The notes under the pieces are model-generated. The model worked only from the letters and a program-made list of their open reading frames with translations, did no database searches and was not told where the DNA came from. Shown here piece after piece: positions 1 through 64,000 of a DNA stretch of 64,000 nt. Both the position numbers and the translations under genes were made by a program. Each line of letters begins with the position of its first letter. Within the stretch, counting starts at the first letter, position 1. This DNA comes from Sneathiella sp. P13V-1 (lineage in GTDB: Bacteria > Pseudomonadota > Alphaproteobacteria > Sneathiellales > Sneathiellaceae): the NCBI RefSeq assembly GCF_015143595.1, contig NZ_WYEU01000001.1, positions 1,364,001 to 1,428,000 of the forward strand, written 5' to 3'.

Positions 1-431
1 TGGATGAGGCAGTGTCGCTTTACCCAAGTTTCGGGGCGGTGTTGACGGCCATGGTGTATCAGGCGTTGCCATACACAATTCTGGTCCTCTATCCCTCTTT
101 GGCGCGGTTTGATCTTTCCTATGTGGAAGCCGCTAAAACAATGGGAGCATCCCCGTTTCGCGCCTTTATGAACGTTATGATCCCCATTCAGCGGAACACC
201 ATTGTGGCAACTCTGATCATGGTGTTTGTCTTTGCACTGGGCTCCTATCTGCTGCCTCAGATCCTTGGGCGTCCGTCTCATTGGACATTGTCCGTGCTGA
301 TTACGGATCAGGCCATTTACCAATCCAATATGCCATTTGCTGCCGCCATGGCTGTGTTCCTTGTCCTGATATCCTTGGCACTTATTGGCCTGACGTTGCT
401 TGTCGGTAAGGAAGGGGGGGGGCAGAAATAA
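1..431 (+). CDS. ABC transporter permease, PotB-like (5' truncated)
   Basis: This is the C-terminal part of an inner-membrane permease of the spermidine/putrescine type. The reading frame (codons from base 3) is already open at the window edge, so the gene starts upstream; a GTG at 12 is probably internal. It carries the cytoplasmic EAA loop that docks on the ATPase (YVEAAKTMGASPFRAF), flanked by hydrophobic membrane segments. The stop overlaps the next permease start by one base (TAATG), so the two are translationally coupled and probably form one heterodimeric channel. A run of nine G residues (414-422) lies just before the stop. Substrate is inferred only from family resemblance; the binding protein and ATPase must lie upstream. 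Confidence 0.85.
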   Translation, partial: DEAVSLYPSFGAVLTAMVYQALPYTILVLYPSLARFDLSYVEAAKTMGASPFRAFMNVMIPIQRNTIVATLIMVFVFALGSYLLPQILGRPSHWTLSVLITDQAIYQSNMPFAAAMAVFLVLISLALIGLTLLVGKEGGGQK

Positions 432-1228
432 TGCGCTTCTGGAACTATCTTTTCCTTTTCCTAATTGCTGGATTTTTGCTTCTGCCGCTCGTCGTTGTGT
501 TTGGCGTGTCGCTCAATGAAAAACAGTCACTCACCTTCCCGCCAGAAGGTTTCTCGCTTGCTTGGTATGGACAGATTTTTACCGACCCTGAGTGGCGAAG
601 CGCGCTGTTCAATTCCTTATTTCTGGCAATTGGATCAGCATTTCTGTCCATCTCTATTGCGTTGCCATTGTCCTGGTTCTTATGGCGTTGGTATGCCCCT
701 TGGGCCAATATATTCAGGCTCTTAGGCGTAGCGCCGTTTATTCTGCCACCCGTGATCACGGCCCTTGGATTTTTGACCTTCTGGGCAACCTCCGGATTTT
801 ATGGGGAGCCTTGGACGGCCATCATCAGTCACGGTATTTTCTTCGTGACCCTGCCGTTGGTAACAACCACCCTCGGCTTTACCTCAATCGATCGGTCGGT
901 AATTGAAGCGGCGTCGACGTTAGGGGCAAATGAGAGAACTGTTTTTAGAACGGTGATTTTCCCGCTAATTCTGCCTTATCTGATTTCAGGCTTCGCCTTC
1001 ACGTTTGTGTTGTCACTTAACGAATATATTGTGGCTTATATGTCTGTTGGCTTCACGATGGAAACATTGCCGATCAAGATCTTCAACGCGCTTCGCTATG
1101 GCTATACGCCAACCATGGCGGCAGTTTCCTTCCTGTTCGTTGCTGTTGCAGCAGTGATTTTTGCGGTTGTTGCGCGATTTGGCGATCTTCCGAAATTGCT
1201 CGGAAATCATTCAGGGGCGGATAAGTAA
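431..1228 (+). CDS. ABC transporter permease, PotC-like
   Basis: Second membrane subunit of a polyamine-type ABC importer, 265 residues, the usual length for PotC. The N-terminus is a membrane segment, about six hydrophobic segments can be traced, and the EAA loop reads VIEAASTLGANERTVFRTV near residue 157. It overlaps the upstream permease by one base and its stop overlaps the amidase start by one base (TAATG), so all three genes look co-translated. Putrescine or spermidine is the family guess; the downstream amidase suggests the imported compound may be an amide or amine that is hydrolysed after uptake. Substrate not determined. Confidence 0.88.
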   Translation: MRFWNYLFLFLIAGFLLLPLVVVFGVSLNEKQSLTFPPEGFSLAWYGQIFTDPEWRSALFNSLFLAIGSAFLSISIALPLSWFLWRWYAPWANIFRLLGVAPFILPPVITALGFLTFWATSGFYGEPWTAIISHGIFFVTLPLVTTTLGFTSIDRSVIEAASTLGANERTVFRTVIFPLILPYLISGFAFTFVLSLNEYIVAYMSVGFTMETLPIKIFNALRYGYTPTMAAVSFLFVAVAAVIFAVVARFGDLPKLLGNHSGADK

Positions 1229-2004
1229 TGAAAATCGCAGGCGCCCAATTCCAACCAGCCGCCGGAGATGTTCAGGCAAATCTGGACAAGATCTGGAGCT
1301 TTGCCGAACAGGCACGGGAGCATAAAGCGCGCCTGCTGATCGTTCCTGAACTTGCAGTTCAAGGCTACGGAGCCGCAGATCAGATGGGACAGCTTGCCAA
1401 TTTTGGTGGTCATAGCGCCATTAGTATCTTGCAGCAGATTAGCCGTGATACAGGTGTGGCTCTGATTGCTGGAAGTTCGGAGAAATCAGGCGTTAAGTTA
1501 CATAACAGCGCGGTCTTTGTGGACGGAGACCGAGAGCCAGTCATCTATCGCAAAAGCAATCTTTATGGCCCGTATGAGAAAGGCCTGTTTAAAGATGCTG
1601 AACCCTCCACAGTAGTGTTTGAACTGGACGGCCTCTCCATCGGGATGTTGATTTGCTATGATGTGGAGTTTCCAGAAAATGTCAGGCGGCTGGCGAAGGC
1701 AGGGGTCGATTTAATTGCGGTTCCGACAGCCACACCGGAAGGGTCAAGTGGCAAATTCATTGCAGAGAAGATGCTGCCCACGCGTTCTTTTGAAAATCAG
1801 GTTTTCATTGCCTATATCAATTTTACAGGAACTGATGGGCGTTTCACCTATCAAGGCGGGGCAGGCATTCACGCGCCGGATGGTCAGACACTCGCAGAAG
1901 CTGGTAAAAATGAAGGGATCATTTTTGCTGACATAGAAACAGAAAATTACGCCCAATCTCGCGCGGAAAACACATATCTGGTTGATCTGAAGCCCGGTCA
2001 GTGA
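1228..2004 (+). CDS. Nitrilase-superfamily amidohydrolase
   Basis: Cytosolic carbon-nitrogen hydrolase of 258 residues. The Glu-Lys-Cys triad of the superfamily is visible: Glu in VPELAVQGYG, Lys in YRKSNLYGPYEKG, Cys in LICYDVEFPENVR. These enzymes hydrolyse amides or carbamoyl amines to acid plus ammonia. The neighbouring polyamine-type permeases make an N-carbamoylputrescine-like or other amide substrate plausible, but length and motif alone do not separate this from other simple amidases. The start ATG overlaps the permease stop by one base. No sign of truncation. Confidence 0.85.
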   Translation: MKIAGAQFQPAAGDVQANLDKIWSFAEQAREHKARLLIVPELAVQGYGAADQMGQLANFGGHSAISILQQISRDTGVALIAGSSEKSGVKLHNSAVFVDGDREPVIYRKSNLYGPYEKGLFKDAEPSTVVFELDGLSIGMLICYDVEFPENVRRLAKAGVDLIAVPTATPEGSSGKFIAEKMLPTRSFENQVFIAYINFTGTDGRFTYQGGAGIHAPDGQTLAEAGKNEGIIFADIETENYAQSRAENTYLVDLKPGQ

Positions 2005-2061
2005 TCTGGTAAGTTTTTATCCGCTATTCTTAAGAGTGGACCCAGAAACCAGAGGCATTTC

Positions 2062-3144
2062 ATGAAGGTACTTGTAATCGGCGGCGCAACCATTGATGTC
2101 ATCACCTCTATCGATACCGAAGATATCGAATGCATCACCATGCGAAATGCAACCAATTCCTTTCTTATGCTGGAACAGGGCAAAAAGGTTGAAGCCCAGC
2201 GGATTGATAATCAGGTGGGCGGCGGAGCGACCAATGCGGCGGTTGCCATGTCCCGCCTGGGAGGAGATGTTTCCGCTGTCCTAAAACTCGGCGATGACAT
2301 GTATGCGACACGCGTGCTGGAACGCCTCGCCGATGAAAAAGTGGACACGCGGTATGTGGTGAAGATGCCTGGTGAGCAGACTGGTAAGTCCATCATTATC
2401 TCGTCTCATGACAAAAATGCCGGTGTGTTTGTGCATCGCGGGGCCAATACCACCCTGTCTATGGATGATGTTACGCCTGAGATGTTTGATGGCGTTGATC
2501 TTGTTTATATCTCGACACTTAGCTCCAACTCAGCAAATGCGTTTTTGCCGCTCGTAAAACTTGCCAAATCCAAGGGCTGTTTTGTGGCCTGTAATCCGGG
2601 TATCCGGCAAATTCGAAACCGGAAAGAACAGATGTTTGACGCCCTTCAATATCTGGATCTCATGGCAATAAATAAAGAAGAAGCAACAGCTTTGGCGGAA
2701 GGGATGACCTGCAGTGAAGGTTTCGGATGTCCTCACGAAGGACAATGTCCGGAACTCATCCGTCATGGCCTTGGGGATAAGGATGCCGAAGTATCCCTTG
2801 AATATCTGTCGCGTAAAATACTGGAAGCGGGCTGTCAGAACTTTACAGTGACCAACGGCGGTGAAGGGGCGTATCTGGCGTCTGGTAACCTCATCACCTT
2901 CCGTCCTTCTGTCAAAGTAGAAGTTGAATCAACCATTGGGGCCGGGGATGCCTTCAATGCAACGCTGGCTTTTTCTTTGGCTTCAGGGATGAGTGCTGCT
3001 GACGCCTTAACCCGTGCCGCCATCAATGGGGCGTCTGTTGCGGGAATGCTGGATACTCAAGGGGGGCTTCTTACCAAGGATGAGATGAGCAGAAGAGAGA
3101 CAGAGCAGGCAGGCGTCAGCGCGCAGGAATTTGTAATTCAGTAA
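2062..3144 (+). CDS. PfkB-family sugar/nucleoside kinase with cysteine-rich insert
   Basis: Ribokinase-fold kinase, 360 residues, somewhat longer than typical PfkB members of about 310. The N-terminal glycine-rich substrate region is seen (DNQVGGGATNAAVAMSRLGG, residues 49-68) and the C-terminal catalytic motif is TIGAGDAFNATLAF with the base Asp at about 296. It would phosphorylate a sugar or nucleoside with ATP. An unusual segment at residues 217-229 has three cysteines spaced C-x5-C-x5-C, followed by a charged helix; this accounts for part of the extra length and could bind metal. The gene lies 57 bp after the amidase on the same strand. Substrate unknown. Confidence 0.85.
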   Translation: MKVLVIGGATIDVITSIDTEDIECITMRNATNSFLMLEQGKKVEAQRIDNQVGGGATNAAVAMSRLGGDVSAVLKLGDDMYATRVLERLADEKVDTRYVVKMPGEQTGKSIIISSHDKNAGVFVHRGANTTLSMDDVTPEMFDGVDLVYISTLSSNSANAFLPLVKLAKSKGCFVACNPGIRQIRNRKEQMFDALQYLDLMAINKEEATALAEGMTCSEGFGCPHEGQCPELIRHGLGDKDAEVSLEYLSRKILEAGCQNFTVTNGGEGAYLASGNLITFRPSVKVEVESTIGAGDAFNATLAFSLASGMSAADALTRAAINGASVAGMLDTQGGLLTKDEMSRRETEQAGVSAQEFVIQ

Positions 3145-3221
3145 TGGTGACCCCGACAGGACTCGAACCTGTTGCCTCCAGATTAGGAATCTGGCGCTCT
3201 ATCCTGATGAGCTACGGGGCC
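3145..3221 (-). tRNA. tRNA-Arg (anticodon CCT)
   Basis: The minus strand folds into a full cloverleaf of 77 nt including an encoded CCA. The seven-pair acceptor stem is GGCCCCG/CGGGGTC with one G-U pair. The anticodon stem CCAGA/TCTGG encloses the loop TTCCTAA, giving anticodon CCT (reads AGG, arginine). The T arm is ACAGG-TTCGAGT-CCTGT. Its 3' end touches the stop codon of the PfkB kinase gene on the opposite strand. Confidence 0.95.
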
Positions 3222-3293
3222 ACTTCGTGGAAAATAGAATCAATCCTCAGAATTTTCTAGCTGAAAATGGAGGTGTGTAATTTTTGGAGCGGT

Positions 3294-4529
3294 TTAGTTA
3301 TCCCCGCGTCCAATAATCAGTGATGTGTTGATCCCACCAAAAGCGAAGTTGTTGCTCATGAAGTGGTTGATTTCAATGTCACGTGGACCGTCCTTGATAT
3401 GATCGAGGCCCGCGCAATTTTCATCAATGTCCGTTAGATTAGCGGTTGGGGGGACCCATCCGTCATGCATGGATTTAATGGCGAGCCAAAGTTCAATTGA
3501 TCCGCAGGCGCCGAGGGTATGACCGAAATAGCCTTTTAGGGTGTGAAAAGGAACTGCGCGATCAAAAAGGCCGTAAGTTGCCTGACACTCCGCCACGTCT
3601 CCTTGGGCGGTTGCGGTGCCATGTCCATTGATCAGGTCAATGTCGCTTTTGTCGATCCCACTGTCCTTCAAGGCAAGTTCCAAGGCGACCCGCATAGTGT
3701 CCGAGGAGGGTTGCGTAATGTGTTTTCCGTCAGAATTGGTGCCGAACCCAAGTATTTCTGCATGGATGGTCGCACCGCGGGCAATAGCGTGCTCCCTCTC
3801 TTCCAGAATGAGTGTTGCGCTTCCCTCTCCGATAACAAGGCCATCTCTTGCCGCATCATAGGGGCGGGGGGAAAGGTGAGGCTCATCATTTCGCTGACTG
3901 GTCGCAAACAGGGTGTCGAATACGGCGGCCATGGTCGGGCATAGCTCTTCCGCGCCGCCAGCAATCATGGCGTCCTGATGACCTGCCTTAATGGCTTCAT
4001 AGGCATAACCAACCCCCATGCTTCCTGATGTACAGGCAGAAGAGGTCGGGATGATCCGGCCCGTCAGGCCAAAATGCACACCGATATTTACAGGTGCTGT
4101 GTGGCTCATCATCTGGATGTAGCTGGTTGCAGTAAGGCCGCGCGCCTGCCCGGTTTCCATCAGTCGGGCGAAGGCTTTTACAGGTGCCGTGCTGCCAAAA
4201 GAAGACCCATAAGATGTGCCAATGCGACCAGATTGAAGGAAATCCTTGTCTTCCAGAAGACCCGCGTCTTCTAATGCTTTTTCGGTGGCGGCCACCGCCA
4301 TTCTGGAAACTGGCCCCATACTACGAAGGGCTTTCCGCGAGAAATGAGATGGCATTTTGAAATCTTCAACAGGACCCGCAAGGCGCGTACTCATATCCTC
4401 ATAGCGTTCCCAATCCGACATGTAGCGGATACCTGTCTCACCTTTTGACATGCGGGTACGGATATCATCCCAATTGTCCCCAAGGGAGGTGACACCAGAC
4501 ATGCCAGTAACAACGACGCGGCGGCTCAT
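3294..4529 (-). CDS. Beta-ketoacyl-ACP synthase, ApeR-like (FabF family)
   Basis: Condensing enzyme of 411 residues with the full FabF triad: Cys166 in TSSACTSGS, His303 in NGHGTATAQG and His337 in GYFGHTLGACGS. It should catalyse a Claisen condensation of an acyl thioester with malonyl-ACP. It is the last gene of the minus-strand aryl polyene operon, the position held (from memory) by apeR in the E. coli/Xenorhabdus clusters, where ApeR is thought to act at an early or alternative elongation step. Its start overlaps the stop of the ketoreductase gene by 4 bases (ATGA). Between its stop and the tRNA gene are 72 bases with only a weak AT-rich hairpin. Confidence 0.9.
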   Translation of the reverse strand: MSRRVVVTGMSGVTSLGDNWDDIRTRMSKGETGIRYMSDWERYEDMSTRLAGPVEDFKMPSHFSRKALRSMGPVSRMAVAATEKALEDAGLLEDKDFLQSGRIGTSYGSSFGSTAPVKAFARLMETGQARGLTATSYIQMMSHTAPVNIGVHFGLTGRIIPTSSACTSGSMGVGYAYEAIKAGHQDAMIAGGAEELCPTMAAVFDTLFATSQRNDEPHLSPRPYDAARDGLVIGEGSATLILEEREHAIARGATIHAEILGFGTNSDGKHITQPSSDTMRVALELALKDSGIDKSDIDLINGHGTATAQGDVAECQATYGLFDRAVPFHTLKGYFGHTLGACGSIELWLAIKSMHDGWVPPTANLTDIDENCAGLDHIKDGPRDIEINHFMSNNFAFGGINTSLIIGRGDN

Positions 4530-5251
4530 AGCATCCCTCCGTTCACTGAAATCACCTGTCGGGTGATGTAGGAGGCTTCCTCAGAACAAAGGAAGGCAAC
4601 AACACCAGCCACCTCTTCGGGAGAGCCGTATCGCTGCATTGGGATCTGATCTTTCACCATGTCCGGAAGATCCTTGGTCATTTCCGTTTCAATGACACCG
4701 GGTGCTACGCAATTGACGGTGATTTTCCGTTTGGCAAGCTCAATGGCAAGAGACTTGGCAGCCGCAATAATTCCCGCCTTTGTCGCGGCATAATTTGTTT
4801 GTCCCCGGTTGCCCGCAAGACCGGATACTGAGGACATAACCACAATTCGGCCAGGTGCCCGGCGGCGGATCATGGGCATGACAAGCGGTTTCAGGACGTT
4901 ATAGAACCCTCCCAAGTTGGCATCTATCACATCATCCCAGTCTTCATCTTCAAGGGCAGGAAACGCATTATCGCGAGTAATTGCGGCATTGAGAACCGTG
5001 CCATAGTAGGCGCCATGTTCTTTCACATCCTGTTCCAGTTTTTTCCGGCATTCATCACGGTTAGCAATGTCGAAGCTGATGATGCGGCCATCACTTCCGG
5101 CTGCACGCACAGCTTGCAGTGTCTCCTGAGCGCCCGCCTCATCCCGGCCATAATGAACGACAATTTGATAGCCAGCCTCTGCAAGTCGAATGGCAATGGC
5201 TCGCCCGATCCCTTTACTTGCACCTGTGACTAAAATGGTTTCCTGCTTCAT
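4526..5251 (-). CDS. 3-oxoacyl-ACP reductase, ApeQ-like (FabG family)
   Basis: Short-chain dehydrogenase of 241 residues. The NADP-binding motif is TGASKGIGRAIA near residue 9, and the catalytic Ser141, Tyr154 and Lys158 lie in MSSVSG and NYAATKAG. It should reduce the beta-keto group of the growing polyene chain on the carrier protein. It sits between the dehydratase gene (13-base gap) and the terminal ketosynthase (4-base overlap), the usual KS-DH-KR-KS order of aryl polyene clusters. Complete, ordinary length. Confidence 0.92.
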   Translation of the reverse strand: MKQETILVTGASKGIGRAIAIRLAEAGYQIVVHYGRDEAGAQETLQAVRAAGSDGRIISFDIANRDECRKKLEQDVKEHGAYYGTVLNAAITRDNAFPALEDEDWDDVIDANLGGFYNVLKPLVMPMIRRRAPGRIVVMSSVSGLAGNRGQTNYAATKAGIIAAAKSLAIELAKRKITVNCVAPGVIETEMTKDLPDMVKDQIPMQRYGSPEEVAGVVAFLCSEEASYITRQVISVNGGML

Positions 5252-5264
5252 TGTATTACTGCTT

Positions 5265-5747
5265 TTAATCGACTGTTTTAGTTGTTTGATCCGCTTGATG
5301 ATCTTGTGACAGCATTAGGCTGGGATCCGCGGGTTGATAGACGTTGATGCGACCATTTACGACGATTTTGTCATTGAGGGTAACCGTGCCATCGAAGACG
5401 GCCATTTCGCCATCATTGAAAGAGGTTTCGACTTTCACGACGGGTCGGCTGTCTAGTGGAAAATGGTCGCATTTGAGCTCAACTTTACGGCTTCCCAAAA
5501 GAAAGCCAGGTTGAACCTCTGTCCCGTTCTTTAGATCCTTCAGACCGTTAAAAGCGGCTATGGCCTGCGCGATATACTCAACGCCAATATATGCAGGCAC
5601 GCCATTGCCCTCACTGAAAAAGGGTGCGTCTTCTGTAATGATCACTTCTGCAGTCAGTCCTGTCTCCGTTGAAGAGACATAGCGATCCAGCAGGATCATA
5701 GGCATGTCATGCGGGAGGATATCGCCAATGGGCCCTTTAAAGCTCAT
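5265..5747 (-). CDS. 3-hydroxyacyl-ACP dehydratase, ApeP-like
   Basis: Hot-dog-fold protein of 160 residues. The N-terminal stretch ILPHDMPMILLDR and the helix segment PAYIGVEYIAQAIAAFNGLK are typical of the ApeP group of dehydratases related to FabZ, with His14 as the probable catalytic base. It would dehydrate the 3-hydroxyacyl intermediate to leave a conjugated double bond. The start is 1 base from the stop of the upstream ketosynthase gene. It is one of two dehydratase domains in this operon; the other is fused to the AMP ligase. Confidence 0.88.
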   Translation of the reverse strand: MSFKGPIGDILPHDMPMILLDRYVSSTETGLTAEVIITEDAPFFSEGNGVPAYIGVEYIAQAIAAFNGLKDLKNGTEVQPGFLLGSRKVELKCDHFPLDSRPVVKVETSFNDGEMAVFDGTVTLNDKIVVNGRINVYQPADPSLMLSQDHQADQTTKTVD

Positions 5748-5748
5748 A

Positions 5749-6942
5749 TCAAACTCCCTTTCCCATGATGATGCTCACATTGCTGCCGCCGAAAGCAAAA
5801 GAATTGCTCATCAAATAGACGGTGCCAGAAGCGGGGACCGTATCGCCTTTTTGCGCCAGATTTATGTCGGGGACATCCTCGTCCGTGCAACCGTCCCAAA
5901 GATGAGGCGGTAAAGAGACAGTATCCTCTGCATAGTGAAGGCAAAGCCAGAGAATGGCAGCTTCAACAGCCCCTGCAGCGCCGAGAGTATGCCCCGTCAT
6001 TGGTTTGGTGGAACTTACCGGGATTGGTTTTTCAAACACCCGCGCAATGGCCTTCGCTTCCATGGAATCGTTAAGCTCGGTCGCCGTGCCATGCATGTTG
6101 AGATAGCTGATATCTTCCGGGTTTAGGTTCGACAGCTCAAGTGCCTGACGCATTGCACGTTCCGCGCCTTCGCCATTAGGCTCAGGGGCGCTCACATGAT
6201 GGGCATCAGAACTTTCACCTGCACCAATAAAGGCAATGTCCGATTTTTCCTTTGTCATGACAAAAACCGCGATCCCTTCACCGATATTGGTGCCATTTCG
6301 GTTTGCGCTCAAAGGGTTGCAGATATCATCACTTAATGCCTGCAGGCTTCTAAAGCCACCAACTGTCATGCTGCATAAGGTGTCTGCGCCGCCCACGATA
6401 GCAGCGTCGCAAAAACCTGCATTTATCAAACGGGCCGCAGTGGAGAAGGCCTTACCACCAGAGGCACAGGCGGCAGATACCGAATATACAGGCCCTTTAA
6501 TCCCATATATTTCGGCAAGGAATAGAGAAGGAGATCCTATTTCCTGTTGCCCGAAATTATAATCTGCGGGGAAGGATCCGTGTTCATGGCGATATCGCAT
6601 CGCCTTTTCACTTTCTTCGATACCGGAATTGCTGGTGCCAATAATAACGGCAACACGAGAGGCGCCGTAGGTATCCACCGCTTTCTTAATTTCGTCATCT
6701 ATCTGCAGTGCAACCTGATACAGATATTGGTTGTTGCGAGAGTTTAAAGAGGTGGCAACAGACGGCAGATCCGTAGAACTTTCTTTGATCATGCCGACAG
6801 TTTCCATTTGGCCAGGCGTCCAGTGGTCGCTTCGGACCATGCCGGATTGGTCACCTGCTAAAAGAGCGTTGTATGTACTTTCCTTGTCTGCTCCTAGAGG
6901 GCTGATCATCCCCATCGCGCAGAGGTAAAGCGGTCCACTCAT
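5749..6942 (-). CDS. Beta-ketoacyl-ACP synthase, ApeO-like (FabF family)
   Basis: Second full ketosynthase, 397 residues, with Cys159 in SVSAACASGG, His284 in NMHGTATELN and His318 in MTGHTLGAAG. By order it corresponds to ApeO, the catalytic subunit that in characterised aryl polyene systems pairs with a chain-length-factor-like partner (ApeC). The best candidate for that partner here is the short ketosynthase-like protein at 17308-17994. The start overlaps the stop of the DUF3261 lipoprotein gene by 4 bases. Confidence 0.9.
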   Translation of the reverse strand: MSGPLYLCAMGMISPLGADKESTYNALLAGDQSGMVRSDHWTPGQMETVGMIKESSTDLPSVATSLNSRNNQYLYQVALQIDDEIKKAVDTYGASRVAVIIGTSNSGIEESEKAMRYRHEHGSFPADYNFGQQEIGSPSLFLAEIYGIKGPVYSVSAACASGGKAFSTAARLINAGFCDAAIVGGADTLCSMTVGGFRSLQALSDDICNPLSANRNGTNIGEGIAVFVMTKEKSDIAFIGAGESSDAHHVSAPEPNGEGAERAMRQALELSNLNPEDISYLNMHGTATELNDSMEAKAIARVFEKPIPVSSTKPMTGHTLGAAGAVEAAILWLCLHYAEDTVSLPPHLWDGCTDEDVPDINLAQKGDTVPASGTVYLMSNSFAFGGSNVSIIMGKGV

Positions 6943-7532
6943 TTGCCTCCTCCGGAAACGTTTGAAGAAATGAGAAACTGCACATTATGTATGCGGTTGA
7001 GAATTTCACTTTGTGAGGTCCAGGGATTTCCCCCTAAGCTACGGATTGTCATTATTGTCCCGTTCTTATTCTTCAGCATCCGCCCGCTATGAGTTTGTTC
7101 CAATTCTACATTAACGGGAAGTCCTTTTTTTACCTGCTCTACTGGCCAGAAAGCCAGAACAATTTGAGCAAGAATTAGTGAGCCATCAATTTCATCAGGG
7201 ATCTTGTCTGATTTGGAGACCTTCAGATTTGAGGACGTCCAATCTATGTCAAAGGCCCTGCCCCCTGTCACGTCGAGAAGAGCAATTTTTACTCTTTCAC
7301 GTTTTAGCTCCAAGATGGCGTTAAAATTGTGACGCTGTCCCCCTCTTGTGAGAGTTACCTGTTGCAACACAGTTTTGTCTTTTTGCGTCCAGACAGGATC
7401 AGGGAGCGTGAAAGGAAAGTCATGATCCAGATAGGTGACATGGCGAGTGTTTACTGTTGTGCTGCAGGACGCTAGCCATATCGCCATCAGCGGTATCAGT
7501 AGTACTCGTAAGGGTGAGGAGATCAATGTCAT
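6939..7532 (-). CDS. DUF3261-type outer-membrane lipoprotein
   Basis: Protein of 197 residues with a lipoprotein signal: hydrophobic segment, then the lipobox LASC with the acylated Cys at about residue 23. The remainder resembles small DUF3261 lipoproteins that recur in aryl polyene clusters. It is probably anchored in the outer membrane and may help receive or place the exported polyene lipid; that role is inferred from context. It overlaps the flavoprotein gene (4 bases) and the ketosynthase gene (4 bases). No enzymatic motif seen. Confidence 0.8.
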   Translation of the reverse strand: MTLISSPLRVLLIPLMAIWLASCSTTVNTRHVTYLDHDFPFTLPDPVWTQKDKTVLQQVTLTRGGQRHNFNAILELKRERVKIALLDVTGGRAFDIDWTSSNLKVSKSDKIPDEIDGSLILAQIVLAFWPVEQVKKGLPVNVELEQTHSGRMLKNKNGTIMTIRSLGGNPWTSQSEILNRIHNVQFLISSNVSGGGK

Positions 7533-8764
7533 GCGTACATTTTCTCCAACAGGCGAAGGATACGGGTTGGGTTTTGAACAAGGGGACTGTCCTCTGACCA
7601 GGCATAACCGCTTAAGATTGAGACCATCATGAGTTCAATATCGGTCTTCTCTTCAGGACGGTTTAAAATAATATCCTGCAATCCTCCTTCATACCAGGAT
7701 TGGACAAAAACCCTGAAAACATCAACGCCTTTCTTTAGCGGTTTGGAAAAGTCATTTTCCCAATCGGGGGACTGACCTTCAAGTTCTTTTAAGACAAGAG
7801 GCACCGCCAGTTCAGAGGATTGCAAGGCAATGGTGACACCGGAAGAGAAGATGGGATCTAGAAATTCCGCGGCATTTCCAAGAAGCGCGAAGCCTGGACC
7901 ATGCAGGCTTTTAACATCGCAAGAATACCCCTTTATTTTGCCAAGTGGGCGAGTTTGAGACGCGTTTTTCAAAAGTTCCCCAAGATGTGTTTCTTGAAGA
8001 TGACGCTTAAAAACTTCCTCATCTGGTAGATCTTCGTCATTTGAGTAGACAACACCTACGGAAGAGGTGCCATCGGAAAATGGAATGGTCCAATACCAGA
8101 CATCTTTTTTCTTCGGATGAACGGTGATGAGGATTTTATTACGGTCAAATTCCGGGTCTGTAATCTGATCTTCCATATGGGTGAAAAGAACAGTTCTCAT
8201 CGCCAGAGTAGAAGGCAACTCTAGATCTTCAAGTTTTGATAAGACCCTACCAAATCCGCTTGCATCCAGAACAAACCGCGAAGAGGTCACCATGGTGTCG
8301 CCGTCTTCTCCCACATGGGTGAGGTGACAGTCCCCCTTATTCAAATCAGAGCGGGTGACAGTACGGCCATATAAAATATCAGCCCCGGCTTTTTCAGCGT
8401 TATCCGCGAGAACCTTGTCAAATTCAGCTCTTTTTACCTGATAGGCAGTTCCCCAACCCGCGTCATACTTCTCCCGGAAATCGATATCGCGCTTTTCATC
8501 CCCCCGCTGAAATGCAGCGCCGTTTTTAAATTGAAAACCGGTCTCTATCACAGGCTGAAGAAGCCCCGCATTTTCCAGAAGGTTCAGGCAATGGGGAAGC
8601 AGGCTTTCACCAATACTGAAGCGCGGAAATGTCTCCCGCTCAAGAATAACGACAGATGCTCCCTGATCCCGAAGTTTCTTGGCGGCCAGTGCACCCGCAG
8701 GACCCGCGCCAATGATCGCCACATCATAAACAGTCTGATTTGAATTTGTTTTTCCTGTTTGCAT
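7529..8764 (-). CDS. FAD-dependent oxidoreductase, flavin-halogenase-like
   Basis: Flavoprotein of about 411 residues. The N-terminal Rossmann motif GAGPAGALAAKKL is followed by an acidic residue in VVILERE and by FSIGESLLPHC, as in the tryptophan-halogenase/geranylgeranyl-reductase superfamily. A WYWTIP stretch at the middle matches the W-x-W-x-I-P signature of flavin-dependent halogenases. Related enzymes occur in flexirubin, xanthomonadin and aryl polyene clusters and may modify the aryl head or a chain intermediate; reaction unproven. An upstream GTG at 8824 would add 20 residues but overlap the MMPL gene by 56 bases; the ATG at 8764 leaves a 4-base gap and begins just before the FAD motif, so I prefer it. 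Confidence 0.85.
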   Translation of the reverse strand: MQTGKTNSNQTVYDVAIIGAGPAGALAAKKLRDQGASVVILERETFPRFSIGESLLPHCLNLLENAGLLQPVIETGFQFKNGAAFQRGDEKRDIDFREKYDAGWGTAYQVKRAEFDKVLADNAEKAGADILYGRTVTRSDLNKGDCHLTHVGEDGDTMVTSSRFVLDASGFGRVLSKLEDLELPSTLAMRTVLFTHMEDQITDPEFDRNKILITVHPKKKDVWYWTIPFSDGTSSVGVVYSNDEDLPDEEVFKRHLQETHLGELLKNASQTRPLGKIKGYSCDVKSLHGPGFALLGNAAEFLDPIFSSGVTIALQSSELAVPLVLKELEGQSPDWENDFSKPLKKGVDVFRVFVQSWYEGGLQDIILNRPEEKTDIELMMVSILSGYAWSEDSPLVQNPTRILRLLEKMYA

Positions 8765-8768
8765 TTGA

Positions 8769-11018
8769 TTATTCTTTCTTGCTGGCAATCGCGAGTGGGG
8801 AGAGCCCCCAGGCGCAGACAACACCTATGACAATGGTTGATCCAATGGTTTGCAGAACCGGAATGGAGGAAAAAGACATTAATCCGAAGACGAGCACAGT
8901 GCTAAGTGCGGATAGTGTCACGGCTTTGTAGGCGCGGTCTCTGTCATCATCTTGTGACGCCATTTGAAAGAGCGCATAATCTGCTCCAAGCGCGAAAATG
9001 AGGAAGCCTGCGATGACAGAGAAGAAGGAGAGCCCTGGTGTCAAATAGGCAATTGCAAGCAAGGCAAGCAGTGTTGCAGCACTGGGGGCAACTAGCGCCT
9101 GAAGACCTTTTATGACACCAAATCGTATAATAAATATGAGATTGGCGAATATGATACCGGCGATTAAAGTTTGGGTGGCTTTCAGCCGCATCCGGGCCAT
9201 ATCTGATGTGTATTTTCGTGTCACGTCCAACTCTGTTGCCCAGGCGAATTTGCTCAAAAGCGGCGCGAGATATGCATCATTTGCTGAACCGGGAAGGATC
9301 ATCAGATGGGCTTGCTGATCGATTTCATTATGTTCAATTCTCAAACCCTGAATTTCCATCGGAAGCTGCCTTATCACCGCAGGGTCCAGTGACACAAAAG
9401 TCCGATCGGCTTCTAAATCTCCAATCATGGATAAGAGAGGTGCGGCCTCTTTTGTTGCCATAACCTCTTTTGTGAGGGAGGCTATTTCTTCTTGCCTTTT
9501 GAGCGAGGGCAGAAAGTCCGAAAGAGAAAGACTGACACGAAGCGATTGATCGCTTGCAATAAACAATTCAGCCTTTAGCTGTTCTTCTCTTTGTAGAATT
9601 TCTTCCGCAGAATTGCCCTGGATTAATACTATTCTGTTGCTGGAATTTGCTCCCAATTTGGAAATCTGTTGTTCCAGTTTATCAATTGCCTCAGTACTTA
9701 CACGCAGATTGCGAACACTGTCTGAAGAGGGGGCGTAGTTGAGCAACAGGAGTGCAGCAGAAAGAGCCGAAGCAAGACCCAAGGCAGGAAAAAGTGCAAT
9801 TGGTGTGAGAGTGATATGAAGCTTTCTGACACCGTTATGATCGCTGGAAGGGCTCTGTTTGGGATCAATAATCGATAAAATCGGCAGAAGGAAGAGAACA
9901 GTCAGCGCCGCCCCCACCACGCCAAAAGTGGAATAAACCGCAATTTGCTGCAGGAAAATCATATTACTGAAGAGCAGGGCGATAAAACCAATGATGGATG
10001 TGCCCGCGCCAAGGACCAAGCCAAGCCTGATACGCTCTGCCGTTACTGCCATGGGTTCGCTTAACCGCCGGGCAGCATAAAAATGTATGGCATAGTCCAC
10101 CACAACACCGATCAGACTGGATCCAAAGGCAACAGCGATAAGGTGCACTGTGTTGAATATCAGTAGGGTTGCGACCGCACCCGATAAAATGCCGCCAGTA
10201 ATAATCAGAAGGGCACCAGATATGACACGGGCTGACCGAAAAGCAAAAAGGAGCAGAAGGATAACGCCAACGGTTGCGCCTATTGACAGGAAAAGGGCTT
10301 CGGTTTTGGACTTCTCTGCAATTTGGTTCTCATAAAAGGGAGCGCCAGTTGCCACCAAAGAAAAGCCATCATGCTTCTTTGAAACGACGTTTAATACTTC
10401 TTTGAACTGCAGAAATGTTGCCTTTTTCGCATCTGGTGACAGGTCTTCTTGGAGCAATAGTGAAAGCTGAACATAATGTACTCCGTCCTCCCCCAGAAAA
10501 GAGGCGTTACCATTAGCCGCGAACATGTTGATCTGGGCAGTGGACAAGGCAAGTGGATCTTTTCTCAGTTGGTCAGCGGTTATTAGACTTCCCGGCAAAA
10601 ATAGCGATAGCAGTGTTCGCTGAATGAGGGAGGAGCCGTTGCCTGATTGCAGTTCTTTAAAGTCGTCCTCAGTGGCAATTAAACCTGCATTTTGCCGAAT
10701 AAAACGACTGAGGCGCGTAGCTTCTTCATCGCTTGCTTCCCTCACCGTCAGGTTGCTGAGAGTGTAGAGCTTTTCTTTCAGATGGGATAACCCAGAAATT
10801 AGTCGCGCTTCATCGGCATGGCCTGCAAATATACTGATTTGACGTCCGTTCTGAGCCTGAAGAGCCTCATAGGCAGAAACTTCAATTTCTTTCCGGTCCG
10901 AAGCTGGGAATAAAGCATTTATGTCAGCAGCGAAGCGGGTTTGCCCTGTCACAACAGACCAGATCGCGGCGGCGCTGAGCGCGAGCAGAATGCTTATGAT
11001 TATCCCCCTGATGATCAT
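8769..11018 (-). CDS. MMPL/RND-family lipid exporter, ApeM-like
   Basis: Inner-membrane transporter of about 749 residues built as two similar halves. Each half has one membrane helix, a large periplasmic domain and then a block of about five helices. The N-terminal helix is IIRGIIISILLALSAA; the second half starts near residue 405. RND-superfamily exporters of this kind move lipids or pigments using the proton gradient. With the LolA-like protein next to it and two lipoproteins it would form the export route for the aryl polyene lipid. The ATG at 11018 overlaps the LolA-like stop by one base (TGATG); a GTG one codon upstream (11021) is an alternative. Confidence 0.88.
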   Translation of the reverse strand: MIIRGIIISILLALSAAAIWSVVTGQTRFAADINALFPASDRKEIEVSAYEALQAQNGRQISIFAGHADEARLISGLSHLKEKLYTLSNLTVREASDEEATRLSRFIRQNAGLIATEDDFKELQSGNGSSLIQRTLLSLFLPGSLITADQLRKDPLALSTAQINMFAANGNASFLGEDGVHYVQLSLLLQEDLSPDAKKATFLQFKEVLNVVSKKHDGFSLVATGAPFYENQIAEKSKTEALFLSIGATVGVILLLLFAFRSARVISGALLIITGGILSGAVATLLIFNTVHLIAVAFGSSLIGVVVDYAIHFYAARRLSEPMAVTAERIRLGLVLGAGTSIIGFIALLFSNMIFLQQIAVYSTFGVVGAALTVLFLLPILSIIDPKQSPSSDHNGVRKLHITLTPIALFPALGLASALSAALLLLNYAPSSDSVRNLRVSTEAIDKLEQQISKLGANSSNRIVLIQGNSAEEILQREEQLKAELFIASDQSLRVSLSLSDFLPSLKRQEEIASLTKEVMATKEAAPLLSMIGDLEADRTFVSLDPAVIRQLPMEIQGLRIEHNEIDQQAHLMILPGSANDAYLAPLLSKFAWATELDVTRKYTSDMARMRLKATQTLIAGIIFANLIFIIRFGVIKGLQALVAPSAATLLALLAIAYLTPGLSFFSVIAGFLIFALGADYALFQMASQDDDRDRAYKAVTLSALSTVLVFGLMSFSSIPVLQTIGSTIVIGVVCAWGLSPLAIASKKE

Positions 11019-11596
11019 CACTGTTGTTTTTGAGCCTCATATTGAAATGCTTCCAAGGCTTCTGCCGTGGAGGAGGGGGAGATAACCTGATTGGAAAAAG
11101 CGATGCGATCGTAATCTCCTCTGGCTTTTTTGATGGTCAACAACTCTGTTGTCTCAGATCCTTCCACGATGATTTCCGTGACATATTCTTTGAGTCTGGA
11201 GTGTTTTGGGAGGAGCGTTGCTTTCCATTTGTTATCGACTTTACGGACGTCGACGGTGAAGTTTTTCGATAAACCTTCCCAGTCATTTGCCATTGCAGGG
11301 TAAATCATCTCTGAAATCACTTTGCCAACCCCGCCGGAACTGGATTGGGTGACTGCGCCATTTGCAATTTGGGTGATGCCATGTTCGTTCATAATTAATC
11401 GGCTTGGGAAAGGGGAGGTAACGACCCAGGCAAGACCCTTTTCCGGTATCAGGTGAAAATCACCAGAAGTTCTGAAAGGGGCTTCAAACCCCGCAAGGTA
11501 GCGGTCCTGATTAAACTGGCCAGATATGCTTTCCGCATTGGCTGAGCATGTGAAAAATAAAGCGACGACCGCTCCAAGGTAACCCCTTAGTTTCAT
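11018..11596 (-). CDS. LolA-like periplasmic lipid carrier, ApeL-like
   Basis: Secreted protein of 192 residues with a signal peptide (hydrophobic VVALFFTCSANA, cleavage near residue 21). The rest resembles LolA-type carriers: repeated amphipathic beta strands and a GDFHLIPEKGLAWVVTSPFP region. It probably ferries the polyene lipid across the periplasm from the MMPL exporter, by analogy with the LolA/ApeL proteins of related clusters. It overlaps the thioesterase gene by 4 bases and the exporter by one base. Confidence 0.85.
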   Translation of the reverse strand: MKLRGYLGAVVALFFTCSANAESISGQFNQDRYLAGFEAPFRTSGDFHLIPEKGLAWVVTSPFPSRLIMNEHGITQIANGAVTQSSSGGVGKVISEMIYPAMANDWEGLSKNFTVDVRKVDNKWKATLLPKHSRLKEYVTEIIVEGSETTELLTIKKARGDYDRIAFSNQVISPSSTAEALEAFQYEAQKQQ

Positions 11597-12015
11597 CTGA
11601 AAGCCTCCACTTTTTTATGGAGGATAGGCGGACTTTCAAACATCATTTCTTCTGTATCGATATGAACAGCGACCTGCTTAGTTTGAGCCTTAGTCAGTGT
11701 TTCGCCGCTGTCGGTATCGGTAATGAGATAATTGATAACCAGCCTGTTTTCATATTCTTTCAAGGTGGCTGTTACGGTTATGTTTTGTTTGAACTTGGCG
11801 GATCGGACATATTTAAGGCGCATGTCCACAATCGGCCAAGCATACCCAGAGTCCCTCATTTCTTCATAATTGTAATTCATCTTGTCGAGCAGGGCGCAGC
11901 GCGCTTTTTCCAGGAAGCGTGGATAATTTCCGTGCCAGACAATTTCCATCGGGTCCAGATGATAGAACTGTATCTTCAGATCAATGGATGCCTGAATTTT
12001 TGGGACATTATTCAT
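11593..12015 (-). CDS. Acyl-ACP/acyl-CoA thioesterase, 4HBT family, ApeK-like
   Basis: Hot-dog thioesterase of 140 residues related to YbgC/4-hydroxybenzoyl-CoA thioesterases: FYHLDPMEIVWHGNYPRFLE near residue 18 contains the conserved Asp and the H-x-N-Y-x-R-F-x-E pattern. It may release acyl chains or clear stalled intermediates from the carrier proteins. The frame is open further upstream to 12267, but that part lies wholly inside the acyltransferase gene and has no family resemblance; the ATG at 12015 gives the family length and an 8-base overlap with the upstream gene. Confidence 0.87.
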   Translation of the reverse strand: MNNVPKIQASIDLKIQFYHLDPMEIVWHGNYPRFLEKARCALLDKMNYNYEEMRDSGYAWPIVDMRLKYVRSAKFKQNITVTATLKEYENRLVINYLITDTDSGETLTKAQTKQVAVHIDTEEMMFESPPILHKKVEAFR

Positions 12016-12970
12016 TTGTGAGTTCCTTTGGTGGACTCCAGAAACGGAAGAAGTTGAACCACTGATCAGGATATTGAATGGCGAGGTCTTCCAGCCATTT
12101 TGCGTAGGATGCCGCCCATTTTTCGGCGCTGACCTGGCGATTGCGCCGCTCCAATACCAAGCGATCTGTGAGTTTCTGCCATTTAACGGAAAACCGCGCC
12201 CCTTCTCTGAGGCAAGCCACCAGGTAAACCGGTTTCTCCAGAATGTGCGCAAGCACATAGGGTCCAAGTGCGAAGGGGGCTTTCTCCCCCAAAAAAGGGG
12301 CCCAAATTATGTTCCCCCGCCCCAAGACAGGGGGGCGATCCGCGGCGATAACAACCCAGCCACCTTCATCGACGCTGGTTTTTAAGTATGCCGCCACATC
12401 AGGTGTGATCTCAGTAACCTCAATCAATCTTAACTGGGAAGTGGGATTAAATCGTGTCATGAGGCGATTAAAACGCTGGGCATGTTTGGTGTGAACAAGG
12501 ACGGTAACCGGGCGCTGATTGTTTAAGGACTTGAAAGCCCGCATCAGCTCCATATTCCCCAAGTGGGAGACAAACAACACGGCTCCTTTTTCTTCTGGAT
12601 CCAGCTCAAACAGACTTTCAAGTCCCCCTTCAATGGATATTTTTTCTCTTGTGATATCACCGCGCCATGCCGCCAGTTTATCCATCGCGGCTGTTCCAAA
12701 TTGAAGATAATTGGCAAATCCGGTCCAGAAGCCGGGCATGTTATTGCCGCTCCGCTTGGAGACTTTGGTTCTAAATTCTCTTACTGCTTCGCGCCCCTCA
12801 GAAGTCATAAAATAGAAGCTCAGAAGGACCGGCAGCATGAAAAGCCGACAGATGTGCCGCCCGGCAATTTTGTAGACGATAGCAAGAAAATTCAGCCCCC
12901 AAAAAGCGCCAACCTCTTCCACATCTGCCCAATGAGAATTTTTTGAATTATTGGTCGATTGGGGGGTCAT
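12008..12970 (-). CDS. LpxL/HtrB-like acyltransferase
   Basis: Membrane-associated acyltransferase of 320 residues related to lipid A lauroyl/myristoyl transferases. The H-x4-E motif is seen in SHLGNMELMRA, and an N-terminal hydrophobic segment lies near residue 40. In E. coli-type aryl polyene clusters this activity is, from memory, part of one bifunctional protein with the glycosyltransferase (ApeJ); here the two are separate, overlapping genes (4 bases). It probably attaches the polyenoyl chain or a second acyl chain to the glycolipid anchor. Confidence 0.87.
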   Translation of the reverse strand: MTPQSTNNSKNSHWADVEEVGAFWGLNFLAIVYKIAGRHICRLFMLPVLLSFYFMTSEGREAVREFRTKVSKRSGNNMPGFWTGFANYLQFGTAAMDKLAAWRGDITREKISIEGGLESLFELDPEEKGAVLFVSHLGNMELMRAFKSLNNQRPVTVLVHTKHAQRFNRLMTRFNPTSQLRLIEVTEITPDVAAYLKTSVDEGGWVVIAADRPPVLGRGNIIWAPFLGEKAPFALGPYVLAHILEKPVYLVACLREGARFSVKWQKLTDRLVLERRNRQVSAEKWAASYAKWLEDLAIQYPDQWFNFFRFWSPPKELTNE

Positions 12971-13707
12971 GCTTTCGCTCCCAATCTCAAGGTGATCAGG
13001 CGAAGTAACATGCCAAAGACAAGACGAGTATGCATGCGCGTAATCAGAATATTGTCTTTTACCACATCAAAGTTCGATGTGTTGTCTTCGGGGTAGATCA
13101 CCTTGGACGGGATCTCGATGACAGAAATGCCCCGCCAGAAAAGTCGCACCATGACCGACGTGTCAAAATCCATCCTTTGGCCGACTTTTTCCTCAGAAAT
13201 AACGTCCAGAGTTGGGGCAATGGGGTAGATGCGGAATCCACACATGCTATCTGTGATCTTGAAGGATAATGTTTCGACCCAAACGCAGACATGTGTAAAC
13301 CAACGCCCTATTTTGCGCCCCAGTGGCATACTGCTGTCATATACGGGTTTTGCCGTAACAAGGCAGTTGGGGTTGTCTCGGGCGCTGGAGATTAAGTTTG
13401 GCAGATCCTTTAGGTCGTGCTGACCGTCCGCGTCAATTTGCAGTGCATGAGAATGCCCCGCCGCTTTTGCATGCTGTAATCCAGTTAAAAACGCGGCCCC
13501 TTTTCCGCGATTAGCTTCATGCCGAAGAACAGTTACCTGTGCGTTTTCCAGGCCGATCTGATCAACGGTATCAGCGGTTATCTTATCTGAGCCATCATCC
13601 ACAATAATAACAGGAAGGCCCGCGTTTAAGACCTCTTGTACGACCTTATTCAATACCTTGTAGTGATTGAGTGTTGGGATGATGGCGCAGAGGCTGAAAC
13701 TACTCAT
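12967..13707 (-). CDS. GT2-family glycosyltransferase
   Basis: Glycosyltransferase family 2 protein of 246 residues, dolichol-phosphate-mannose-synthase-like. It shows IIVDDGSDK near residue 35 for nucleotide-sugar binding and the D-x-D motif in QIDADGQHDLKDLP near residue 92. It presumably adds the sugar of the aryl polyene lipid anchor at the cytoplasmic face of the inner membrane. Overlaps both neighbours by 4 bases. Substrate not determinable. Confidence 0.87.
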   Translation of the reverse strand: MSSFSLCAIIPTLNHYKVLNKVVQEVLNAGLPVIIVDDGSDKITADTVDQIGLENAQVTVLRHEANRGKGAAFLTGLQHAKAAGHSHALQIDADGQHDLKDLPNLISSARDNPNCLVTAKPVYDSSMPLGRKIGRWFTHVCVWVETLSFKITDSMCGFRIYPIAPTLDVISEEKVGQRMDFDTSVMVRLFWRGISVIEIPSKVIYPEDNTSNFDVVKDNILITRMHTRLVFGMLLRLITLRLGAKA

Positions 13708-15467
13708 GAAGCCTCCGGGTAAGACAGAAGGCCGGAGCTGTGCTCTTCGGAGGACCCATCAGAGCGTCTGCTTTGAAAGTGGAAAGAGAACTTGGTTTCA
13801 GATTTTCTTGTTAAAAGAAACTGGACTTCAGTTTCCGGAAAAATCAGTTTTTTGAACTTCAATTTATCTATTTTTGTAGGGTTACCCTTGATCGCGAAAT
13901 GCTTTGCGATTTGTTCCGCTGCCCAATGGATCTGGACGACACCGGGTAAGATGGGTGTATCCGTGAAGTGTCCTTGGAAATAATCCAGATCTGCAGGCAA
14001 ATTCAGCACGATTTCAATTTCATTTTCTGAAACTTGCTGTGAGATTTCTTCGAAACGAGTGTTGGTGAATTTTGATCTTGGTGCAGGCATGGCGCTCTCA
14101 TTTGCCTCGAATATTTTCTCAATGTCGGATGGCATGATTTTACTTTGCTGATTTCGTGGGATGCGTCCGACAAATCGCCAGCGTTTCGGCACAGACACCG
14201 CGTCTTCAAACTGCTTGAGATGGTCTTCAAAGACGCGCCCTGTCCGAAAACGTCCATTTCGATATAGAAAATCCTGGCCCTCAGTTGAAATCGTGGCAAC
14301 CGCCGCAAGTGACCTTTTACCAGAGCTCAACAGTTGGACGTGAACATCTTCAATCCACGGGTGTTCGCTTAAGATCCCTTCCAGCCTTGGAAGGGACACA
14401 CGCTTTCCTTCCACTTTGACAATTCTGTCCGCCCGTCCCAAGAGTGTAAATTCATCTTCAGTGTGAAGTTTGGCGATGTCGCCTGTTTTAAAGTCACCCT
14501 CTCCATCTGGCAGTAGGAGAGTGTTGACAATAAGGCAGCCTTGCTCATCCAGACGCAACCCCACCCCATCCAGCTTGGACCAGTTTTCATTTTCTCCAGA
14601 ATTGAATCTGTTGGCGATAGCTCCTGTTTCCGTGCTGCCATAAATCTCGAGTATCGGCGCATTAAGGAGTTTGGTAGCTTTTGCAGCATTTTCGGGCGGT
14701 AGAAAGCCACCAGCTGACAGCATGAGTTTTGGATTAATATTTAAGTTGCCGGTCTCCAGCGGGGACAGGCGACAAAGATGTGTTGGGCTGGTAACCAAAA
14801 TAAATGGCCGTTCTGCAGATGTAATTTCGTCAATCTCATCCCAGTTTTTGGCGGTATCTGCATGAAAAGGACGGCCTGAACATAGTGGCCACAACAGGCG
14901 GAACATGAGACCATAAATATGCTGATGGCTGGCAGTGGCGTGAACTTCTGCGCCCGCCACATTCGCACCGTGGCTTTGTTCCCAATAGGCGATCTCACGA
15001 TCTTTTTGATAGATGTATTTTTTGACTTCCTTTGGCTTTCCCGTAGAGCCTGAGGTGTAGAAAGTCATCGTGTAATTCTGAGGCACAGGTTCAGCTTGCG
15101 GCGAGACTTCACCATCATTCTGGAGAATATCATCTGACAACCGAATATGGTTGATATCAGGAGGGGACGTTTCATCGGTCAACAAGATATCAAAGCTGTC
15201 TGCAATTTCGCGAAGCGCGCCTTCTTGATTTGTTGCAGGATATACCGAAGGAGCATTGCCTTTAATCGCTGCCAAAATTGCAACAGCTTCAAGGGCAGAA
15301 GAGGTGCAGAAAATGCAAACTCTCTTTCCGGCAATTTGCTCTGAAAGTGTTTCAGCCGCTTTGAAAAGTTGGCGTCTGGATGTGATGCGATTGTTACGAT
15401 GAATGACCGCAGGTGTGCCATCTAATTCGCTGCACCAGATGTTGCTGAGAAGAGAAGAATGTTTCAT
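13704..15467 (-). CDS. AMP-dependent aryl-acid ligase fused to ApeI-like dehydratase
   Basis: Protein of 587 residues with two domains. Residues 1 to about 460 are an adenylate-forming ligase: P-loop TFYTSGSTGKPKEVKK near 135-150, EIYGSTETGAIA, TGDIAKL and LLGRADRIVKVEGKRV. Residues about 470-587 are a FabA/FabZ/ApeI hot-dog dehydratase with FQGHFTDTPILPGVVQ and its catalytic-type His at about 500. In characterised clusters the ligase (ApeH) activates 4-hydroxybenzoate and loads it on a carrier protein, while ApeI dehydrates the chain; here both are one polypeptide. No ammonia lyase is present in the operon, so a chorismate-derived hydroxybenzoate starter is the simplest inference. Confidence 0.9.
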   Translation of the reverse strand: MKHSSLLSNIWCSELDGTPAVIHRNNRITSRRQLFKAAETLSEQIAGKRVCIFCTSSALEAVAILAAIKGNAPSVYPATNQEGALREIADSFDILLTDETSPPDINHIRLSDDILQNDGEVSPQAEPVPQNYTMTFYTSGSTGKPKEVKKYIYQKDREIAYWEQSHGANVAGAEVHATASHQHIYGLMFRLLWPLCSGRPFHADTAKNWDEIDEITSAERPFILVTSPTHLCRLSPLETGNLNINPKLMLSAGGFLPPENAAKATKLLNAPILEIYGSTETGAIANRFNSGENENWSKLDGVGLRLDEQGCLIVNTLLLPDGEGDFKTGDIAKLHTEDEFTLLGRADRIVKVEGKRVSLPRLEGILSEHPWIEDVHVQLLSSGKRSLAAVATISTEGQDFLYRNGRFRTGRVFEDHLKQFEDAVSVPKRWRFVGRIPRNQQSKIMPSDIEKIFEANESAMPAPRSKFTNTRFEEISQQVSENEIEIVLNLPADLDYFQGHFTDTPILPGVVQIHWAAEQIAKHFAIKGNPTKIDKLKFKKLIFPETEVQFLLTRKSETKFSFHFQSRRSDGSSEEHSSGLLSYPEAS

Positions 15468-16048
15468 TCTGCCCCACTTTCATTTCGGCGAATTCTGAGA
15501 CGAAATGCATATTCCCCTGCAAATAGCAGCCCTGTCAGGCAGTATGAAATGAATCCATTATACACCGTCCATTGCTCCAACGTGCCATATGTCGCTGTCC
15601 AAAGCGCAATAGAGGCATTGATCGCGAAAAAAAGAATCCAGACGATCGTCACTTTTCTGGTGTATTGCACGCCACTTGGGGCAAGGTCCGGTTCTTTGAG
15701 GCGGGCTATCATCTCGATGATGGTCGGGGGGTTAAGTATTGACCAGAAAAACGCAAGGGCGAGCAAACAGCTGATAGCAACCGGATAGAATTTAAAGGAA
15801 ACGGCCCCCTTGAATAGAACACCCCCAAGAAGAAGCAGGAAAGCGATTACAAATGGCCAAAAAAGTCGGTTGTCTGATCGCATCGCGGATTTCATAAAAA
15901 CAAGACGCAATGCAAGCACCACAAGAATACCAATAATGAAAATGCCTGGGGGAAGGGATGTGAGACCGAAATACACAAGAAACGGGTAGCTCAGTCCCAA
16001 GATTATTCCGGCCCCTCCCAATAAGGCTTTAGCCTTTGGTGACAACAT
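15464..16048 (-). CDS. Integral membrane protein of aryl polyene clusters, ApeG-like (COG4648)
   Basis: Very hydrophobic protein of about 194 residues with five or six predicted membrane segments (for example IFIIGILVVLALRLVFM and VIAFLLLLGGVLF). It resembles the COG4648 membrane proteins found between the acyl carrier protein and ligase genes of aryl polyene clusters; function unknown. The ATG at 16048 overlaps the carrier-protein gene by 20 bases. A farther ATG at 16072 would overlap it by 44 bases. Neither has a strong ribosome-binding site, so the exact start is uncertain. Confidence 0.8.
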   Translation of the reverse strand: MLSPKAKALLGGAGIILGLSYPFLVYFGLTSLPPGIFIIGILVVLALRLVFMKSAMRSDNRLFWPFVIAFLLLLGGVLFKGAVSFKFYPVAISCLLALAFFWSILNPPTIIEMIARLKEPDLAPSGVQYTRKVTIVWILFFAINASIALWTATYGTLEQWTVYNGFISYCLTGLLFAGEYAFRLRIRRNESGAE

Positions 16049-16277
16049 TATGTATCTGGTCGACGACGTCATTTACCGTGCGGACTGATTTGAAATCGTC
16101 AGCATGTACTTTTTTACCGATAAGATCCTGAAAATTGACGATCAAATCAACCGCATCAATACTGTCCAGGTCCAGATCTTCTGCAAGAAGAGCATCCGGA
16201 GTGATCAATGCTTCGTCAACTTCAAAAAGTTCTACTAGAAATTCATTGAGTTTGGCTTCGATCTCATCGCGGGTCAT
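16029..16277 (-). CDS. Acyl carrier protein, ApeF-like
   Basis: Small acidic protein of 82 residues with the phosphopantetheine site DLDLDSIDAVDLI, Ser39 being the attachment residue. It should carry intermediates of the aryl polyene synthase. It overlaps the other carrier-protein gene by 4 bases (ATGA). The two carriers differ clearly in sequence, consistent with separate tasks such as starter loading and chain elongation. Confidence 0.93.
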   Translation of the reverse strand: MTRDEIEAKLNEFLVELFEVDEALITPDALLAEDLDLDSIDAVDLIVNFQDLIGKKVHADDFKSVRTVNDVVDQIHNVVTKG

Positions 16278-16546
16278 GCGCTTTCTCCCTGCGCCTTCAT
16301 TTCAGTAATGAAGTTTGCAAGCGTGTTCACATTCGCAAAATGTTCCGCTAGATCTTCTTTCTTGTTTTCAATCTTCACACCATATTTCTTCTGAAGAGCT
16401 ACTCCAAGTTCAAGTGCGTCAATTGAATCAAGACCAAGGCCTTCATCAAACAGGGCTTCGTTCTCGTCAATATCTGCGGCACTGATATCTTCCAGCTCAA
16501 GGGCTTTGATAATAAGCTCTTTGATTTCTTGTATGAGGTTATCCAT
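16274..16546 (-). CDS. Acyl carrier protein, ApeE-like
   Basis: Acyl carrier protein of 90 residues. The modification site is GLGLDSIDALELG with Ser41. By order it corresponds to ApeE, which in characterised systems accepts the aromatic starter from the ligase. Its start overlaps the end of the lysophospholipid-type acyltransferase gene by 8 bases. It needs a phosphopantetheinyl transferase; a candidate is encoded divergently at 18510. Confidence 0.93.
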   Translation of the reverse strand: MDNLIQEIKELIIKALELEDISAADIDENEALFDEGLGLDSIDALELGVALQKKYGVKIENKKEDLAEHFANVNTLANFITEMKAQGESA

Positions 16547-17315
16547 TTACTATTTTCTCCTCCAGCAATTCTTTGATTGCTGACGTCATTCGACGTGTGT
16601 TGAGAGAGTGTGTCTCTCCCTTGTTAAACAGGTCTGATGCCTCCAGTGGCTCAGTGAATTTTATTTTAAACGCCAATTTTGTCGGCGGAATGCGATACCA
16701 GGGTTCACCCTTTGCCAGCGTTGTGTGATTGCAGTGAAGGATAACAGGCATAATCGGCGCGTCACTTTCAAGAACGACATTTGCAACACCACGGTGCAGT
16801 TTTCCAAGAATTTCATTGGGACGGGTGCGCGTTCCTTCAGGGAAAATGATGAGATTTTCCCCTCGATCCAAGGCTGATTTACAATCAGAAATCAGCTTTT
16901 CCGGGTCCCGATCATTCTTCACATAATTTGCAGCCCTCATGACACCGCCGAGGAAGAAGTTATTCCATAGTTCATGCTTCACAATGCACTGCGCTTTATC
17001 CATTTGCGCCATCAGGATAACGGTATCCAGCAATGAAGGGTGATTGGCTATGATGACCGTCCCTTTTCGCCCGTTCAGAATATGGTTGTCTGTAACTTCA
17101 ACACTGATGACACCCAGAAATTCCAGTAGGAAGATATAGGCCTTAAAGGATTTATGAATTACCTTTTGGATGATTTCTGCTCTTCGAACCGGATTTTGAT
17201 AGAAGAGTTTTACAAAAGGGAAAACCGCAAGGGCAATAATAAGGCCGCCGATACCAAAAATCGCAAAGGCAATTCCTGTTCCGACTAGGCGCCACAACCA
17301 GTTGATCTTAGCCAT
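16539..17315 (-). CDS. PlsC-like 1-acylglycerol-3-phosphate acyltransferase, ApeD-like
   Basis: Membrane-bound acyltransferase of 258 residues. An N-terminal membrane segment is followed by ANHPSLLDTVIL (the H-x4-D motif, near residue 90) and FPEGTRTRP (substrate-binding block). It likely acylates a glycerol-type lipid, possibly the anchor of the polyene. The ATG at 17315 starts right before the family-like sequence and overlaps the upstream gene by 8 bases; an ATG at 17354 would add 13 residues lying inside the upstream gene. Confidence 0.88.
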   Translation of the reverse strand: MAKINWLWRLVGTGIAFAIFGIGGLIIALAVFPFVKLFYQNPVRRAEIIQKVIHKSFKAYIFLLEFLGVISVEVTDNHILNGRKGTVIIANHPSLLDTVILMAQMDKAQCIVKHELWNNFFLGGVMRAANYVKNDRDPEKLISDCKSALDRGENLIIFPEGTRTRPNEILGKLHRGVANVVLESDAPIMPVILHCNHTTLAKGEPWYRIPPTKLAFKIKFTEPLEASDLFNKGETHSLNTRRMTSAIKELLEEKIVNG

Positions 17316-17994
17316 GAGCCCTCTCCAAATTCCAATTGAAATGCTGTGCTTCAATTACCGCTTTTTCTGCAGAGCCTTCTAAAAAAGCCTTAAGGTGTTC
17401 AAACTGCCTTTGTAGATTGCAAGCTGTTGAGTTTGCTTTTGGCTCTAAAGATGCTTTAACTTCAAGATGCCCTTCAGCTTGCGGCTTCTTTTGTAGAAGG
17501 ATTGCGCAGACGCCGGTGTTCTTTTCCTTATCTTCAAATTCAGCAAATACTTCGGGCAGCGGTATGTCGACATATACCAAAAGAACGGGTTTATCCGGGA
17601 AGGTGTCAAGAAGTGAAAATGCCTCTGTCAGCCCCATGGCAAAGGTGTCCGCGCCCGCCGCGATGACGCTTTGCATTTCTTTCAGCTTCCATGCAATGGA
17701 TAATACGCCGGGTACGGCATTGTGGACTGAAAGACTGAAATTCATAGGGGAAAGTGCTTCCCCTTTGCAGATTTCTTCCAGTATCTGAAGTGACCTTTTT
17801 TCATCTCCATAGCGCGAAGCGAAGACAATGAGCGGACTGTTCGCTGTTTTGTCTTTCATCAGGCAGCCAGCGAGTTGGCCAAAAACCCCCAGTCGCCGTC
17901 GAGCTGAAGCGGGGAGAGCTTTTGTGTCCAAAGTTTCTAGTGACTGTTCGTTTGCGGGCGCAATCATGCCCCAATCAGATACACATACACGCAT
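17308..17994 (-). CDS. Short ketosynthase-like protein, ApeC-like (possible chain-length factor)
   Basis: Protein of 228 residues resembling only the N-terminal half of a beta-ketoacyl synthase (for example the IAAGADTFAMGLTEAF stretch that parallels the AGGAE/VGGAD region of real ketosynthases). At the place of the active-site cysteine it reads NFSLSVHNAVPGVL, so Cys is absent, and the two C-terminal histidine motifs are missing because the protein is half length. It may be the non-catalytic partner of the ApeO-like ketosynthase, as ApeC is in related clusters. Partnership is inferred from gene order, not shown. Confidence 0.8.
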   Translation of the reverse strand: MRVCVSDWGMIAPANEQSLETLDTKALPASARRRLGVFGQLAGCLMKDKTANSPLIVFASRYGDEKRSLQILEEICKGEALSPMNFSLSVHNAVPGVLSIAWKLKEMQSVIAAGADTFAMGLTEAFSLLDTFPDKPVLLVYVDIPLPEVFAEFEDKEKNTGVCAILLQKKPQAEGHLEVKASLEPKANSTACNLQRQFEHLKAFLEGSAEKAVIEAQHFNWNLERAHG

Positions 17995-18006
17995 ATTGTG
18001 GCTCTT

Positions 18007-18432
18007 TTACTTGGCCTTTTCTACAGCCAACCCGAGTTTTGTCACCAAATCTCTTTCAAGCAGTTCAACCCATCTGTTGTAACGGTGATGAATAATTCCA
18101 TTGCTTGCTTTTAGGTTGTAACTATCAAGATATGAGATTGAGAATTTGGTTTCTGTGTAATTTAAATTAACGCGCGCGTTGTGTTTTGTCGTGCCAACTT
18201 TGCCGATCATATGGCCCGGTTTCACATCTTCAAAGATCCAGCCGCGATTGGCCCCGATCATTTTAATCTCATCTTTTACGGTGCTAAGAGGTAAAACTGC
18301 AGACGTTGCAAAGGATTGATTGTCGACATTATAGATTGGTTTTGTAACACAGGCAGCAAGAGTGCTGATTACCACTACAGATACTGCGAGTCGAATAGAC
18401 AAATTCTTTTTGCTTACGATGCTACTTATCAT
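18007..18432 (-). CDS. Small lipoprotein of unknown function, first gene of the aryl polyene operon
   Basis: Protein of 141 residues with a lipoprotein signal: hydrophobic LAVSVVVISTLAAC with the lipobox cysteine near residue 28. The mature part contains IGANRGWIFEDVKPG and a C-terminal charged helix; I do not recognise a family with known function. It is the first minus-strand gene of the operon (12 bases before the ketosynthase-like gene) and faces the divergent phosphopantetheinyl transferase gene across 77 bases. The region is visibly more A+T rich than the housekeeping genes. Confidence 0.75.
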   Translation of the reverse strand: MISSIVSKKNLSIRLAVSVVVISTLAACVTKPIYNVDNQSFATSAVLPLSTVKDEIKMIGANRGWIFEDVKPGHMIGKVGTTKHNARVNLNYTETKFSISYLDSYNLKASNGIIHHRYNRWVELLERDLVTKLGLAVEKAK

Positions 18433-18509
18433 ATTATTCCCCCCGAACTGAAAGCCAGCGTACTAATTCAATTTGTCTACATCATCTGATTGGAATTTCA
18501 TACTCTAAA
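18433..18509. promoter_or_regulatory. Divergent intergenic region, presumed aryl polyene operon promoter
   Basis: These 77 bases separate the first gene of the minus-strand operon from the plus-strand phosphopantetheinyl transferase gene, so promoters for both should lie here or just inside the genes. The stretch is A+T rich; I cannot identify convincing -35/-10 pairs or an operator by eye. Confidence 0.45.
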
Positions 18510-19097
18510 ATGAATAATTTTCCTGTTTTATTTTTGATGAATGTGGAAAGCGAAATTCCCATTTCGGTTCAGGGAATTTACGTTTCTGATGCGGACATTG
18601 AGTACTGCTCAAAGTATAAAAATGAACAGCGGCAAACTCAATCGATACTTGTCAGAAAATTGGTCCGAGAAGGTTTGTTTCAGGCAACTGGCCTTGGGCA
18701 TGATTGCTGGGAGATTAAAATCGGTGACAATGGAGGCAGATATGCCCAATCCAGTGACGGTAAGATTTTGCAGCTCAGTTTTTCTCACAGTTCGGCGCAT
18801 TACGCTGTTGCAATTCACAGTGACGCTGTAGGGGTTGATGTGGAAGAAATCAAAATTGGCCGCCCCTGGGAGAAAATGCAAACCTATTTTGAGAGGCCTG
18901 CAGGACTTCCACCCTATAAGACACAACTGGAATTCTTGAAGGGTTGGACGGCTTACGAGGCGGGTTTGAAGTATAGGAGTGCCTCAAATGACCCTGTTCT
19001 TTTTCATCATGTCTATCCTTCTGATACTGCAGTCGTCTGCCTTGCGGTGAGGGAGAGGACGAAGAACGTCCCAGCGACAATAGTAATCGTAAAATAG
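18510..19097 (+). CDS. Sfp-type 4'-phosphopantetheinyl transferase-like protein
   Basis: Protein of 195 residues related to Sfp/AcpT enzymes. The substrate segment LSFSHSSAHYAVAI and the Mg-binding GVDVEEI (Asp and Glu, near residue 110) are present. The second signature, usually W-x-x-K-E-A, reads GWTAYEAGLKY: the metal-site Glu is kept but Lys is replaced by Tyr. It would attach phosphopantetheine from CoA to the serine of the two aryl polyene carrier proteins. It is transcribed divergently from that operon. The start lacks a clear ribosome-binding site; an ATG at 18537 is the alternative. Confidence 0.75.
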   Translation: MNNFPVLFLMNVESEIPISVQGIYVSDADIEYCSKYKNEQRQTQSILVRKLVREGLFQATGLGHDCWEIKIGDNGGRYAQSSDGKILQLSFSHSSAHYAVAIHSDAVGVDVEEIKIGRPWEKMQTYFERPAGLPPYKTQLEFLKGWTAYEAGLKYRSASNDPVLFHHVYPSDTAVVCLAVRERTKNVPATIVIVK

Positions 19098-19196
19098 AAT
19101 ATTCTTCTGCTTTGAATAAGATTTGCCTCAATTAAACAATAATTTACCATATAAACTTAATGTGCATGTAAAGTAGGGGAACTTATAGAGGTACAA

Positions 19197-20585
19197 ATGG
19201 GAGACAATGAAGCAAGCGTTGTCGCGGAAATCGCTGGCAAAGTAGGGGAGCTGGGTGTGTCTGCAGCAGATATTGCAGGGCAAGTATCTGAGGTTGCGGC
19301 AAGAAGCCAACGGCAAATGGAGACAATTCAGCAGCTATCATCTCAAGCAGAAGACATGGTCGCCACCAATAAAGAGATTGCGGCCAACATCACCCACACA
19401 AAACAAACGGCAGAAAGTGTTATCGGGGCAGTTTCTTCTGCGACGACAAGTGTAGCCGACGCTGTAAAAGATATTCATCAGCTTGTTGAAGGTGTTGAAG
19501 GTATGGAGCAACGCTTGTCTCGCTTAAGTGAGGCGTTGAGCGGTGTTGCCAAGGTCGCGAGTGATATTGAGAAGATCGCAAGTCAGACGAACTTGCTGGC
19601 ATTAAATGCGACGATTGAAGCCGCAAGAGCCGGGGATGCTGGTAAGGGATTTGCAGTGGTGGCAAGTGAGGTGAAAGCACTTGCTGATGAGACAAGAAAA
19701 GCCACCGTGGAAATCGCCGAAACCGTTGGTGAACTCACGGGTCAAGTTTCACAGATTCAAAGTGAAGGACATCGTAATAAGGAAAAGGCGCTGTCTGCTG
19801 AAGAAGGTACCGGGAAAATCTCCGGTACGTTTGAGCAACTCCAAACCAATCTTCAAGAGATCAATAATAATATTGGTAACGTGCATGATGTCGCTGACAA
19901 AAACTATGGTCAGTGCAAGGACGTAGTAAAGAAGCTCGACACTGTACTGGGAAGGGTGCGAGATAACTCAAAAAACCTCCAGTCCGCAGACGATAGCGCC
20001 TCCTCATTGCTTAAAATGAGTGAGGGGTTGTTTGAGTTGTTGGCAAGAACTGATTATGAAACCGAAGATACCCTCCTCATAAAAGAGGTTCAGGGACGAG
20101 CCTCTCGCATTTCAGAAATTTTTGAAAATGCGGTGACATCAGGGGTGATATCAGAAGCTGACCTGTTTGATGAAAACTATGTTGATATTGCCGGAACTGA
20201 CCCCGTCCAGAAAATGACAGCGTATATTTCTTTCGTTGATAAGGTCCTCCCGGAAATTCAAGAGCCGGCATTGGAGTTGGGGGATAATATTGTTTTCTGT
20301 GCCGCAGTAGATCGAAATGCGTTTTTGCCGACACACAATAACAAATTCTCCCAACCGCAGAAGCCTGGGGAATATGATTGGAACATGGCGAATAGTCGAA
20401 ACCGGAGAATCTTTGATGACAGAACCGGCCTATCCGCAGCGCAAAATACCAAACCATTTCTTCTTCAAACATACCGTCGTGACATGGGCGGAGGAAATTT
20501 TGTGGTCATGAAAGATTTAAGTGCGCCGATCTCTGTAAATGGACGCCATTGGGGCGGACTTCGATTGGCTTACAAACCAAAATAG
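19197..20585 (+). CDS. Soluble methyl-accepting chemotaxis protein with C-terminal sensory domain
   Basis: Chemoreceptor of 462 residues with no signal or membrane segment, so cytoplasmic. The coiled-coil signalling domain fills residues about 10-270 with the hairpin tip [18 protein letters not shown] near residue 130, followed by the conserved [17 protein letters not shown]. Residues about 300-462 form a C-terminal domain ending in a WGGLRLAY stretch seen in Cache-like C-terminal domains of some proteobacterial transducers. It should signal to CheA in the cell interior. The start has GAGG five bases upstream. It is a stand-alone gene followed by the porin. Confidence 0.87.
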
Positions 20586-20814
20586 CACACACAAGCCTTT
20601 TTGATCTTGTTCAATCAGTTAGTCGCCCTATTTGTAACGTTGCGCACACTAATCACGAAGTTTTGAAGTCAGAAAAGTGCAGTGTGATCTACGTCACTTC
20701 AAATGTTTGTCATCGGTTGTGTACATAAATCACATCTAATTGGATTTTTATCTGATTGGTGAGTTCCCTCATACACATGTTTTGCTCTTCTTGTTGGGCG
20801 AAATGGAGATTGAA
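20586..20814 (+). promoter_or_regulatory. Porin upstream region
   Basis: This 229-base gap holds a CRP-like palindrome (20683-20698) and an FNR-like TTGAT-N4-TTCAA at 20601-20614 that matches the TTGAT-N4-ATCAA consensus imperfectly. It probably carries the porin promoter. No gene seen. Confidence 0.45.
20683..20698 (+). promoter_or_regulatory. CRP-like operator candidate upstream of porin
   Basis: TGTGA-TCTACG-TCACT matches the CRP/Vfr-type consensus TGTGA-N6-TCACA at nine of ten positions. It lies 117 bases upstream of the porin start. Assignment to a CRP/FNR-family regulator is by resemblance only. Confidence 0.5.
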
Positions 20815-22026
20815 ATGAAAAAAGTGATCTTGGGCACAACAGCTTTGGTAGCTGCGACTGCTCTCACAGCAGGCACTGCTTCTGCTGCTGAAAAAATCAA
20901 ATTGGGTCTTGGTGGTTATCTGCAAACTTCTTTTATTGTTGCTGATTACGACAACGACACAGATCAGCTTCCAACTGATATCCGTCACGAAGGCGAAGTA
21001 TTCTTCTTGGGTTCCACAACTCTGGATAATGGCCTGACATTCGGTGTGAACATTCAGCTTGAAGCCCGCGCGACAGGCGACCAGGTAGACGAAACATATA
21101 TGTATGTTTCCGGTAACTTTGGTCGTATCAATATCGGTTCTGAAAACTCTGCTGATTACCTCATGCATTTTGGTGCACCATCACCAGTACCAGCATGGTC
21201 AGTAAACGATAACAACGCAAATGCTTCCGGTTTTGATGCGCCATCAACTCCGTCTACTGCAGTTAGCGATGCTGATAAAATCACTTACTTCACACCACGC
21301 TTTGCAGGTTTCCAGTTGGGTGCTTCTTTCACTCCAGATGCTGATGAAGAAACTGGTACAGGCGCGAGCCCATACGCACCAATCAAAGACGAAGGTGCTG
21401 CTGATGAAGCATATTCCTTCGGTGCAAACTACAGCAATTCTTTTGGTGGCGTAGCATTGAAAGCGTCTCTGGGTTACCAGCTGACGACACGCTCAGATAC
21501 GACAACTACTACAACAGCAAACACAACATACACAATCACTGACGGTGCTGCAGCTACGGTTGTAACTGTAAACTCCAACGGCGAAATCGTAAGCATCACA
21601 GATGCTGACGGTGTTGTAACTGCTGGTGGTGCAACAACTACAACTACGACAAACAACGAAGACACAGATGAGTTTTCTGCAGGTCTGACGCTTGGCGTTG
21701 CTGGTTTTGATTTTGGTGGTTCCTACAAATATACTGACAACCTGTCAGGCGTGGACGATCGTGAGCGTCACGATTGGGCCTTGGGTGTGACTTATGGTCA
21801 GGGTCCATGGAAAATCGGCGTACAGTACGCTGGTGCTGAAGAGGATGGTGACACAGCCGCTGAAGAAGGCGAACTGCACGCATTCGTCGTTGGTGGTCAG
21901 TATGTTCTTGGACCAGGCATCACTGCATTCGGCGGTGTTCAGTACTGGAGCGGTGAAGATGCGCTTGAAGGTTCCGAAGGTGAAGATGCAACAATCTTCT
22001 TCGTAGGTACTGCGCTGTCCTTCTAA
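20815..22026 (+). CDS. Outer-membrane porin
   Basis: General porin-type beta-barrel of about 403 residues. A signal peptide (MKKVILGTTALVAATALTAG, cleaved after TASAA) is followed by alternating strands such as KIKLGLGGYLQTSFIVAD and FGRINIGSENSADYLMHFG, and the chain ends with a C-terminal phenylalanine (GTALSF), the usual barrel-assembly signal. It allows diffusion of small solutes through the outer membrane. A threonine-rich stretch in the middle (coded by about 21480-21670) is probably a surface loop. The ATG at 20815 has GGAG upstream and begins the signal peptide; the frame is open further upstream to 20740 but that part lacks signal features. A strong terminator follows. Confidence 0.9.
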   Translation: MKKVILGTTALVAATALTAGTASAAEKIKLGLGGYLQTSFIVADYDNDTDQLPTDIRHEGEVFFLGSTTLDNGLTFGVNIQLEARATGDQVDETYMYVSGNFGRINIGSENSADYLMHFGAPSPVPAWSVNDNNANASGFDAPSTPSTAVSDADKITYFTPRFAGFQLGASFTPDADEETGTGASPYAPIKDEGAADEAYSFGANYSNSFGGVALKASLGYQLTTRSDTTTTTTANTTYTITDGAAATVVTVNSNGEIVSITDADGVVTAGGATTTTTTNNEDTDEFSAGLTLGVAGFDFGGSYKYTDNLSGVDDRERHDWALGVTYGQGPWKIGVQYAGAEEDGDTAAEEGELHAFVVGGQYVLGPGITAFGGVQYWSGEDALEGSEGEDATIFFVGTALSF

Positions 22027-22054
22027 TTTGAAGGTTGCCTTTACTGGCATTGAA

Positions 22055-22079
22055 AAGGCGGGCATTGCCCGCCTTTTTT
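22055..22079 (+). terminator. Rho-independent terminator after porin
   Basis: A perfect 9-bp stem AAGGCGGGC/GCCCGCCTT with a 3-base loop is followed by a T run. It ends the porin transcript. Confidence 0.93.
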
Positions 22080-22099
22080 GTTGTCTTCCTTAAGGAACT

Positions 22100-23305
22100 C
22101 TAAGCGCCCTCTTTACCCACAATAGTCAATGAACAGACATTTTGATGGGGGAAGCCACCCAGATTGTGGGTCATGCCAAAGACAGGGTCCTCATCGCGTT
22201 GACGTTCACCTGCGCGTCCATTCATCTGCAGATACATTTCGTAAATCATGCGAATGCCGGATGCCCCAATGGGATGGCCAAAGCATTTAAGGCCGCCATC
22301 AATCTGGCAGGGGATTTTGCCGTCCGCATCGAAGAACCCGTCCATAATATCGTGAACGGCACGCCCTTCTTCTGAAATAAAGAGATCCTCCATGGTCACC
22401 AGTTCGGTGATGGAGAAGCAGTCGTGAACCTCAAACATGCTGATCTGCTCACGCGGCTTTGTAATACCGGCTTCTTTATAGGCTCGCTCCGCGGCGGCAC
22501 GGGTGGTTACAAAATGACTGCCATCCCAGCTGTTATGTTGGGCTTCGCGGCCGTTTGAGGCGGAAAGCTGCATGGCCTTAACGGTGACCAGATCTTTCTT
22601 ACCCAATGATTTTGCAATCTCAGGTGTAGTGACGATCGCAACCGCAGATCCATCGCTTACCCCGCAGCAGTCAAATAGACCCAGGGGTTCTGCAATCATT
22701 GGCGCGTTCATCACCTTATCTTCATCGATCTTATTACGAAGATGCGCCTTTGGATTTTTGGAGCCATTTTCGTGGCTTTTTACTGAGATGTGGGCCATGG
22801 CACGTTTAAGATCTTTGGCGTCCACCTTGTGTTTCGCAGAATATGCCGAGGCAAGCTGTGCAAAAGATCCGGGAGCTGATGCGTTCGCCCAGAACAGATC
22901 GTTGACACTACCGCGCCCCCGTTGAGGCAGGCCGCCATAGCCTGTGTCTTTCAGTTTCTCAACGCCAACCGCCATGGCAATATCACAAGCGCCAGACGCC
23001 ACCGCGTAAACGGCACCGCGGAACGCTTCTGAGCCGCTGGCGCAGTAATTTTCGACGCGGGTCACTGGAATGTTAGGGAGGCGAAGAGCCATGGAAAGCG
23101 GAACTGCCGACTTACCCACATGTTGCTCCTCAATACCTGTACCAAACCACGCTGCATCAATTTGGCTTTTGTCGATGCCTGCATCTTCAATGGCTTCTAC
23201 GAATGCTTCAACGATCAGGTCTTCCGCATTGTCATTCCATCTTTCACCAAATTTGGAACATCCCATTCCCAGGATGGCCACTTTATCCTTGATACCAGAA
23301 GCCAT
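22100..23305 (-). CDS. SCP-x-type thiolase (acetyl-CoA acyltransferase family)
   Basis: Thiolase-superfamily enzyme of 401 residues, of the sterol-carrier-protein-x/lipid-transfer type. The nucleophilic cysteine is in ENYCASGSEAFRG (near residue 87), and the C-terminal motifs EVHDCFSITE and CFGHPIGASG supply His and Cys. It would cleave a beta-ketoacyl-CoA with CoA or catalyse a related C-C bond reaction. The ATG at 23305 has AAGGAG upstream and sits 2 bases after the stop of the HMGS-like/DUF35 fusion gene, so they form one operon; such DUF35 proteins often bind thiolase-like partners. Confidence 0.88.
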   Translation of the reverse strand: MASGIKDKVAILGMGCSKFGERWNDNAEDLIVEAFVEAIEDAGIDKSQIDAAWFGTGIEEQHVGKSAVPLSMALRLPNIPVTRVENYCASGSEAFRGAVYAVASGACDIAMAVGVEKLKDTGYGGLPQRGRGSVNDLFWANASAPGSFAQLASAYSAKHKVDAKDLKRAMAHISVKSHENGSKNPKAHLRNKIDEDKVMNAPMIAEPLGLFDCCGVSDGSAVAIVTTPEIAKSLGKKDLVTVKAMQLSASNGREAQHNSWDGSHFVTTRAAAERAYKEAGITKPREQISMFEVHDCFSITELVTMEDLFISEEGRAVHDIMDGFFDADGKIPCQIDGGLKCFGHPIGASGIRMIYEMYLQMNGRAGERQRDEDPVFGMTHNLGGFPHQNVCSLTIVGKEGA

Positions 23306-23307
23306 GA

Positions 23308-24777
23308 TCAATCTCCTTTCTGATCATTTTCAATGGGGATTGCCTTCCAGAAGTAGCGGCGGAAACCCCTTTTTGTGTCATAATCTTTTACGCGGAATAC
23401 CATTCTCATTTTCAGGCCAACAGCCAGCTCATCATCCGGATGAATATCTGTAAAATCAGCCATCAGGCGGCCGCCCCCTTCAAACTGAACCATGCCATAA
23501 CAAGCTGGTGGGTCCGGAGAGTAGGTCAAGCGGTCAGCTGTATAGGAATTAAGGGACGCAATCTTGTCAGAGAAGGGATGATCTTCCTGAGTGCCGATTT
23601 CGCCGCAATTTTCATTCACGCAGATGTTGCTTTTCGGGAATTGAACAGTGCCGCATTTTGTGCATTCGCCGCCCACCATACGCTGCGCCATATAACGGTT
23701 GCGATAATGTGTGGTGAGGCCTGTGTTTTTGTCAACTTCGGCCCTGATTCCCTGTTCCATCTGGATGCCATTGTTCAGTGCCAGGAAGCGATTGTAATTC
23801 TCGGTTTTTCGGCCGCGTGCCAAACTGCCTGTAATACCAAGCGGCTTGGGATGGCTGTTTATCTGGTCTGTAACTTCCAGAAGCAATGCGTCACAACCCT
23901 GACCAAAGCTGGCGATGAGAATTTTGTCGCCGGCAGAAGCATTTTCTAACGCCTGAACAAGCATAATGGGGGCATGGGAGGTGCCTGCCTCCCCGCAATT
24001 TTCTTGAAGGTTGTCCGCGACAGCCTCAGCGTTAATCCCTAGTTTCTTTGCGAGGCCAGCGGCAACATTTCGGGCTGCCACAGGGAAACAGAAGGTCGTA
24101 ATCTTTTCCGCTTTGGTGCCCGTTTTTTCAAGCAAGGCTTCAACTGCAGCTGGAACAATTTTCATGTAGCCTTCATCGCGGATCCAACGTTCTTCCCACG
24201 TGTAGTCATGAGATGCTTCTTCGCCGCGGAAATGATCGACAAAATCAAATGATTCAGTGTGACTACCAAGCAATGTGGCAACTGGATTACCTTCACCTAT
24301 CAGCAGGGCAGCGGCACCGTCACCTGTGGTGAGCTCAAGTGGGCTGCCTGCCTTGGTGTGACGTTTTTCTGCGGTGGTGTAAAGGATGTTGCCTGCACCG
24401 CCTTTTGCTGCCTGAATGGCGGCAATCAGTCCCGATGTTCCCGCCCGCATTGAGGATGCAAAATCCATTGTTTGAATGGAGCTGGAAAGGTTAAGCGCGT
24501 CTGCAACAATGCCTGAGTTTTGCCGATCCAGAAACGGAAAGGTTGTGGAGGCCATATAGACACCAGCAATGCCATTTTTGTCTTCAGCACTCAAGCAATC
24601 ACGGGCGGCTTCAACGGCCATGGTAACGCTATCTTCGTCCCAATTGGCAATGGAACGTTCCCCCCTCGCCAGTCCTTTGAGGCCTGGATTAAACCACGCA
24701 TGTGCCTTGAAAATCTCGTTTCGTTGAAGGCGGCTTTTGGGGATGTATCCACCATAGGCCAGAATACCAACTGCCAC
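23308..24777 (-). CDS. HMG-CoA synthase-like domain fused to DUF35 zinc-ribbon/OB-fold domain
   Basis: Protein of 489 residues. Residues 1 to about 330 have the thiolase-like fold of the HMG-CoA synthase/KAS III group (start GILAYGGYIPKSRLQR; IEKRHT-like and TTGDGAAALLIGEG blocks). Where the HMGS active-site cysteine is expected (A-C-x-A/G-G-T) it reads FASSMRAGTSGL, so Cys is not present. Residues about 370-480 are a DUF35 pair: a zinc ribbon with CTKCG and CVNENCG, then an acyl-CoA-associated OB fold with YGMVQFEGGGRLMADF. It is unlikely to be a true HMG-CoA synthase; it may be a partner or scaffold for the thiolase next to it. Biological role unknown. Confidence 0.83.
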   Translation of the reverse strand: MAVGILAYGGYIPKSRLQRNEIFKAHAWFNPGLKGLARGERSIANWDEDSVTMAVEAARDCLSAEDKNGIAGVYMASTTFPFLDRQNSGIVADALNLSSSIQTMDFASSMRAGTSGLIAAIQAAKGGAGNILYTTAEKRHTKAGSPLELTTGDGAAALLIGEGNPVATLLGSHTESFDFVDHFRGEEASHDYTWEERWIRDEGYMKIVPAAVEALLEKTGTKAEKITTFCFPVAARNVAAGLAKKLGINAEAVADNLQENCGEAGTSHAPIMLVQALENASAGDKILIASFGQGCDALLLEVTDQINSHPKPLGITGSLARGRKTENYNRFLALNNGIQMEQGIRAEVDKNTGLTTHYRNRYMAQRMVGGECTKCGTVQFPKSNICVNENCGEIGTQEDHPFSDKIASLNSYTADRLTYSPDPPACYGMVQFEGGGRLMADFTDIHPDDELAVGLKMRMVFRVKDYDTKRGFRRYFWKAIPIENDQKGD

Positions 24778-25023
24778 GTTAAATCCTCCTTATTGGGTGG
24801 TTTCGGCGCGTAGAAAGGCGTTCCAAGGGATGGATCCCATTGTTCGGCATTTGATCCGAACCACCATTTATTTTGTTATTCTTAATTAGTTCAAATCCAG
24901 AAACCAACCTAGACATCCTTGCGATAATAAGCAAGCTAATTAAATGTGGATTGTCCAACGATAATCTTTGCTAGGACGGTCCATCACGCTATAGTGGCGA
25001 AAACAAGAAAGGTGGGGCGTCAT
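24778..25023. promoter_or_regulatory. Divergent intergenic region with paired TTAATTAG/CTAATTAA motifs
   Basis: These 246 bases lie between the minus-strand fusion gene and the plus-strand MarR gene. An 8-bp inverted repeat TTAATTAG (24882-24889) and CTAATTAA (24936-24943) is present, 46 bases apart; it could mark regulator sites but is simple AT-rich sequence. No gene seen. Confidence 0.35.
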
Positions 25024-25509
25024 ATGGATTACCTGGATCATAGGGCCGGATTTGTATTTAGCGATATCGCGCGTTTTCGGGCGCGGCTGTTTGATCGTCT
25101 TCTGGCGCCTCATGGTTTGACCACCTCTCAGGCGTGGGTGCTGGCCCAGCTTTTTGTCGAAGATAACCTTCCCCAGAAAGAAATAGCCCGTAGAATGGAT
25201 GTGGGGACAGTGACGGTCGGTGGGCTGATTGATCGCCTGGAAGCACGCGGATTTGTGGAACGGAAAGTTGATCCGGAAGATCGTCGTATCAAGAGAGTTT
25301 TGCTAAAAGAAGCGGCGATCCCGATCGGGCGTATAATGTCCGAAAGTGGCCAGCAGGTAAACAAAGCGAGCTTTGCAGGCTTCGCCCCGGAAGAAGCGCA
25401 GCAGATGATGGATAGTCTCTTGAAAGTCCGCGCAAATCTGTTGGAAGTGCTGGATGATGACGGGAAACTTCCAAACGCCACAGATATCCTTCTGGAAAAA
25501 AGTAAGTAA
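25024..25509 (+). CDS. MarR-family transcriptional regulator
   Basis: Winged-helix regulator of 161 residues. The DNA-binding part reads LPQKEIARRMDVGTVTVGGL for the helix-turn-helix and ERKVDPEDRRIKRVLL for the wing, with the MarR D-x-R-D/R pattern. It is probably a repressor that responds to an aromatic or acyl-CoA ligand. It lies divergently to the thiolase operon, a likely target. The ATG at 25024 has AGGTGGGG upstream; an upstream in-frame start at 24946 would add 26 residues without family resemblance. Confidence 0.88.
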   Translation: MDYLDHRAGFVFSDIARFRARLFDRLLAPHGLTTSQAWVLAQLFVEDNLPQKEIARRMDVGTVTVGGLIDRLEARGFVERKVDPEDRRIKRVLLKEAAIPIGRIMSESGQQVNKASFAGFAPEEAQQMMDSLLKVRANLLEVLDDDGKLPNATDILLEKSK

Positions 25510-25512
25510 CTC

Positions 25513-25968
25513 CTACTTCTTTGTCCGATCCATTTGCAGCATTGCTTCCTGAAGTTTGTTCAAGTAGTGGACTAAGGAAATTCGGTCGTCTTCCGAAAAT
25601 CCGTTGAGAGCCTGATCGTAGAAGGATCCAATGAGGGGTGTAATGCGCTCCCAAAGCTGTTCTCCCTCGTCTGTTAAAGCGATAAGGCGAGATCGCTGGT
25701 CATTTGGATCCACTGTACGCTGAATGGCGCCACGTTCCTCCAGTCGATTAAGAACTCCGGTCATATTTTGGCGGCTTAGTTTCAGGTATTCACATAGTTC
25801 TGATACGGCCATTCCACTGCGCGCTTGCGGCCTGGAGAGGGCGCCAAGCACGGACCATTGCTGTGTTGTGATTTGTTCCTCCTCCAACGCTTGAGCGCCA
25901 ACTTTCTGCAATGTATTGGCGGTTTGATAGAGTCGGAAGAACAATCTATTGCTTAAGTCATCAAACAT
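25513..25968 (-). CDS. badR: MarR-family regulator, BadR-like
   Basis: MarR-family protein of 151 residues: recognition region AVSELCEYLKLSRQNMTGVL, wing AIQRTVDPNDQRSRLIALTDEG. It is transcribed away from the acyl-CoA dehydrogenase/badH/badI operon and separated from it by 110 bases that contain a nested palindrome, the arrangement expected of BadR, the MarR-type regulator of cyclohexanecarboxylate genes in Rhodopseudomonas palustris. The symbol rests on this context and family. It converges with the other MarR gene, stop to stop, with 3 bases between. Confidence 0.75.
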   Translation of the reverse strand: MFDDLSNRLFFRLYQTANTLQKVGAQALEEEQITTQQWSVLGALSRPQARSGMAVSELCEYLKLSRQNMTGVLNRLEERGAIQRTVDPNDQRSRLIALTDEGEQLWERITPLIGSFYDQALNGFSEDDRISLVHYLNKLQEAMLQMDRTKK

Positions 25969-25990
25969 AACAGTATTTTTCTAATGCCAT

Positions 25991-26030
25991 TTCGAAAATA
26001 ATATGTCACTATATTGACATAAATTTCGAA
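25991..26030. promoter_or_regulatory. Nested palindrome, candidate operator of the BadR-like regulator
   Basis: An exact inner palindrome TATGTCA (26002-26008), 6 bases, TGACATA (26015-26021) is flanked by an exact outer pair TTCGAAA (25991-25997) and TTTCGAA (26024-26030). The outer arms are offset (4 and 2 bases from the inner arms). It lies midway between the two divergent start codons, 49 bases before the dehydrogenase ATG, the expected place for a MarR dimer. Confidence 0.75.
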
Positions 26031-26078
26031 TGAGTTAAAGCTAAAGAGAACAGAAAACAAAAAATAGGGAGATGGGTG

Positions 26079-27224
26079 ATGGAGTTTGCTTTGACATCAG
26101 ATCAGCAGGCCATCGTGGAGGCTGCAACCTCATTCGCAGCCGAAAAAATTGCCCCTGGATATGCGGAGCGTGACAAAAGTGGCGTCTTTTCGAAAGAGCT
26201 GACTGCCGAAATGGGGGCGCTTGGGTTTATCGCACCTGAACAACCTGAAAGTTATGGGGGATCTGAAGTAAGTTACCTGACCAGCGGAATGGTCATGGAG
26301 GCCTTGTCCGCAGCTGATTTCAATATGGGTTATGTTCAGCTTCTGGGATCCTTAAACACTCAGATCCTTGCGCGGTATGCGACACCTGAATTGGCGCAGA
26401 AATGGATCCCTAAAATTTGCGCGGGCAAGTGTATTCTAGGGGTTGCACTTACGGAGCCGGGCGGCGGGTCGGATGCAGCAAACTTGCAATTGCGCGCTGA
26501 GAAAGTTGAGGGGGGATACCGCCTGTCTGGCGAGAAAGCGTCCATTTCCATGGCGGATCAGGCGGATATCATGATCGTCTTTGCCAGAACCGGAGAAAAG
26601 CACGCTCGCGCTAAGGGGGTGAGTGCTTTCCTTGTGGAAATGAACACTGAAGGTGTGTCGACTGGCCGTTATGAAGATATGGGGCAGCGCTGCATTGGCC
26701 GGGGGTCGATCTTTTTTGATCAGGCATTTATTCCTGAAGATCATCGCTTGGGGGAAGAAAATCGCGCTTTCTCGCAAGTGATGGAAGGGTTTGATTTCAG
26801 CCGGGCTTTGATCGGATTGCAATGCCTAGCAGTCGCGGAACAATCGCTGAAAGAAAGTTGGCAATATGCCAGCGAGAGAGAAGCCTTTGGTGAAAAAATT
26901 GCGGAGTTTCAGGGGGTAACCTTTCCACTGGCGGAGGCGGAGACCTTTCTGGAAGCGGCAAAGTTGCTTTGCTACAAAACCCTTTGGCTGAAAGATCAAG
27001 GGCTGCCCCACACAACCGAGGCCGCCATGTGCAAATGGTGGCCGCCGAAGCTGGGCTTTGAAATCATTCATCAGTGCCTTCTGACCCACGGACATGGCGG
27101 GTATGGCAGGGACTATCCATTTGAACAGAGATTAAGAGACGTGCTGGGGCTCCAGATCGGGGACGGCACTGCAAATATTATGAAAATGATTATCGCACGA
27201 CAGAAGTTGGGAGAAGTAACGTGA
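26079..27224 (+). CDS. Acyl-CoA dehydrogenase, probably cyclohexanecarboxyl-CoA dehydrogenase-like (AliB/BadJ type)
   Basis: FAD acyl-CoA dehydrogenase of 381 residues. The flavin/substrate loop is LTEPGGGSDAANLQLRA, and the C-terminal part has HGHGGYGRDYPFEQRLRDV. In the segment that normally carries the catalytic glutamate (Y-E-G-T) it reads IGDGTANIM, with Asp near residue 361. As first gene before badH and badI it should oxidise cyclohexanecarboxyl-CoA to the 1-ene. The ATG at 26079 follows AGGGAG; a GTG one codon upstream is possible. Its stop overlaps the badH start (GTGA). Exact substrate inferred from context. Confidence 0.83.
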   Translation: MEFALTSDQQAIVEAATSFAAEKIAPGYAERDKSGVFSKELTAEMGALGFIAPEQPESYGGSEVSYLTSGMVMEALSAADFNMGYVQLLGSLNTQILARYATPELAQKWIPKICAGKCILGVALTEPGGGSDAANLQLRAEKVEGGYRLSGEKASISMADQADIMIVFARTGEKHARAKGVSAFLVEMNTEGVSTGRYEDMGQRCIGRGSIFFDQAFIPEDHRLGEENRAFSQVMEGFDFSRALIGLQCLAVAEQSLKESWQYASEREAFGEKIAEFQGVTFPLAEAETFLEAAKLLCYKTLWLKDQGLPHTTEAAMCKWWPPKLGFEIIHQCLLTHGHGGYGRDYPFEQRLRDVLGLQIGDGTANIMKMIIARQKLGEVT

Positions 27225-27979
27225 AGGGTTTGGAAGGTAAAAGAGCTATTGTCACAGGTGGCGGTGGCGGTTTGGGGACTGCCATTTGTAAACGGTTGGC
27301 AGAAGCCGGCGTCATTGTAGGTGTGTTTGACCTGAACAAAGAAGCCGCTGAAAAAGTGGCGTCAGAAATTGGTGGCTCTGCCTCTGCTTACGCTGTTGAT
27401 ATTTCAGATCAGGCAGCGGTTATTGCAGGTGTTCAGGCATTTGAAAATGATCATGGTCCCGCAGATATTCTGGTGAATAATGCCGGCTGGGATAAGGTTG
27501 GAAACTTCCTCGATACAGACAAAGATCTTTGGGAGAAAATTGTCGGTATTAACCTTTGGGGTCCTCTGCACATGACCCATGCTGTCGGTCAGGGGATGGC
27601 GGCACGGGGCGGCGGAAAGATTATTACCATTGCTTCTGACGCAGCGCGGGTTGGCTCCAGCGGCGAAGGTGTATACTCTGCTTGTAAAGGCGGAATGGTT
27701 TCTTTCTCAAAAACCCTAGCAAGGGAGCTCGCACGTAAAAACGTCAATGTCAATGTTGTATGCCCGGGGCCTTCTGACACTCCAATTCTCAATGATTTTG
27801 TTGGTGAAGGGGAGATGGGTCAGAAGATTTATGAAGGTTTGAAACGGGCGATCCCGTTTAAGCGTTTAGGGCAACCCGAAGATTTCGGCGGGATCGTTGC
27901 GTTTCTGGCGAGCGAAGAAGCAGATTACATTACAGGCCAGGTCATTAGCGTCTCTGGCGGCCTGACGATGGCTGGATAA
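27221..27979 (+). CDS. badH: 2-hydroxycyclohexanecarboxyl-CoA dehydrogenase (BadH)
   Basis: Short-chain dehydrogenase of 252 residues that closely resembles R. palustris BadH as I remember it: GGGGGLGTAICKRLAEAG near the start, VFDLNKEAAEKVA, ILVNNAGWD, IASDAARVGSSGEGVYSACK with Ser/Tyr/Lys triad, and VVCPGPSDTPIL. It oxidises 2-hydroxycyclohexane-1-carboxyl-CoA to the 2-keto form with NAD. It begins with GTG overlapping the dehydrogenase stop by 4 bases and is followed by badI after 15 bases. Confidence 0.88.
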   Translation: MKGLEGKRAIVTGGGGGLGTAICKRLAEAGVIVGVFDLNKEAAEKVASEIGGSASAYAVDISDQAAVIAGVQAFENDHGPADILVNNAGWDKVGNFLDTDKDLWEKIVGINLWGPLHMTHAVGQGMAARGGGKIITIASDAARVGSSGEGVYSACKGGMVSFSKTLARELARKNVNVNVVCPGPSDTPILNDFVGEGEMGQKIYEGLKRAIPFKRLGQPEDFGGIVAFLASEEADYITGQVISVSGGLTMAG

Positions 27980-27994
27980 GAAAAGGAAAACAAA

Positions 27995-28777
27995 ATGTCA
28001 TTTGAAGATATCCTCTATGAAGAGAAAAATGGGGCTGCGTGGATCACCATTAACCGTCCGGAAAAATACAATGCGTTTCGTGGTCAGACTGTAGAAGAAC
28101 TGATCGAAGCCTTTAACAAGGCGGCATGGAATAACGATATCGGTGTGATTGTATTGACCGGTGCCGGGGACAAAGCCTTCTGTACGGGCGGTGATCAATC
28201 AGCCCATGATGGACAGTATGATGGGCGCGGTACCATCGGCCTGCCAGTGGAAGAGTTGCAGTCTTTGATCCGCGATATTTCCAAACCGGTTATCGCCCGT
28301 GTTCAGGGCTTCGCTATTGGTGGCGGTAATGTTCTGGCGGCCCTTTGTGATATGACCATCGCGTCAGAACAAGCGCAGTTTGGTCAGGTTGGTCCAAAAG
28401 TTGGTTCTGTGGATCCGGGTTTTGGAACAGCCTATCTGGCCCGTATCGTAGGTGAAAAGAAAGCTCGTGAAATCTGGTATATGTGCCGCCGCTACAAAGC
28501 TGCAGAAGCGGAACGTATGGGTCTGGTGAACTGCGTGGTGCCTCATGATCAACTGGATGCGGAAGTTGACGCTTGGTGCGCTGAAATTATGGAGAAAAGC
28601 CCAACAGCCCTTGCCATTGCGAAGCGGTCTTTCAATATGGATACGGAGAGCATTAAGGGTATCTCTGCCATGGGAATGCAGAGCTTGAAGCTTTATTATG
28701 ACACTGATGAATCTCGCGAGGGTGTGAAAGCCTTTAATGAAAAACGGAAACCGGATTTCCGCAAATACGCCAAGTAA
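27995..28777 (+). CDS. badI: 2-ketocyclohexanecarboxyl-CoA hydrolase (BadI), ring cleavage
   Basis: Crotonase-fold enzyme of 260 residues, the same length as R. palustris BadI and very similar to it in remembered blocks: NGAAWITINRPEKYNAFRG, FCTGGDQSAHDGQYDGRGT, GQVGPKVGSVDPGFGTAYLA, REIWYMCRRY and LKLYYDTDESREGVKAF. It is related to MenB and opens the ring of 2-ketocyclohexanecarboxyl-CoA hydrolytically to pimelyl-CoA. The ribosome site AAGGAAA lies upstream of the ATG. A stem-loop follows at 28834. Confidence 0.93.
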   Translation: MSFEDILYEEKNGAAWITINRPEKYNAFRGQTVEELIEAFNKAAWNNDIGVIVLTGAGDKAFCTGGDQSAHDGQYDGRGTIGLPVEELQSLIRDISKPVIARVQGFAIGGGNVLAALCDMTIASEQAQFGQVGPKVGSVDPGFGTAYLARIVGEKKAREIWYMCRRYKAAEAERMGLVNCVVPHDQLDAEVDAWCAEIMEKSPTALAIAKRSFNMDTESIKGISAMGMQSLKLYYDTDESREGVKAFNEKRKPDFRKYAK

Positions 28778-28833
28778 GCAAAATCAGCGGGGGTTTTTAC
28801 CCCTGTTCCTCCCCGGTTTTGTGATTTATAGTT

Positions 28834-28862
28834 TGCCAGACCTCAAATTACCGGGTCTGGCA
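28834..28862 (+). terminator. Stem-loop between badI and CoA-transferase gene
   Basis: Perfect 9-bp inverted repeat TGCCAGACC/GGTCTGGCA with an 11-base loop, followed by ATTCTTGTT. The T tract is poor, so termination may be partial. A GGGG-TTTTTA-CCCC hairpin lies about 45 bases upstream. Confidence 0.5.
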
Positions 28863-28953
28863 TTCTTGTTGGCATGAAAAGAAGTAATAAAATCTGTGCC
28901 TTCGCTGTTTCTGTATTCGCCAGTCCCGACCAGTCATGCAAGGGAGCCCAGAG

Positions 28954-30087
28954 ATGGCATTGGATAAAAATAACAAAAATATTGATGGCCCGCTGTCCGG
29001 AAAATTGGTGATTGATGCAAGCCAAGGGATCGCTGGTCCTTATTGTGGGCAGATGCTGGCCGCCTATGGGGCGCGGGTCATAAAGATTGATCCGCCAAGT
29101 GGGGACTGGTGCCGTTCTGTTGGGACAACCTTTGGCACTTTGTCTATTTATTCTGTGGCGTATAACCGTGGTAAGGAAGGCATTGTTCTGGATCTTAAGA
29201 AAGAAGAGGATCTGGAAACGCTGTATGACATGGTATCGCAGGCGGATATTTTCCTTGAAAGTTCCCGGCCCGGTGTTGCGGACAAAATCGGAATCGGTTT
29301 TGAAACACTAAAACAGAAAAACCCGTCCCTGATTTATCTGTCTGTTAGTGGCTTTGGTCAGCAAGGGGAGTATGCAAATCGTCCCTGCACAGATGGTGTC
29401 GCGCAAGCCTATAGCGGTTTTGTGGATGGAAATATTGGCAATGATGGCACCCCCCATAAAGTGGATATTCCGATCATCGATATCGTCACCGGAATGATGT
29501 CCTGCCAATCAGTTTTGGCTGCCCTGCATCTACGGGATCGCAAAGGCGAAGCTATTTATCTGGATAACAATCTTGTGGGAAGTTCATTGGAAGTTCAAAA
29601 AGCCCGTTTGATGGAGCAGCATCTGAACGGCAGTGTTGTGACCAAATTGAATGTGCCGTCTGGTATCTACAAAGCGAAGGATGCCAATGTTGCCATCGCC
29701 CTTGCGACCATCGCACATTTTAAAAAGCTTGTTGATGTTATTGGCGCAACTGACCTTCAGGAAGATCCGGAGCTGGATGATTTTGAGGGATGTGCGCGAA
29801 ATGAAGACCGACTTCGCGCTCGCCTTCAGGAGATTATCGGTACTGAGACTGCGTCTCATTGGGCAGATCTGCTGGGTGCGGCGGGAATTATCGTCAACCG
29901 TATCAATAGTGTTCAGGACGTGCTGGATGATGAAAATGCGCAAGCCGGCGGACTTCTTCATCAGATCACCCACCCGGGTCTTCAGAACTATCTTCTGCCA
30001 GTCATGCCTTTAATGCCGGTGAATGTGGGGGACGCCCCTGAAACAGGGCAGCATACACAAGCCGTGCTTGGTGAATTAAAAAGCTGA
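28954..30087 (+). CDS. CaiB/BaiF-family (class III) CoA transferase
   Basis: Class III CoA transferase of about 377 residues. Features are VIDASQGIAGPYCGQMLAAY and GARVIKIDPPSGDWCR near the N-terminus and the likely catalytic Asp in DIPIIDIVTGMMSCQ, with YLSVSGFGQQGEYANRP. It moves CoA between an acyl-CoA and a free acid at the membrane-free cytosol. Its place after badI suggests it could activate cyclohexanecarboxylate or a related acid in place of an ATP-dependent ligase, but this is inference. The ATG at 28954 follows AAGGGAG; an ATG at 28936 overlaps that ribosome site and would add six residues. Confidence 0.85.
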   Translation: MALDKNNKNIDGPLSGKLVIDASQGIAGPYCGQMLAAYGARVIKIDPPSGDWCRSVGTTFGTLSIYSVAYNRGKEGIVLDLKKEEDLETLYDMVSQADIFLESSRPGVADKIGIGFETLKQKNPSLIYLSVSGFGQQGEYANRPCTDGVAQAYSGFVDGNIGNDGTPHKVDIPIIDIVTGMMSCQSVLAALHLRDRKGEAIYLDNNLVGSSLEVQKARLMEQHLNGSVVTKLNVPSGIYKAKDANVAIALATIAHFKKLVDVIGATDLQEDPELDDFEGCARNEDRLRARLQEIIGTETASHWADLLGAAGIIVNRINSVQDVLDDENAQAGGLLHQITHPGLQNYLLPVMPLMPVNVGDAPETGQHTQAVLGELKS

Positions 30088-30125
30088 TTTCGATTGATCC
30101 TTTGGGCATAATACCAACATGAGTG

Positions 30126-30147
30126 AGGCGGCCTCAGGCCGCCTTTT
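30126..30147 (+). terminator. Rho-independent terminator after CoA transferase
   Basis: Perfect 8-bp stem AGGCGGCC/GGCCGCCT, loop TCA, then TTTT. The first ATG of the rhomboid reading frame (30148) directly abuts the T run. Confidence 0.88.
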
Positions 30148-30162
30148 ATGTTGGGAGGTCCC

Positions 30163-30810
30163 GTGGAAGAAAAAGAAGAACCCGCCTTTTTTGCGCCGCC
30201 TGTTACCAAATATCTGGTAATGGGGCTGATCGTTGCTCATATCCTGCTATTGGTTACAAGCGGAGAGACTATCATCTGGGTGATGGAAACGTTTGCCTTT
30301 GACATCGCCCGCGCAAAACTTGTCTTTGAAGGCGCTGGATCCGATGGTTTCGGCTATCTGGTGACAACCCTGACAACTCATATGTTTATCCACCATGATT
30401 TTATGCATTTGCTGGTTAATGCATTTATGTTGCTTGCTTTTGGTGCGATGGTGGAACGTTACTACGGAGTGGGTGCGTTTCTCTCCGTTTTCCTCTTATG
30501 TGGCTGGGCTGGGGGCTTAAGTGAGTATCTGGTATCCATGTCTGTTGGGGAGGGGTTCCTCTACGGGGCATCTGGCGCGGTCTTCGGGATGATGGGGGCG
30601 ACCCTCAAATTATTGCTCCCAAAATTTGGCATTGAGAAAACGTTCATATTTGCTGGTGTATTGATGGGGCTCAATTTGGTGATTGGACTTAGTCCATTGG
30701 GTGCCATGCTGGCAGGGGAGGGCGCGACAATTTCCTGGGCGGCTCATTTGGGTGGCTTTTTGATGGGGATTGCTTTGTCTTTTGGACTCAAGATCCGACA
30801 TGCAGTTTGA
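30163..30810 (+). CDS. Rhomboid-family intramembrane serine protease
   Basis: Polytopic membrane protein of about 215 residues with six membrane segments. Catalytic residues of rhomboids are visible: HHDFMHLLVNAFML in helix 2, GASGAVFGMMGA with the Ser nucleophile, and AHLGGFLMG with the His. It would cleave single-pass membrane substrates within the bilayer; substrate unknown. I place the start at GTG 30163, which has GGGAGG just upstream. An in-frame ATG at 30148 lies against the terminator T run and has no ribosome site. Confidence 0.85.
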   Translation: MEEKEEPAFFAPPVTKYLVMGLIVAHILLLVTSGETIIWVMETFAFDIARAKLVFEGAGSDGFGYLVTTLTTHMFIHHDFMHLLVNAFMLLAFGAMVERYYGVGAFLSVFLLCGWAGGLSEYLVSMSVGEGFLYGASGAVFGMMGATLKLLLPKFGIEKTFIFAGVLMGLNLVIGLSPLGAMLAGEGATISWAAHLGGFLMGIALSFGLKIRHAV

Positions 30811-30883
30811 TCACGATCTTGTTAAGGGCGCGTGACATAACTTCATCTTATATTTAGAGGAAAGATGAGGGAAAGGAATTGCA

Positions 30884-31348
30884 ATGAAACTCTCTAAAGC
30901 AATGAAAGTTGTTGTATTCGCTGTTGTGGGCTTGTTTATGACAGGCGCCGCGATGGCAGGTGAGGCTGGTCCCTACCAAAAGGATTGGACGGGTACAGCA
31001 GCCGAAGGATATGACGTTGTTGCCTATTTTACAGATGGGAAAGCAACTAAGGGCGATAAGAAAATCATCCATGAATGGAACGGGGCTAAATGGCGCTTTG
31101 CTTCGGCCGCTAATCGGGATGCTTTTGCGGCTAACCCTGAAAAATATGCGCCGCAATATGGTGGTTACTGTGCCTATGCTGTTTCACAAGGGTATACAGC
31201 CAGTGTTGACCCTAAGGCGTTTTCAGTTGTGGATGGGAAGCTATACCTGAACTACTCACCGAGTGTAAAACAGACTTGGGAAGCTGACATTCCGGGATAT
31301 ATTTCTGAAGCTGAAAAATTCTGGCCAACCATTCGTTCAAAACTTTAA
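30884..31348 (+). CDS. Secreted YHS-domain protein
   Basis: Protein of 154 residues with a signal peptide (VVVFAVVGLFMTGAAMA, cleaved near residue 25). The mature protein is a YHS-type domain: GYDVVAYFTDGKATKG, WRFASAANRDAFAANPEKYA and QYGGYCAYAVSQG. Such periplasmic proteins are thought to bind metal, with the Cys and His/Asp residues as possible ligands; function is not established. It is a single gene; a ribosome site AAGGAATTG precedes the ATG. Confidence 0.85.
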   Translation: MKLSKAMKVVVFAVVGLFMTGAAMAGEAGPYQKDWTGTAAEGYDVVAYFTDGKATKGDKKIIHEWNGAKWRFASAANRDAFAANPEKYAPQYGGYCAYAVSQGYTASVDPKAFSVVDGKLYLNYSPSVKQTWEADIPGYISEAEKFWPTIRSKL

Positions 31349-31371
31349 GAATAGCTGGAAATCAAAGATAT

Positions 31372-31403
31372 TACCCGGGGCATGCGGGGGCTAGCCCCGG
31401 GTA
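31372..31403. terminator. GC-rich stem-loop between convergent genes
   Basis: Perfect 10-bp inverted repeat TACCCGGGGC/GCCCCGGGTA with a 12-base loop, between the YHS gene (+) and the DUF934 gene (-). No T run on either side, so it may be a stabilising or bidirectional termination structure. Confidence 0.5.
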
Positions 31404-31455
31404 TCAATGTAGATCAATCAATTAGGGAGAGACAGATCTACATCTCTAGGAAGAG

Positions 31456-31944
31456 TTATCGCCGCCAAATCGGCGCATCAGTGTCAGCCGCTCCTTGATA
31501 GGTGACACTCATTTCATCGAAGGCTTTTAAAACAGACGGCACATCCTGATCATCACGCAGCTCAAATGATGAAAAGCCGCACCGCTGCATATAGAAAACC
31601 TGATCCTGCAGAACATCTCCTGCAGCCCGTATTTCACCTTTAAAGCCCAAACGTTCACGTAGAAGACGCGCCTGAGTAAACGCCCGACCGTCTGTCATTT
31701 TAGGAAATTGCAAAACAATCAGGTCCAATCTTTCCAGATCAGGCTCTAGCGCGTAAATGTCATCAGTATTTTCCAAAATGACACCCAGACGACTGTTGCG
31801 CTTTAGAAGATCTTCGCGGCGGTCCAGCCATGCATCAAAGGGGACATAAATGTCCCCTTCAGGCAGATCGCCTTCACCTTCCAGACCTGTATAAGGAAGC
31901 CAGCTGTCTTCGGCGGGCTTGCGATCTTTAATATACTTACCCAT
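31456..31944 (-). CDS. DUF934 protein of sulfite reduction cluster
   Basis: Protein of 162 residues resembling DUF934 (annotated in some genomes as a CysH-linked oxidoreductase): VILENTDDIYALEPDLERL, IVLQFPKMTDGRAFTQARLL and GEIRAAGDVLQDQVFYMQR. It accompanies the sulfite reductase gene in many alphaproteobacteria and is thought to help that enzyme, possibly as an electron-transfer or assembly partner. The ATG at 31944 overlaps the reductase stop by 8 bases; an upstream start at 31974 is less likely. Confidence 0.87.
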   Translation of the reverse strand: MGKYIKDRKPAEDSWLPYTGLEGEGDLPEGDIYVPFDAWLDRREDLLKRNSRLGVILENTDDIYALEPDLERLDLIVLQFPKMTDGRAFTQARLLRERLGFKGEIRAAGDVLQDQVFYMQRCGFSSFELRDDQDVPSVLKAFDEMSVTYQGAADTDAPIWRR

Positions 31945-33589
31945 AAAGCTGTTCCTTAAACGGTGCTTGTCCAATGCGGCGGTAGGTGGTCAGGAAATCT
32001 TCTTCTTCGTCTTCGCGGTTTTGAAGATAGACGTCCAATACAGTTCCAACAGCGCCGACAATTTCATCTGCAGTGAAAGCAGGGCCAATGATCTTGCCGA
32101 TCGCAGCATCTTCACGGGCGCTACCACCCAATGTGAGCTGGTAGACCTCAATACCTTTCTTGTTCACCCCCAGAATACCAATATTGGCAACATGGTGATG
32201 ACCACAGGCATTGATACAGCCAGAGATGTTCAGGCTGATATCACCCAAATCATTGACGTAATCATAATTTTCGAAACGATCCGTGAGTGCCTGAGCAATT
32301 GGCAGGGAACGTGCGGTCGCAAGAGAGCAGTAGTCCATTCCTGGGCAGGCGATGATATCCGTCAGATGATTGTAGTTAGGGGTCGCAAGTCCAAGGTTCT
32401 TGAGCTCCTGCCACAATTCATAAAGATCGGTCAGTTTCACATCTGACAGAACAAGATTCTGGCGATGGGTTGAGCGGATCTGACCCAAGCTGTAGCGATC
32501 TGCCAGATCAGCGATGGAATCCATCTGATCGGCGGTCACATCCCCTGGTGGCTGATCAGGAGATTTCAGAGATAGATAGACAACGCGATATCCGGATTTT
32601 TTATGAAGCTCCAGATTATTGTCGACCCATTTTGCGAAATCTGTGTCTGTCAGCAGATGTTGATCAAATGTTTCGTCAAAATCTGCAAGGTCTTCATATT
32701 CAGGATCTTTGAAATGGGCACGGATTGCGTCAATATCCTCATCGCGCAAACGTAGCTTGCTCGCCTTGATATTTTCCCACTCGGCTTCTACCAATTCGCG
32801 GAATTTCTCTTCGCCTGTTTCGTGGACCAGAATCTTGATCCGGGCCTTGTACAGATTATCCCGGCGCCCAAGCTGGTTATAGACCCGCAAGATAGCTTCC
32901 ATATATGTCAGCATGTCATGAACCGGCAAGAAGTCACGCACCAGTTTGCCGATCATCGGTGTTCGGCCGAGGCCACCACCAACGTAAACTTCCAGTCCGA
33001 GCTCACCGGCATCGTTCTTCACAAGGCGCAGACCAATGTCGTGAACCGCAACGGCAGCACGATCGTGAATGGCACCGCTGACCGCGATTTTAAATTTGCG
33101 CGGCAGGAAGTTGAATTCCGGATGGAAAGTTGACCACTGACGGATCAGTTCACAGTAAGGGCGCGGATCCGCGATCTCGTCCCTTGCGACACCAGCAAGG
33201 GGGTCAGACGTAGTGTTACGGATACAGTTGCCACTTGTCTGGATCGCGTGCATTTCGACGGCTGCGAGCGCATCCAGAATCTCTGGCACCTCTTCAAGTT
33301 TCGGCCAGTTATACTGGATATTTTGACGGGTGGAGAAATGCCCATATCCTCGGTCATAACGGCGTGCGATGTGGGCAAGGGTCCGCATTTGCTCGGATGA
33401 CAATAAGCCATACGGCACCGCGACGCGCAGCATGTAAGCATGCAACTGCAAATACAAACCATTGCGCAGGCGCTGATTTTTAAACTCTTCTTCAGACAGG
33501 TCGCCCTTCAGTCGGCGCTCTACCTGATCGCGAAACTGCGTCACCCGCTCCAACAGGAGTTGGTGATCTGCTTGTGAATACTGATACAT
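31937..33589 (-). CDS. cysI: Assimilatory sulfite (nitrite/sulfite) reductase hemoprotein, CysI type
   Basis: Siroheme/[4Fe-4S] reductase of 550 residues. The cluster-binding cysteines are in IACPGMDYCSLATARS and SGCINACGHHHVANIG near residues 440 and 480, and the siroheme-pocket segment YGHFSTRQNIQYNW lies near residue 80. It reduces sulfite to sulfide (six electrons) for cysteine synthesis. The neighbours cysH, DUF2849 and DUF934 point to sulfite rather than nitrite. It follows the DUF2849 gene by 20 bases. Confidence 0.9.
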   Translation of the reverse strand: MYQYSQADHQLLLERVTQFRDQVERRLKGDLSEEEFKNQRLRNGLYLQLHAYMLRVAVPYGLLSSEQMRTLAHIARRYDRGYGHFSTRQNIQYNWPKLEEVPEILDALAAVEMHAIQTSGNCIRNTTSDPLAGVARDEIADPRPYCELIRQWSTFHPEFNFLPRKFKIAVSGAIHDRAAVAVHDIGLRLVKNDAGELGLEVYVGGGLGRTPMIGKLVRDFLPVHDMLTYMEAILRVYNQLGRRDNLYKARIKILVHETGEEKFRELVEAEWENIKASKLRLRDEDIDAIRAHFKDPEYEDLADFDETFDQHLLTDTDFAKWVDNNLELHKKSGYRVVYLSLKSPDQPPGDVTADQMDSIADLADRYSLGQIRSTHRQNLVLSDVKLTDLYELWQELKNLGLATPNYNHLTDIIACPGMDYCSLATARSLPIAQALTDRFENYDYVNDLGDISLNISGCINACGHHHVANIGILGVNKKGIEVYQLTLGGSAREDAAIGKIIGPAFTADEIVGAVGTVLDVYLQNREDEEEDFLTTYRRIGQAPFKEQLYG

Positions 33590-33609
33590 TCTCTAGCTCG
33601 TTTGAGTGA

Positions 33610-33930
33610 TCAGGCTGCGGCTTGTGTGTGCTGCTTGGTTTTGCCTGAGATAGGTAATTTAATGGTTGGGCCGCCCGCACGGATACGTTCCCTGTTTTCT
33701 AAAGGAACGAGGCGTCCATCTTCACTTGTCACGTCTACGGTGTAAGGGCCAACGATAATGTTGTTTTGCTCCCCACGATCCGCTTCAAGTTTCAACGTCT
33801 CTTCAGCCACCTGTTCTGTACTTGTGGCGTTGGTAAAGTCAGTTGTCCAAACGGCTTCTCCATCTCTTAAAGATAGATAAGCGACAAGTCCCTCTTTCAG
33901 CAGGGAGGCTGTGTAGATTTTATAAGTCAT
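33610..33930 (-). CDS. DUF2849 protein of sulfite reduction cluster
   Basis: Small protein of 106 residues starting MTYKIYTASLLKEGLVAYLS, characteristic of DUF2849 proteins located directly upstream of alphaproteobacterial sulfite reductase genes. Function unknown; a role in sulfite reductase assembly or sulfur relay has been suggested by context only. The ATG at 33930 has GGAG upstream; a start five codons earlier is possible. It is the first gene of the DUF2849-cysI-DUF934 operon and is preceded by an AT-rich promoter region with an inverted repeat. Confidence 0.85.
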   Translation of the reverse strand: MTYKIYTASLLKEGLVAYLSLRDGEAVWTTDFTNATSTEQVAEETLKLEADRGEQNNIIVGPYTVDVTSEDGRLVPLENRERIRAGGPTIKLPISGKTKQHTQAAA

Positions 33931-33957
33931 CGTCAATCTCCGCATTTCGGGATTAGA

Positions 33958-33989
33958 ATTTAGATCAAATATAGGAAATAAATCTAAAT
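33958..33989. promoter_or_regulatory. Inverted repeat upstream of the sulfite reductase operon
   Basis: ATTTAGAT (33958-33965) and ATCTAAAT (33982-33989) form an exact 8-bp inverted repeat with a 16-base spacer, followed by a palindromic ATTTAAAT at 34012-34019. The region lies between cysH and the DUF2849 start and is extremely AT rich. It is a candidate regulator site for sulfur control. Confidence 0.5.
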
Positions 33990-34034
33990 ACGCAATAAAA
34001 ATGTATATTAAATTTAAATACCAAAAAAATACTG

Positions 34035-34784
34035 TTAATTAATGGAGCTTATGTTACTTGGACGGCTCATATGAATGCCGCATTCGGTCTTGCCTTTACC
34101 AGACCACCGACCGGAACGGGCGTCACCTCCAGCAACGACACGTTCTGTACAAGGCATACAGCCGATGGATAGAAACCCGTCCGCAACCAACGGGTGAGGA
34201 GGGAGGTTCTTTTCCATGAAGGCAGCTTTGATATCCGCTTCGGACCAGTTTGCCAGTGGATTGATTTTGATAAATCCATCTGAGGCTTCGATCACCTCAA
34301 TAGAACTGCGGCTGCTTGCCTGAAAACGTTTGCGGCCAGTAATCCAACCTTTAAAACCAGAATCTTCCAGTACTTTCAGGGATTTGTCTAAAGGAAGTAC
34401 CTTCCTGATATGGCAGCATTTGTCTGAATCTGTGGTGAAAAGCATGTCATCAGGATCGAAATTTTCCAGATCTGCACTGTCTGGACGGATGATTCTCACA
34501 TCCTCAAGCCCCAGCAACTCTGTAATTTGCCGCTGATAGCGTAAGGTCTCGCCAAACAGGCGTCTTGTGTCCAGAAATACCACTGGAATAGATGGATCGG
34601 CTTTCGCAACCAGATCCAGAAGCACGACAGATTCCGCGCCGAAAGAAGATGTGATCATAATCTTGCCTTGCATCTCGCCCTTGGCAAGCGCGCTTAGAAG
34701 TTCGCCGCCATCAAGATGGCCGTATTTACCGCGTAGCTGTGCAGCAACTGTTTCAAGGTCTTGAGCAAGATCGATTTGGGACAT
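34035..34784 (-). CDS. cysH: Phosphoadenylyl-/adenylyl-sulfate reductase
   Basis: PAPS/APS reductase of 249 residues. The PP-loop is ITSSFGAESVVLLDLVAK near residue 45, and the C-terminal catalytic Cys lies in KTECGIHM. It also has the cysteine pairs SDKCCHIRKV and GCMPCTERVV that bind a [4Fe-4S] cluster, so it is probably the adenylyl-sulfate (APS) type found in many alphaproteobacteria. It makes sulfite, which the adjacent CysI reduces. Both its upstream (144 bases) and downstream flanks are strikingly AT rich. Confidence 0.92.
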   Translation of the reverse strand: MSQIDLAQDLETVAAQLRGKYGHLDGGELLSALAKGEMQGKIMITSSFGAESVVLLDLVAKADPSIPVVFLDTRRLFGETLRYQRQITELLGLEDVRIIRPDSADLENFDPDDMLFTTDSDKCCHIRKVLPLDKSLKVLEDSGFKGWITGRKRFQASSRSSIEVIEASDGFIKINPLANWSEADIKAAFMEKNLPPHPLVADGFLSIGCMPCTERVVAGGDARSGRWSGKGKTECGIHMSRPSNISSIN

Positions 34785-34928
34785 TGGTTTCTTCCATCTG
34801 CAACTGATTTTGAAAACATAATGTGAAATAATTTAATAGCAATAAAAAAATGTAATAAAAATAAACTACACATAAAATATGGTATTTATGAGAATGAGGC
34901 TTTTTGTTAGGATTTCTGCGGGGGAAGA

Positions 34929-35624
34929 ATGAAAAAACGCGTTATCAAGCGAATTGCCGTAACTTTAGGGGCTGTGATTTGTATCACGCAGAGCCCATTG
35001 CGTGCAGAACCCAGATTTGCGTCTTTGGAAGTTGGTGATCGTCAAGTCACTTTGGACTACCTGCATTGGTTTAAAGCGCTTCCTGATCACATGTTAAGGG
35101 ATGTTAAAGCTGGTAATGTGAGTGTTTCCACAAACAGATATGGGGGGGAGTATCGTAAGCTGCTGGATGGAGAAGGGAACTGGCTTCAGAGGAGCTGGAT
35201 AGCACAAGGCTATGCTATTTATAATGGGATGGCGGGAATAAACACTGAATGGCGGATTTCTTTTCTAGAAGCAGAGCGACAAGCGCAAAAACAAAAATTG
35301 GGATATTGGGCGTCTCATACCGTTCGCCGGGCAACTAATTCAAACAGAATCAATGTAAATGGTTCTTTTCAGGTGATAGAAGGCGTCGTTCAATCTGTAG
35401 GGAAAAGTAAAGGCTGGATCTATCTCAATTTCGGATCCAACTGGAGGACAGATTTTACAGCCGCAATTCCGCCCAAAAACAAAGCCATATTTAAATCTAA
35501 AGGGTGGAAATTGGCAGAGCTTGAGAATATCTCTGTAAGGGTTAGAGGATATGTTCGGAAATATAATGGACCCTTCATGGAGCTATATTTTCCTGAGCAA
35601 ATTGAATTGAGCAACGAGGATTAG
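34929..35624 (+). CDS. Secreted SNase-like (thermonuclease-fold) protein, probably non-catalytic
   Basis: Protein of 231 residues with a signal peptide (hydrophobic VTLGAVICITQSPLRA, cleavage near residue 26). The middle resembles the second half of thermonuclease domains: DGEGNWLQRSWIAQGYAIYN and FLEAERQAQKQKLGYW. The N-terminal strand with the catalytic G-I-D-A-P-E type motif is not recognisable. The C-terminal part (GVVQSVGKSKGWIYLNFGSN) looks like an OB-fold. Its stop is directly followed by the M48 protease start, so they are co-transcribed and both periplasmic. Confidence 0.75.
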   Translation: MKKRVIKRIAVTLGAVICITQSPLRAEPRFASLEVGDRQVTLDYLHWFKALPDHMLRDVKAGNVSVSTNRYGGEYRKLLDGEGNWLQRSWIAQGYAIYNGMAGINTEWRISFLEAERQAQKQKLGYWASHTVRRATNSNRINVNGSFQVIEGVVQSVGKSKGWIYLNFGSNWRTDFTAAIPPKNKAIFKSKGWKLAELENISVRVRGYVRKYNGPFMELYFPEQIELSNED

Positions 35625-37118
35625 ATGATGAGTTTTCCAAATTCGGTCTTGCGCGCGATAGCAGTTCCAGCTTTATGCTTTAGCATCGCCATCGGAAATC
35701 TTGTTTCCCCTACAGTTGCCTATGCAGAAACGCGTAATGTCGCTGATATCTTCTCCATTTTTGAGCCTTCTGATGAGCAGGCGATCGGTGCTTCGCAGCA
35801 TAAAAAGATCGTTGAACAATATGGCGGTGAATATATTCAGGAAGGGCTTAATGACTATATCCTCGATATTGTTCTCAGGATTGTCTCCACAACTGAGCAG
35901 CGAAACCAGCCCTGGCGTGTGACCGTTCTTAACAGTCCCGTTGTAAATGCTTTCGCATTGCCGGGTGGTTATGTGTATGTGACACGCGGGCTATTGGCGC
36001 TTGCCCGAAACGAAGCGGAAGTTGCAGGTGTTCTGGGCCATGAGGTTGGCCACGTCATTGCCCGCCACGGGGTGCAGCGTCAATCGCGTGCAACAGGTGT
36101 TGGAATCCTGGGGGCTATCGCAGGTATTCTCACGCAAAACGCAGATGTGGCGCGCCTTGGACAGACTCTCGGTGGGTTGTTTATCGCGGATTATTCTCGT
36201 GATCAGGAATATGAAGCGGATAGTCTGGGGTTAAAGTATCTCGGCAGTAGCGGTTATCCGCGAATGGCTGTCGCGGATTTTCTTCAGCGGTTGGAAGATC
36301 ATGCTGAATTTGAAAAGAAAAAGGCCGGCAAAGATGGGCAAAGCGGTCAGTTTGATTTCTTTGCATCTCACCCACAAACAGAAGACCGTATAGATCGCGC
36401 CCGCAGCCTTGCCCGTCAGGCGGATGAAGGAGAGCGGGACAATGGACGTGACCGATATCTGGCAGCGACCGATGGCCTTAAATATGGAGATGATATTAAA
36501 GAAGGTGTTATTCGCGGACGTACCTTTATTCACCCGGATCTGCGCCTGACCTTCGATGCGCCGAAGGGCTTTCAGTTGATCAATTCCACCCGCGCCGTTT
36601 ATGCGCAGGATCGAAATGGTAACCGTATGGTTTTTGACATGGACCCACGAGGTCTTCGCGGGCAAAGTGCGGCAAGTTATCTGCAGAATGTCTGGATGAA
36701 AAACTATCAGGTTGGCAATATTCAGAGCCTCGATGTGAACGGCGCTCAGGCGGCTTATAGCCGGATCAACATCAAACAAAATAATGGGCGGGTGACCTAT
36801 CTTACCGCTGTGGTGATTAACTTTGGATATGAGCGCGTTGTTCGTTTCGCATATACGTCAAAACGTCGCTCCAACGAATTGGAGGAACGATATATTGAAA
36901 GTTTCCAGAGTTTCCGACCAATCGCCTATTCAGAAGCCTCAAAAATCAAGCAGCTGACACTCGCCATTAAAACTGTTGGGTATAGGGAAGATTTGGATGA
37001 TCTTGTGGACGAGATGCCAGAAGGTAAATTCCGCAAAGATCTGTTTCTGCTATTGAACCCTGAATTTAAGAAGCGTGATCCTAAGAGAGGGGATCAGTAT
37101 AAGATCATTCAGGACTGA
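35625..37118 (+). CDS. Periplasmic M48-family metalloprotease, BepA/YfgC-like
   Basis: Zinc protease of 497 residues with a signal peptide (ending near SPTVAYAETR). The active site is VLGHEVGHVIARHGVQRQ near residue 137, with the third ligand Glu in DQEYEADSLGLKYL. The rest has FDFFASHPQTEDRIDRA, typical of the BepA/YfgC group that controls quality of outer-membrane barrel proteins. The C-terminal 200 residues form an additional domain in place of the TPR repeats of E. coli BepA. Its 3' end overlaps the convergent phosphoesterase gene by 10 bases. Confidence 0.9.
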   Translation: MMSFPNSVLRAIAVPALCFSIAIGNLVSPTVAYAETRNVADIFSIFEPSDEQAIGASQHKKIVEQYGGEYIQEGLNDYILDIVLRIVSTTEQRNQPWRVTVLNSPVVNAFALPGGYVYVTRGLLALARNEAEVAGVLGHEVGHVIARHGVQRQSRATGVGILGAIAGILTQNADVARLGQTLGGLFIADYSRDQEYEADSLGLKYLGSSGYPRMAVADFLQRLEDHAEFEKKKAGKDGQSGQFDFFASHPQTEDRIDRARSLARQADEGERDNGRDRYLAATDGLKYGDDIKEGVIRGRTFIHPDLRLTFDAPKGFQLINSTRAVYAQDRNGNRMVFDMDPRGLRGQSAASYLQNVWMKNYQVGNIQSLDVNGAQAAYSRINIKQNNGRVTYLTAVVINFGYERVVRFAYTSKRRSNELEERYIESFQSFRPIAYSEASKIKQLTLAIKTVGYREDLDDLVDEMPEGKFRKDLFLLLNPEFKKRDPKRGDQYKIIQD

Positions 37119-37939
37119 TCTGAGATTTCGCTTGAAGAAATCAGATCGTCAATTTCACCATCAAGCGTGATGCAGGCCGCTGTCAACGGACCGCCGAAAC
37201 CACAGCCGCTATCCAGCGAAATGGTATGACCTGTTTCGACGACACCTTCATGCGCGCGATCAAATCCGCGGATAACACGTTTAAAGCCTGAATAAGGTGT
37301 TTCCATCTTATCAAAGAAACCGCTGCCCCACCAGAATGTGTCCGCTTGCTCGGTAACCGGGCGATTTGGGTCTATGCCCGCGTGAACCAGCAGTAATTCA
37401 CCGTTCATGCTATAGGCTGCCCGGCGCAGTGATATGAGAATGTCATTATGTCCCGGATGGCTTTGGATGGCATCCCGAAGACGGCCCGTCCAGCGTGTGG
37501 TTGCCAGAATGCCCTCTCGAAGATAGCCACGGGCTTCCTGCTCGCTGTGGCCATAGGCTTCCAACGTGGCGCCAATTCCGTGGTCAACCATCCAGTCAAA
37601 GACTTCGGTTGGATTACTTGCCAATTGAACTTGAAGAAGTTTGCGCAGCATTTCTTCCTGTGCGCCGCGTAGGAAAACAATGTCGTCCGGTTCCATACCG
37701 GGAAGACACAGACGATCAATGCGAAACGCCAGCAATTCGTCCAGCACACCCTTGATGTCACTTCCATGTCCAAGATAGTTGCCCAGATAAACCAGGCGGT
37801 CGCCATGCTGCCAGCGATCACTGATCTGATCATGGATCTGACGCAAGGCTTCAACTTCGCCATGAATGCAGGAAACTGCCCATACCCGATTGGTATAGGA
37901 GAGACACCCGAACTTTTCGCTGTGAGGATTGTGCTTCAT
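37109..37939 (-). CDS. Metallophosphoesterase-fold protein with degenerate metal site
   Basis: Protein of 276 residues with the layout of PPP/ApaH-type phosphatases, but the N-terminal metal-ligand motifs are altered. G-D-x-H-G reads VSCIHG (Asp to Cys24), G-D-x-x-D-R-G reads GNYLGHG (residues 53-59) and G-N-H-E reads GAQE (92-95). The later LLVHAGIDPNRP and ETGHTISLDSGCGFGG blocks are kept. It may therefore be non-catalytic or use a different metal set; role unknown. It is a single minus-strand gene, upstream of which lies the carD terminator. Confidence 0.8.
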   Translation of the reverse strand: MKHNPHSEKFGCLSYTNRVWAVSCIHGEVEALRQIHDQISDRWQHGDRLVYLGNYLGHGSDIKGVLDELLAFRIDRLCLPGMEPDDIVFLRGAQEEMLRKLLQVQLASNPTEVFDWMVDHGIGATLEAYGHSEQEARGYLREGILATTRWTGRLRDAIQSHPGHNDILISLRRAAYSMNGELLLVHAGIDPNRPVTEQADTFWWGSGFFDKMETPYSGFKRVIRGFDRAHEGVVETGHTISLDSGCGFGGPLTAACITLDGEIDDLISSSEISDQS

Positions 37940-38007
37940 GGTTTGATAGAATGAATCGTCCGATTCGTTTTTTCAAGCACTGATTCGCGATTCGATAAAA
38001 ATTTAAT

Positions 38008-38037
38008 AAAAAACCCGGGTGATGGCCCGGGTTTTTT
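38008..38037 (-). terminator. Rho-independent terminator after carD
   Basis: Perfect 12-bp stem AAAAAACCCGGG/CCCGGGTTTTTT with a 6-base loop, giving a T run on both strands. It ends the carD transcript; on the plus strand no gene reads into it. Confidence 0.93.
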
Positions 38038-38063
38038 GAATTTTCATGTCTTAACAAGCTGTA

Positions 38064-38561
38064 TTAGGCGGCTTTAAGAACCTTTTGAAGTTTTTCAGTG
38101 GCGGCATCGTCTTCGATTTTTTCGACAACAGCCAGTTCACGAGAGAGGCGCTCCAGAGCGGCTTCATAGATTTGACGCTCACTGTAAGACTGATCGGGCT
38201 GGTCTTCGTTACGGTGCAGGTCACGAACCACTTCTGCGATCTGAACGGGATCGCCGGAATTAATTTTCGCTTCGTACTCTTGTGCGCGGCGGCTCCACAT
38301 CGTGCGTTTAACACGAGCGCGACCTTTGAGGGTATCCAGAGCTGTCTTCATAGTTTTTGGAGACGACAGGGCGCGCATACCAACTACTTTGGCTTTGGCG
38401 ATTGGAACACGCAAAGTCATTTTTTCGTGCGCGAAATCAACAACATAAAGCTTCAGGCTCATTCCAGAGATTTCCTGATCTTCGATGCTGACAACCTGAC
38501 CAACGCCATGTGTAGGATAGACGACGTGATCTAAAGGTTCGAATTCCAAGTCTTTAGTCAT
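38064..38561 (-). CDS. carD: CarD-family transcriptional regulator
   Basis: RNA-polymerase-binding regulator of 165 residues. The N-terminal Tudor-like part has DHVVYPTHGVGQVVSIEDQE, and the helical C-terminus includes RVKRTMWSRRAQEYEAKIN. CarD stabilises open promoter complexes, notably at rRNA promoters. Length and sequence are those of the short alphaproteobacterial CarD. It lies downstream of the ferredoxin gene on the same strand, with 272 bases between. Confidence 0.93.
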   Translation of the reverse strand: MTKDLEFEPLDHVVYPTHGVGQVVSIEDQEISGMSLKLYVVDFAHEKMTLRVPIAKAKVVGMRALSSPKTMKTALDTLKGRARVKRTMWSRRAQEYEAKINSGDPVQIAEVVRDLHRNEDQPDQSYSERQIYEAALERLSRELAVVEKIEDDAATEKLQKVLKAA

Positions 38562-38833
38562 TTACTTCCTTCTCTCCACCAGGGGATGGTTTCAAAAATG
38601 CACAAAAAAATAGCAGCGATCCAAAGGGTAAGCTGCAACAGAAACCATTCCGGAAATGTGATGAATGCTTCCATCACCGGGCCAACGACAATAAAATTTG
38701 AAGATGGCAACGCTTAGACAGCCGGGAGAATCCCGCGACTGAAACAGGACTATAACACAATTTTAGACAAATTGCTAATCTAGAAGCATTAATTATACGC
38801 GGACCTGCTATTACAGGTCCGCATAGCTCAGAT
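38562..38833 (-). promoter_or_regulatory. carD upstream region
   Basis: A 272-base gap between the ferredoxin and carD genes. It holds the ferredoxin stem-loop at 38799-38822 and presumably the carD promoter. No convincing small gene was found in it. Confidence 0.4.
38799..38822 (-). terminator. Stem-loop after ferredoxin gene
   Basis: Perfect 9-bp inverted repeat GCGGACCTG/CAGGTCCGC with a 6-base loop, 12 bases past the ferredoxin stop. The tail is AT rich but not a clean T run. Confidence 0.6.
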
Positions 38834-39169
38834 TTAGGAACCTTCGCCTGGGTTGGAGCTGAATTGTTCCATTTTGCCCGATTTGCCGTTCCAGTCGTCT
38901 GCATCGGCTGGCGCATCACCTTTTTGTGTAATGTTTGGCCATTTTTCGGAATATTCACGGTTTAGTTCAAGGAACTTGTCTGCCTCACCTTCTGTGTCAG
39001 GCAGGATGGCTTCCGCGGGGCACTCTGGTTCACAAACGCCGCAATCAATGCATTCGTCTGGGTGGATCACCAGCATATTCTCGCCTTCGTAGAAGCAATC
39101 TACGGGGCAAACCTCAACGCAGTCCATAAATTTGCACTTGATGCAATTTTCGGTCACGACGTAGGTCAT
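38834..39169 (-). CDS. fdxA: Seven-iron ferredoxin FdxA
   Basis: Ferredoxin of 111 residues of the FdxA type. The N-terminal half has [19 protein letters not shown], which with its neighbours binds the [3Fe-4S] and part of the [4Fe-4S] site; [17 protein letters not shown] carries the C-x2-C-x2-C-x3-C-P motif. The C-terminal extension is acidic, as in other FdxA proteins. It is a soluble low-potential electron carrier; the partner is not indicated by neighbours. Gene order fdxA-carD is common in alphaproteobacteria. Confidence 0.95.
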
Positions 39170-39277
39170 TCTCTTCTCCAGCTCATTGGATTTTAATAAT
39201 TAGCTTTAATAGGAATTATCTTTATTGCCGTCGGCTGACAACCCCTTTTTGTTTAGTCTATGTCACAACCAGCGTGT

Positions 39278-39730
39278 TTATCCGGAAATGCCAAGTCGCG
39301 CCAAAACACGTTTTCGTGCTTTTCCGCTTTCTACATCATCCACATAAATCAGGCCACATATACGTCTCAACAGGTTTGCTTCATAATCGCTGAGAACGCC
39401 ATCTGCATAGACAATTTCCCAAAGCATTTCAACAATATGGACGCGATCATCAAAGTCGACGGTTTCTTTAACCGTGCGAGTGAAATACAAAATCTGATCT
39501 GAATTTGCGTGTGTTTTTTCAGCCTCAGAGATGATTTCCAGAACTTCCTTGTCCGTCATGTCGAAATGGCGCTTCAAGACAGAAGCCACCATTTCTTTTT
39601 CGGTTTCGCAGTAGGTCTCATCAGAGAGCGCCGCTTCAATCATCAGAGCAGCGATTGCGGTTGTTTTTTCATCAAGCGCTGATGCAGGTTCAGCTTCTTT
39701 GGAGAAAAGTTTCTTCAGTTGAGAGAGCAT
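39278..39730 (-). CDS. TerB-family protein
   Basis: Helical protein of 150 residues matching the TerB/tellurite-resistance-like fold: AIAALMIEAALSDETYCETE near residue 25 and VEMLWEIVYADGVLSDYEAN near residue 98, two copies of the acidic-helix pattern seen in TerB. Probably cytoplasmic and metal- or membrane-responsive; real function unclear and no other ter genes are nearby. It starts 20 bases after the secA stop on the same strand and may be cotranscribed. Confidence 0.85.
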   Translation of the reverse strand: MLSQLKKLFSKEAEPASALDEKTTAIAALMIEAALSDETYCETEKEMVASVLKRHFDMTDKEVLEIISEAEKTHANSDQILYFTRTVKETVDFDDRVHIVEMLWEIVYADGVLSDYEANLLRRICGLIYVDDVESGKARKRVLARLGISG

Positions 39731-39749
39731 CGTGACCTCCAGAACCTGA

Positions 39750-42425
39750 TTAGCTTACAGTGCCGTGGCAATGTTTGTATTTTTTGCCAGAGCCACATGG
39801 GCAAGGGTCATTACGGCGTACTTTCCCCCAGGTAGATGGATCATTTTCATCAAACGCGGCAGCCATTTCATTTTCGCCGGTAACCGGGTCAATATGTGTT
39901 GCCTGCATCTGACTTTCATCAGGGGCTTCGCGTTCGATGACGTCGGAAGGTTGCTGCAATTCAACGTGGCTAAGATATGTGGTTACCTGCACGTGAAGCT
40001 GGTTCAGCATTGTCTGGAACATGCCAAAGGCTTCGGATTTGTATTCGTTAAGTGGATCCTTCTGTGCGTAGGCACGAAGTGACACGCTCTGGCGAAGGTG
40101 ATCTAATTGTAGCAGGTGCTCTTTCCAGATCTGATCCAGAATTTGCAGGAGCAGGCTTTTTTCCACCATGCGCATGACTTCAGTGCCATAGCGGACTGCT
40201 TTTTCAGCCATCTTGCGGTTGCTGTGATCTTCAATACGCTCGCGGATTTCTTCATCCGCAATGCCTTCTTCCTTGGCCCATTCATCAACTGGTAGATCCA
40301 GTCCTAATACCTCAAGTACTTCGTTTTTAAGGCCGTCGGTATCCCATTGCTCTGGGTATGCTTTTTCGGGGATATGGTTACTGACCATGTCGTCAATAAC
40401 ACCAAGGCGCATATCCTTGATGGTTTCTGACAGATCATCTTCCTTCATCATATTGATGCGTTGTTCATAGACTACTTTGCGCTGGTCATTCATCACGTCA
40501 TCAAACTTCAGAAGGTTTTTACGGATGTCGTAGTTTCGGGCTTCAACCTTTTGCTGCGCTTTTTCGAGGGCCTTGTTGATCCAGGGGTGAATAATGGCTT
40601 CGCCTTCTTCAAGCCCCAGTTTTTTAAGCATGCCGTCCATACGTTCTGACCCAAAGATACGCATCAGGTCGTCTTGCAAAGACAGATAGAAGCGACTTGT
40701 GCCCGGATCCCCCTGACGACCCGAACGACCGCGGAGCTGGTTATCGATACGGCGACTTTCATGGCGCTCAGTGCCGATCACGAACAGACCGCCAAGTTCA
40801 AGAACTTTTTCTTTTTCGGCCTGTACTTCGGCTTCTATTTCCGCAGTGATCTTTGCGATTTCGTCAGCGTCGGTTTTACCTTCAGTTTTCTGATCAATGA
40901 GCATCTGCGCATTGCCGCCGAGCTTAATATCAGTACCACGGCCCGCCATGTTGGTGGCAATAGTGACAGCGCCTATGCGGCCCGCCTGACTGATAATCTC
41001 GGCTTCCTGATCATGGAAGCGGGCGTTCAGAACAGCGTGCTTGATGTTTTTCTTTTTGAGGATATTGGAGAGAGCTTCGGATTTCTCGATGGAGGCCGTG
41101 CCCACCAGCACAGGTTGACCACGTTCCTGACACTCGACAATCGTCTCAAGGATTGCGTTGTGTTTTTCTTCTTCAGTCCGGTAAACCTCGTCATCTTCGT
41201 CTTTACGGGCAACACCGATATTGGTCGGGATTTCGACAACGGCCAGACCGTAAATCTCTGCAAATTCTTCTGCTTCTGTAGACGCTGTACCCGTCATACC
41301 GGACAGCTTGTCATACATGCGGAAGTAATTCTGGAAAGTAATGGAGGCCAGCGTCTGGTTTTCTGGCTGGATATCCACTTTTTCCTTAGCTTCCAGTGCC
41401 TGGTGCAGGCCGTCAGAATAACGTCTACCATCCATCATGCGGCCGGTAAATTCGTCAATGATGACAACCTTGCCGCCTTTGACGATGTAATCTTTGTCTT
41501 TTTCAAAAAGTTTGTGGGCACGCAGAGCCTGGTTGGAGTGATGAACGGCACCCACATTTTCAATATCATACAGATTGCCGCTTTTCAGGAGACCGGCTTC
41601 TTCCAAAAGGCGTTCGATATGTTCTGTACCAACCTCTGTAAAGCTGACGGATTTGGATTTCTCGTCTACTTCGTAATCTTCTTCCGCCAACTGAGGGATA
41701 AGCGCATCCACAGCCATGTAGGATTCAGATGAATCTTCCGCAGGGCCTGAAATAATCAGTGGTGTCCGGGCTTCATCGATCAGGATACTGTCAACCTCGT
41801 CCACGATGGCGAAGTTGAAGTCGCGCTGAACCATTGATTCCTTGTCGAACTTCATGTTATCGCGCAAATAGTCGAAGCCAAACTCGTTATTTGTGCCATA
41901 GGTAATGTCGCAGGCGTAAGCCGCACGGCGTTCTGTTTCATCAACGCCAGATGCGATACAGCCCACAGTCATGCCCAGGCGTTCATAAACGCGGGCCATC
42001 CATTCACTGTCACGTTTGGCGAGATAGTCGTTCACGGTTACCACGTGAACACCTTTACCTTCCAAAGCGTTCAGATAAGCCGCCAGTGTGGAGACCAGTG
42101 TTTTACCTTCACCGGTCTTCATTTCAGTGATTTTACCTTGGTGCAATACAATGCCGCCCATCAGCTGAACATCGTAGTGACGTTCACCCAAGGCGCGTTT
42201 CGCCGCCTCACGAACGCAGGCGAAGGCTTCGGGCAGGATATCGTCCAGCTTCGTACCACCGGATAACTGCTCACGGAATTGGTCGGTTTTGGCTTTTAGT
42301 TCATCATCAGAAAGCGGTGCGATCTGATCTTCCAATGCATTAATTTGGGTAACGAGCGCCTGAATTGGTTTCAAGGCACGGTCATTGGATGAACCGAAAA
42401 TCTTTTTGGCTAATGTACCAAACAT
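39750..42425 (-). CDS. secA: Preprotein translocase ATPase SecA
   Basis: SecA motor of 891 residues. Visible landmarks are [20 protein letters not shown] (Walker A), [19 protein letters not shown] (Walker B), [13 protein letters not shown] (motif VI region) and the C-terminal zinc finger [16 protein letters not shown] used for SecB binding. It drives proteins through SecYEG. The ATG at 42425 gives the typical start [12 protein letters not shown]; an in-frame GTG at 42434 lies only two bases after the GGAG ribosome site and is unlikely. A stem-loop sits in the leader just upstream. Confidence 0.97.
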
Positions 42426-42446
42426 TTCTGACACAACTCCGATAGT

Positions 42447-42473
42447 CCGCGTGTTTTAAGCGCTTGCACGCGG
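42447..42473 (-). promoter_or_regulatory. Stem-loop in the secA leader
   Basis: CCGCGTG and CACGCGG form a perfect 7-bp stem with a 13-base loop, 21 bases upstream of the secA ATG and next to its GGAG ribosome site. In the mRNA it could affect secA translation, or it may be an operator in DNA. Confidence 0.45.
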
Positions 42474-42628
42474 ATAATAATTGGGCTCCAAACCGATTGG
42501 ATCCATGAATTCAATAGGTGACAGATAAGGGGGATCATGCCCTCTGTCAATCTATCCGAGGGTTGGCGACATGAAACCGTCACATTTATGTTGGAAAGCT
42601 GTCCAATAGATAGGTTGTGTAACAGTTC

Positions 42629-42656
42629 TTGTTCTGCCCCCAAAATCACTTATATT
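42629..42656 (+). promoter_or_regulatory. Putative sigma-70-type promoter of the parvulin gene
   Basis: TTGTTC, a 16-base spacer and TATATT lie 79 bases before the parvulin ATG. The -10 match is good and the -35 partial; no start-site data. Confidence 0.4.
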
Positions 42657-42734
42657 GCGTGAAACGCGATGGGGGAGTGAAATGGGTACATACCTGCCTC
42701 GTCAGATTCTATAAGAAAATTGGGAATTTCTATT

Positions 42735-43658
42735 ATGAAAGCAGCAAATCTCCTGGCACTGGTTATTGTGGCTGGGGTCTCCGCGGGTATCGGCTATTAT
42801 GTTGGCACTGATATGTCCATGTCACCAAAAGGTGAAGCCGAAGCTCCTGCGACAAATGTTACCACAAAGGCGCCCGCAGCCGATGATGCCGTTGTCGCGA
42901 CTGTAAACGGTGTGGAAATCCGCGAATCTGATGTGACAAACCTGTACGCAAATCTGCCACAGCAATATAAACAGGTTCCGTTTGAGATGATTAAATCTCA
43001 GTTGGTAGATCAACTGGTTAGCATGAAGATCGTTCAAAAAGCAGCGAAGGATGAAAAATACAACGAACAGGCTGGTTATCTGGATCGTGTTGCTGACGCT
43101 AAAGACCAGATCCTTCAAGAATTCTATCTACAGGAAAAAATGACGGCAGCCGCCTCTGAAGAAGCGGTCAACGCAGCATACGAAAAACTGAAATCAGAGT
43201 TTGAGCCGAAAGAAGAAATTCGCGCACGTCACATTCTGGTGGAAAAAGAAGAAGAAGCTCGTGACGTGGTTGCCAAACTGGATGCGGGCGAAGACTTCGT
43301 TGAGCTTGCTAAAACAACATCTGTTGGTCCCTCCGGCCCACAGGGCGGTGATCTTGGCTTCTTTGGCGAAGGCCAGATGGTGAAGCCTTTCTCTGATGCC
43401 GCCTTTGCCATGGAGCCAGGTACTTATACAAAAGAGCCTGTGAAAACTCAGTTCGGCTGGCACGTGATCAAACTTGAAGAGCGTCGTAACACCCAGCCAC
43501 CAGCGCTTGAGCAGGTTCGCGGTGAGCTTGAAAACCAGATTTCCAATGAGGCTGTATCCACACTCATTGATGATCTGCGTGGTAAAGCAACGATCGATAT
43601 TGTTGGTGAGAAAAAAGATGAGGCTGCTTCTGAAGAAGCAGATAAAGCCAAGCAGTAA
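42735..43658 (+). CDS. Parvulin-type peptidyl-prolyl isomerase, membrane-anchored
   Basis: Protein of about 307 residues. An N-terminal membrane anchor (NLLALVIVAGVSAGIGYYVG) is followed by a SurA-like chaperone region with VVATVNGVEIRESDV, then one parvulin domain (RARHILVEKEEEARDVVAKL, GPSGPQGGDLGFFGEGQMV and FGWHVIKLEE). It aids folding of exported proteins in the periplasm. The tail is lysine/glutamate rich. Divergent to secA, as in many alphaproteobacteria. The ATG at 42735 begins the anchor; an upstream TTG at 42720 is possible. Confidence 0.92.
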   Translation: MKAANLLALVIVAGVSAGIGYYVGTDMSMSPKGEAEAPATNVTTKAPAADDAVVATVNGVEIRESDVTNLYANLPQQYKQVPFEMIKSQLVDQLVSMKIVQKAAKDEKYNEQAGYLDRVADAKDQILQEFYLQEKMTAAASEEAVNAAYEKLKSEFEPKEEIRARHILVEKEEEARDVVAKLDAGEDFVELAKTTSVGPSGPQGGDLGFFGEGQMVKPFSDAAFAMEPGTYTKEPVKTQFGWHVIKLEERRNTQPPALEQVRGELENQISNEAVSTLIDDLRGKATIDIVGEKKDEAASEEADKAKQ

Positions 43659-43681
43659 TCGGCTTTCAACTCTACTAAAAG

Positions 43682-43707
43682 AAAAGGCCCTTAATCGGGC
43701 CTTTTTT
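43682..43707. terminator. Bidirectional terminator between parvulin and DUF1178 genes
   Basis: Perfect 9-bp stem AAAAGGCCC/GGGCCTTTT with a 6-base loop and T runs on both strands, between convergent genes. Confidence 0.92.
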
Positions 43708-43714
43708 ATTGAGA

Positions 43715-44149
43715 TCAGCCATCCTGGTTGGAAAGCCAGGGGACAGCGGCAATTTCGACGCCTTCCTCTATAAGCTCCTGCTGTTCTTCCTTCGTCGCCT
43801 GGCCGTAAATGCCACGTTCTTCCGTTTCGCCATAGTGGATCTTGCGGGCTTCTTCGGCGAAATTTTCCCCTACATAATCGCAGTTTTCTTCAACATTCTT
43901 GCGAAGCTCGCGAAGGGCCTTCATGGCAACAGCCATTTCTTCACTTTGTTTCTGAGTCGAAACTTCGGGAGCTTTGCGATTGCCCTTTTTGGGGATAGAA
44001 GGCGCCATAGGGGCCTTCACGATATTGGTTGAGCCGCACAGGCTGCAACTTACAATACCTTTTTCGTTCTGCTCGTCATAAGCAGAGCTATTCTTGAACC
44101 ATGCTTCGAAAACGTGATTCAGATCGCATTTGAGATTATATTTGATCAT
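43715..44149 (-). CDS. DUF1178 family protein
   Basis: Protein of 144 residues of the DUF1178 family. It starts MIKYNLKCDLNHVFEAWF and has a CxxC pair in VSCSLCGSTNIVKAPMAPS, which with the N-terminal Cys/His may form a zinc ribbon. The C-terminal half has EENCDYVGENFAEEARKIH. Function unknown. It is conserved next to nitrilase, glutaredoxin and comF genes in alphaproteobacteria, as here. Confidence 0.92.
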   Translation of the reverse strand: MIKYNLKCDLNHVFEAWFKNSSAYDEQNEKGIVSCSLCGSTNIVKAPMAPSIPKKGNRKAPEVSTQKQSEEMAVAMKALRELRKNVEENCDYVGENFAEEARKIHYGETEERGIYGQATKEEQQELIEEGVEIAAVPWLSNQDG

Positions 44150-44269
44150 TTACTAACTGTTACGTAACTGGGAATATCCGATCAAACGGCCTGTATTTCT
44201 TATCTTAAATAAGGATTTTTGCGGTAACTGCAAGTCTTTGGCGCGATGATGGTGGATCTGGAGGGGCAG

Positions 44270-44779
44270 ATGAGCGATATGAAAATTTCATCCTGGGTGG
44301 CAGGGGCTGAAAAATGGCTCCCTGAAACGGGTGTTGCGCTGGATGTGGCTGCCGGCAAGGGGCGTCATTCCATATTCTTAAGTAATTTGGGATTGGATGT
44401 GGTCGCTGTAGATATCAATACCTCTCATTTAGATTTACTGCCTCAGAAGAATATTAATGTTGTTGGCGCTGATCTTGAGGGAGAGGCATGGCCTTTTCAT
44501 CTGGAAGTTTACGATGTGATATTAGGGGTGAATTACTTGCACCGTCCTCTTTTCCCAGCGATCAGAAACAGCCTTAAACCCGGCGGAATTGTTATCTGGG
44601 ATACCTTTGCCATAGGGAATGGAAAATATGGTAGGCCATCAAACCCCAACTTTCTTTTAAGCGAGGGGGAGTTGCTAAAATCGTTTGAAGGATTTCAAAT
44701 TCTGGATTTTGCTGACGGGTTTGTGGATGGCCCCAAACCCGCCATGCGTCAGTCGATAATTTGCAAGAAGCCCGATTAG
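44270..44779 (+). CDS. Small class I SAM-dependent methyltransferase
   Basis: Protein of about 169 residues with a SAM-binding motif ALDVAAGKGRHSIFLSNLGL and DVVAVDIN, similar to TehB-like methyltransferases. The later SLKPGGIVIWDTFA block matches the post-III motif. Substrate unknown. The ATG at 44270 has GGAGG five bases upstream; in-frame ATGs at 44246 and 44249 would add eight residues that include the ribosome site. Its stop overlaps the end of the convergent amidase gene by 4 bases. Confidence 0.8.
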   Translation: MSDMKISSWVAGAEKWLPETGVALDVAAGKGRHSIFLSNLGLDVVAVDINTSHLDLLPQKNINVVGADLEGEAWPFHLEVYDVILGVNYLHRPLFPAIRNSLKPGGIVIWDTFAIGNGKYGRPSNPNFLLSEGELLKSFEGFQILDFADGFVDGPKPAMRQSIICKKPD

Positions 44780-45615
44780 GCTCCGCTATGTGTCAGGGTG
44801 AAGTCCCTGATGTTTTTGAGGTTCGGTACTTGTTGTCGGCGTTTGGCAACCTGTTCCATATCCAAAGTCGCCATGGTGATGCCAATTTCTTCGCCGCCAT
44901 CTGCCAGTATTTCGCCCCATGGATCAACAATGATGGAATGTCCATATGTCTGGCGTTTTTCAGAATGTCTCCCACATTGAGCCGCAGCGATCACGAAGCA
45001 CCCATTTTCGATCGCACGTGCTCTTTGCAGGATATGCCAATGGGCACTTCCTGTTGTGTAGGTAAAGGCCGCGGGGGTTACAAAAAACTCTGCCCCGCCG
45101 TTTCTGGCAAGCTCCTGAAACAGATGGGAAAAGCGAATGTCATAGCAAATTGACAGACCACAACGTCCCCACGGAAAATCAGTGGTAACAGCAACCTCTC
45201 CCGGTGCATAGGCACTGCTTTCCTTATGGGTTTCACCATTGTCCAGCTCCACATCAAACATATGGATTTTATCGTATTTCGCTGTGACTTCCCCTTTTGG
45301 GTTGATCACAAAAGCACGATTGGCAAGGCGGTCTTCATCTGGCTTTTTGATCACCAAAGAACCCGCATGGATCCATTTCTCATGTTTCGCAGCCAGTTCC
45401 TTAAGAGCCTTCAATGTGATGTCATCTTCTTCAAACTGTGCCTTTTCCCGGGCGGCAGCTTTATGAGGTTCCATCATATTGGTAACTTCAGGGGTGGAGA
45501 TGAAATCCGCCCCACTTAAGGCGGCTTCTTCCACAAGCTCCGTTGTTACTTTCAGGTTTTCAGCAGGTTCCGTGCCTGATGTCAGTTGAATGCAGGCGGC
45601 GGTAAAACTGGACAT
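44776..45615 (-). CDS. Nit-type carbon-nitrogen hydrolase (deaminated glutathione / omega-amidase group)
   Basis: Nitrilase-superfamily amidase of 279 residues. The triad is Glu in FISTPEVTNMM, Lys in YDKIHMFDVELDNGE and Cys in LSICYDIRFSHLFQELAR. The FDVELDNGETHKESSAY stretch is typical of the Nit1/Nit2 group that hydrolyses deaminated glutathione or alpha-ketoglutaramate, a metabolite-repair role. It is followed upstream by grxC (22 bases), an association that fits glutathione metabolism. Distinct from the amidase at 1228. Confidence 0.88.
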   Translation of the reverse strand: MSSFTAACIQLTSGTEPAENLKVTTELVEEAALSGADFISTPEVTNMMEPHKAAAREKAQFEEDDITLKALKELAAKHEKWIHAGSLVIKKPDEDRLANRAFVINPKGEVTAKYDKIHMFDVELDNGETHKESSAYAPGEVAVTTDFPWGRCGLSICYDIRFSHLFQELARNGGAEFFVTPAAFTYTTGSAHWHILQRARAIENGCFVIAAAQCGRHSEKRQTYGHSIIVDPWGEILADGGEEIGITMATLDMEQVAKRRQQVPNLKNIRDFTLTHSGA

Positions 45616-45637
45616 GGGATTCCCTCAGACTTTTGTT

Positions 45638-45898
45638 TTATGCGTTGCCCAGAATTTGATCCAGTTTGCCAGCAGCGTCAAGACGATGCACATAATCGCA
45701 ATCACCGATATGTTTACCGCCTACAAAAATCTGGGGAACTGTGTGGGCGCCGCCTGCACGTTTGCGCATTTCTTCGCGGCCGCGAAGGTCGGTTGTCACA
45801 TCGATTTCTTTAAACTGAACGCCTTTTTTCTTCAGCAGCGATTTCGCGCGAGAGCAAAAGGGGCATAGCATCGTTGTGTAAATTTCTACTTTTTTCAT
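45638..45898 (-). CDS. grxC: Glutaredoxin 3
   Basis: Glutaredoxin of 86 residues with the dithiol site TMLCPFCSRAKSLL (Cys12, Cys15), the cis-proline segment TVPQIFVGGKHIGDCDY and the C-terminal helix. It reduces disulfides with glutathione in the cytosol. The ATG at 45898 gives the normal start MKKVEIYTT; an ATG six codons earlier is present. Grouped with comF and the Nit-type amidase. Confidence 0.94.
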   Translation of the reverse strand: MKKVEIYTTMLCPFCSRAKSLLKKKGVQFKEIDVTTDLRGREEMRKRAGGAHTVPQIFVGGKHIGDCDYVHRLDAAGKLDQILGNA

Positions 45899-46002
45899 TG
45901 GGTGCTCATAATTCATAAATAACTAGGACGAGCATTATATAGACTGACTTAATGTGCATACAAGAAGCAGTTAATCTTCACATCCTTGTGATGTGGTGGA
46001 GG

Positions 46003-46764
46003 TCACACCACGCTCGCCCGAACAACCCGCCCCAGAGTGAGCGCAGAAGCAGAAGTAGCGCCAGCCCGAAGAAGGGTCTTCGCGCATTCTTCCAGTGTCG
46101 CGCCGGTTGTGTACACATCATCGATCAAGACGATATGCCTCCCCGACAAAATCTCCCGCCCTTTTGGGGTGATTTCAAAGGCGCCTTTGACGTTGCGGGT
46201 GCGTGCTTTCAGGTTTTTGTTCCCTTGGCTATCTGTATGACGAATTCGCTTTAAACTTAACGTGTCAACTTCCAGCCCTGTCTGGCGTGCGATCTCCCGG
46301 GCGAGAAGGGCCGACTGGTTAAATCGCCGCTTTAGGAGGCGTTTGGGATGCAAGGGGACTGGGACGAGGCAAGGGTTACTTTCAAAGAGTTCCTGACCTG
46401 CCCGAGCCATCCATTTGGCAAAACTGATAGTTTGGTCGGTTTGGTCCCCATGTTTGAACGCAAGGATCATGTCTCGACTGTTTTCATCATATCGGAGCAC
46501 AGAAATTGCCTGCTCGAAACTGGGTCGTGCCCGAAGGCAATGACCACATAAAGCGTCCGCTTCCATATCATATTCAAACGGCAGGCCGCAGCCATAGCAG
46601 GTAGGTTTGCTGATAAAGGTAATCTTACCCCAACAGTTTGCGCATAATGTACCCGGACTGCTCACACTGTCCTGACAACAGGGACATTGCGGCGGAAACA
46701 AGCCATCCAGCAAAGTTTGTCCTGATTTCTGTATTAGGCCGGTAATTTTAGATGAAATCCCCAT
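46003..46764 (-). CDS. comF: ComF-family phosphoribosyltransferase-like protein
   Basis: Protein of 253 residues. The N-terminus has zinc-binding pairs FPPQCPCCQ, LCANCWG, CYGCGLPF and LCGHCLRA. The C-terminal type I PRTase domain has VPVPLHPKRLLKRRFNQS and the PRPP loop VLIDDVYTTGATLEE. In competent bacteria ComF is needed for DNA uptake or processing of incoming single strands; here other com genes are not seen. It is upstream of grxC by 104 bases. Confidence 0.9.
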   Translation of the reverse strand: MGISSKITGLIQKSGQTLLDGLFPPQCPCCQDSVSSPGTLCANCWGKITFISKPTCYGCGLPFEYDMEADALCGHCLRARPSFEQAISVLRYDENSRDMILAFKHGDQTDQTISFAKWMARAGQELFESNPCLVPVPLHPKRLLKRRFNQSALLAREIARQTGLEVDTLSLKRIRHTDSQGNKNLKARTRNVKGAFEITPKGREILSGRHIVLIDDVYTTGATLEECAKTLLRAGATSASALTLGRVVRASVV

Positions 46765-46859
46765 TTGGGAATTATGGAAGAATATAAGAAAAAATTGAAC
46801 TCTTATTTAGTGTGTTCGCTGAGGTTTGTTATTTTTGTGTGGTCGTGTATTAAAAGGGC

Positions 46860-47750
46860 ATGAGTAATTTATCCCTAGTCCCACCAGAAACACGGCTGTT
46901 TGATCGGAATCTAGTCAAAGTGCACCGCGAACGTGCTTTGAAAGGTGATTGGGCGCGTCATGCCTTTCTTTTTGAAGAAGTGGCGGACCGCTTGGCTGAT
47001 CGGCTTCTGGACGTCACTCAGGATTATGATCTGGCGCTGGATATTGGTTGTCATGATGGTGCTCTTGGGCGTCAGATGCGTGCGCGCGGGTTGGTGAAAA
47101 ATCTCATCTCCTGTGATATCAGTGCGGGAATGGTCAGCAAAACATCAGGGGAGCAGTCGGTTGTCGCCGATGAAGAAGTGTTGCCGTTCAAAGATGAAGT
47201 TTTTGATCTGATCGGCAGTAACCTCTCACTTCACTGGACAAATGATTTGCCGGGGGCACTTGTCCAGTTGCGCCGCAGCTTAAAACCAAATGGGTTATTC
47301 ATAGGGGCGCTATTTGGCCTTGAGACACTCAATGAATTAAAAACCTGTCTCACCGAAGCAGAGCTGGAGATAAAGGGGGGGATGGCACCAAGGATCTCCC
47401 CGTTCACTGAGGTCAGGGATGCAGGTAGTTTGTTGCAGCGTGCAGGCTTTGCCTTGCCGGTGACAGATGTGGATGTGATTACCCTCAAATACCAAAATGC
47501 CTTCGCTTTGATGCAGGAGCTTCGCGGAATGGGGGAGGCAAATGCGTTGATTGAGCGCCATAAAGGTTTTACGGATAAGAAGGTGTTCATGCGTGCGGCC
47601 GAGATTTATCATGATAAATATGCCGATGAAGACGGTCTTATTCCGGCGACTTTCCAGATTATATATATGACTGGCTGGGCCCCTCACGAAAGTCAGCAAA
47701 AGCCACTTCTACCGGGTAGTGGCAAGACCAATCTTAAAAACGTTCTCTAA
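46860..47750 (+). CDS. BioC/NDUFAF5-like methyltransferase
   Basis: Class I methyltransferase of 296 residues. It shows ALDIGCHDGALGRQMRARG for SAM binding (near residue 60), LPFKDEVFDLIGSNLSLHW and SLKPNGLFIGALFGLETL. The N-terminal ETRLFDRNLVKVHRERA is characteristic of alphaproteobacterial homologues of the mitochondrial NDUFAF5 arginine hydroxylase/methyltransferase, located next to comF in many genomes. It is divergent to comF. Substrate not proven; a BioC role is less likely by neighbourhood. Confidence 0.85.
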   Translation: MSNLSLVPPETRLFDRNLVKVHRERALKGDWARHAFLFEEVADRLADRLLDVTQDYDLALDIGCHDGALGRQMRARGLVKNLISCDISAGMVSKTSGEQSVVADEEVLPFKDEVFDLIGSNLSLHWTNDLPGALVQLRRSLKPNGLFIGALFGLETLNELKTCLTEAELEIKGGMAPRISPFTEVRDAGSLLQRAGFALPVTDVDVITLKYQNAFALMQELRGMGEANALIERHKGFTDKKVFMRAAEIYHDKYADEDGLIPATFQIIYMTGWAPHESQQKPLLPGSGKTNLKNVL

Positions 47751-47793
47751 TTATCTGGTGAGTTGAGTCATCGATCAGTCATAAAAATTTCAC

Positions 47794-47813
47794 AAATGTA
47801 ACCGTTTACATTT
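47794..47813. promoter_or_regulatory. LacI-type palindromic operator candidate
   Basis: AAATGTAA-CCGT-TTACATTT is a 20-base palindrome with exact 8-bp arms, centred 62 bases before the LacI-family gene. Its TGTAA-N4-TTACA core resembles LacI/GalR-family operators (central CG). Probable autoregulatory and operon control site. Confidence 0.75.
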
Positions 47814-47865
47814 TTGTTTCTCCTGTTACTCTTCCTGCAACGAAACAAGAAACGGGGGCGGGGAG

Positions 47866-48927
47866 ATGGTTGCGACAATTCGTGATGTTGCGAAGCTGGC
47901 AAATGTATCTGTTGCCACCGTATCCCGTTATGTGAACGGTACCCACAAAGTGCGTGGAAAGACCGCGGATCGGGTCAAAGCCGCAATCGAGGAGCTAGGC
48001 TTTCGCCCCAATGCGGTTGGGCGAAGTTTATCTACATCAACCACAAAATCCATCGGCATGGTGATCCCGTCGATCTCCAACCCGGTTTTCTCTGAAGCCG
48101 TGTCCGGCGTGACGGAAACGGTCAGGGCCGCTGGATATTCACTGACATTGACCACCAGTAGTTATGATCCAGAAGGGGAGGTGGAGGCCATCTCCACACT
48201 TCTTGAAAATCGCGTGGATGGTGTCATCCTCACGGTCACCAACCCCAAAACAAGTAAGGCGCTGGATTTACTGGATAAATCTTCGGTTCCTTACACTATG
48301 ATCTACAATCAACCAAGCGAAGGTCGTTCCACGTTTACTGTGGACAACGTGGGCGCAGGGCGCGATGTGGCAGATGAGCTTATCCGGCTTGGTCATCAAC
48401 GGTTGGGTATGATTTCCGGTAAGTTTTCAGCGTCAGATCGCGCCGATGCCCGCCGCGTTGGATTTGAAGCAGGGGCCGCCGCTGCTGGGCTTGTCGCGCC
48501 CGTCATCTGTGAGGTTGATTTCGACCTTCAGGACATCAGTGGTGTTCTGGAAAAGATGTTTCAGAACATGGAACAGGCGCCAACGGCCCTGTTTTGCTCA
48601 AACGATATTCTGGCTATTTCCGTGATCGGGGGACTGCGCCGAATGAAGATTGATGTTCCCGGTCAGGTATCTGTTATTGGCTTCGACGGTATTTCTGTCG
48701 GACGCCACATGTATCCCACTCTGGCGACGGTCGCTCAGCCGTCGAAAGAAATGGGAAGGAAAGCCGCCTCCCATCTACTATCGCGGTTTTCTGGGGGGCA
48801 GGATCAGGAAACTGGTATCCTGCCTCACACCTTTACCCTTGGGGAATCGGCGGGACCCGCCTGCAAGCTTGATCCCGCCACACCCCAGCAACTTACCCAA
48901 ACTCTATCGAAAAGGTCTCCGACATGA
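47866..48927 (+). CDS. LacI-family transcriptional repressor
   Basis: Regulator of 353 residues. The N-terminal LacI helix-turn-helix is IRDVAKLANVSVATVSRYVN with the hinge region NAVGRSLSTSTTKSIG, followed by a periplasmic-binding-protein-like sensor domain. It should repress the following importer/phosphodiesterase operon and itself until a ligand binds. Its stop overlaps the binding-protein start by 4 bases (ATGA), so regulator and transporter share a transcript. Confidence 0.92.
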   Translation: MVATIRDVAKLANVSVATVSRYVNGTHKVRGKTADRVKAAIEELGFRPNAVGRSLSTSTTKSIGMVIPSISNPVFSEAVSGVTETVRAAGYSLTLTTSSYDPEGEVEAISTLLENRVDGVILTVTNPKTSKALDLLDKSSVPYTMIYNQPSEGRSTFTVDNVGAGRDVADELIRLGHQRLGMISGKFSASDRADARRVGFEAGAAAAGLVAPVICEVDFDLQDISGVLEKMFQNMEQAPTALFCSNDILAISVIGGLRRMKIDVPGQVSVIGFDGISVGRHMYPTLATVAQPSKEMGRKAASHLLSRFSGGQDQETGILPHTFTLGESAGPACKLDPATPQQLTQTLSKRSPT

Positions 48928-49937
48928 TCAGGAAAGTACTGAAATCCGCCATTTTGGGCGCTGCGCTTATGGTTAGCGCAGGTACAACTGTTACGCAAGC
49001 CGCAGATGCAATTTGTTACAACTGCCCACCACAATGGGCGGATTGGGCGTCACAGCTGAAATCCATCAAAAAGAACCTCGGTTATGACATCCCGCATGAC
49101 AACAAAAACTCCGGCCAGACTTTGTCTCAGCTTCTTGCTGAAAAAGCGAGCCCGGTAGCTGATGTCGCTTATTATGGCGTGTCTTTTGGCATTCAGGCTG
49201 GTGAAAAAGATGTTGCTGAAGCCTATAAGCCAAAGCATTTTGATGAAATTCCAGAAGGCTTGAAAGATCCTGCTGGTAAATGGTTCACCATCCACTCCGG
49301 CACGCTTGGTTTCTTTGTGAATGTTGATGCGCTGGAAGGAAAGCCGGTTCCGACTTCCTGGAAAGATCTTCTGAAACCAGTATATAAAGGCATGGTTGGG
49401 TATCTTGATCCTTCATCCGCTTTTGTTGGTTATGCGGGTGCTGTTGCAGTGAACCGCGCCATGGGCGGTAGCCTTGATAATTTTGATGCTGGTATCCAGT
49501 ATTTCAAAGATCTGGGTAAAAACGACCCAATCGTTCCAAAACAGACTTCCTATGCACGTGTTCTTTCCGGCGAAATTCCGATCCTGCTGGACTATGACTT
49601 CAACGCCTATCGCGCCAAATACAAAGACGAAGCCAACGTTCAGTTTGTTATTCCAGCTGAAGGCACCGTGGTTGTTCCTTACGTGATGAGCCTTGTGAAG
49701 AACTCTCCGAACCCGGAAAAGGGTAAGAAGATTTTGGACTTTATCATGTCTGACGAAGGTCAGAAGGTTTGGGCAAACGCCTACCTTCGTCCAGTTCGCG
49801 CATCCGCGTTGTCAAAAGAAGCTGCGGCTAAATTCCTGCCAGCATCTGACTACGCACGATCCACGCCAGTTGATTACAGCAAAATGGCTGCAGTTCAGAA
49901 CGACTTCAAACAGCGTTACCTGAACGAAGTCCGCTAA
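48924..49937 (+). CDS. ABC transporter substrate-binding protein
   Basis: Periplasmic binding protein of 337 residues with a signal peptide (SAILGAALMVSAGTTVTQA, cleavage near residue 27). The mature N-terminus has a C-x-x-C pair in AICYNCPPQWADW. The fold resembles iron/polyamine/aminoethylphosphonate-type binding proteins (PTSWKDLLKPVYKGMVGYLD and the C-terminal NPEKGKKILDFIMSDEGQK). Its codon choice and the stem-loop after it suggest high expression relative to the permeases. The phosphodiesterase at the end of the operon hints at a phosphorylated ligand; unproven. Confidence 0.88.
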   Translation: MIRKVLKSAILGAALMVSAGTTVTQAADAICYNCPPQWADWASQLKSIKKNLGYDIPHDNKNSGQTLSQLLAEKASPVADVAYYGVSFGIQAGEKDVAEAYKPKHFDEIPEGLKDPAGKWFTIHSGTLGFFVNVDALEGKPVPTSWKDLLKPVYKGMVGYLDPSSAFVGYAGAVAVNRAMGGSLDNFDAGIQYFKDLGKNDPIVPKQTSYARVLSGEIPILLDYDFNAYRAKYKDEANVQFVIPAEGTVVVPYVMSLVKNSPNPEKGKKILDFIMSDEGQKVWANAYLRPVRASALSKEAAAKFLPASDYARSTPVDYSKMAAVQNDFKQRYLNEVR

Positions 49938-49948
49938 GAATACCCTCA

Positions 49949-49973
49949 GGCGAGGAGGTTTTCCCTCCTCGCC
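49949..49973 (+). terminator. Intra-operon stem-loop after the binding-protein gene
   Basis: Perfect 10-bp inverted repeat GGCGAGGAGG/CCTCCTCGCC with a 5-base loop, 11 bases after the stop, with only a weak T tract. It likely protects the upstream mRNA or partially terminates, lowering permease expression. Confidence 0.65.
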
Positions 49974-49991
49974 ATTTACTGGTTTAAGTGA

Positions 49992-50813
49992 ATGATCTCC
50001 ATTTTCTCTTCAAGACTGTTTTATTTATTGCTGCCGACCTTGATCGTCTTTTTGGCTTTCTTTCTTATTCCGATGGTTCAGCTGGTGATTGTCGGCGGGT
50101 CGGGTGAAGAAGGCGTGATGGCCTATCTTACCTTCCTGACAAAAGCGCGACATTTTGAAAGCATGGTGGCAACAGTTCTTTTGTCTGCTGTTGTGACAGT
50201 GGTTGCGCTCGTCGTTTCAACGATTGCCGGACTATTCTTGGTTCGTAACAGATTTCCAGGCCGCGAGACGCTTGTATCATTGCTGACGTTCCCGCTTGCT
50301 TTTCCAGGTGTGGTTATTGGTTTTCTGATCATTATGTTGGCGGGACGGCAAGGATTGATCGGATCCATTACGAAATCCCTGACAGGGGACAAAGTTGTAT
50401 TTGCCTACTCCATGGCGGGTTTATTTTTAGGCTATCTCTATTTCTCAATCCCCCGCGTCATTCTCACCGTTATGGCGACAGCTGAAAAGTTGGATCGATC
50501 GCTGGAAGAGGCGGCTAAGTCCCTCGGGGCCAATCAATGGCGTGTCATCGTGGACGTGATGCTGCCCGCTTTGAAGCCGGGATTGATTGCTTCGGGCGCA
50601 ATTTGTTTTGCGACCTCTATGGGGGCCTTTGGAACGGCCTTTACACTGGCCACCAATATTGATGTGTTGCCAATGACCATCTATACGGAATTTACCTTAA
50701 ACGCCAATTTTGCAGGGGCGGCCAGTCTCTCAATTGTCCTTGGGCTTATCACTTGGGTGGCCCTCTTTATTGCGCGAAGCCTTTCAGGCTCAACAGTCGC
50801 GGCATCGGGGTAA
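49992..50813 (+). CDS. ABC transporter permease (first membrane subunit)
   Basis: Inner-membrane permease of 273 residues with about six hydrophobic segments, starting IFSSRLFYLLLPTLIVFLAF. The EAA loop is SLEEAAKSLGANQWRVIVDV near residue 168. It belongs to the polyamine/iron/phosphonate-type permease group and pairs with the next gene (3 bases apart). Complete. Confidence 0.9.
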   Translation: MISIFSSRLFYLLLPTLIVFLAFFLIPMVQLVIVGGSGEEGVMAYLTFLTKARHFESMVATVLLSAVVTVVALVVSTIAGLFLVRNRFPGRETLVSLLTFPLAFPGVVIGFLIIMLAGRQGLIGSITKSLTGDKVVFAYSMAGLFLGYLYFSIPRVILTVMATAEKLDRSLEEAAKSLGANQWRVIVDVMLPALKPGLIASGAICFATSMGAFGTAFTLATNIDVLPMTIYTEFTLNANFAGAASLSIVLGLITWVALFIARSLSGSTVAASG

Positions 50814-50816
50814 GTC

Positions 50817-51647
50817 ATGGGAAAACAAAAGCTATATTTTTATCTGCAACTGGGCTTTACCCTTCTCGTCTCGGCATTTCTTATTTTGCCGGTGGTATTG
50901 TCTGTTCTGGCGGGCCTCACAAAGAACTTCTTTAAAGGGCTTGAAAGTGGGCTTACCACAAAATGGGTGGTGGAGGTGTGGGGGCTTTATGCTGACACGA
51001 TCTTCCTGTCCATGTTTATTGCGCTGGCCTGCTTGGTGGTAACACTGATCCTTGGGGTGCCAACGGCTTATGTCTTGGCGAAAAAAGGGGGGCGGGCAGC
51101 CAGGTTCTTTGAAGAACTGATTACCTTGCCGGTCGCGATCCCCGGTCTCGCCATCGCTTTGGCCCTGATCATGACGTATGGCGGCTTTAGGGAGTTCCGA
51201 AGCAGTTGGGTGTTCATTCTGGTGGGGCATGTGCTCTACACACTGCCTTTCATGGTGAGGTCGGTTTTGGCCGTGCTTTCCAGTATCAATTTCACCGAAC
51301 TGGAAGAAGGCGCCGCAAGCCTTGGGGCTAGTTTCTGGCAGCGCTTCTGGCATGTGCTTATTCCAAATGCGAAACCCGGTATCCTCGCAGGATCATTGAT
51401 GGTGATTACGCTTTCCATTGGGGAATTTAACTTAACCTGGATGCTGCACACACCACTTACAAAGACCCTACCGGTGGGACTTGCGGATAGTTATGCGTCC
51501 ATGCGCCTTGAAGTGGCAAGCGCCTATACTCTGGTCTTTTTTGTTATGATTATCCCGCTGTTGGTGGCCATGCAGATTTATTCATCTGAAGGACGCCGGG
51601 AAAAGCGGAAGGCTGCGCTCAAGAAACCCGCGCAGCAGGAGAGTTAA
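50817..51647 (+). CDS. ABC transporter permease (second membrane subunit)
   Basis: Permease of 276 residues, PotC/PhnV-like, with six membrane segments and the EAA loop ELEEGAASLGASFWQRFW near residue 163, where the usual E-A-A is E-G-A. The C-terminus is strongly basic. One base separates it from the ATPase gene. Works with the preceding permease as the channel. Confidence 0.9.
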   Translation: MGKQKLYFYLQLGFTLLVSAFLILPVVLSVLAGLTKNFFKGLESGLTTKWVVEVWGLYADTIFLSMFIALACLVVTLILGVPTAYVLAKKGGRAARFFEELITLPVAIPGLAIALALIMTYGGFREFRSSWVFILVGHVLYTLPFMVRSVLAVLSSINFTELEEGAASLGASFWQRFWHVLIPNAKPGILAGSLMVITLSIGEFNLTWMLHTPLTKTLPVGLADSYASMRLEVASAYTLVFFVMIIPLLVAMQIYSSEGRREKRKAALKKPAQQES

Positions 51648-51648
51648 T

Positions 51649-52647
51649 ATGTCTCAACTTACATCCATTTCCATTGAAGGCTGCAGCAAGACCTTTGCGG
51701 ATGGTACCCAAGCCTTGAACCCCATCCATCTGGAAATTGCGGGCGGGGAAACTCTGGTTCTTCTTGGGCCTTCTGGCTGCGGTAAAACCACGCTTCTTCG
51801 TATTATTGCGGGGCTCGAACAACCTGATCCGGGGGGACGTGTTATCTTTAACGGCGATGATGTTACCGATTTGCCCATCGAAAAACGCAATGTAGGGATG
51901 GTGTTTCAGTCTTATGCTTTATTCCCCAATATGACGGTTGCGGAGAATGTGGGGTATGGGCTGAAAGTCCGTAAAGAGAAACCCGCGGCGATCAAAGAGC
52001 GTGTCGATGAAATGCTTCAGATGATGCAGATTGAGGAGCTGAAAGATCGTCGCATTGAACAGTTGTCGGGTGGGCAACGTCAACGGGTTGCTCTGGCACG
52101 TGCCATTGCAGTTCGCCCGCGCGTCCTTCTGTTGGATGAACCCTTAACAGCGCTGGATGCGTTGCTTCGGGATCATTTGCGGATGGAAATCGACAGCTTG
52201 CTGCGGCGTTTGAATATCACCGCGATTTACGTCACCCACGATCAGGCGGAAGCCATGGCACTTGGGGATAGAATTGTGGTGATGAGCAAAGGGGAGATCT
52301 CACAAATCGGCTCCCCCCGTGAAATATACCATCAGCCCAAAACAGACTTCGTGGCGAGCTTTATCGGAACCATGAACAGTCTTCCGGAAAAGAACATTTA
52401 TTGTCGCCCGGAAGATGTTGAATTACTTTCCAGCTCGGAAGGTGCTGATTATGTGGGAAAAGTCACGTCATCCTTCTTCTTGGGTGATCGTACACGTCTG
52501 GTGCTTGATGGTATTGGATCTGGTGATTTCATTGTGGAAGCGGCCCTACGTGAAGAAATCGCAGACGGTACAGAAATTCCTGTTCGGATCCCTAAAGGAA
52601 AACGGATCCAGCTTGACACTCAAATTATGGATAAAGGCACATTATGA
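51649..52647 (+). CDS. ABC transporter ATP-binding protein
   Basis: ATPase subunit of 332 residues. Walker A is LLGPSGCGKTTLLRI (near residue 44), the signature is EQLSGGQRQRVALARAIA, Walker B is VLLLDEPLTALD and the switch His lies in YVTHDQAEAM. A C-terminal TOBE-type domain follows (residues about 240-332), as in PotA/FbpC-like proteins. Its stop overlaps the phosphodiesterase start by 4 bases. Confidence 0.94.
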   Translation: MSQLTSISIEGCSKTFADGTQALNPIHLEIAGGETLVLLGPSGCGKTTLLRIIAGLEQPDPGGRVIFNGDDVTDLPIEKRNVGMVFQSYALFPNMTVAENVGYGLKVRKEKPAAIKERVDEMLQMMQIEELKDRRIEQLSGGQRQRVALARAIAVRPRVLLLDEPLTALDALLRDHLRMEIDSLLRRLNITAIYVTHDQAEAMALGDRIVVMSKGEISQIGSPREIYHQPKTDFVASFIGTMNSLPEKNIYCRPEDVELLSSSEGADYVGKVTSSFFLGDRTRLVLDGIGSGDFIVEAALREEIADGTEIPVRIPKGKRIQLDTQIMDKGTL

Positions 52648-53468
52648 TTCTCGGTCAATTAACAGATTCCCATATCAAGGTTGAAGGCCGTTTGGCCTAT
52701 GATCTGTTCGATTCTAAAATCCTGTTTGATAAAGCGATCGCGCGGATCAATGCCTACGAGCCTAAGATGGACGCGGTTATTGTTACCGGGGACCTTACTG
52801 ATATCGGGCTTCCAGAAGAATATAAACGCTTGCGTGACTGCCTTGATAAGCTTGAGGTGCCGTGGTTCCCGGTTCCGGGTAATCATGATCAGCGGGAAAA
52901 CTTCCTCAACTGTTTTGGGGATCTGCCAGCGCTTAAAGATTGTGATGAGTTTGTTCAATATACGGTTGAAGATTTCCCAATTCGCCTGATCGGTCTGGAT
53001 ACCGTCGTTAGTGAAAAATCATACGGATTTCTGTGTGAAAAGCGCCTTCAATGGCTGGACAAAACACTGTCCGAACAGCCTGAGCGACCAACAATGCTGT
53101 TTATGCATCATCCGCCGATCAAGGTGGGGATTACCCATATGGATGTGCAGAACCTTACCAACGCCGAAGCACTCTATGAATGTATCGCCCCGCATAAACA
53201 GGTGAAGCATTTGGCATGTGGACATGTTCACAGGGCCATTGAAACCTGCGTTAATGGTGTGGGGGTCAGTATTGCACCAAATGGGGCACATGCGGTCGCA
53301 CTGGATCTGGAGCCAAATGGACCCGCATGCTTTGAAATGGATCCAGCGGCGTTTCGCCTGTTCCTAATTGATGATGAAAGCGCCCAGATCATTTCCCACG
53401 TGGGGTATGTGGAAGATAATGGGGGCAAGCATCCGTTTTTTGATGAGAACGGTAAACTGATTACCTAA
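52644..53468 (+). CDS. Class III cyclic-nucleotide/glycerophosphodiester phosphodiesterase, GpdQ/CpdA-like
   Basis: Cytosolic metallophosphoesterase of 274 residues with all motifs intact: QLTDSHIKVEG (D-x-H), VVTGDLTDIGLPEEY (GD), VPGNHDQRENF (GNHD), MHHPPIKVGI and LACGHVHRAIET (GHxH). GpdQ and CpdA enzymes cleave phosphodiesters such as glycerophosphodiesters or cAMP. As last gene of the LacI-ABC operon it probably hydrolyses the imported compound. Its 3' end overlaps the convergent mutT by 4 bases. Confidence 0.9.
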   Translation: MILGQLTDSHIKVEGRLAYDLFDSKILFDKAIARINAYEPKMDAVIVTGDLTDIGLPEEYKRLRDCLDKLEVPWFPVPGNHDQRENFLNCFGDLPALKDCDEFVQYTVEDFPIRLIGLDTVVSEKSYGFLCEKRLQWLDKTLSEQPERPTMLFMHHPPIKVGITHMDVQNLTNAEALYECIAPHKQVKHLACGHVHRAIETCVNGVGVSIAPNGAHAVALDLEPNGPACFEMDPAAFRLFLIDDESAQIISHVGYVEDNGGKHPFFDENGKLIT

Positions 53469-53872
53469 AGCAAATCCCGAAGCATGGCGATCAAAGGAAT
53501 ATCCGCTGGAGGCATCGGATATTCCTTTAACTGGTTGGCGCGCACCCACTTTAAATTCTGACCTTCCAGGCCTTTTGGGGTGCCGCTCCAGCGACGACAG
53601 ACGTAAAGCGGCATCATCAGATGAAACTTCTCATAAGCGTGGCTCGCGAAGGTAAAGGGGGCAAGGCATGCTTCTGTCACATCAATGGAAAGCTCTTCCC
53701 TTAGCTCGCGGATAAGCGCCGCTTCAGGGCTTTCATTAGGCTCTACTTTTCCGCCTGGAAATTCCCAAAGCCCGGCCATGGATTTACCTTCCGGGCGCTG
53801 GGCAATCAGGATGCGGTTATCGTCGTCAACCAAAGCGACGGCCACCACAAAGACGGTCGGATACTCACTCAC
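53465..53872 (-). CDS. mutT: MutT-type NUDIX hydrolase (8-oxo-dGTP diphosphatase)
   Basis: NUDIX protein of 135 residues with the box GGKVEPNESPEAALIREL followed by REELSID, matching G-x5-E-x7-R-E-U-x-E-E-x-G-U apart from the last Gly. WEFPGGKVE and the C-terminal MPPADIPLIAML are typical of MutT, which removes oxidised dGTP to prevent mutation. It lies 11 bases downstream of argJ, a pairing common in alphaproteobacteria. Confidence 0.9.
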   Translation of the reverse strand: MSEYPTVFVVAVALVDDDNRILIAQRPEGKSMAGLWEFPGGKVEPNESPEAALIRELREELSIDVTEACLAPFTFASHAYEKFHLMMPLYVCRRWSGTPKGLEGQNLKWVRANQLKEYPMPPADIPLIAMLRDLL

Positions 53873-53883
53873 AGTAAAATTCC

Positions 53884-55110
53884 CTAGCTGCGATAATCGG
53901 CATTAATGTCGATATAGCCGTGGGTCAGATCACAGGTCCATGCATAGGCGCTGCCTTCACCAATCCCTACATTTACATCAATGGTGATATCGTCCCCTTT
54001 CATTAAGGGGGCTACCTGATCTTCACTGTAGGAAGGGCTTGGTGCACCATTTTCGGCAATCACCACACCGCAGATACGGATAAACAATTTGTCCCGGCTG
54101 GCTTTCTCGCCAGATTTACCAACGGCCATAACCACGCGGCCCCAGTTGGCATCTTCACCCGCAATGGCGGTTTTCACCAAAGGAGAATTGGCAATGGCAA
54201 GGGCTATGGTTTTGGCAGACGCATCACTTTCTGCGCCATCCACTTTTACCGTGATAAACTTGCTGGCTCCTTCGCCGTCTTTTGCAATCTGCTGCGACAG
54301 ATCCTGCATAACTTCAAGAAGCGCCGCTTTATATTCTGCAAGGGCAGCATCGTCCGCATTTGCAGGGGCATCATTTCCTGCTGCGCCCGTTGCAAATAGA
54401 AGAACACTGTCACTTGTGGAAGTGTCGCTGTCTACGGTTACGCAGTTGAAACTTTTCTCATTTTCAGATTTCAGAATGTTCTGAAGGACCGCCGCCGGTA
54501 TATTTGCGTCCGTGAAGATAAAGGCCAGCATTGTCGCCATATCCGGTGCGATCATGCCAGATCCTTTGGCGATACCGCTGATGGTCACGTCTTTACCACC
54601 GATTTGGCAGGTGGCGGACGCGCCTTTGGCAAATGTATCTGTCGTCAGGATTGCGCTTGCCGCCGCTTCCTGATTGCCTTCGGACATATCGTCCATCATA
54701 CCCGGAAGGGTGTCCGTAATGAGTTTCGTTTTGATCACTTCGCCGATAACACCGGTTGAGGCGATATAAACTTCATCGGACGCGCATTGCATCAGCTCGG
54801 CCGCCGCGGCGGCGGTATCGGTTACCGTATCCATGCCCGCCTGACCTGTGAATACATTGGCAATGCCAGCATTTACAACAAGGGCACGGGCACTTCCTTT
54901 GGGCAGAATTTTCCGGCCCCAATCCACGGGCGCACCCGGCATGCTGTTTTTTGTGAAAACACCAGCAACCGTTGTCCCTGCGTCGAAGGTTGCAAACAGA
55001 AGGTCATCACGCCCTTTGTATCGCATCCCAGAATTTGCGGTCGCAAAACGCGCACCTTTCACCACCGGCAAGGCAGGGAAGTTTTCTGGAGCCAAAGGAG
55101 ATTTTTTCAT
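53884..55110 (-). CDS. argJ: Bifunctional glutamate N-acetyltransferase / amino-acid acetyltransferase ArgJ
   Basis: ArgJ of 408 residues, arginine biosynthesis. It transfers acetyl from acetylornithine to glutamate and, in bifunctional forms, acetyl-CoA to glutamate. The self-cleavage site KGSGMIAPDMATMLAF is present, with the nucleophile Thr in A-T-M-L, giving alpha and beta chains. N-terminal VKGARFATANSGMRYKGR and C-terminal DLTHGYIDINADYRS are typical. The ATG at 55110 gives the usual start; a TTG five codons upstream is possible. Confidence 0.95.
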   Translation of the reverse strand: MKKSPLAPENFPALPVVKGARFATANSGMRYKGRDDLLFATFDAGTTVAGVFTKNSMPGAPVDWGRKILPKGSARALVVNAGIANVFTGQAGMDTVTDTAAAAAELMQCASDEVYIASTGVIGEVIKTKLITDTLPGMMDDMSEGNQEAAASAILTTDTFAKGASATCQIGGKDVTISGIAKGSGMIAPDMATMLAFIFTDANIPAAVLQNILKSENEKSFNCVTVDSDTSTSDSVLLFATGAAGNDAPANADDAALAEYKAALLEVMQDLSQQIAKDGEGASKFITVKVDGAESDASAKTIALAIANSPLVKTAIAGEDANWGRVVMAVGKSGEKASRDKLFIRICGVVIAENGAPSPSYSEDQVAPLMKGDDITIDVNVGIGEGSAYAWTCDLTHGYIDINADYRS

Positions 55111-55196
55111 CGGATTAACCTTCAAAAAATAATGAACTAAGCCAGATACGTTAATTCTTCATATCCGGTCAATTGCAGAATCTGTTTTGGGATAAC

Positions 55197-55958
55197 TTAT
55201 TCTGGACGTGTGGCACAAAGCATATAGTTGACGTCAAAGTCTCGGCTGAGGCTCCACTTGTCATTAAGCGGATTGTAGGTCGCTCCCGTCATATGCTCGA
55301 CGGTAAGGCCTCCTCTGCGCACCAGGTGGACAACTTCAGAAGGTTTCAGGAATTTCTTCCAGTTATGGGTGCCGCGTGGAAGCCAGCGCAGGATGTATTC
55401 CGCCCCGACAATGGCTAGCGCATAGCTTTTCACGGTGCGGTTCAAGGTTGCCACAAACATGATCCCACCGGGCTTCAGCATTTTGCAGCAGGCGTTTGCA
55501 AAGCCTTCAAGATCCGCCACATGCTCAATCACTTCCATGTTGAGGATGATATCGAATTGCTCTCCAGCTTCGGCAAGATCTTCGGCAGTTGTATGGCGAT
55601 AATCGATCTTCAGACCGCTTTTCTCAGCATGCAAAGATGCCACATTGATATTGGTTTCCGAGGCGTCAGCTGACACGACCTCAGCGCCCAAGCGCGCCAT
55701 TGGTTCAGAAAGCAACCCGCCGCCGCATCCAATGTCCAACAGCCGCAAGCCCTTAAAGGGTTTTAACAGCGTCGTATTATCACCGCTTTTGATATTGAAA
55801 TGCTGGATAACCTGATCACGGATATATCCAATCCGGATGGGATTGAACTTATGCAGAGGCTTGAACTTACCTGTTTCATCCCACCACTCATCTGCCATCG
55901 CAGCAAAGTTTGCGATTTCTTGTGGGTCTACCGATTTGGCGTGTGCTGCATCCGTCAT
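55197..55958 (-). CDS. ubiG: Ubiquinone biosynthesis O-methyltransferase UbiG
   Basis: SAM methyltransferase of 253 residues that methylates hydroxyl groups in ubiquinone synthesis. It shows [19 protein letters not shown] near the N-terminus, [36 protein letters not shown] and [20 protein letters not shown], all highly typical of UbiG. The frame is open upstream to 56477, but that extension is antisense to lysC and has no family resemblance; ATG 55958 gives the right length. Divergent to lysC. Confidence 0.95.
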
Positions 55959-56121
55959 GATTTTGAACCGAAAAATGTCTAAAAAAGCTAATAAATGCGT
56001 TGGAATGCTTGCCGAGCAAGCCCTGATAAGTATATGTATACGCTCCTTCGTAATGAAAGGGTAGCCGTTGATAAAATAAAACGGCATACGATGTGGCGGT
56101 GAAGAGAGGTTAGTGCGCAAA

Positions 56122-57342
56122 ATGGCACGGATCGTTATGAAGTTTGGCGGGACATCGGTGGGGTCAGTTGACCGCATCAAAAATGTGGCCAAACGTGTTA
56201 AAAAAGAAGTTGATGCAGGTAATGAAGTAGCAGTGGTTGTCTCCGCCATGTCCGGGGAAACGAACCGGCTCGTTGGCCTCACGTCAGACGTGGCCTCATT
56301 GCATGATGCGCGCGAATATGATGTGGTCGTCTCCAGCGGTGAACAGGTGACGGTGGGTCTTCTTTCCATGGCTTTGCAGGATATTGGCGTTAATGCGCGT
56401 TCCTGGCTGGGGTGGCAGGTGCCGATCAAAACCAGTGATGTACATGGCGCGGCCCGTATTGAAGAAATTGACTGCACTGAAATTATTCGCCGTTTTGGTG
56501 AAGATCAGGTAGCTGTTTGTGCGGGCTTCCAGGGCGTTGGTCCTATGAACCGTATTACGACGCTTGGACGTGGTGGTTCTGACACCTCAGCGGTGGCGTT
56601 GGCAGCCGCCATGAATGCGGATCGTTGTGACATCTACACAGACGTGGATGGCATTTACACGGCGGATCCCCGGATCGCGACAAAAGCGTCCAAACTTGAT
56701 AGAATTACATATGAAGAAATGCTGGAGCTGGCCTCCCTTGGTGCCAAGGTATTGCAGACCCGCTCCGTTGAAATGGCGATGAAGCATCAGGTGAAACTCC
56801 AGGTGCTCTCCAGTTTTGAAGACCTTCCAGGAACTCTGGTTGTTGATGAGGATGATATTGTGGAACAGCAAGTAGTAAGTGGCGTTACCTACACACGTGA
56901 CGAAGCTAAGGTGACACTCCAGCAGGTAAATGATCAACCCGGTGTGGCTGCTAAGGTATTTGGCGCGCTGGCCGATGCCCATGTGAACGTAGACATGATC
57001 GTTCAGAATGTTTCTGAAGATGGAAAAGCCACGGACCTCACATTTACGGTTGGTGTGTCTGACCTGGACGCGGCAATGAAGGTTCTTGAGGGCCTGAAAG
57101 GTGAAGTAAACTGCAAAGCAATCGTTCCGGATCCGGATGTTGTGAAAGTGTCTATTGTGGGCATGGGAATGCGTAGCCATGCAGGTGTTGCACAAACCAT
57201 GTTTGCGGCGCTGGCAGAAAAAGGTATTAATATTCAGGTGATTTCCACTTCTGAAATCAAAGTTAGCGTTCTCTTGGCAGAGGAATATACAGAACTTGCT
57301 GTGAGAACACTTCACTCAGCTTTTAACCTGGATGCAGCGTAA
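56122..57342 (+). CDS. lysC: Aspartate kinase
   Basis: Aspartokinase of 406 residues, first step of the lysine/threonine/methionine pathway. The catalytic N-terminus starts [18 protein letters not shown] and includes [20 protein letters not shown], and two ACT domains follow from about residue 265 ([20 protein letters not shown] and [20 protein letters not shown]) for lysine/threonine feedback. The ATG at 56122 is the usual start; a GTG at 56113 is an alternative. The stop is 4 bases from the next gene. Confidence 0.95.
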
Positions 57343-57346
57343 CAAT

Positions 57347-58369
57347 ATGACTGAACAGACATCGTTTGACGGGGTGCAGGCACTCGAAAATGCCTGGGAA
57401 CGAGGATGTGAGTTTCTAGGCACTAAATATGCCATTTTGGGCGGTGCCATGTCCTGGATTTCAGAGCGCAATCTGGTTTCTGCCATCTCCAACGCAGGTG
57501 GTTTCGGTGTGATTGCCTGTGGTGCCATGACGACTGATCTTCTGGATCAGGAAATTGCCGCAACCAAAGAACTGACCGACAAGCCTTTCGGTGTAAATCT
57601 GATCACCATGCATCCCGATCTGGATGCGCTGGTAGATGTCTGTTTGTCCCATAATGTGGGGCATGTGGTTCTGGCAGGTGGATTGCCGTCAAAAGATACC
57701 ATCCTGAAAATCAAGGAAGGTGGCGCAAAGACAATTTGTTTCACACCGACCTTGGCGTTGGGTAAAAAACTGGTTCGCACCGGTGTGGATGCGCTGGTCA
57801 TCGAAGGCATGGAAGCCGGCGGTCATATCGGCCCTGTTTCGACAAGCGTTCTGGCGCAGGAAATCCTGCCAAACATCAGTGATGTTCCTGTTTTTGTTGC
57901 CGGTGGTATCGGCCGGGGTGAAGCCATTGCGAACTACCTTCGCATGGGGGCCGCTGGATGTCAGCTTGGGACACGCTTTGTATGTGCAGATGAATGTATT
58001 GCACACCCGGACTTCAAAAAGGCGTTCAAACGCGCAAGTGCCCGTGATGCCGTGACCACCGTTCAGGTAGATCCACAGTTCCCGGTCATTCCAGTGCGTG
58101 CCTTGAATAACCAGGGTGTTCAGAAATTTATCGAGACCCAGCACGAAGTCATTGCGAAATACCGTGCAGGTGATCTTGATCTGGAAGCAGCACAGCTTGA
58201 GATTGAGCATTTCTGGGCGGGGGCCTTGCGCCGCGCCGTTATTGACGGGGATGTTGAATTTGGGTCTGTTATGGCAGGCCAAAGTGTTGGTATGGTGAAG
58301 AAAGAGCAGCCTGTTGCCGACATTATTCAGGAGCTGGTAAACGAAGCGGAAGCTGCCTTTAGCGCCTAA
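57347..58369 (+). CDS. Nitronate monooxygenase family FMN enzyme
   Basis: TIM-barrel FMN protein of 340 residues of the nitronate monooxygenase/2-nitropropane dioxygenase family. It shows AILGGAMSWISERNLVSAI, SNAGGFGVIACGAM, VIEGMEAGGHIGPVS, with the His typical of the class, and FVAGGIGRGEAIANYLRMGA. It oxidises alkyl nitronates, or alternatively may act as a FabK-like reductase. The ATG at 57347 follows lysC by 4 bases; an ATG at 57332 would overlap lysC by 11 bases. The lysC-ptsP pair normally lies close in alphaproteobacteria and this gene sits between. Confidence 0.88.
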   Translation: MTEQTSFDGVQALENAWERGCEFLGTKYAILGGAMSWISERNLVSAISNAGGFGVIACGAMTTDLLDQEIAATKELTDKPFGVNLITMHPDLDALVDVCLSHNVGHVVLAGGLPSKDTILKIKEGGAKTICFTPTLALGKKLVRTGVDALVIEGMEAGGHIGPVSTSVLAQEILPNISDVPVFVAGGIGRGEAIANYLRMGAAGCQLGTRFVCADECIAHPDFKKAFKRASARDAVTTVQVDPQFPVIPVRALNNQGVQKFIETQHEVIAKYRAGDLDLEAAQLEIEHFWAGALRRAVIDGDVEFGSVMAGQSVGMVKKEQPVADIIQELVNEAEAAFSA

Positions 58370-58388
58370 ACACTAGAAAGGTAATTTG

Positions 58389-60653
58389 ATGAACAGTGCG
58401 GCCGTCACCGGACCCCGTATACTGTTCCGCCAGATCCGGCAGGTGATGGCGGGCACGGGGGACGCTGAACTTCGGCTGCAGAAAATTGTTCGTCTCATTG
58501 CCTCCAATATGATTGCGGAAGTGTGTTCCTGTTACCTGATGCGGGCCGGGGACATGCTCGAACTTTTCGCCACAGAAGGCCTGAAGCAAGAAGCGGTTCA
58601 TAACACCCGTCTTCGGGTTGGCGAAGGGCTGATCGGTGATATCGCGGCTCATTCGAGGCCGCTCAATCTTTCTGACGCACAAAGTCATCCCCGTTTTGCC
58701 TATCGTCCTGAAACGGGCGAGGAAATTTATCATTCTCTGTTAGGTGTGCCGATCCTCAGGGGCGGCCGGGTTATCGGTGTCCTTGCGGTTCAGAACCGCA
58801 CTATGCGCCATTATACCGAAGAAGAGGCTGAAGCCCTTCAGACGGTCGCCATGGTGGTTGCTGAACTCGTCAGCTCTGAGGAGATGATCAGCAGCAAAGA
58901 ACTGCTTGATACTGCGGGAAATGCTACAAAACCGCATCGCCTGACCGGGCGGACACTGGCTGATGGATTGGGCAGCGGGTATGCTATCTTGCACGAGCCG
59001 CATATCGTTGTTCAAAAAACCATTGCTGAGAATACGGCGGAAGAACAGGAGCGGCTGGAGAAGGCTGTTACCGCGCTACAAGATGCCATTGAAGCGATGC
59101 TTGTGGATCCCGAAGGTATTTTAACCGAAGAATCCCGGGATATCTTCGAAGCCTATAAGATGTTCGCCCATGACAAAAGCTGGCTTAAGAAACTTGAAAG
59201 CGCGGTGGATACGGGCCTGACCTGTGAGGCGGCGATCAAGCGTGTGCAGGATGATACCCGCGCGCGGATGAAGAAAATCACTGATCCCTATATCCGGGAG
59301 CGGCTTTCGGATATGGATGATCTGGCAAATCGATTGTATCTGCATTTGGATGGTATTCCGGTTCCGGACAAGCAGCATCTTGATCAGGATACGATCGTCG
59401 TGGCCCGCAATATGGGCGCAGCGGAACTCCTTGATTATGATAAGGAGCATCTGAAAGGTGTTATCCTTGTTGAAGGTACACGCAGTAGTCATGTTGCCAT
59501 TGTTGCGCGCGCCATCGGGGTTCCTGTTCTGGGGCAATGTGAGGAAATTGCCAACGCCGTTGAGGACGGCGACTTTATTCTGGTGGATGCTGAAAATGCG
59601 CAAGTGTTCCTCCGTCCCGGCGATGATGTTATCCAAACCTTCAGTCGCAGTATTCGCCACCGCGAAGAGCGACAAGCCAAATACGCGGCGCTTCGTGATA
59701 AAGAAGCCGTTTCCAAAGATGGGCAGAAGGTTCAGCTCAGCATGAATGCCGGTCTTCTCATTGATTTGGACAATTTCCAGGGTGCTGGTGCGGAAGGAAT
59801 TGGGCTGTTTAGAACAGAGCTGCAGTTCATGGTGCGCTCTCAAATGCCGAAGGTGGACGAGCAGACAAGCCTCTATGCCAAAGTTTTGGATAAAGCAAAC
59901 GGGCGACCTGTGGTTTTTCGAACTCTGGATGTAGGCGGTGATAAAGCCCTTCCTTATCTGGAAATGAAAGAAGAGGAAAACCCGGCGCTTGGCTGGCGCG
60001 CCATTCGTATTGGTCTGGATCGTCCGGCATTGTTAAAGGCACAGCTTCGGGCCATGGTACGGGCCGCATCGGGACGAGATCTTTCTTTGATGTTCCCAAT
60101 GGTGGCGGAAGTTTCGGAATTTGCCGAAGCCAAATCTCTTTTGATGAAGGAAATCGAACGGGAAGCCAAACGTGATGGTGGCGCACCAGTAAATGTTAGA
60201 GTTGGGACGATGATTGAAGTGCCGTCAATTGTCTGGCAATTGCCGCAATTGTTGCGCGAGGTGGACTTTGTATCTGTCGGTTCTAACGATCTGCTACAGT
60301 TTTTCTTTGCGGTGGATCGGGGTAATCCTATGGTCACCGACCGCTACGATATACTTAGCCCCAGTTTCCTGTCCCTTCTCAGATATATTGCTGTGGAATG
60401 TAATCGGAACGAAGTTCCGTTGTCACTCTGCGGGGATATTGCGGGTCGCCCGCTGGAGGCGTTGGCCCTTATTGGTTTGGGTTTCAGGCATTTGTCCATG
60501 TCCTTAGAAGGGTTGGGTCCTGTAAAGGAAATGATCCGGACCACTGATATCCCTAAATTGGAGGCTTTTGTCTCCAATCTATGCAGCAATTCTGCCCATT
60601 CAGTGCGGGAACAACTGCGCGCATTTGCCAAAGATCACGGCATTATTATTTAA
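58389..60653 (+). CDS. ptsP: PTSNtr enzyme I (phosphoenolpyruvate-protein phosphotransferase)
   Basis: Nitrogen-PTS enzyme I of 754 residues. A GAF sensor domain spans about 15-165. The HPr-binding N-domain follows, with the phosphorylated His368 in GTRSSHVAIVARAIGVPVLG. The PEP-binding TIM barrel has GAEGIGLFRTELQFM, FRTLDVGGDKALPY, FVSVGSNDLLQFFFAVDRGN and LSLCGDIAGRP. It passes phosphate from PEP to NPr in nitrogen and potassium regulation, and in many alphaproteobacteria its GAF domain senses glutamine. A ribosome site AAAGG precedes ATG 58389. Confidence 0.95.
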   Translation: MNSAAVTGPRILFRQIRQVMAGTGDAELRLQKIVRLIASNMIAEVCSCYLMRAGDMLELFATEGLKQEAVHNTRLRVGEGLIGDIAAHSRPLNLSDAQSHPRFAYRPETGEEIYHSLLGVPILRGGRVIGVLAVQNRTMRHYTEEEAEALQTVAMVVAELVSSEEMISSKELLDTAGNATKPHRLTGRTLADGLGSGYAILHEPHIVVQKTIAENTAEEQERLEKAVTALQDAIEAMLVDPEGILTEESRDIFEAYKMFAHDKSWLKKLESAVDTGLTCEAAIKRVQDDTRARMKKITDPYIRERLSDMDDLANRLYLHLDGIPVPDKQHLDQDTIVVARNMGAAELLDYDKEHLKGVILVEGTRSSHVAIVARAIGVPVLGQCEEIANAVEDGDFILVDAENAQVFLRPGDDVIQTFSRSIRHREERQAKYAALRDKEAVSKDGQKVQLSMNAGLLIDLDNFQGAGAEGIGLFRTELQFMVRSQMPKVDEQTSLYAKVLDKANGRPVVFRTLDVGGDKALPYLEMKEEENPALGWRAIRIGLDRPALLKAQLRAMVRAASGRDLSLMFPMVAEVSEFAEAKSLLMKEIEREAKRDGGAPVNVRVGTMIEVPSIVWQLPQLLREVDFVSVGSNDLLQFFFAVDRGNPMVTDRYDILSPSFLSLLRYIAVECNRNEVPLSLCGDIAGRPLEALALIGLGFRHLSMSLEGLGPVKEMIRTTDIPKLEAFVSNLCSNSAHSVREQLRAFAKDHGIII

Positions 60654-60702
60654 ATCATTGAACATTCTGCATTTTTTTCTGATAATTGCCACAAGGGCAA
60701 TG

Positions 60703-60735
60703 ATGCAGTGGTATTACTTATGCCCGGCACTGCAT
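60703..60735 (+). promoter_or_regulatory. Inverted repeat in the leader of the rodZ-like gene
   Basis: ATGCAGTG (60703-60710) and CACTGCAT (60728-60735) are an exact 8-bp inverted repeat with a 17-base loop, ending 21 bases before the ATG. Just upstream another ATTGCC/GGCAAT hairpin is visible. Possible RNA structure or operator. Confidence 0.4.
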
Positions 60736-60756
60736 CTGGAAAGATGAGAGTATTCA

Positions 60757-62226
60757 ATGGGAAGACAGGGGAAACTTCCACTTGATTCAGAAAAGGGGCG
60801 CCTCAATCTTAGCGTGGAAGCCGAGAATGAGGGCGATGGCGCGGTTGAGCCTCAGTATGCGGTTGAGCAGGAAATCACCGATGAGGTTGAGACTGAAGCT
60901 GTAGAAGTGCTGCCTGCACCAGAAGAACTGCCTCAGGATAAAAAGGCAGAAGCCGAATTTATCTCTGCTGAGGAAATGGGGTCAATGCAGGAAGAGGAAA
61001 ATCTGACCCTTGGCGATTATCTACGTAATGAACGGATGCGCCGAGATCTCACTCTTCACGAAGCTGCAGAGCAATTACGCCTAAGACCCAAGCAGATCGA
61101 AGCCTTGGAGAGTGGGAATTATGAAAATCTGCCGGGCCATGCCTTTGTTACAGGTTTCTTGAGATCCTATGCCAACCTTCTGCAACTGGACGCGGTTTCA
61201 GTAGTAGATCTGTATAAAAGCGAAAGCCAGGGAGGGCATCAAGCCCCTGAACTGACATTTCCAGAGCCTACTTCAGAAGGTAAGATCCCGGGAATGGGCC
61301 TTATCCTTGGCAGTATGGTTCTGATCGCCGGGTTATTTGCAGGATGGTATTTCTACCTTTCGGAAAATCAGCTGGACCTGGAGATTGTGTCCAACCTGCC
61401 CGCAGAACTGCAGGAGAAGGTTGGGGCCTTAAGCGATGCGAATAGAGAGGCGGAAGCTCCAGAAGCGGCGGAGGTCCAGGAAACCCAAGCCGTTGCCAGC
61501 GAAAGCAACACTGCCGTCCAACCTCAGCTAGCAAGCCCAACATCAGTTGACAGCAGCAAGAGTGTTGACGTCTTAGCCTCAACTTCAGATGAGCCAAATG
61601 AAACCGCCAGCAGGACCGATCAAGTCGTGACGGATATTGCGAAAGCGGAAGTAACACCTCCTAAAGTGCCAGAAACGGTCGCCGAAAAAGACGTGACGAT
61701 AGCTGCGTCTTCTGAACCTGTATCAGAGACAGAAAAATCTGAAGCCGCTGTTGTTCAACCGTCAAATGAACCGCAAAAGCCAGATGTAACCGAAGCTGCG
61801 CAACAGGCTGTGGTTACTCCAGAGGTGCAAGCTCCAGCTGTTGCTGAGGTTCCGTATGAGCAGAATAAATTGGATCTCGATCGAATTGAGACCAACTCCG
61901 CTGTGGCTGAGCGTACTGAAAGACTGCCAGAAGCATTAGGTGTTGAAAATGCGGACGGTCGTATTGTTATTGTGGCTAACCAGGAAGCGTGGGTTCAGGT
62001 AACAGGCTTAGATCAGGCGGTCGTTCTTGATAGAGTGTTGGAAGCTGGCGATACCTTTATGCTGCCAAACCAGACAGGATTGACCTTAAGTACTGCCAAT
62101 GCAGGTGGGGTCGAAATTCGCGTTGACGGGGAAAACCTGGGGTCTCTTGGTAGTTACGGTCATATCGTTCAGTCAATGCCGCTTGTCGCAGAAGAATTAA
62201 AAGAAAAACTCACTACGGTTCAATAA
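60757..62226 (+). CDS. RodZ-like membrane protein with helix-turn-helix and DUF4115 domains
   Basis: Protein of 489 residues. An acidic N-terminal region precedes a helix-turn-helix at residues about 83-152 (LGDYLRNERMRRDLTLHEAA, RLRPKQIEALESGNYENLPG). A single membrane segment follows at about 178-201 (MGLILGSMVLIAGLFAGWYF). Then comes a low-complexity Ala/Glu/Ser/Val linker of about 200 residues and a DUF4115 beta domain (IVANQEAWVQVTGLDQAVVL). This is the layout of RodZ, which links MreB to the membrane in cell-shape control; here the linker is long. In proteobacteria rodZ commonly precedes ispG, as here. Confidence 0.87.
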   Translation: MGRQGKLPLDSEKGRLNLSVEAENEGDGAVEPQYAVEQEITDEVETEAVEVLPAPEELPQDKKAEAEFISAEEMGSMQEEENLTLGDYLRNERMRRDLTLHEAAEQLRLRPKQIEALESGNYENLPGHAFVTGFLRSYANLLQLDAVSVVDLYKSESQGGHQAPELTFPEPTSEGKIPGMGLILGSMVLIAGLFAGWYFYLSENQLDLEIVSNLPAELQEKVGALSDANREAEAPEAAEVQETQAVASESNTAVQPQLASPTSVDSSKSVDVLASTSDEPNETASRTDQVVTDIAKAEVTPPKVPETVAEKDVTIAASSEPVSETEKSEAAVVQPSNEPQKPDVTEAAQQAVVTPEVQAPAVAEVPYEQNKLDLDRIETNSAVAERTERLPEALGVENADGRIVIVANQEAWVQVTGLDQAVVLDRVLEAGDTFMLPNQTGLTLSTANAGGVEIRVDGENLGSLGSYGHIVQSMPLVAEELKEKLTTVQ

Positions 62227-62344
62227 ATCGCTTTTAAGAAAGCGGTGGTGTAAAGAGAGGTTGAAATTTCTGCCTTTCCACGCCATTTTAGGCGTGAATT
62301 TCGAGGCGGCCTGACCGCAGATTTTAGCGAAAAGCACCAGTTCC
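62227..62344 (+). promoter_or_regulatory. rodZ-like / ispG intergenic region with two stem-loops
   Basis: The 118-base gap holds CGCTTT-TAAG-AAAGCG (62229-62244) and CACGCC-ATTTTA-GGCGTG (62279-62296), both exact 6-bp hairpins without T runs. They could be mRNA structures between two genes of one transcript. Confidence 0.35.
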
Positions 62345-63463
62345 ATGAGCGTAAGACCATATCGCGATATTATTCGCCGTAAATCCCGTCAGATTAATGT
62401 GGGTAATGTATTAGTTGGCGGAGATGCTCCAATCAGTGTGCAGTCCATGACCAACACACTGACGTCTGATCCTAAAGCGACCATTGCCCAGATCCATGCA
62501 CTGGAAGAAGCGGGTGCAGATTTGGTGCGTGTGTCCTGCCCCGATGAGGCAAGCACAAAAGCCTTGAAGGAAATTGTTCGGGAGACCACGGTTCCGATTA
62601 TTGCGGATATTCATTTTCATTATCAGCGTGGGATTGAAGCGGCCGAAGCAGGGGCTTCCTGCCTTCGAATTAACCCAGGCAATATCGGGTCAGCGGATCG
62701 CGTGCGTGAAGTGATCAAGGCAGCGGTTGATAATGATTGTTCCATGCGTATTGGAGTAAATGCGGGTAGCCTTGAGAAAGAACTGCTGGAGAAATATGGC
62801 GAACCATGCCCAGAGGCTATGGTGGAATCGGCGCTCAATCACGCGCGCATTCTGGAAGACAATGATTTCACCAATTTCAAAATCAGTGTGAAAGCCTCAG
62901 ATGTGTTTCTATCTGTTGCAGCCTATCAGGGACTTGCTGAGGCATGTGATTACCCACTTCATTTGGGGATTACCGAAGCCGGTGGTTTGACCGCAGGAAC
63001 GGTGAAATCCTCCATTGGTCTTGGTATGCTTCTATGGTCCGGTATCGGTGATACACTTCGCGTGTCTTTATCCGCGGACCCTGTGGAAGAGATTAAGGTG
63101 GGATATGAAATCCTGAAAAGTCTTGGCCTTCGCCGCCGGGGTGTCACGATTATTTCCTGTCCCTCCTGTGCCCGTCAGGCTTTCCCTGTGATCAAGACAG
63201 TTGAAAAACTGGAAGAGCGACTGGAGCATATTTCCACACCGATGACCCTTTCCATTATCGGCTGTGTGGTCAATGGCCCGGGTGAAGCGCGGGAGACAGA
63301 TATTGGCCTTACCGGTGGCGGAAAAGGCAATCACATGGTTTATTTAAGCGGTGTCACCGATCACAAGATTGACACAGACGGTATGGTGGATCATATCGTT
63401 GAGCTGGTTGAAGCAAAAGCAGAACAGTTGGAAGCGGAAGCCGCTGCTGCCGAGGCGTCTTGA
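62345..63463 (+). CDS. ispG: 4-hydroxy-3-methylbut-2-en-1-yl diphosphate synthase IspG
   Basis: IspG/GcpE of 372 residues in the MEP isoprenoid pathway: reductive conversion of the cyclic diphosphate MEcPP to HMBPP. The TIM-barrel N-terminus has [20 protein letters not shown]. The [4Fe-4S] cysteines lie in [14 protein letters not shown] and [15 protein letters not shown] near residues 270 and 305. The C-terminus has an alanine/glutamate-rich tail. hisS follows 36 bases downstream, a common pairing. Confidence 0.96.
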
Positions 63464-63499
63464 AAGTTACGCCTTTCTAAGTTTTACGGAGAATAAGAA

Positions 63500-64000
63500 A
63501 TGTCACAACCTCAACCGGTTCGCGGTACCCATGATCTGTTGCCTGAAGATTTTCGGGCACATGCCCATGTACGCGACACAGCGCGGGATATTGCCGCCTG
63601 TTTTGGGTATGGGGAAATGGCAACGCCAATTTTCGAATTTACCGAGGTTTTCGCTCGCACAATGGGCGAGACATCAGATGTGGTTTCAAAGGAAATGTAC
63701 ACCTTTGAAAGCCGCGGCGGCGAAAGTATGACACTGCGTCCGGAATATACCGCGGGCATTTGCCGATCTTTCATCAGTAACGGCCTTCAACAGAATGTGC
63801 CGTTTAAGGCGTTTGCAGCGGGTCCCATGTTCCGTTATGAACGGCCACAAAAAGGGCGTCAGCGCCAGTTCCACCAAATCGACCTTGAATGTATCGGTGC
63901 GGCCGAGCCAAAAGCGGATATCGAAGTGATTTCTGTGGCTGCCGCTATTTTGAAAAAACTTGATGTGTTGAAGCTGTGTACTTTGCAGATCAATACTTTG
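63500..64000 (+). CDS. hisS: Histidyl-tRNA synthetase (3' truncated by window end)
   Basis: First 167 codons of a class II histidyl-tRNA synthetase, which charges tRNA-His. It starts with [20 protein letters not shown], has motif 1 with [20 protein letters not shown] and the ATP-binding motif 2 [21 protein letters not shown] with an appropriate gap lies before the ATG. The gene continues past the window. Confidence 0.95.

Follow-up and report, generated by a model that had tools for sequence, protein, structure and literature searches.

A very probable ape-family cluster for an aryl polyene lipid in Sneathiella sp. P13V-1

Genes at the locus

We analysed a window of 64,000 nucleotides from Sneathiella sp. 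P13V-1 (the whole stretch of DNA given above) and observed that positions 3294-18432 hold 18 tightly packed genes, all on the minus strand and all with open reading frames. An earlier note, made from the letters of this DNA, had listed 18 genes, and all 18 minus-strand ORFs were found in the order that it gave. The block that it outlined (3294-19097) ends at 18432, however, and the rest is a divergent plus-strand gene that was absent from its gene list. The features are as follows (percentages refer to the E. coli protein).

3145..3221, minus: tRNA-Arg(CCT) bordering the block (ARAGORN)
3294..4529, minus: ApeR-like ketosynthase; NF006587 over cut-off; 4ewg and 7f27; 55% to ApeR
4526..5251, minus: ApeQ-like ketoreductase; TIGR01831 over cut-off; 61% to ApeQ
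5265..5747, minus: ApeP-like dehydratase half; PF22817 over cut-off; 6qsr_B 60 bits
5749..6942, minus: ApeO-like ketosynthase; NF006618 over cut-off; 6qsp_A 311 bits; 40% to ApeO
6939..7532, minus: ApeN-like DUF3261 lipoprotein (LolB-like); PF11659; 25% to ApeN
7529..8764, minus: flavoprotein of the flavin-dependent halogenase superfamily; PF04820 92 bits; 3nix 301 bits; halogenases <=140 bits
8769..11021, minus: ApeM-like MMPL/RND exporter; PF03176; 26% to ApeM over 791 columns
11018..11596, minus: ApeL-like LolA carrier; PF03548 over cut-off; 24% to ApeL
11593..12015, minus: ApeK-like hot-dog thioesterase; 4HBT; 45% to ApeK
12008..12970, minus: LpxL-type acyltransferase, the C-terminal half of ApeJ; PF03279; 34% to ApeJ residues 246-553
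12967..13707, minus: GT2 glycosyltransferase, the N-terminal half of ApeJ; PF00535; 50% to ApeJ residues 4-241
13704..15467, minus: fused ApeH (aryl-ACP ligase) and ApeI (dehydratase half); AMP-binding and, over cut-off, ApeI-like PF22818; 6qsr_A 30 bits
15464..16072, minus: ApeG-like membrane protein; no Pfam match; 41% to ApeG over 125 columns
16029..16277, minus: ApeF-like acyl carrier protein; NF003757 over cut-off; 49% to ApeF; DSI motif
16274..16546, minus: ApeE-like acyl carrier protein; NF006617 over cut-off; 51% to ApeE; DSI motif
16539..17354, minus: ApeD-like PlsC acyltransferase; PF01553; 35% to ApeD; HPSLLD motif
17308..17994, minus: ApeC-like chain-length factor (half ketosynthase); PF13723 154 bits; 6qsp_B 68.5 bits; 7f28_A; 37% to ApeC over 126 columns
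18007..18432, minus: ApeA-like lipoprotein; lipobox LAAC; 40% to ApeA
18510..19097, plus: probable phosphopantetheinyl transferase (PPTase), divergent; GVDVE and WTAYEAGLK motifs; below cut-off with ACPS (13.7 bits) and AusB (34.7 bits)

Neighbouring genes mostly overlap by 4 bases, within a range of +13 to -8. The exceptions are ApeC/ApeD (-47) and ApeF/ApeG (-44), distances that hold if the starts of the ORF list are used. The flavoprotein start was taken as 8764 (8824 in the ORF list); for the thioesterase, the sequence makes 12015 the most likely start. Pfam and NCBIfam profiles concurred with the earlier labels for 16 of the 18 genes; the two without an informative match to either are the ApeA-like lipoprotein and the membrane protein resembling ApeG.

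The divergent gene adjoins the cluster, and lies in the same place in two congeners. Its protein had no match in the PDB and every library profile score was under cut-off; its motifs and position suggest that it is probably a phosphopantetheinyl transferase. A promoter scan near the intergenic stretch between this gene and ApeA gave 2 sites, where shuffled sequence gave 1.0 (sd 0.9).

Comparison with the E. coli ape cluster

We compared the block with the characterised ape cluster of E. coli CFT073 (c1186-c1204; PMC8253772) using BLASTP. Seventeen of the 18 genes paired in order with ApeA and ApeC-R, and the same fraction of the E. coli genes had a counterpart here, which bears out the synteny with E. 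coli given in the earlier note. As compared with E. coli, ApeB is absent, ApeH and ApeI are fused, ApeJ is split, and the flavoprotein and the divergent PPTase-like gene are added. The flavoprotein, between ApeM and ApeN, is the sole added gene among the 18 and has no E. coli counterpart. The ApeB methyltransferase, the mark of a methylated APE of the E. coli type, gave only chance-level matches (12-13 residues) to the 19 proteins of the window that entered the comparison. The reported lack of a methyltransferase therefore holds for an ApeB-like protein among the cluster proteins, but the unmethylated head deduced from it is less secure, since the flavoprotein leaves room for ring modification.

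The ketosynthase and half-size chain-length factor of ape clusters (ApeO/ApeC) are both present, as are the ketoreductase ApeQ, the second ketosynthase ApeR, all of the anchor and export genes D, J, L, M and N, and the predicted aryl-ACP ligase and two ACPs. The motifs searched for were also found. Both halves of the heterodimeric dehydratase, ApeI (PF22818) and ApeP (PF22817), scored over cut-off and matched 6qsr_A and 6qsr_B, and they are predicted to pair. The His of the ApeI part and the Glu of ApeP align with their E. coli counterparts, in keeping with the single-site heterodimer published in PMC8041823.

The ketosynthases were also checked against ordinary fatty-acid pathways: NF006618 and NF006587 were over cut-off, and the fabF model TIGR03150 scored under its own. 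The ordered ape homology, the ApeI-like and ApeP-like Pfam matches and the 6qsp/6qsr chain matches support the aryl polyene reading well. We conclude that the block is very probably a complete ape-type gene set for an aryl polyene lipid, predicted to be a yellow membrane pigment, and one more ordinary member of a widespread family.

Fused and split genes

Residues 47-453 of the fused protein matched E. coli ApeH and residues 471-578 matched ApeI (BLASTP), so the fusion seen earlier is real. Its standing as something special was lost on comparison. In Acinetobacter baumannii (PMC8041823, PMC8358021), ApeI is likewise fused to the C-terminus of ApeH, pairs with ApeP, and the fusion serves as ligase and dehydratase. 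No APE ligase-dehydratase fusion is mentioned in the titles and abstract openings covered by our literature search; the statement comes from PMC8041823. A phylum sample showed the fusion to be common, with 39 of 76 over-cut-off ApeI matches sitting in open frames of fused size. A novel fusion was rejected, given the Acinetobacter publication and its frequency in this sample and in relatives' loci. In some congeners, the difference at the ligase-dehydratase junction can be as small as an in-frame stop plus a gap of 3 bases.

The split of glycosyltransferase and acyltransferase fared similarly: the split itself stands, but GT2 and LpxL-type genes were called separate in 24 of the 80 named relatives' loci, and they are also separate in Azoarcus (PMC3949708). 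It was therefore rejected as a novelty.

Relatives and the empty site

Loci for comparison were chosen by a class-wide search with the fused protein; it gave matches in 30 of 385 genomes (E <=1e-10), several being weak and confined to the ligase, and served only for this choice. The same gene order was seen in relatives. In a quick tree the cluster grouped with those of two congeners, then with Thalassospira, and apart from the clusters of 11 other congeners. The genus holds two separate ape lineages.

The nearest group outside the genus comprised the Thalassospira loci (L062/L073, L067-L069, L071) and a locus of genome G040 (L061). These also have fused ApeH-ApeI, and carry a flavoprotein wherever the stretch reaches that far. 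L061 and L067 share the divergent PPTase-like gene. ApeJ is fused in all of them, whereas it is split here, and L062/L073, L067 and L068 have an ammonia lyase between J and K, whereas there is none here.

In a sister species the flanks are the same but the cluster is missing, and the same tRNA lies beside a chemoreceptor gene. The block forms a discrete module whose gain or loss took place between the tRNA-Arg and the chemoreceptor gene; divergence of the intergenic DNA obscures the exact insertion junction.

Source of the aryl starter

A profile search of the genome found no ammonia lyase (PF00221), which speaks against an ammonia-lyase-primed polyene, whether flexirubin-like or of the lyase-bearing ape kind. 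The absence reported earlier is thus correct, but it is no difference from E. coli, whose cluster also has none. The chorismate-derived head proposed alongside it is unproven, as the genome yielded no match to the three known chorismate-to-hydroxybenzoate families (UbiC, XanB2-type chorismatase by TIGR04444, Rv2949c-like enzyme). It does have an over-cut-off UbiA. In the class as sampled, UbiC is rare, with matches in 4 of 372 genomes. As a control, TIGR04444 (cut-off 325) matched 3 of 4 Lysobacteraceae genomes, at sub-cut-off scores of 176-217 bits. No starter source came out of these genome searches. We suggest, as a possible but less likely reading, that an enzyme outside the UbiC, XanB2, Rv2949c-like and PF00221 families makes the aryl starter, and perhaps also 4-hydroxybenzoate for ubiquinone.

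Other readings of the cluster

If the block were an ordinary fatty acid synthase locus, or a duplicate of one, this would account for its KS, KR, DH and ACP of fatty-acid-like families, and the ketoreductase that passes TIGR01831 also passes the general FabG model NF004200. Such a locus would not account for the chain-length factor, the ApeI/ApeP models, the ligase, the exporters or the ordered homology to ape; its sole SDR pairs with ApeQ, and none of the 18 proteins showed a malonyl transferase domain. We rejected this reading as scarcely credible on the ape-specific models and the ordered E. coli homology. That the cluster has decayed and is non-functional is highly improbable with 18 of 18 ORFs open and the motifs in place, even though the block is dispensable, as the sister species lacks it.

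The flavoprotein raises the question of a halogenated, xanthomonadin-like aryl polyene, in which it would halogenate the ring and the rest would remain as in the ape reading. It has a Trp_halogenase match (PF04820); it shares the lysine of FKNGAAF and WxWxIP with the halogenase chains 8zop, 3e1t, 7fco and 3i3l, and its FLDPIFSSG aligns with variants in these chains. Reports also describe halogenase genes in polyene clusters (xanthomonadin, Azoarcus and Acetobacteraceae). However, it is far closer to 3nix, a flavoprotein/dehydrogenase that has the same lysine and WxWxIP (301 bits, against at most 140 for any halogenase), and we regard halogenation as possible but doubtful. Xanthomonadin proper, with a 3-hydroxybenzoate starter from a XanB2-type chorismatase, would share the flavoprotein and the separate GT and AT genes with Azoarcus. 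The Azoarcus arcuflavin cluster (PMC3949708) has these two features (its gene being halogenase-like) along with LolA, ligase and dehydratases, but unlike the present block it is spread over several loci, with a XanB2-type ArcB and a dialkylresorcinol pathway. No dialkylresorcinol (flexirubin) genes were among the 19 described proteins. The tree places the cluster with Thalassospira, and TIGR04444, which matches 3 of 4 Lysobacteraceae although under its cut-off, has no match in this genome; on this absence of the chorismatase, xanthomonadin proper was rejected as very unlikely.

Proposed pathway and significance

By analogy with related systems, the ape-type cluster would work as follows. ApeH would load 4-hydroxybenzoate, the predicted substrate, onto an ACP, and ApeO-ApeC, with help of ApeR, would extend this starter by malonyl units. 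ApeQ would reduce the keto group, and the ApeI/ApeP heterodimer, with one active site, would dehydrate the product to give the conjugated polyene; here, as in Acinetobacter, ApeI forms the ligase's C-terminal domain. ApeK may edit or release the chain. ApeD and the two separately encoded ApeJ halves (GT2 and LpxL-type) would attach it to a glycolipid anchor, and the MMPL, LolA-like and LolB-like proteins would carry the product to the outer membrane. For activation of the ACPs, the PPTase-like protein encoded next to the cluster is a candidate, and the flavoprotein may modify the ring or the polyene.

The value of this cluster is comparative, with two ape lineages in one genus and a sister genome that has the same flanks and no block. 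Since the host lacks all four starter-forming families tested, its pigment could help to trace the missing route to 4-hydroxybenzoate in alphaproteobacteria. If the tentative proposal of an enzyme outside these families is true, the cluster would offer a pigment, both visible and dispensable, as a readout for this 4-hydroxybenzoate synthase of alphaproteobacteria.

The aryl polyene cluster

The window holds a genuine and complete aryl polyene (ape) cluster, an ordinary member of the known family, with a divergent gene beside it.

3294-18432, minus strand, 18 ape genes
18510-19097, plus strand, PPTase-like gene

From 18432 down to 3294, all 18 genes were open in the ORF list, with 4-base overlaps between neighbours in most cases and widest gaps of 13 bases. 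Pfam labelled the products as Ketoacyl-synt_2, PlsC, two ACPs, AMP-binding plus ApeI-like, GT2, LpxL-type and 4HBT, followed by LolA, MMPL, a Trp_halogenase-like flavoprotein, DUF3261, KS, ApeP-like, KR and KS; it gave no match for the first lipoprotein or the ApeG-like membrane protein. The NCBIfam profiles concurred, and all the motifs looked for in the cluster proteins were found. The 18 minus-strand genes described in the earlier note were thus borne out; the end given for them there, 19097, belongs to the plus-strand gene, which was absent from its list.

The suggested synteny comparison with a characterised cluster was made protein by protein against E. coli CFT073. We observed that 17 of the 18 window proteins pair with an E. 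coli counterpart at the same position (A and C-R), with identities from 24% (LolA) to 61% (ApeQ). In contrast to E. coli, ApeH and ApeI (H-I) correspond to one protein here and ApeJ to two, a flavoprotein without an E. coli ape counterpart is added, and no cluster protein corresponds to the methyltransferase ApeB, as had been claimed.

Among solved structures, ApeO and ApeC match 6qsp, and ApeI and ApeP match 6qsr, which we take to be the Xenorhabdus KS-CLF and dehydratase pairs, respectively. ApeC and ApeO also match 7f28, and ApeR matches 7f27 (both presumably Acinetobacter enzymes) as well as 4ewg. PMC8358021 lists the last of these as a homologue of ApeR.

Fusion of ApeH-ApeI and split of ApeJ

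The ligase-dehydratase fusion and the separate glycosyltransferase and acyltransferase had been listed as differences from the known order; both are found elsewhere. As described in PMC8041823, an Acinetobacter strain carries ApeI fused to the ApeH C-terminus, and the fused protein pairs with ApeP, giving synthetase and dehydratase roles; the ligase part is termed ApeH-Nt in PMC8358021. Separate glycosyltransferase and acyltransferase genes, like those of the window, are noted for Azoarcus in PMC3949708. Among 80 named loci, H-I was fused in 60, separate in 9 and without a call in 11, in a sample biased toward fusion (the query alignment was built from fused proteins) and with gaps left by ORF calling on cut-off stretches. 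ApeJ was present as separate GT2 and LpxL-type genes in 24 of these loci, fused in 36 and without a call in 20; 19 loci, e.g. from Microbulbifer, Porticoccus and Collimonas, join a fused H-I with a split ApeJ. As for the proposed survey of fused proteins, an ApeI-like match over the cut-off was seen in 76 of 398 sampled genomes of the phylum, and 39 of the 76 (hand count, the window's own included) lay in fused-size open frames of 555-774 aa, frame length being a proxy for fusion.

Within the genus, the fused ligase found a match in 14 of 24 genomes. Besides the window, two loci (L047 and L048) are fused without stops, and the other 11 encode H and I as separate genes. Eight of the latter have both genes in the same frame, 3 or 12 bases apart, so the two states differ by no more than a stop codon plus a few bases.

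Phylogeny and genomic location

A tree of four concatenated genes covered 99 of 102 loci (three had too few genes), built by a quick method with SH-aLRT support and no bootstrap. Program warnings concerned unusual composition, in the window and many further rows, and long branches, in L064 and in L072 together with L123. The window clusters with two close congeners, G749 and G745 (support 100), and next with Thalassospira and genome G040 (99); the remaining 11 genus loci group apart from these, in a clade beside G112. The tree thus holds two ape lineages within one genus, which would fit horizontal exchange, with unequal loss of an old duplicate as the alternative. The minimum number of changes was 7 for H-I, 3 for ApeJ and 6 for the ammonia lyase. 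ApeJ is split in the window and the two congeners and fused in their nearest relatives, G040 and six Thalassospira loci (two apparently the same genome), so the split is probably derived in this small clade.

In the ape cluster of G745 (L048), ApeR is in two frames, ApeP is found by tblastn only and ApeM is without a start, from real decay or assembly errors. In G300 (L066) the ape genes are divided: G, GT2, L and M stand away from the others, and between the two blocks lies a 558-aa protein that weakly matches Sulfatase, under the cut-off. Ape-like clusters also occur on contigs whose labels name Elusimicrobia, Verrucomicrobia and Myxococcota MAGs (L088, L118, L145); that of L145 and that of an unassigned proteobacterial MAG (L111) are rearranged.

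In the sister species G757 (ABC permease 93% and thiolase 95% identical), PfkB, tRNA-Arg(CCT), chemoreceptor, porin and thiolase genes are consecutive (L166), without ape genes. About 200 bases separate its tRNA-Arg(CCT) from the chemoreceptor gene; in the window, exactly this interval holds the ape genes together with the PPTase-like gene. The fused ligase had no match anywhere in this genome (92% complete). The PfkB regions of four other congeners (G761, G041, G749 and G745) differ in gene order, so gain and loss of the block both stay viable readings. Integrases do not usually leave a tRNA 5' end facing the block; since that of tRNA-Arg(CCT) does, the arrangement is not the usual integrase one. 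Immediately to the right of the block, at 22100-24777, a thiolase-like gene (NF004810 over the cut-off) and a gene judged by eye to be HMG-CoA-synthase-like overlap, and both are kept in the sister species.

Source of the aryl starter

At E 0.001, none of PF00221 (ammonia lyase), PF04345 (UbiC), TIGR04444 (XanB2-type chorismatase) and PF01947 (Rv2949c-like) matched the window's own genome (completeness 100, nine contigs); UbiA was present (377 bits). The lyase had been reported as absent, and this agrees. Since none of the PF00221 matches falls in this genome, coumarate made from tyrosine by such a lyase is an unlikely starter here. PF00221 matched 20 of 24 genus genomes, this one being among the four without, and the 13 other genus loci fetched had no lyase inside the ape cluster. 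A lyase occurs in 67 of the 80 named loci and in 51 of the 56 showing both J and K; PF00221 identity was confirmed for two examples.

Within the class, UbiC matched 4 of 372 genomes. TIGR04444 matched three of four Lysobacteraceae genomes, all under the curated cut-off, and is therefore able to detect such proteins; it had no match in 9 other genomes tested. The chorismate-derived head proposed earlier is plausible as an origin, but PF04345, TIGR04444 and PF01947 offer no candidate enzyme for it in this genome.

Flavoprotein and proposed pathway

The best solved relative of the flavoprotein is 3nix, at 301 bits, against at most 140 bits for halogenases, and its Lys and WxWxIP stretches are retained, as in 3nix. 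A probable halogenase was noted earlier in alphaproteobacterial APE clusters of Acetobacteraceae (PMC8776678).

In relatives, as PMC8253772, PMC8358021 and PMC8041823 describe, ApeH loads 4-hydroxybenzoate, ApeO-ApeC and ApeR elongate, and ApeI/ApeP dehydrate, the last pair having one active site only (PMC8041823). The glycolipid anchor and the export route are proposals of the same three papers. The ApeI His (GHF) and ApeP Glu (VEYIAQ) of the window line up with the E. coli proteins, which would fit a composite active site. The organism may use the same chemistry, from 4-hydroxybenzoate loading through elongation to dehydration, with activation by the PPTase-like protein; the product would carry an unmethylated head, be anchored by two enzymes and be exported by a Lol-like route.
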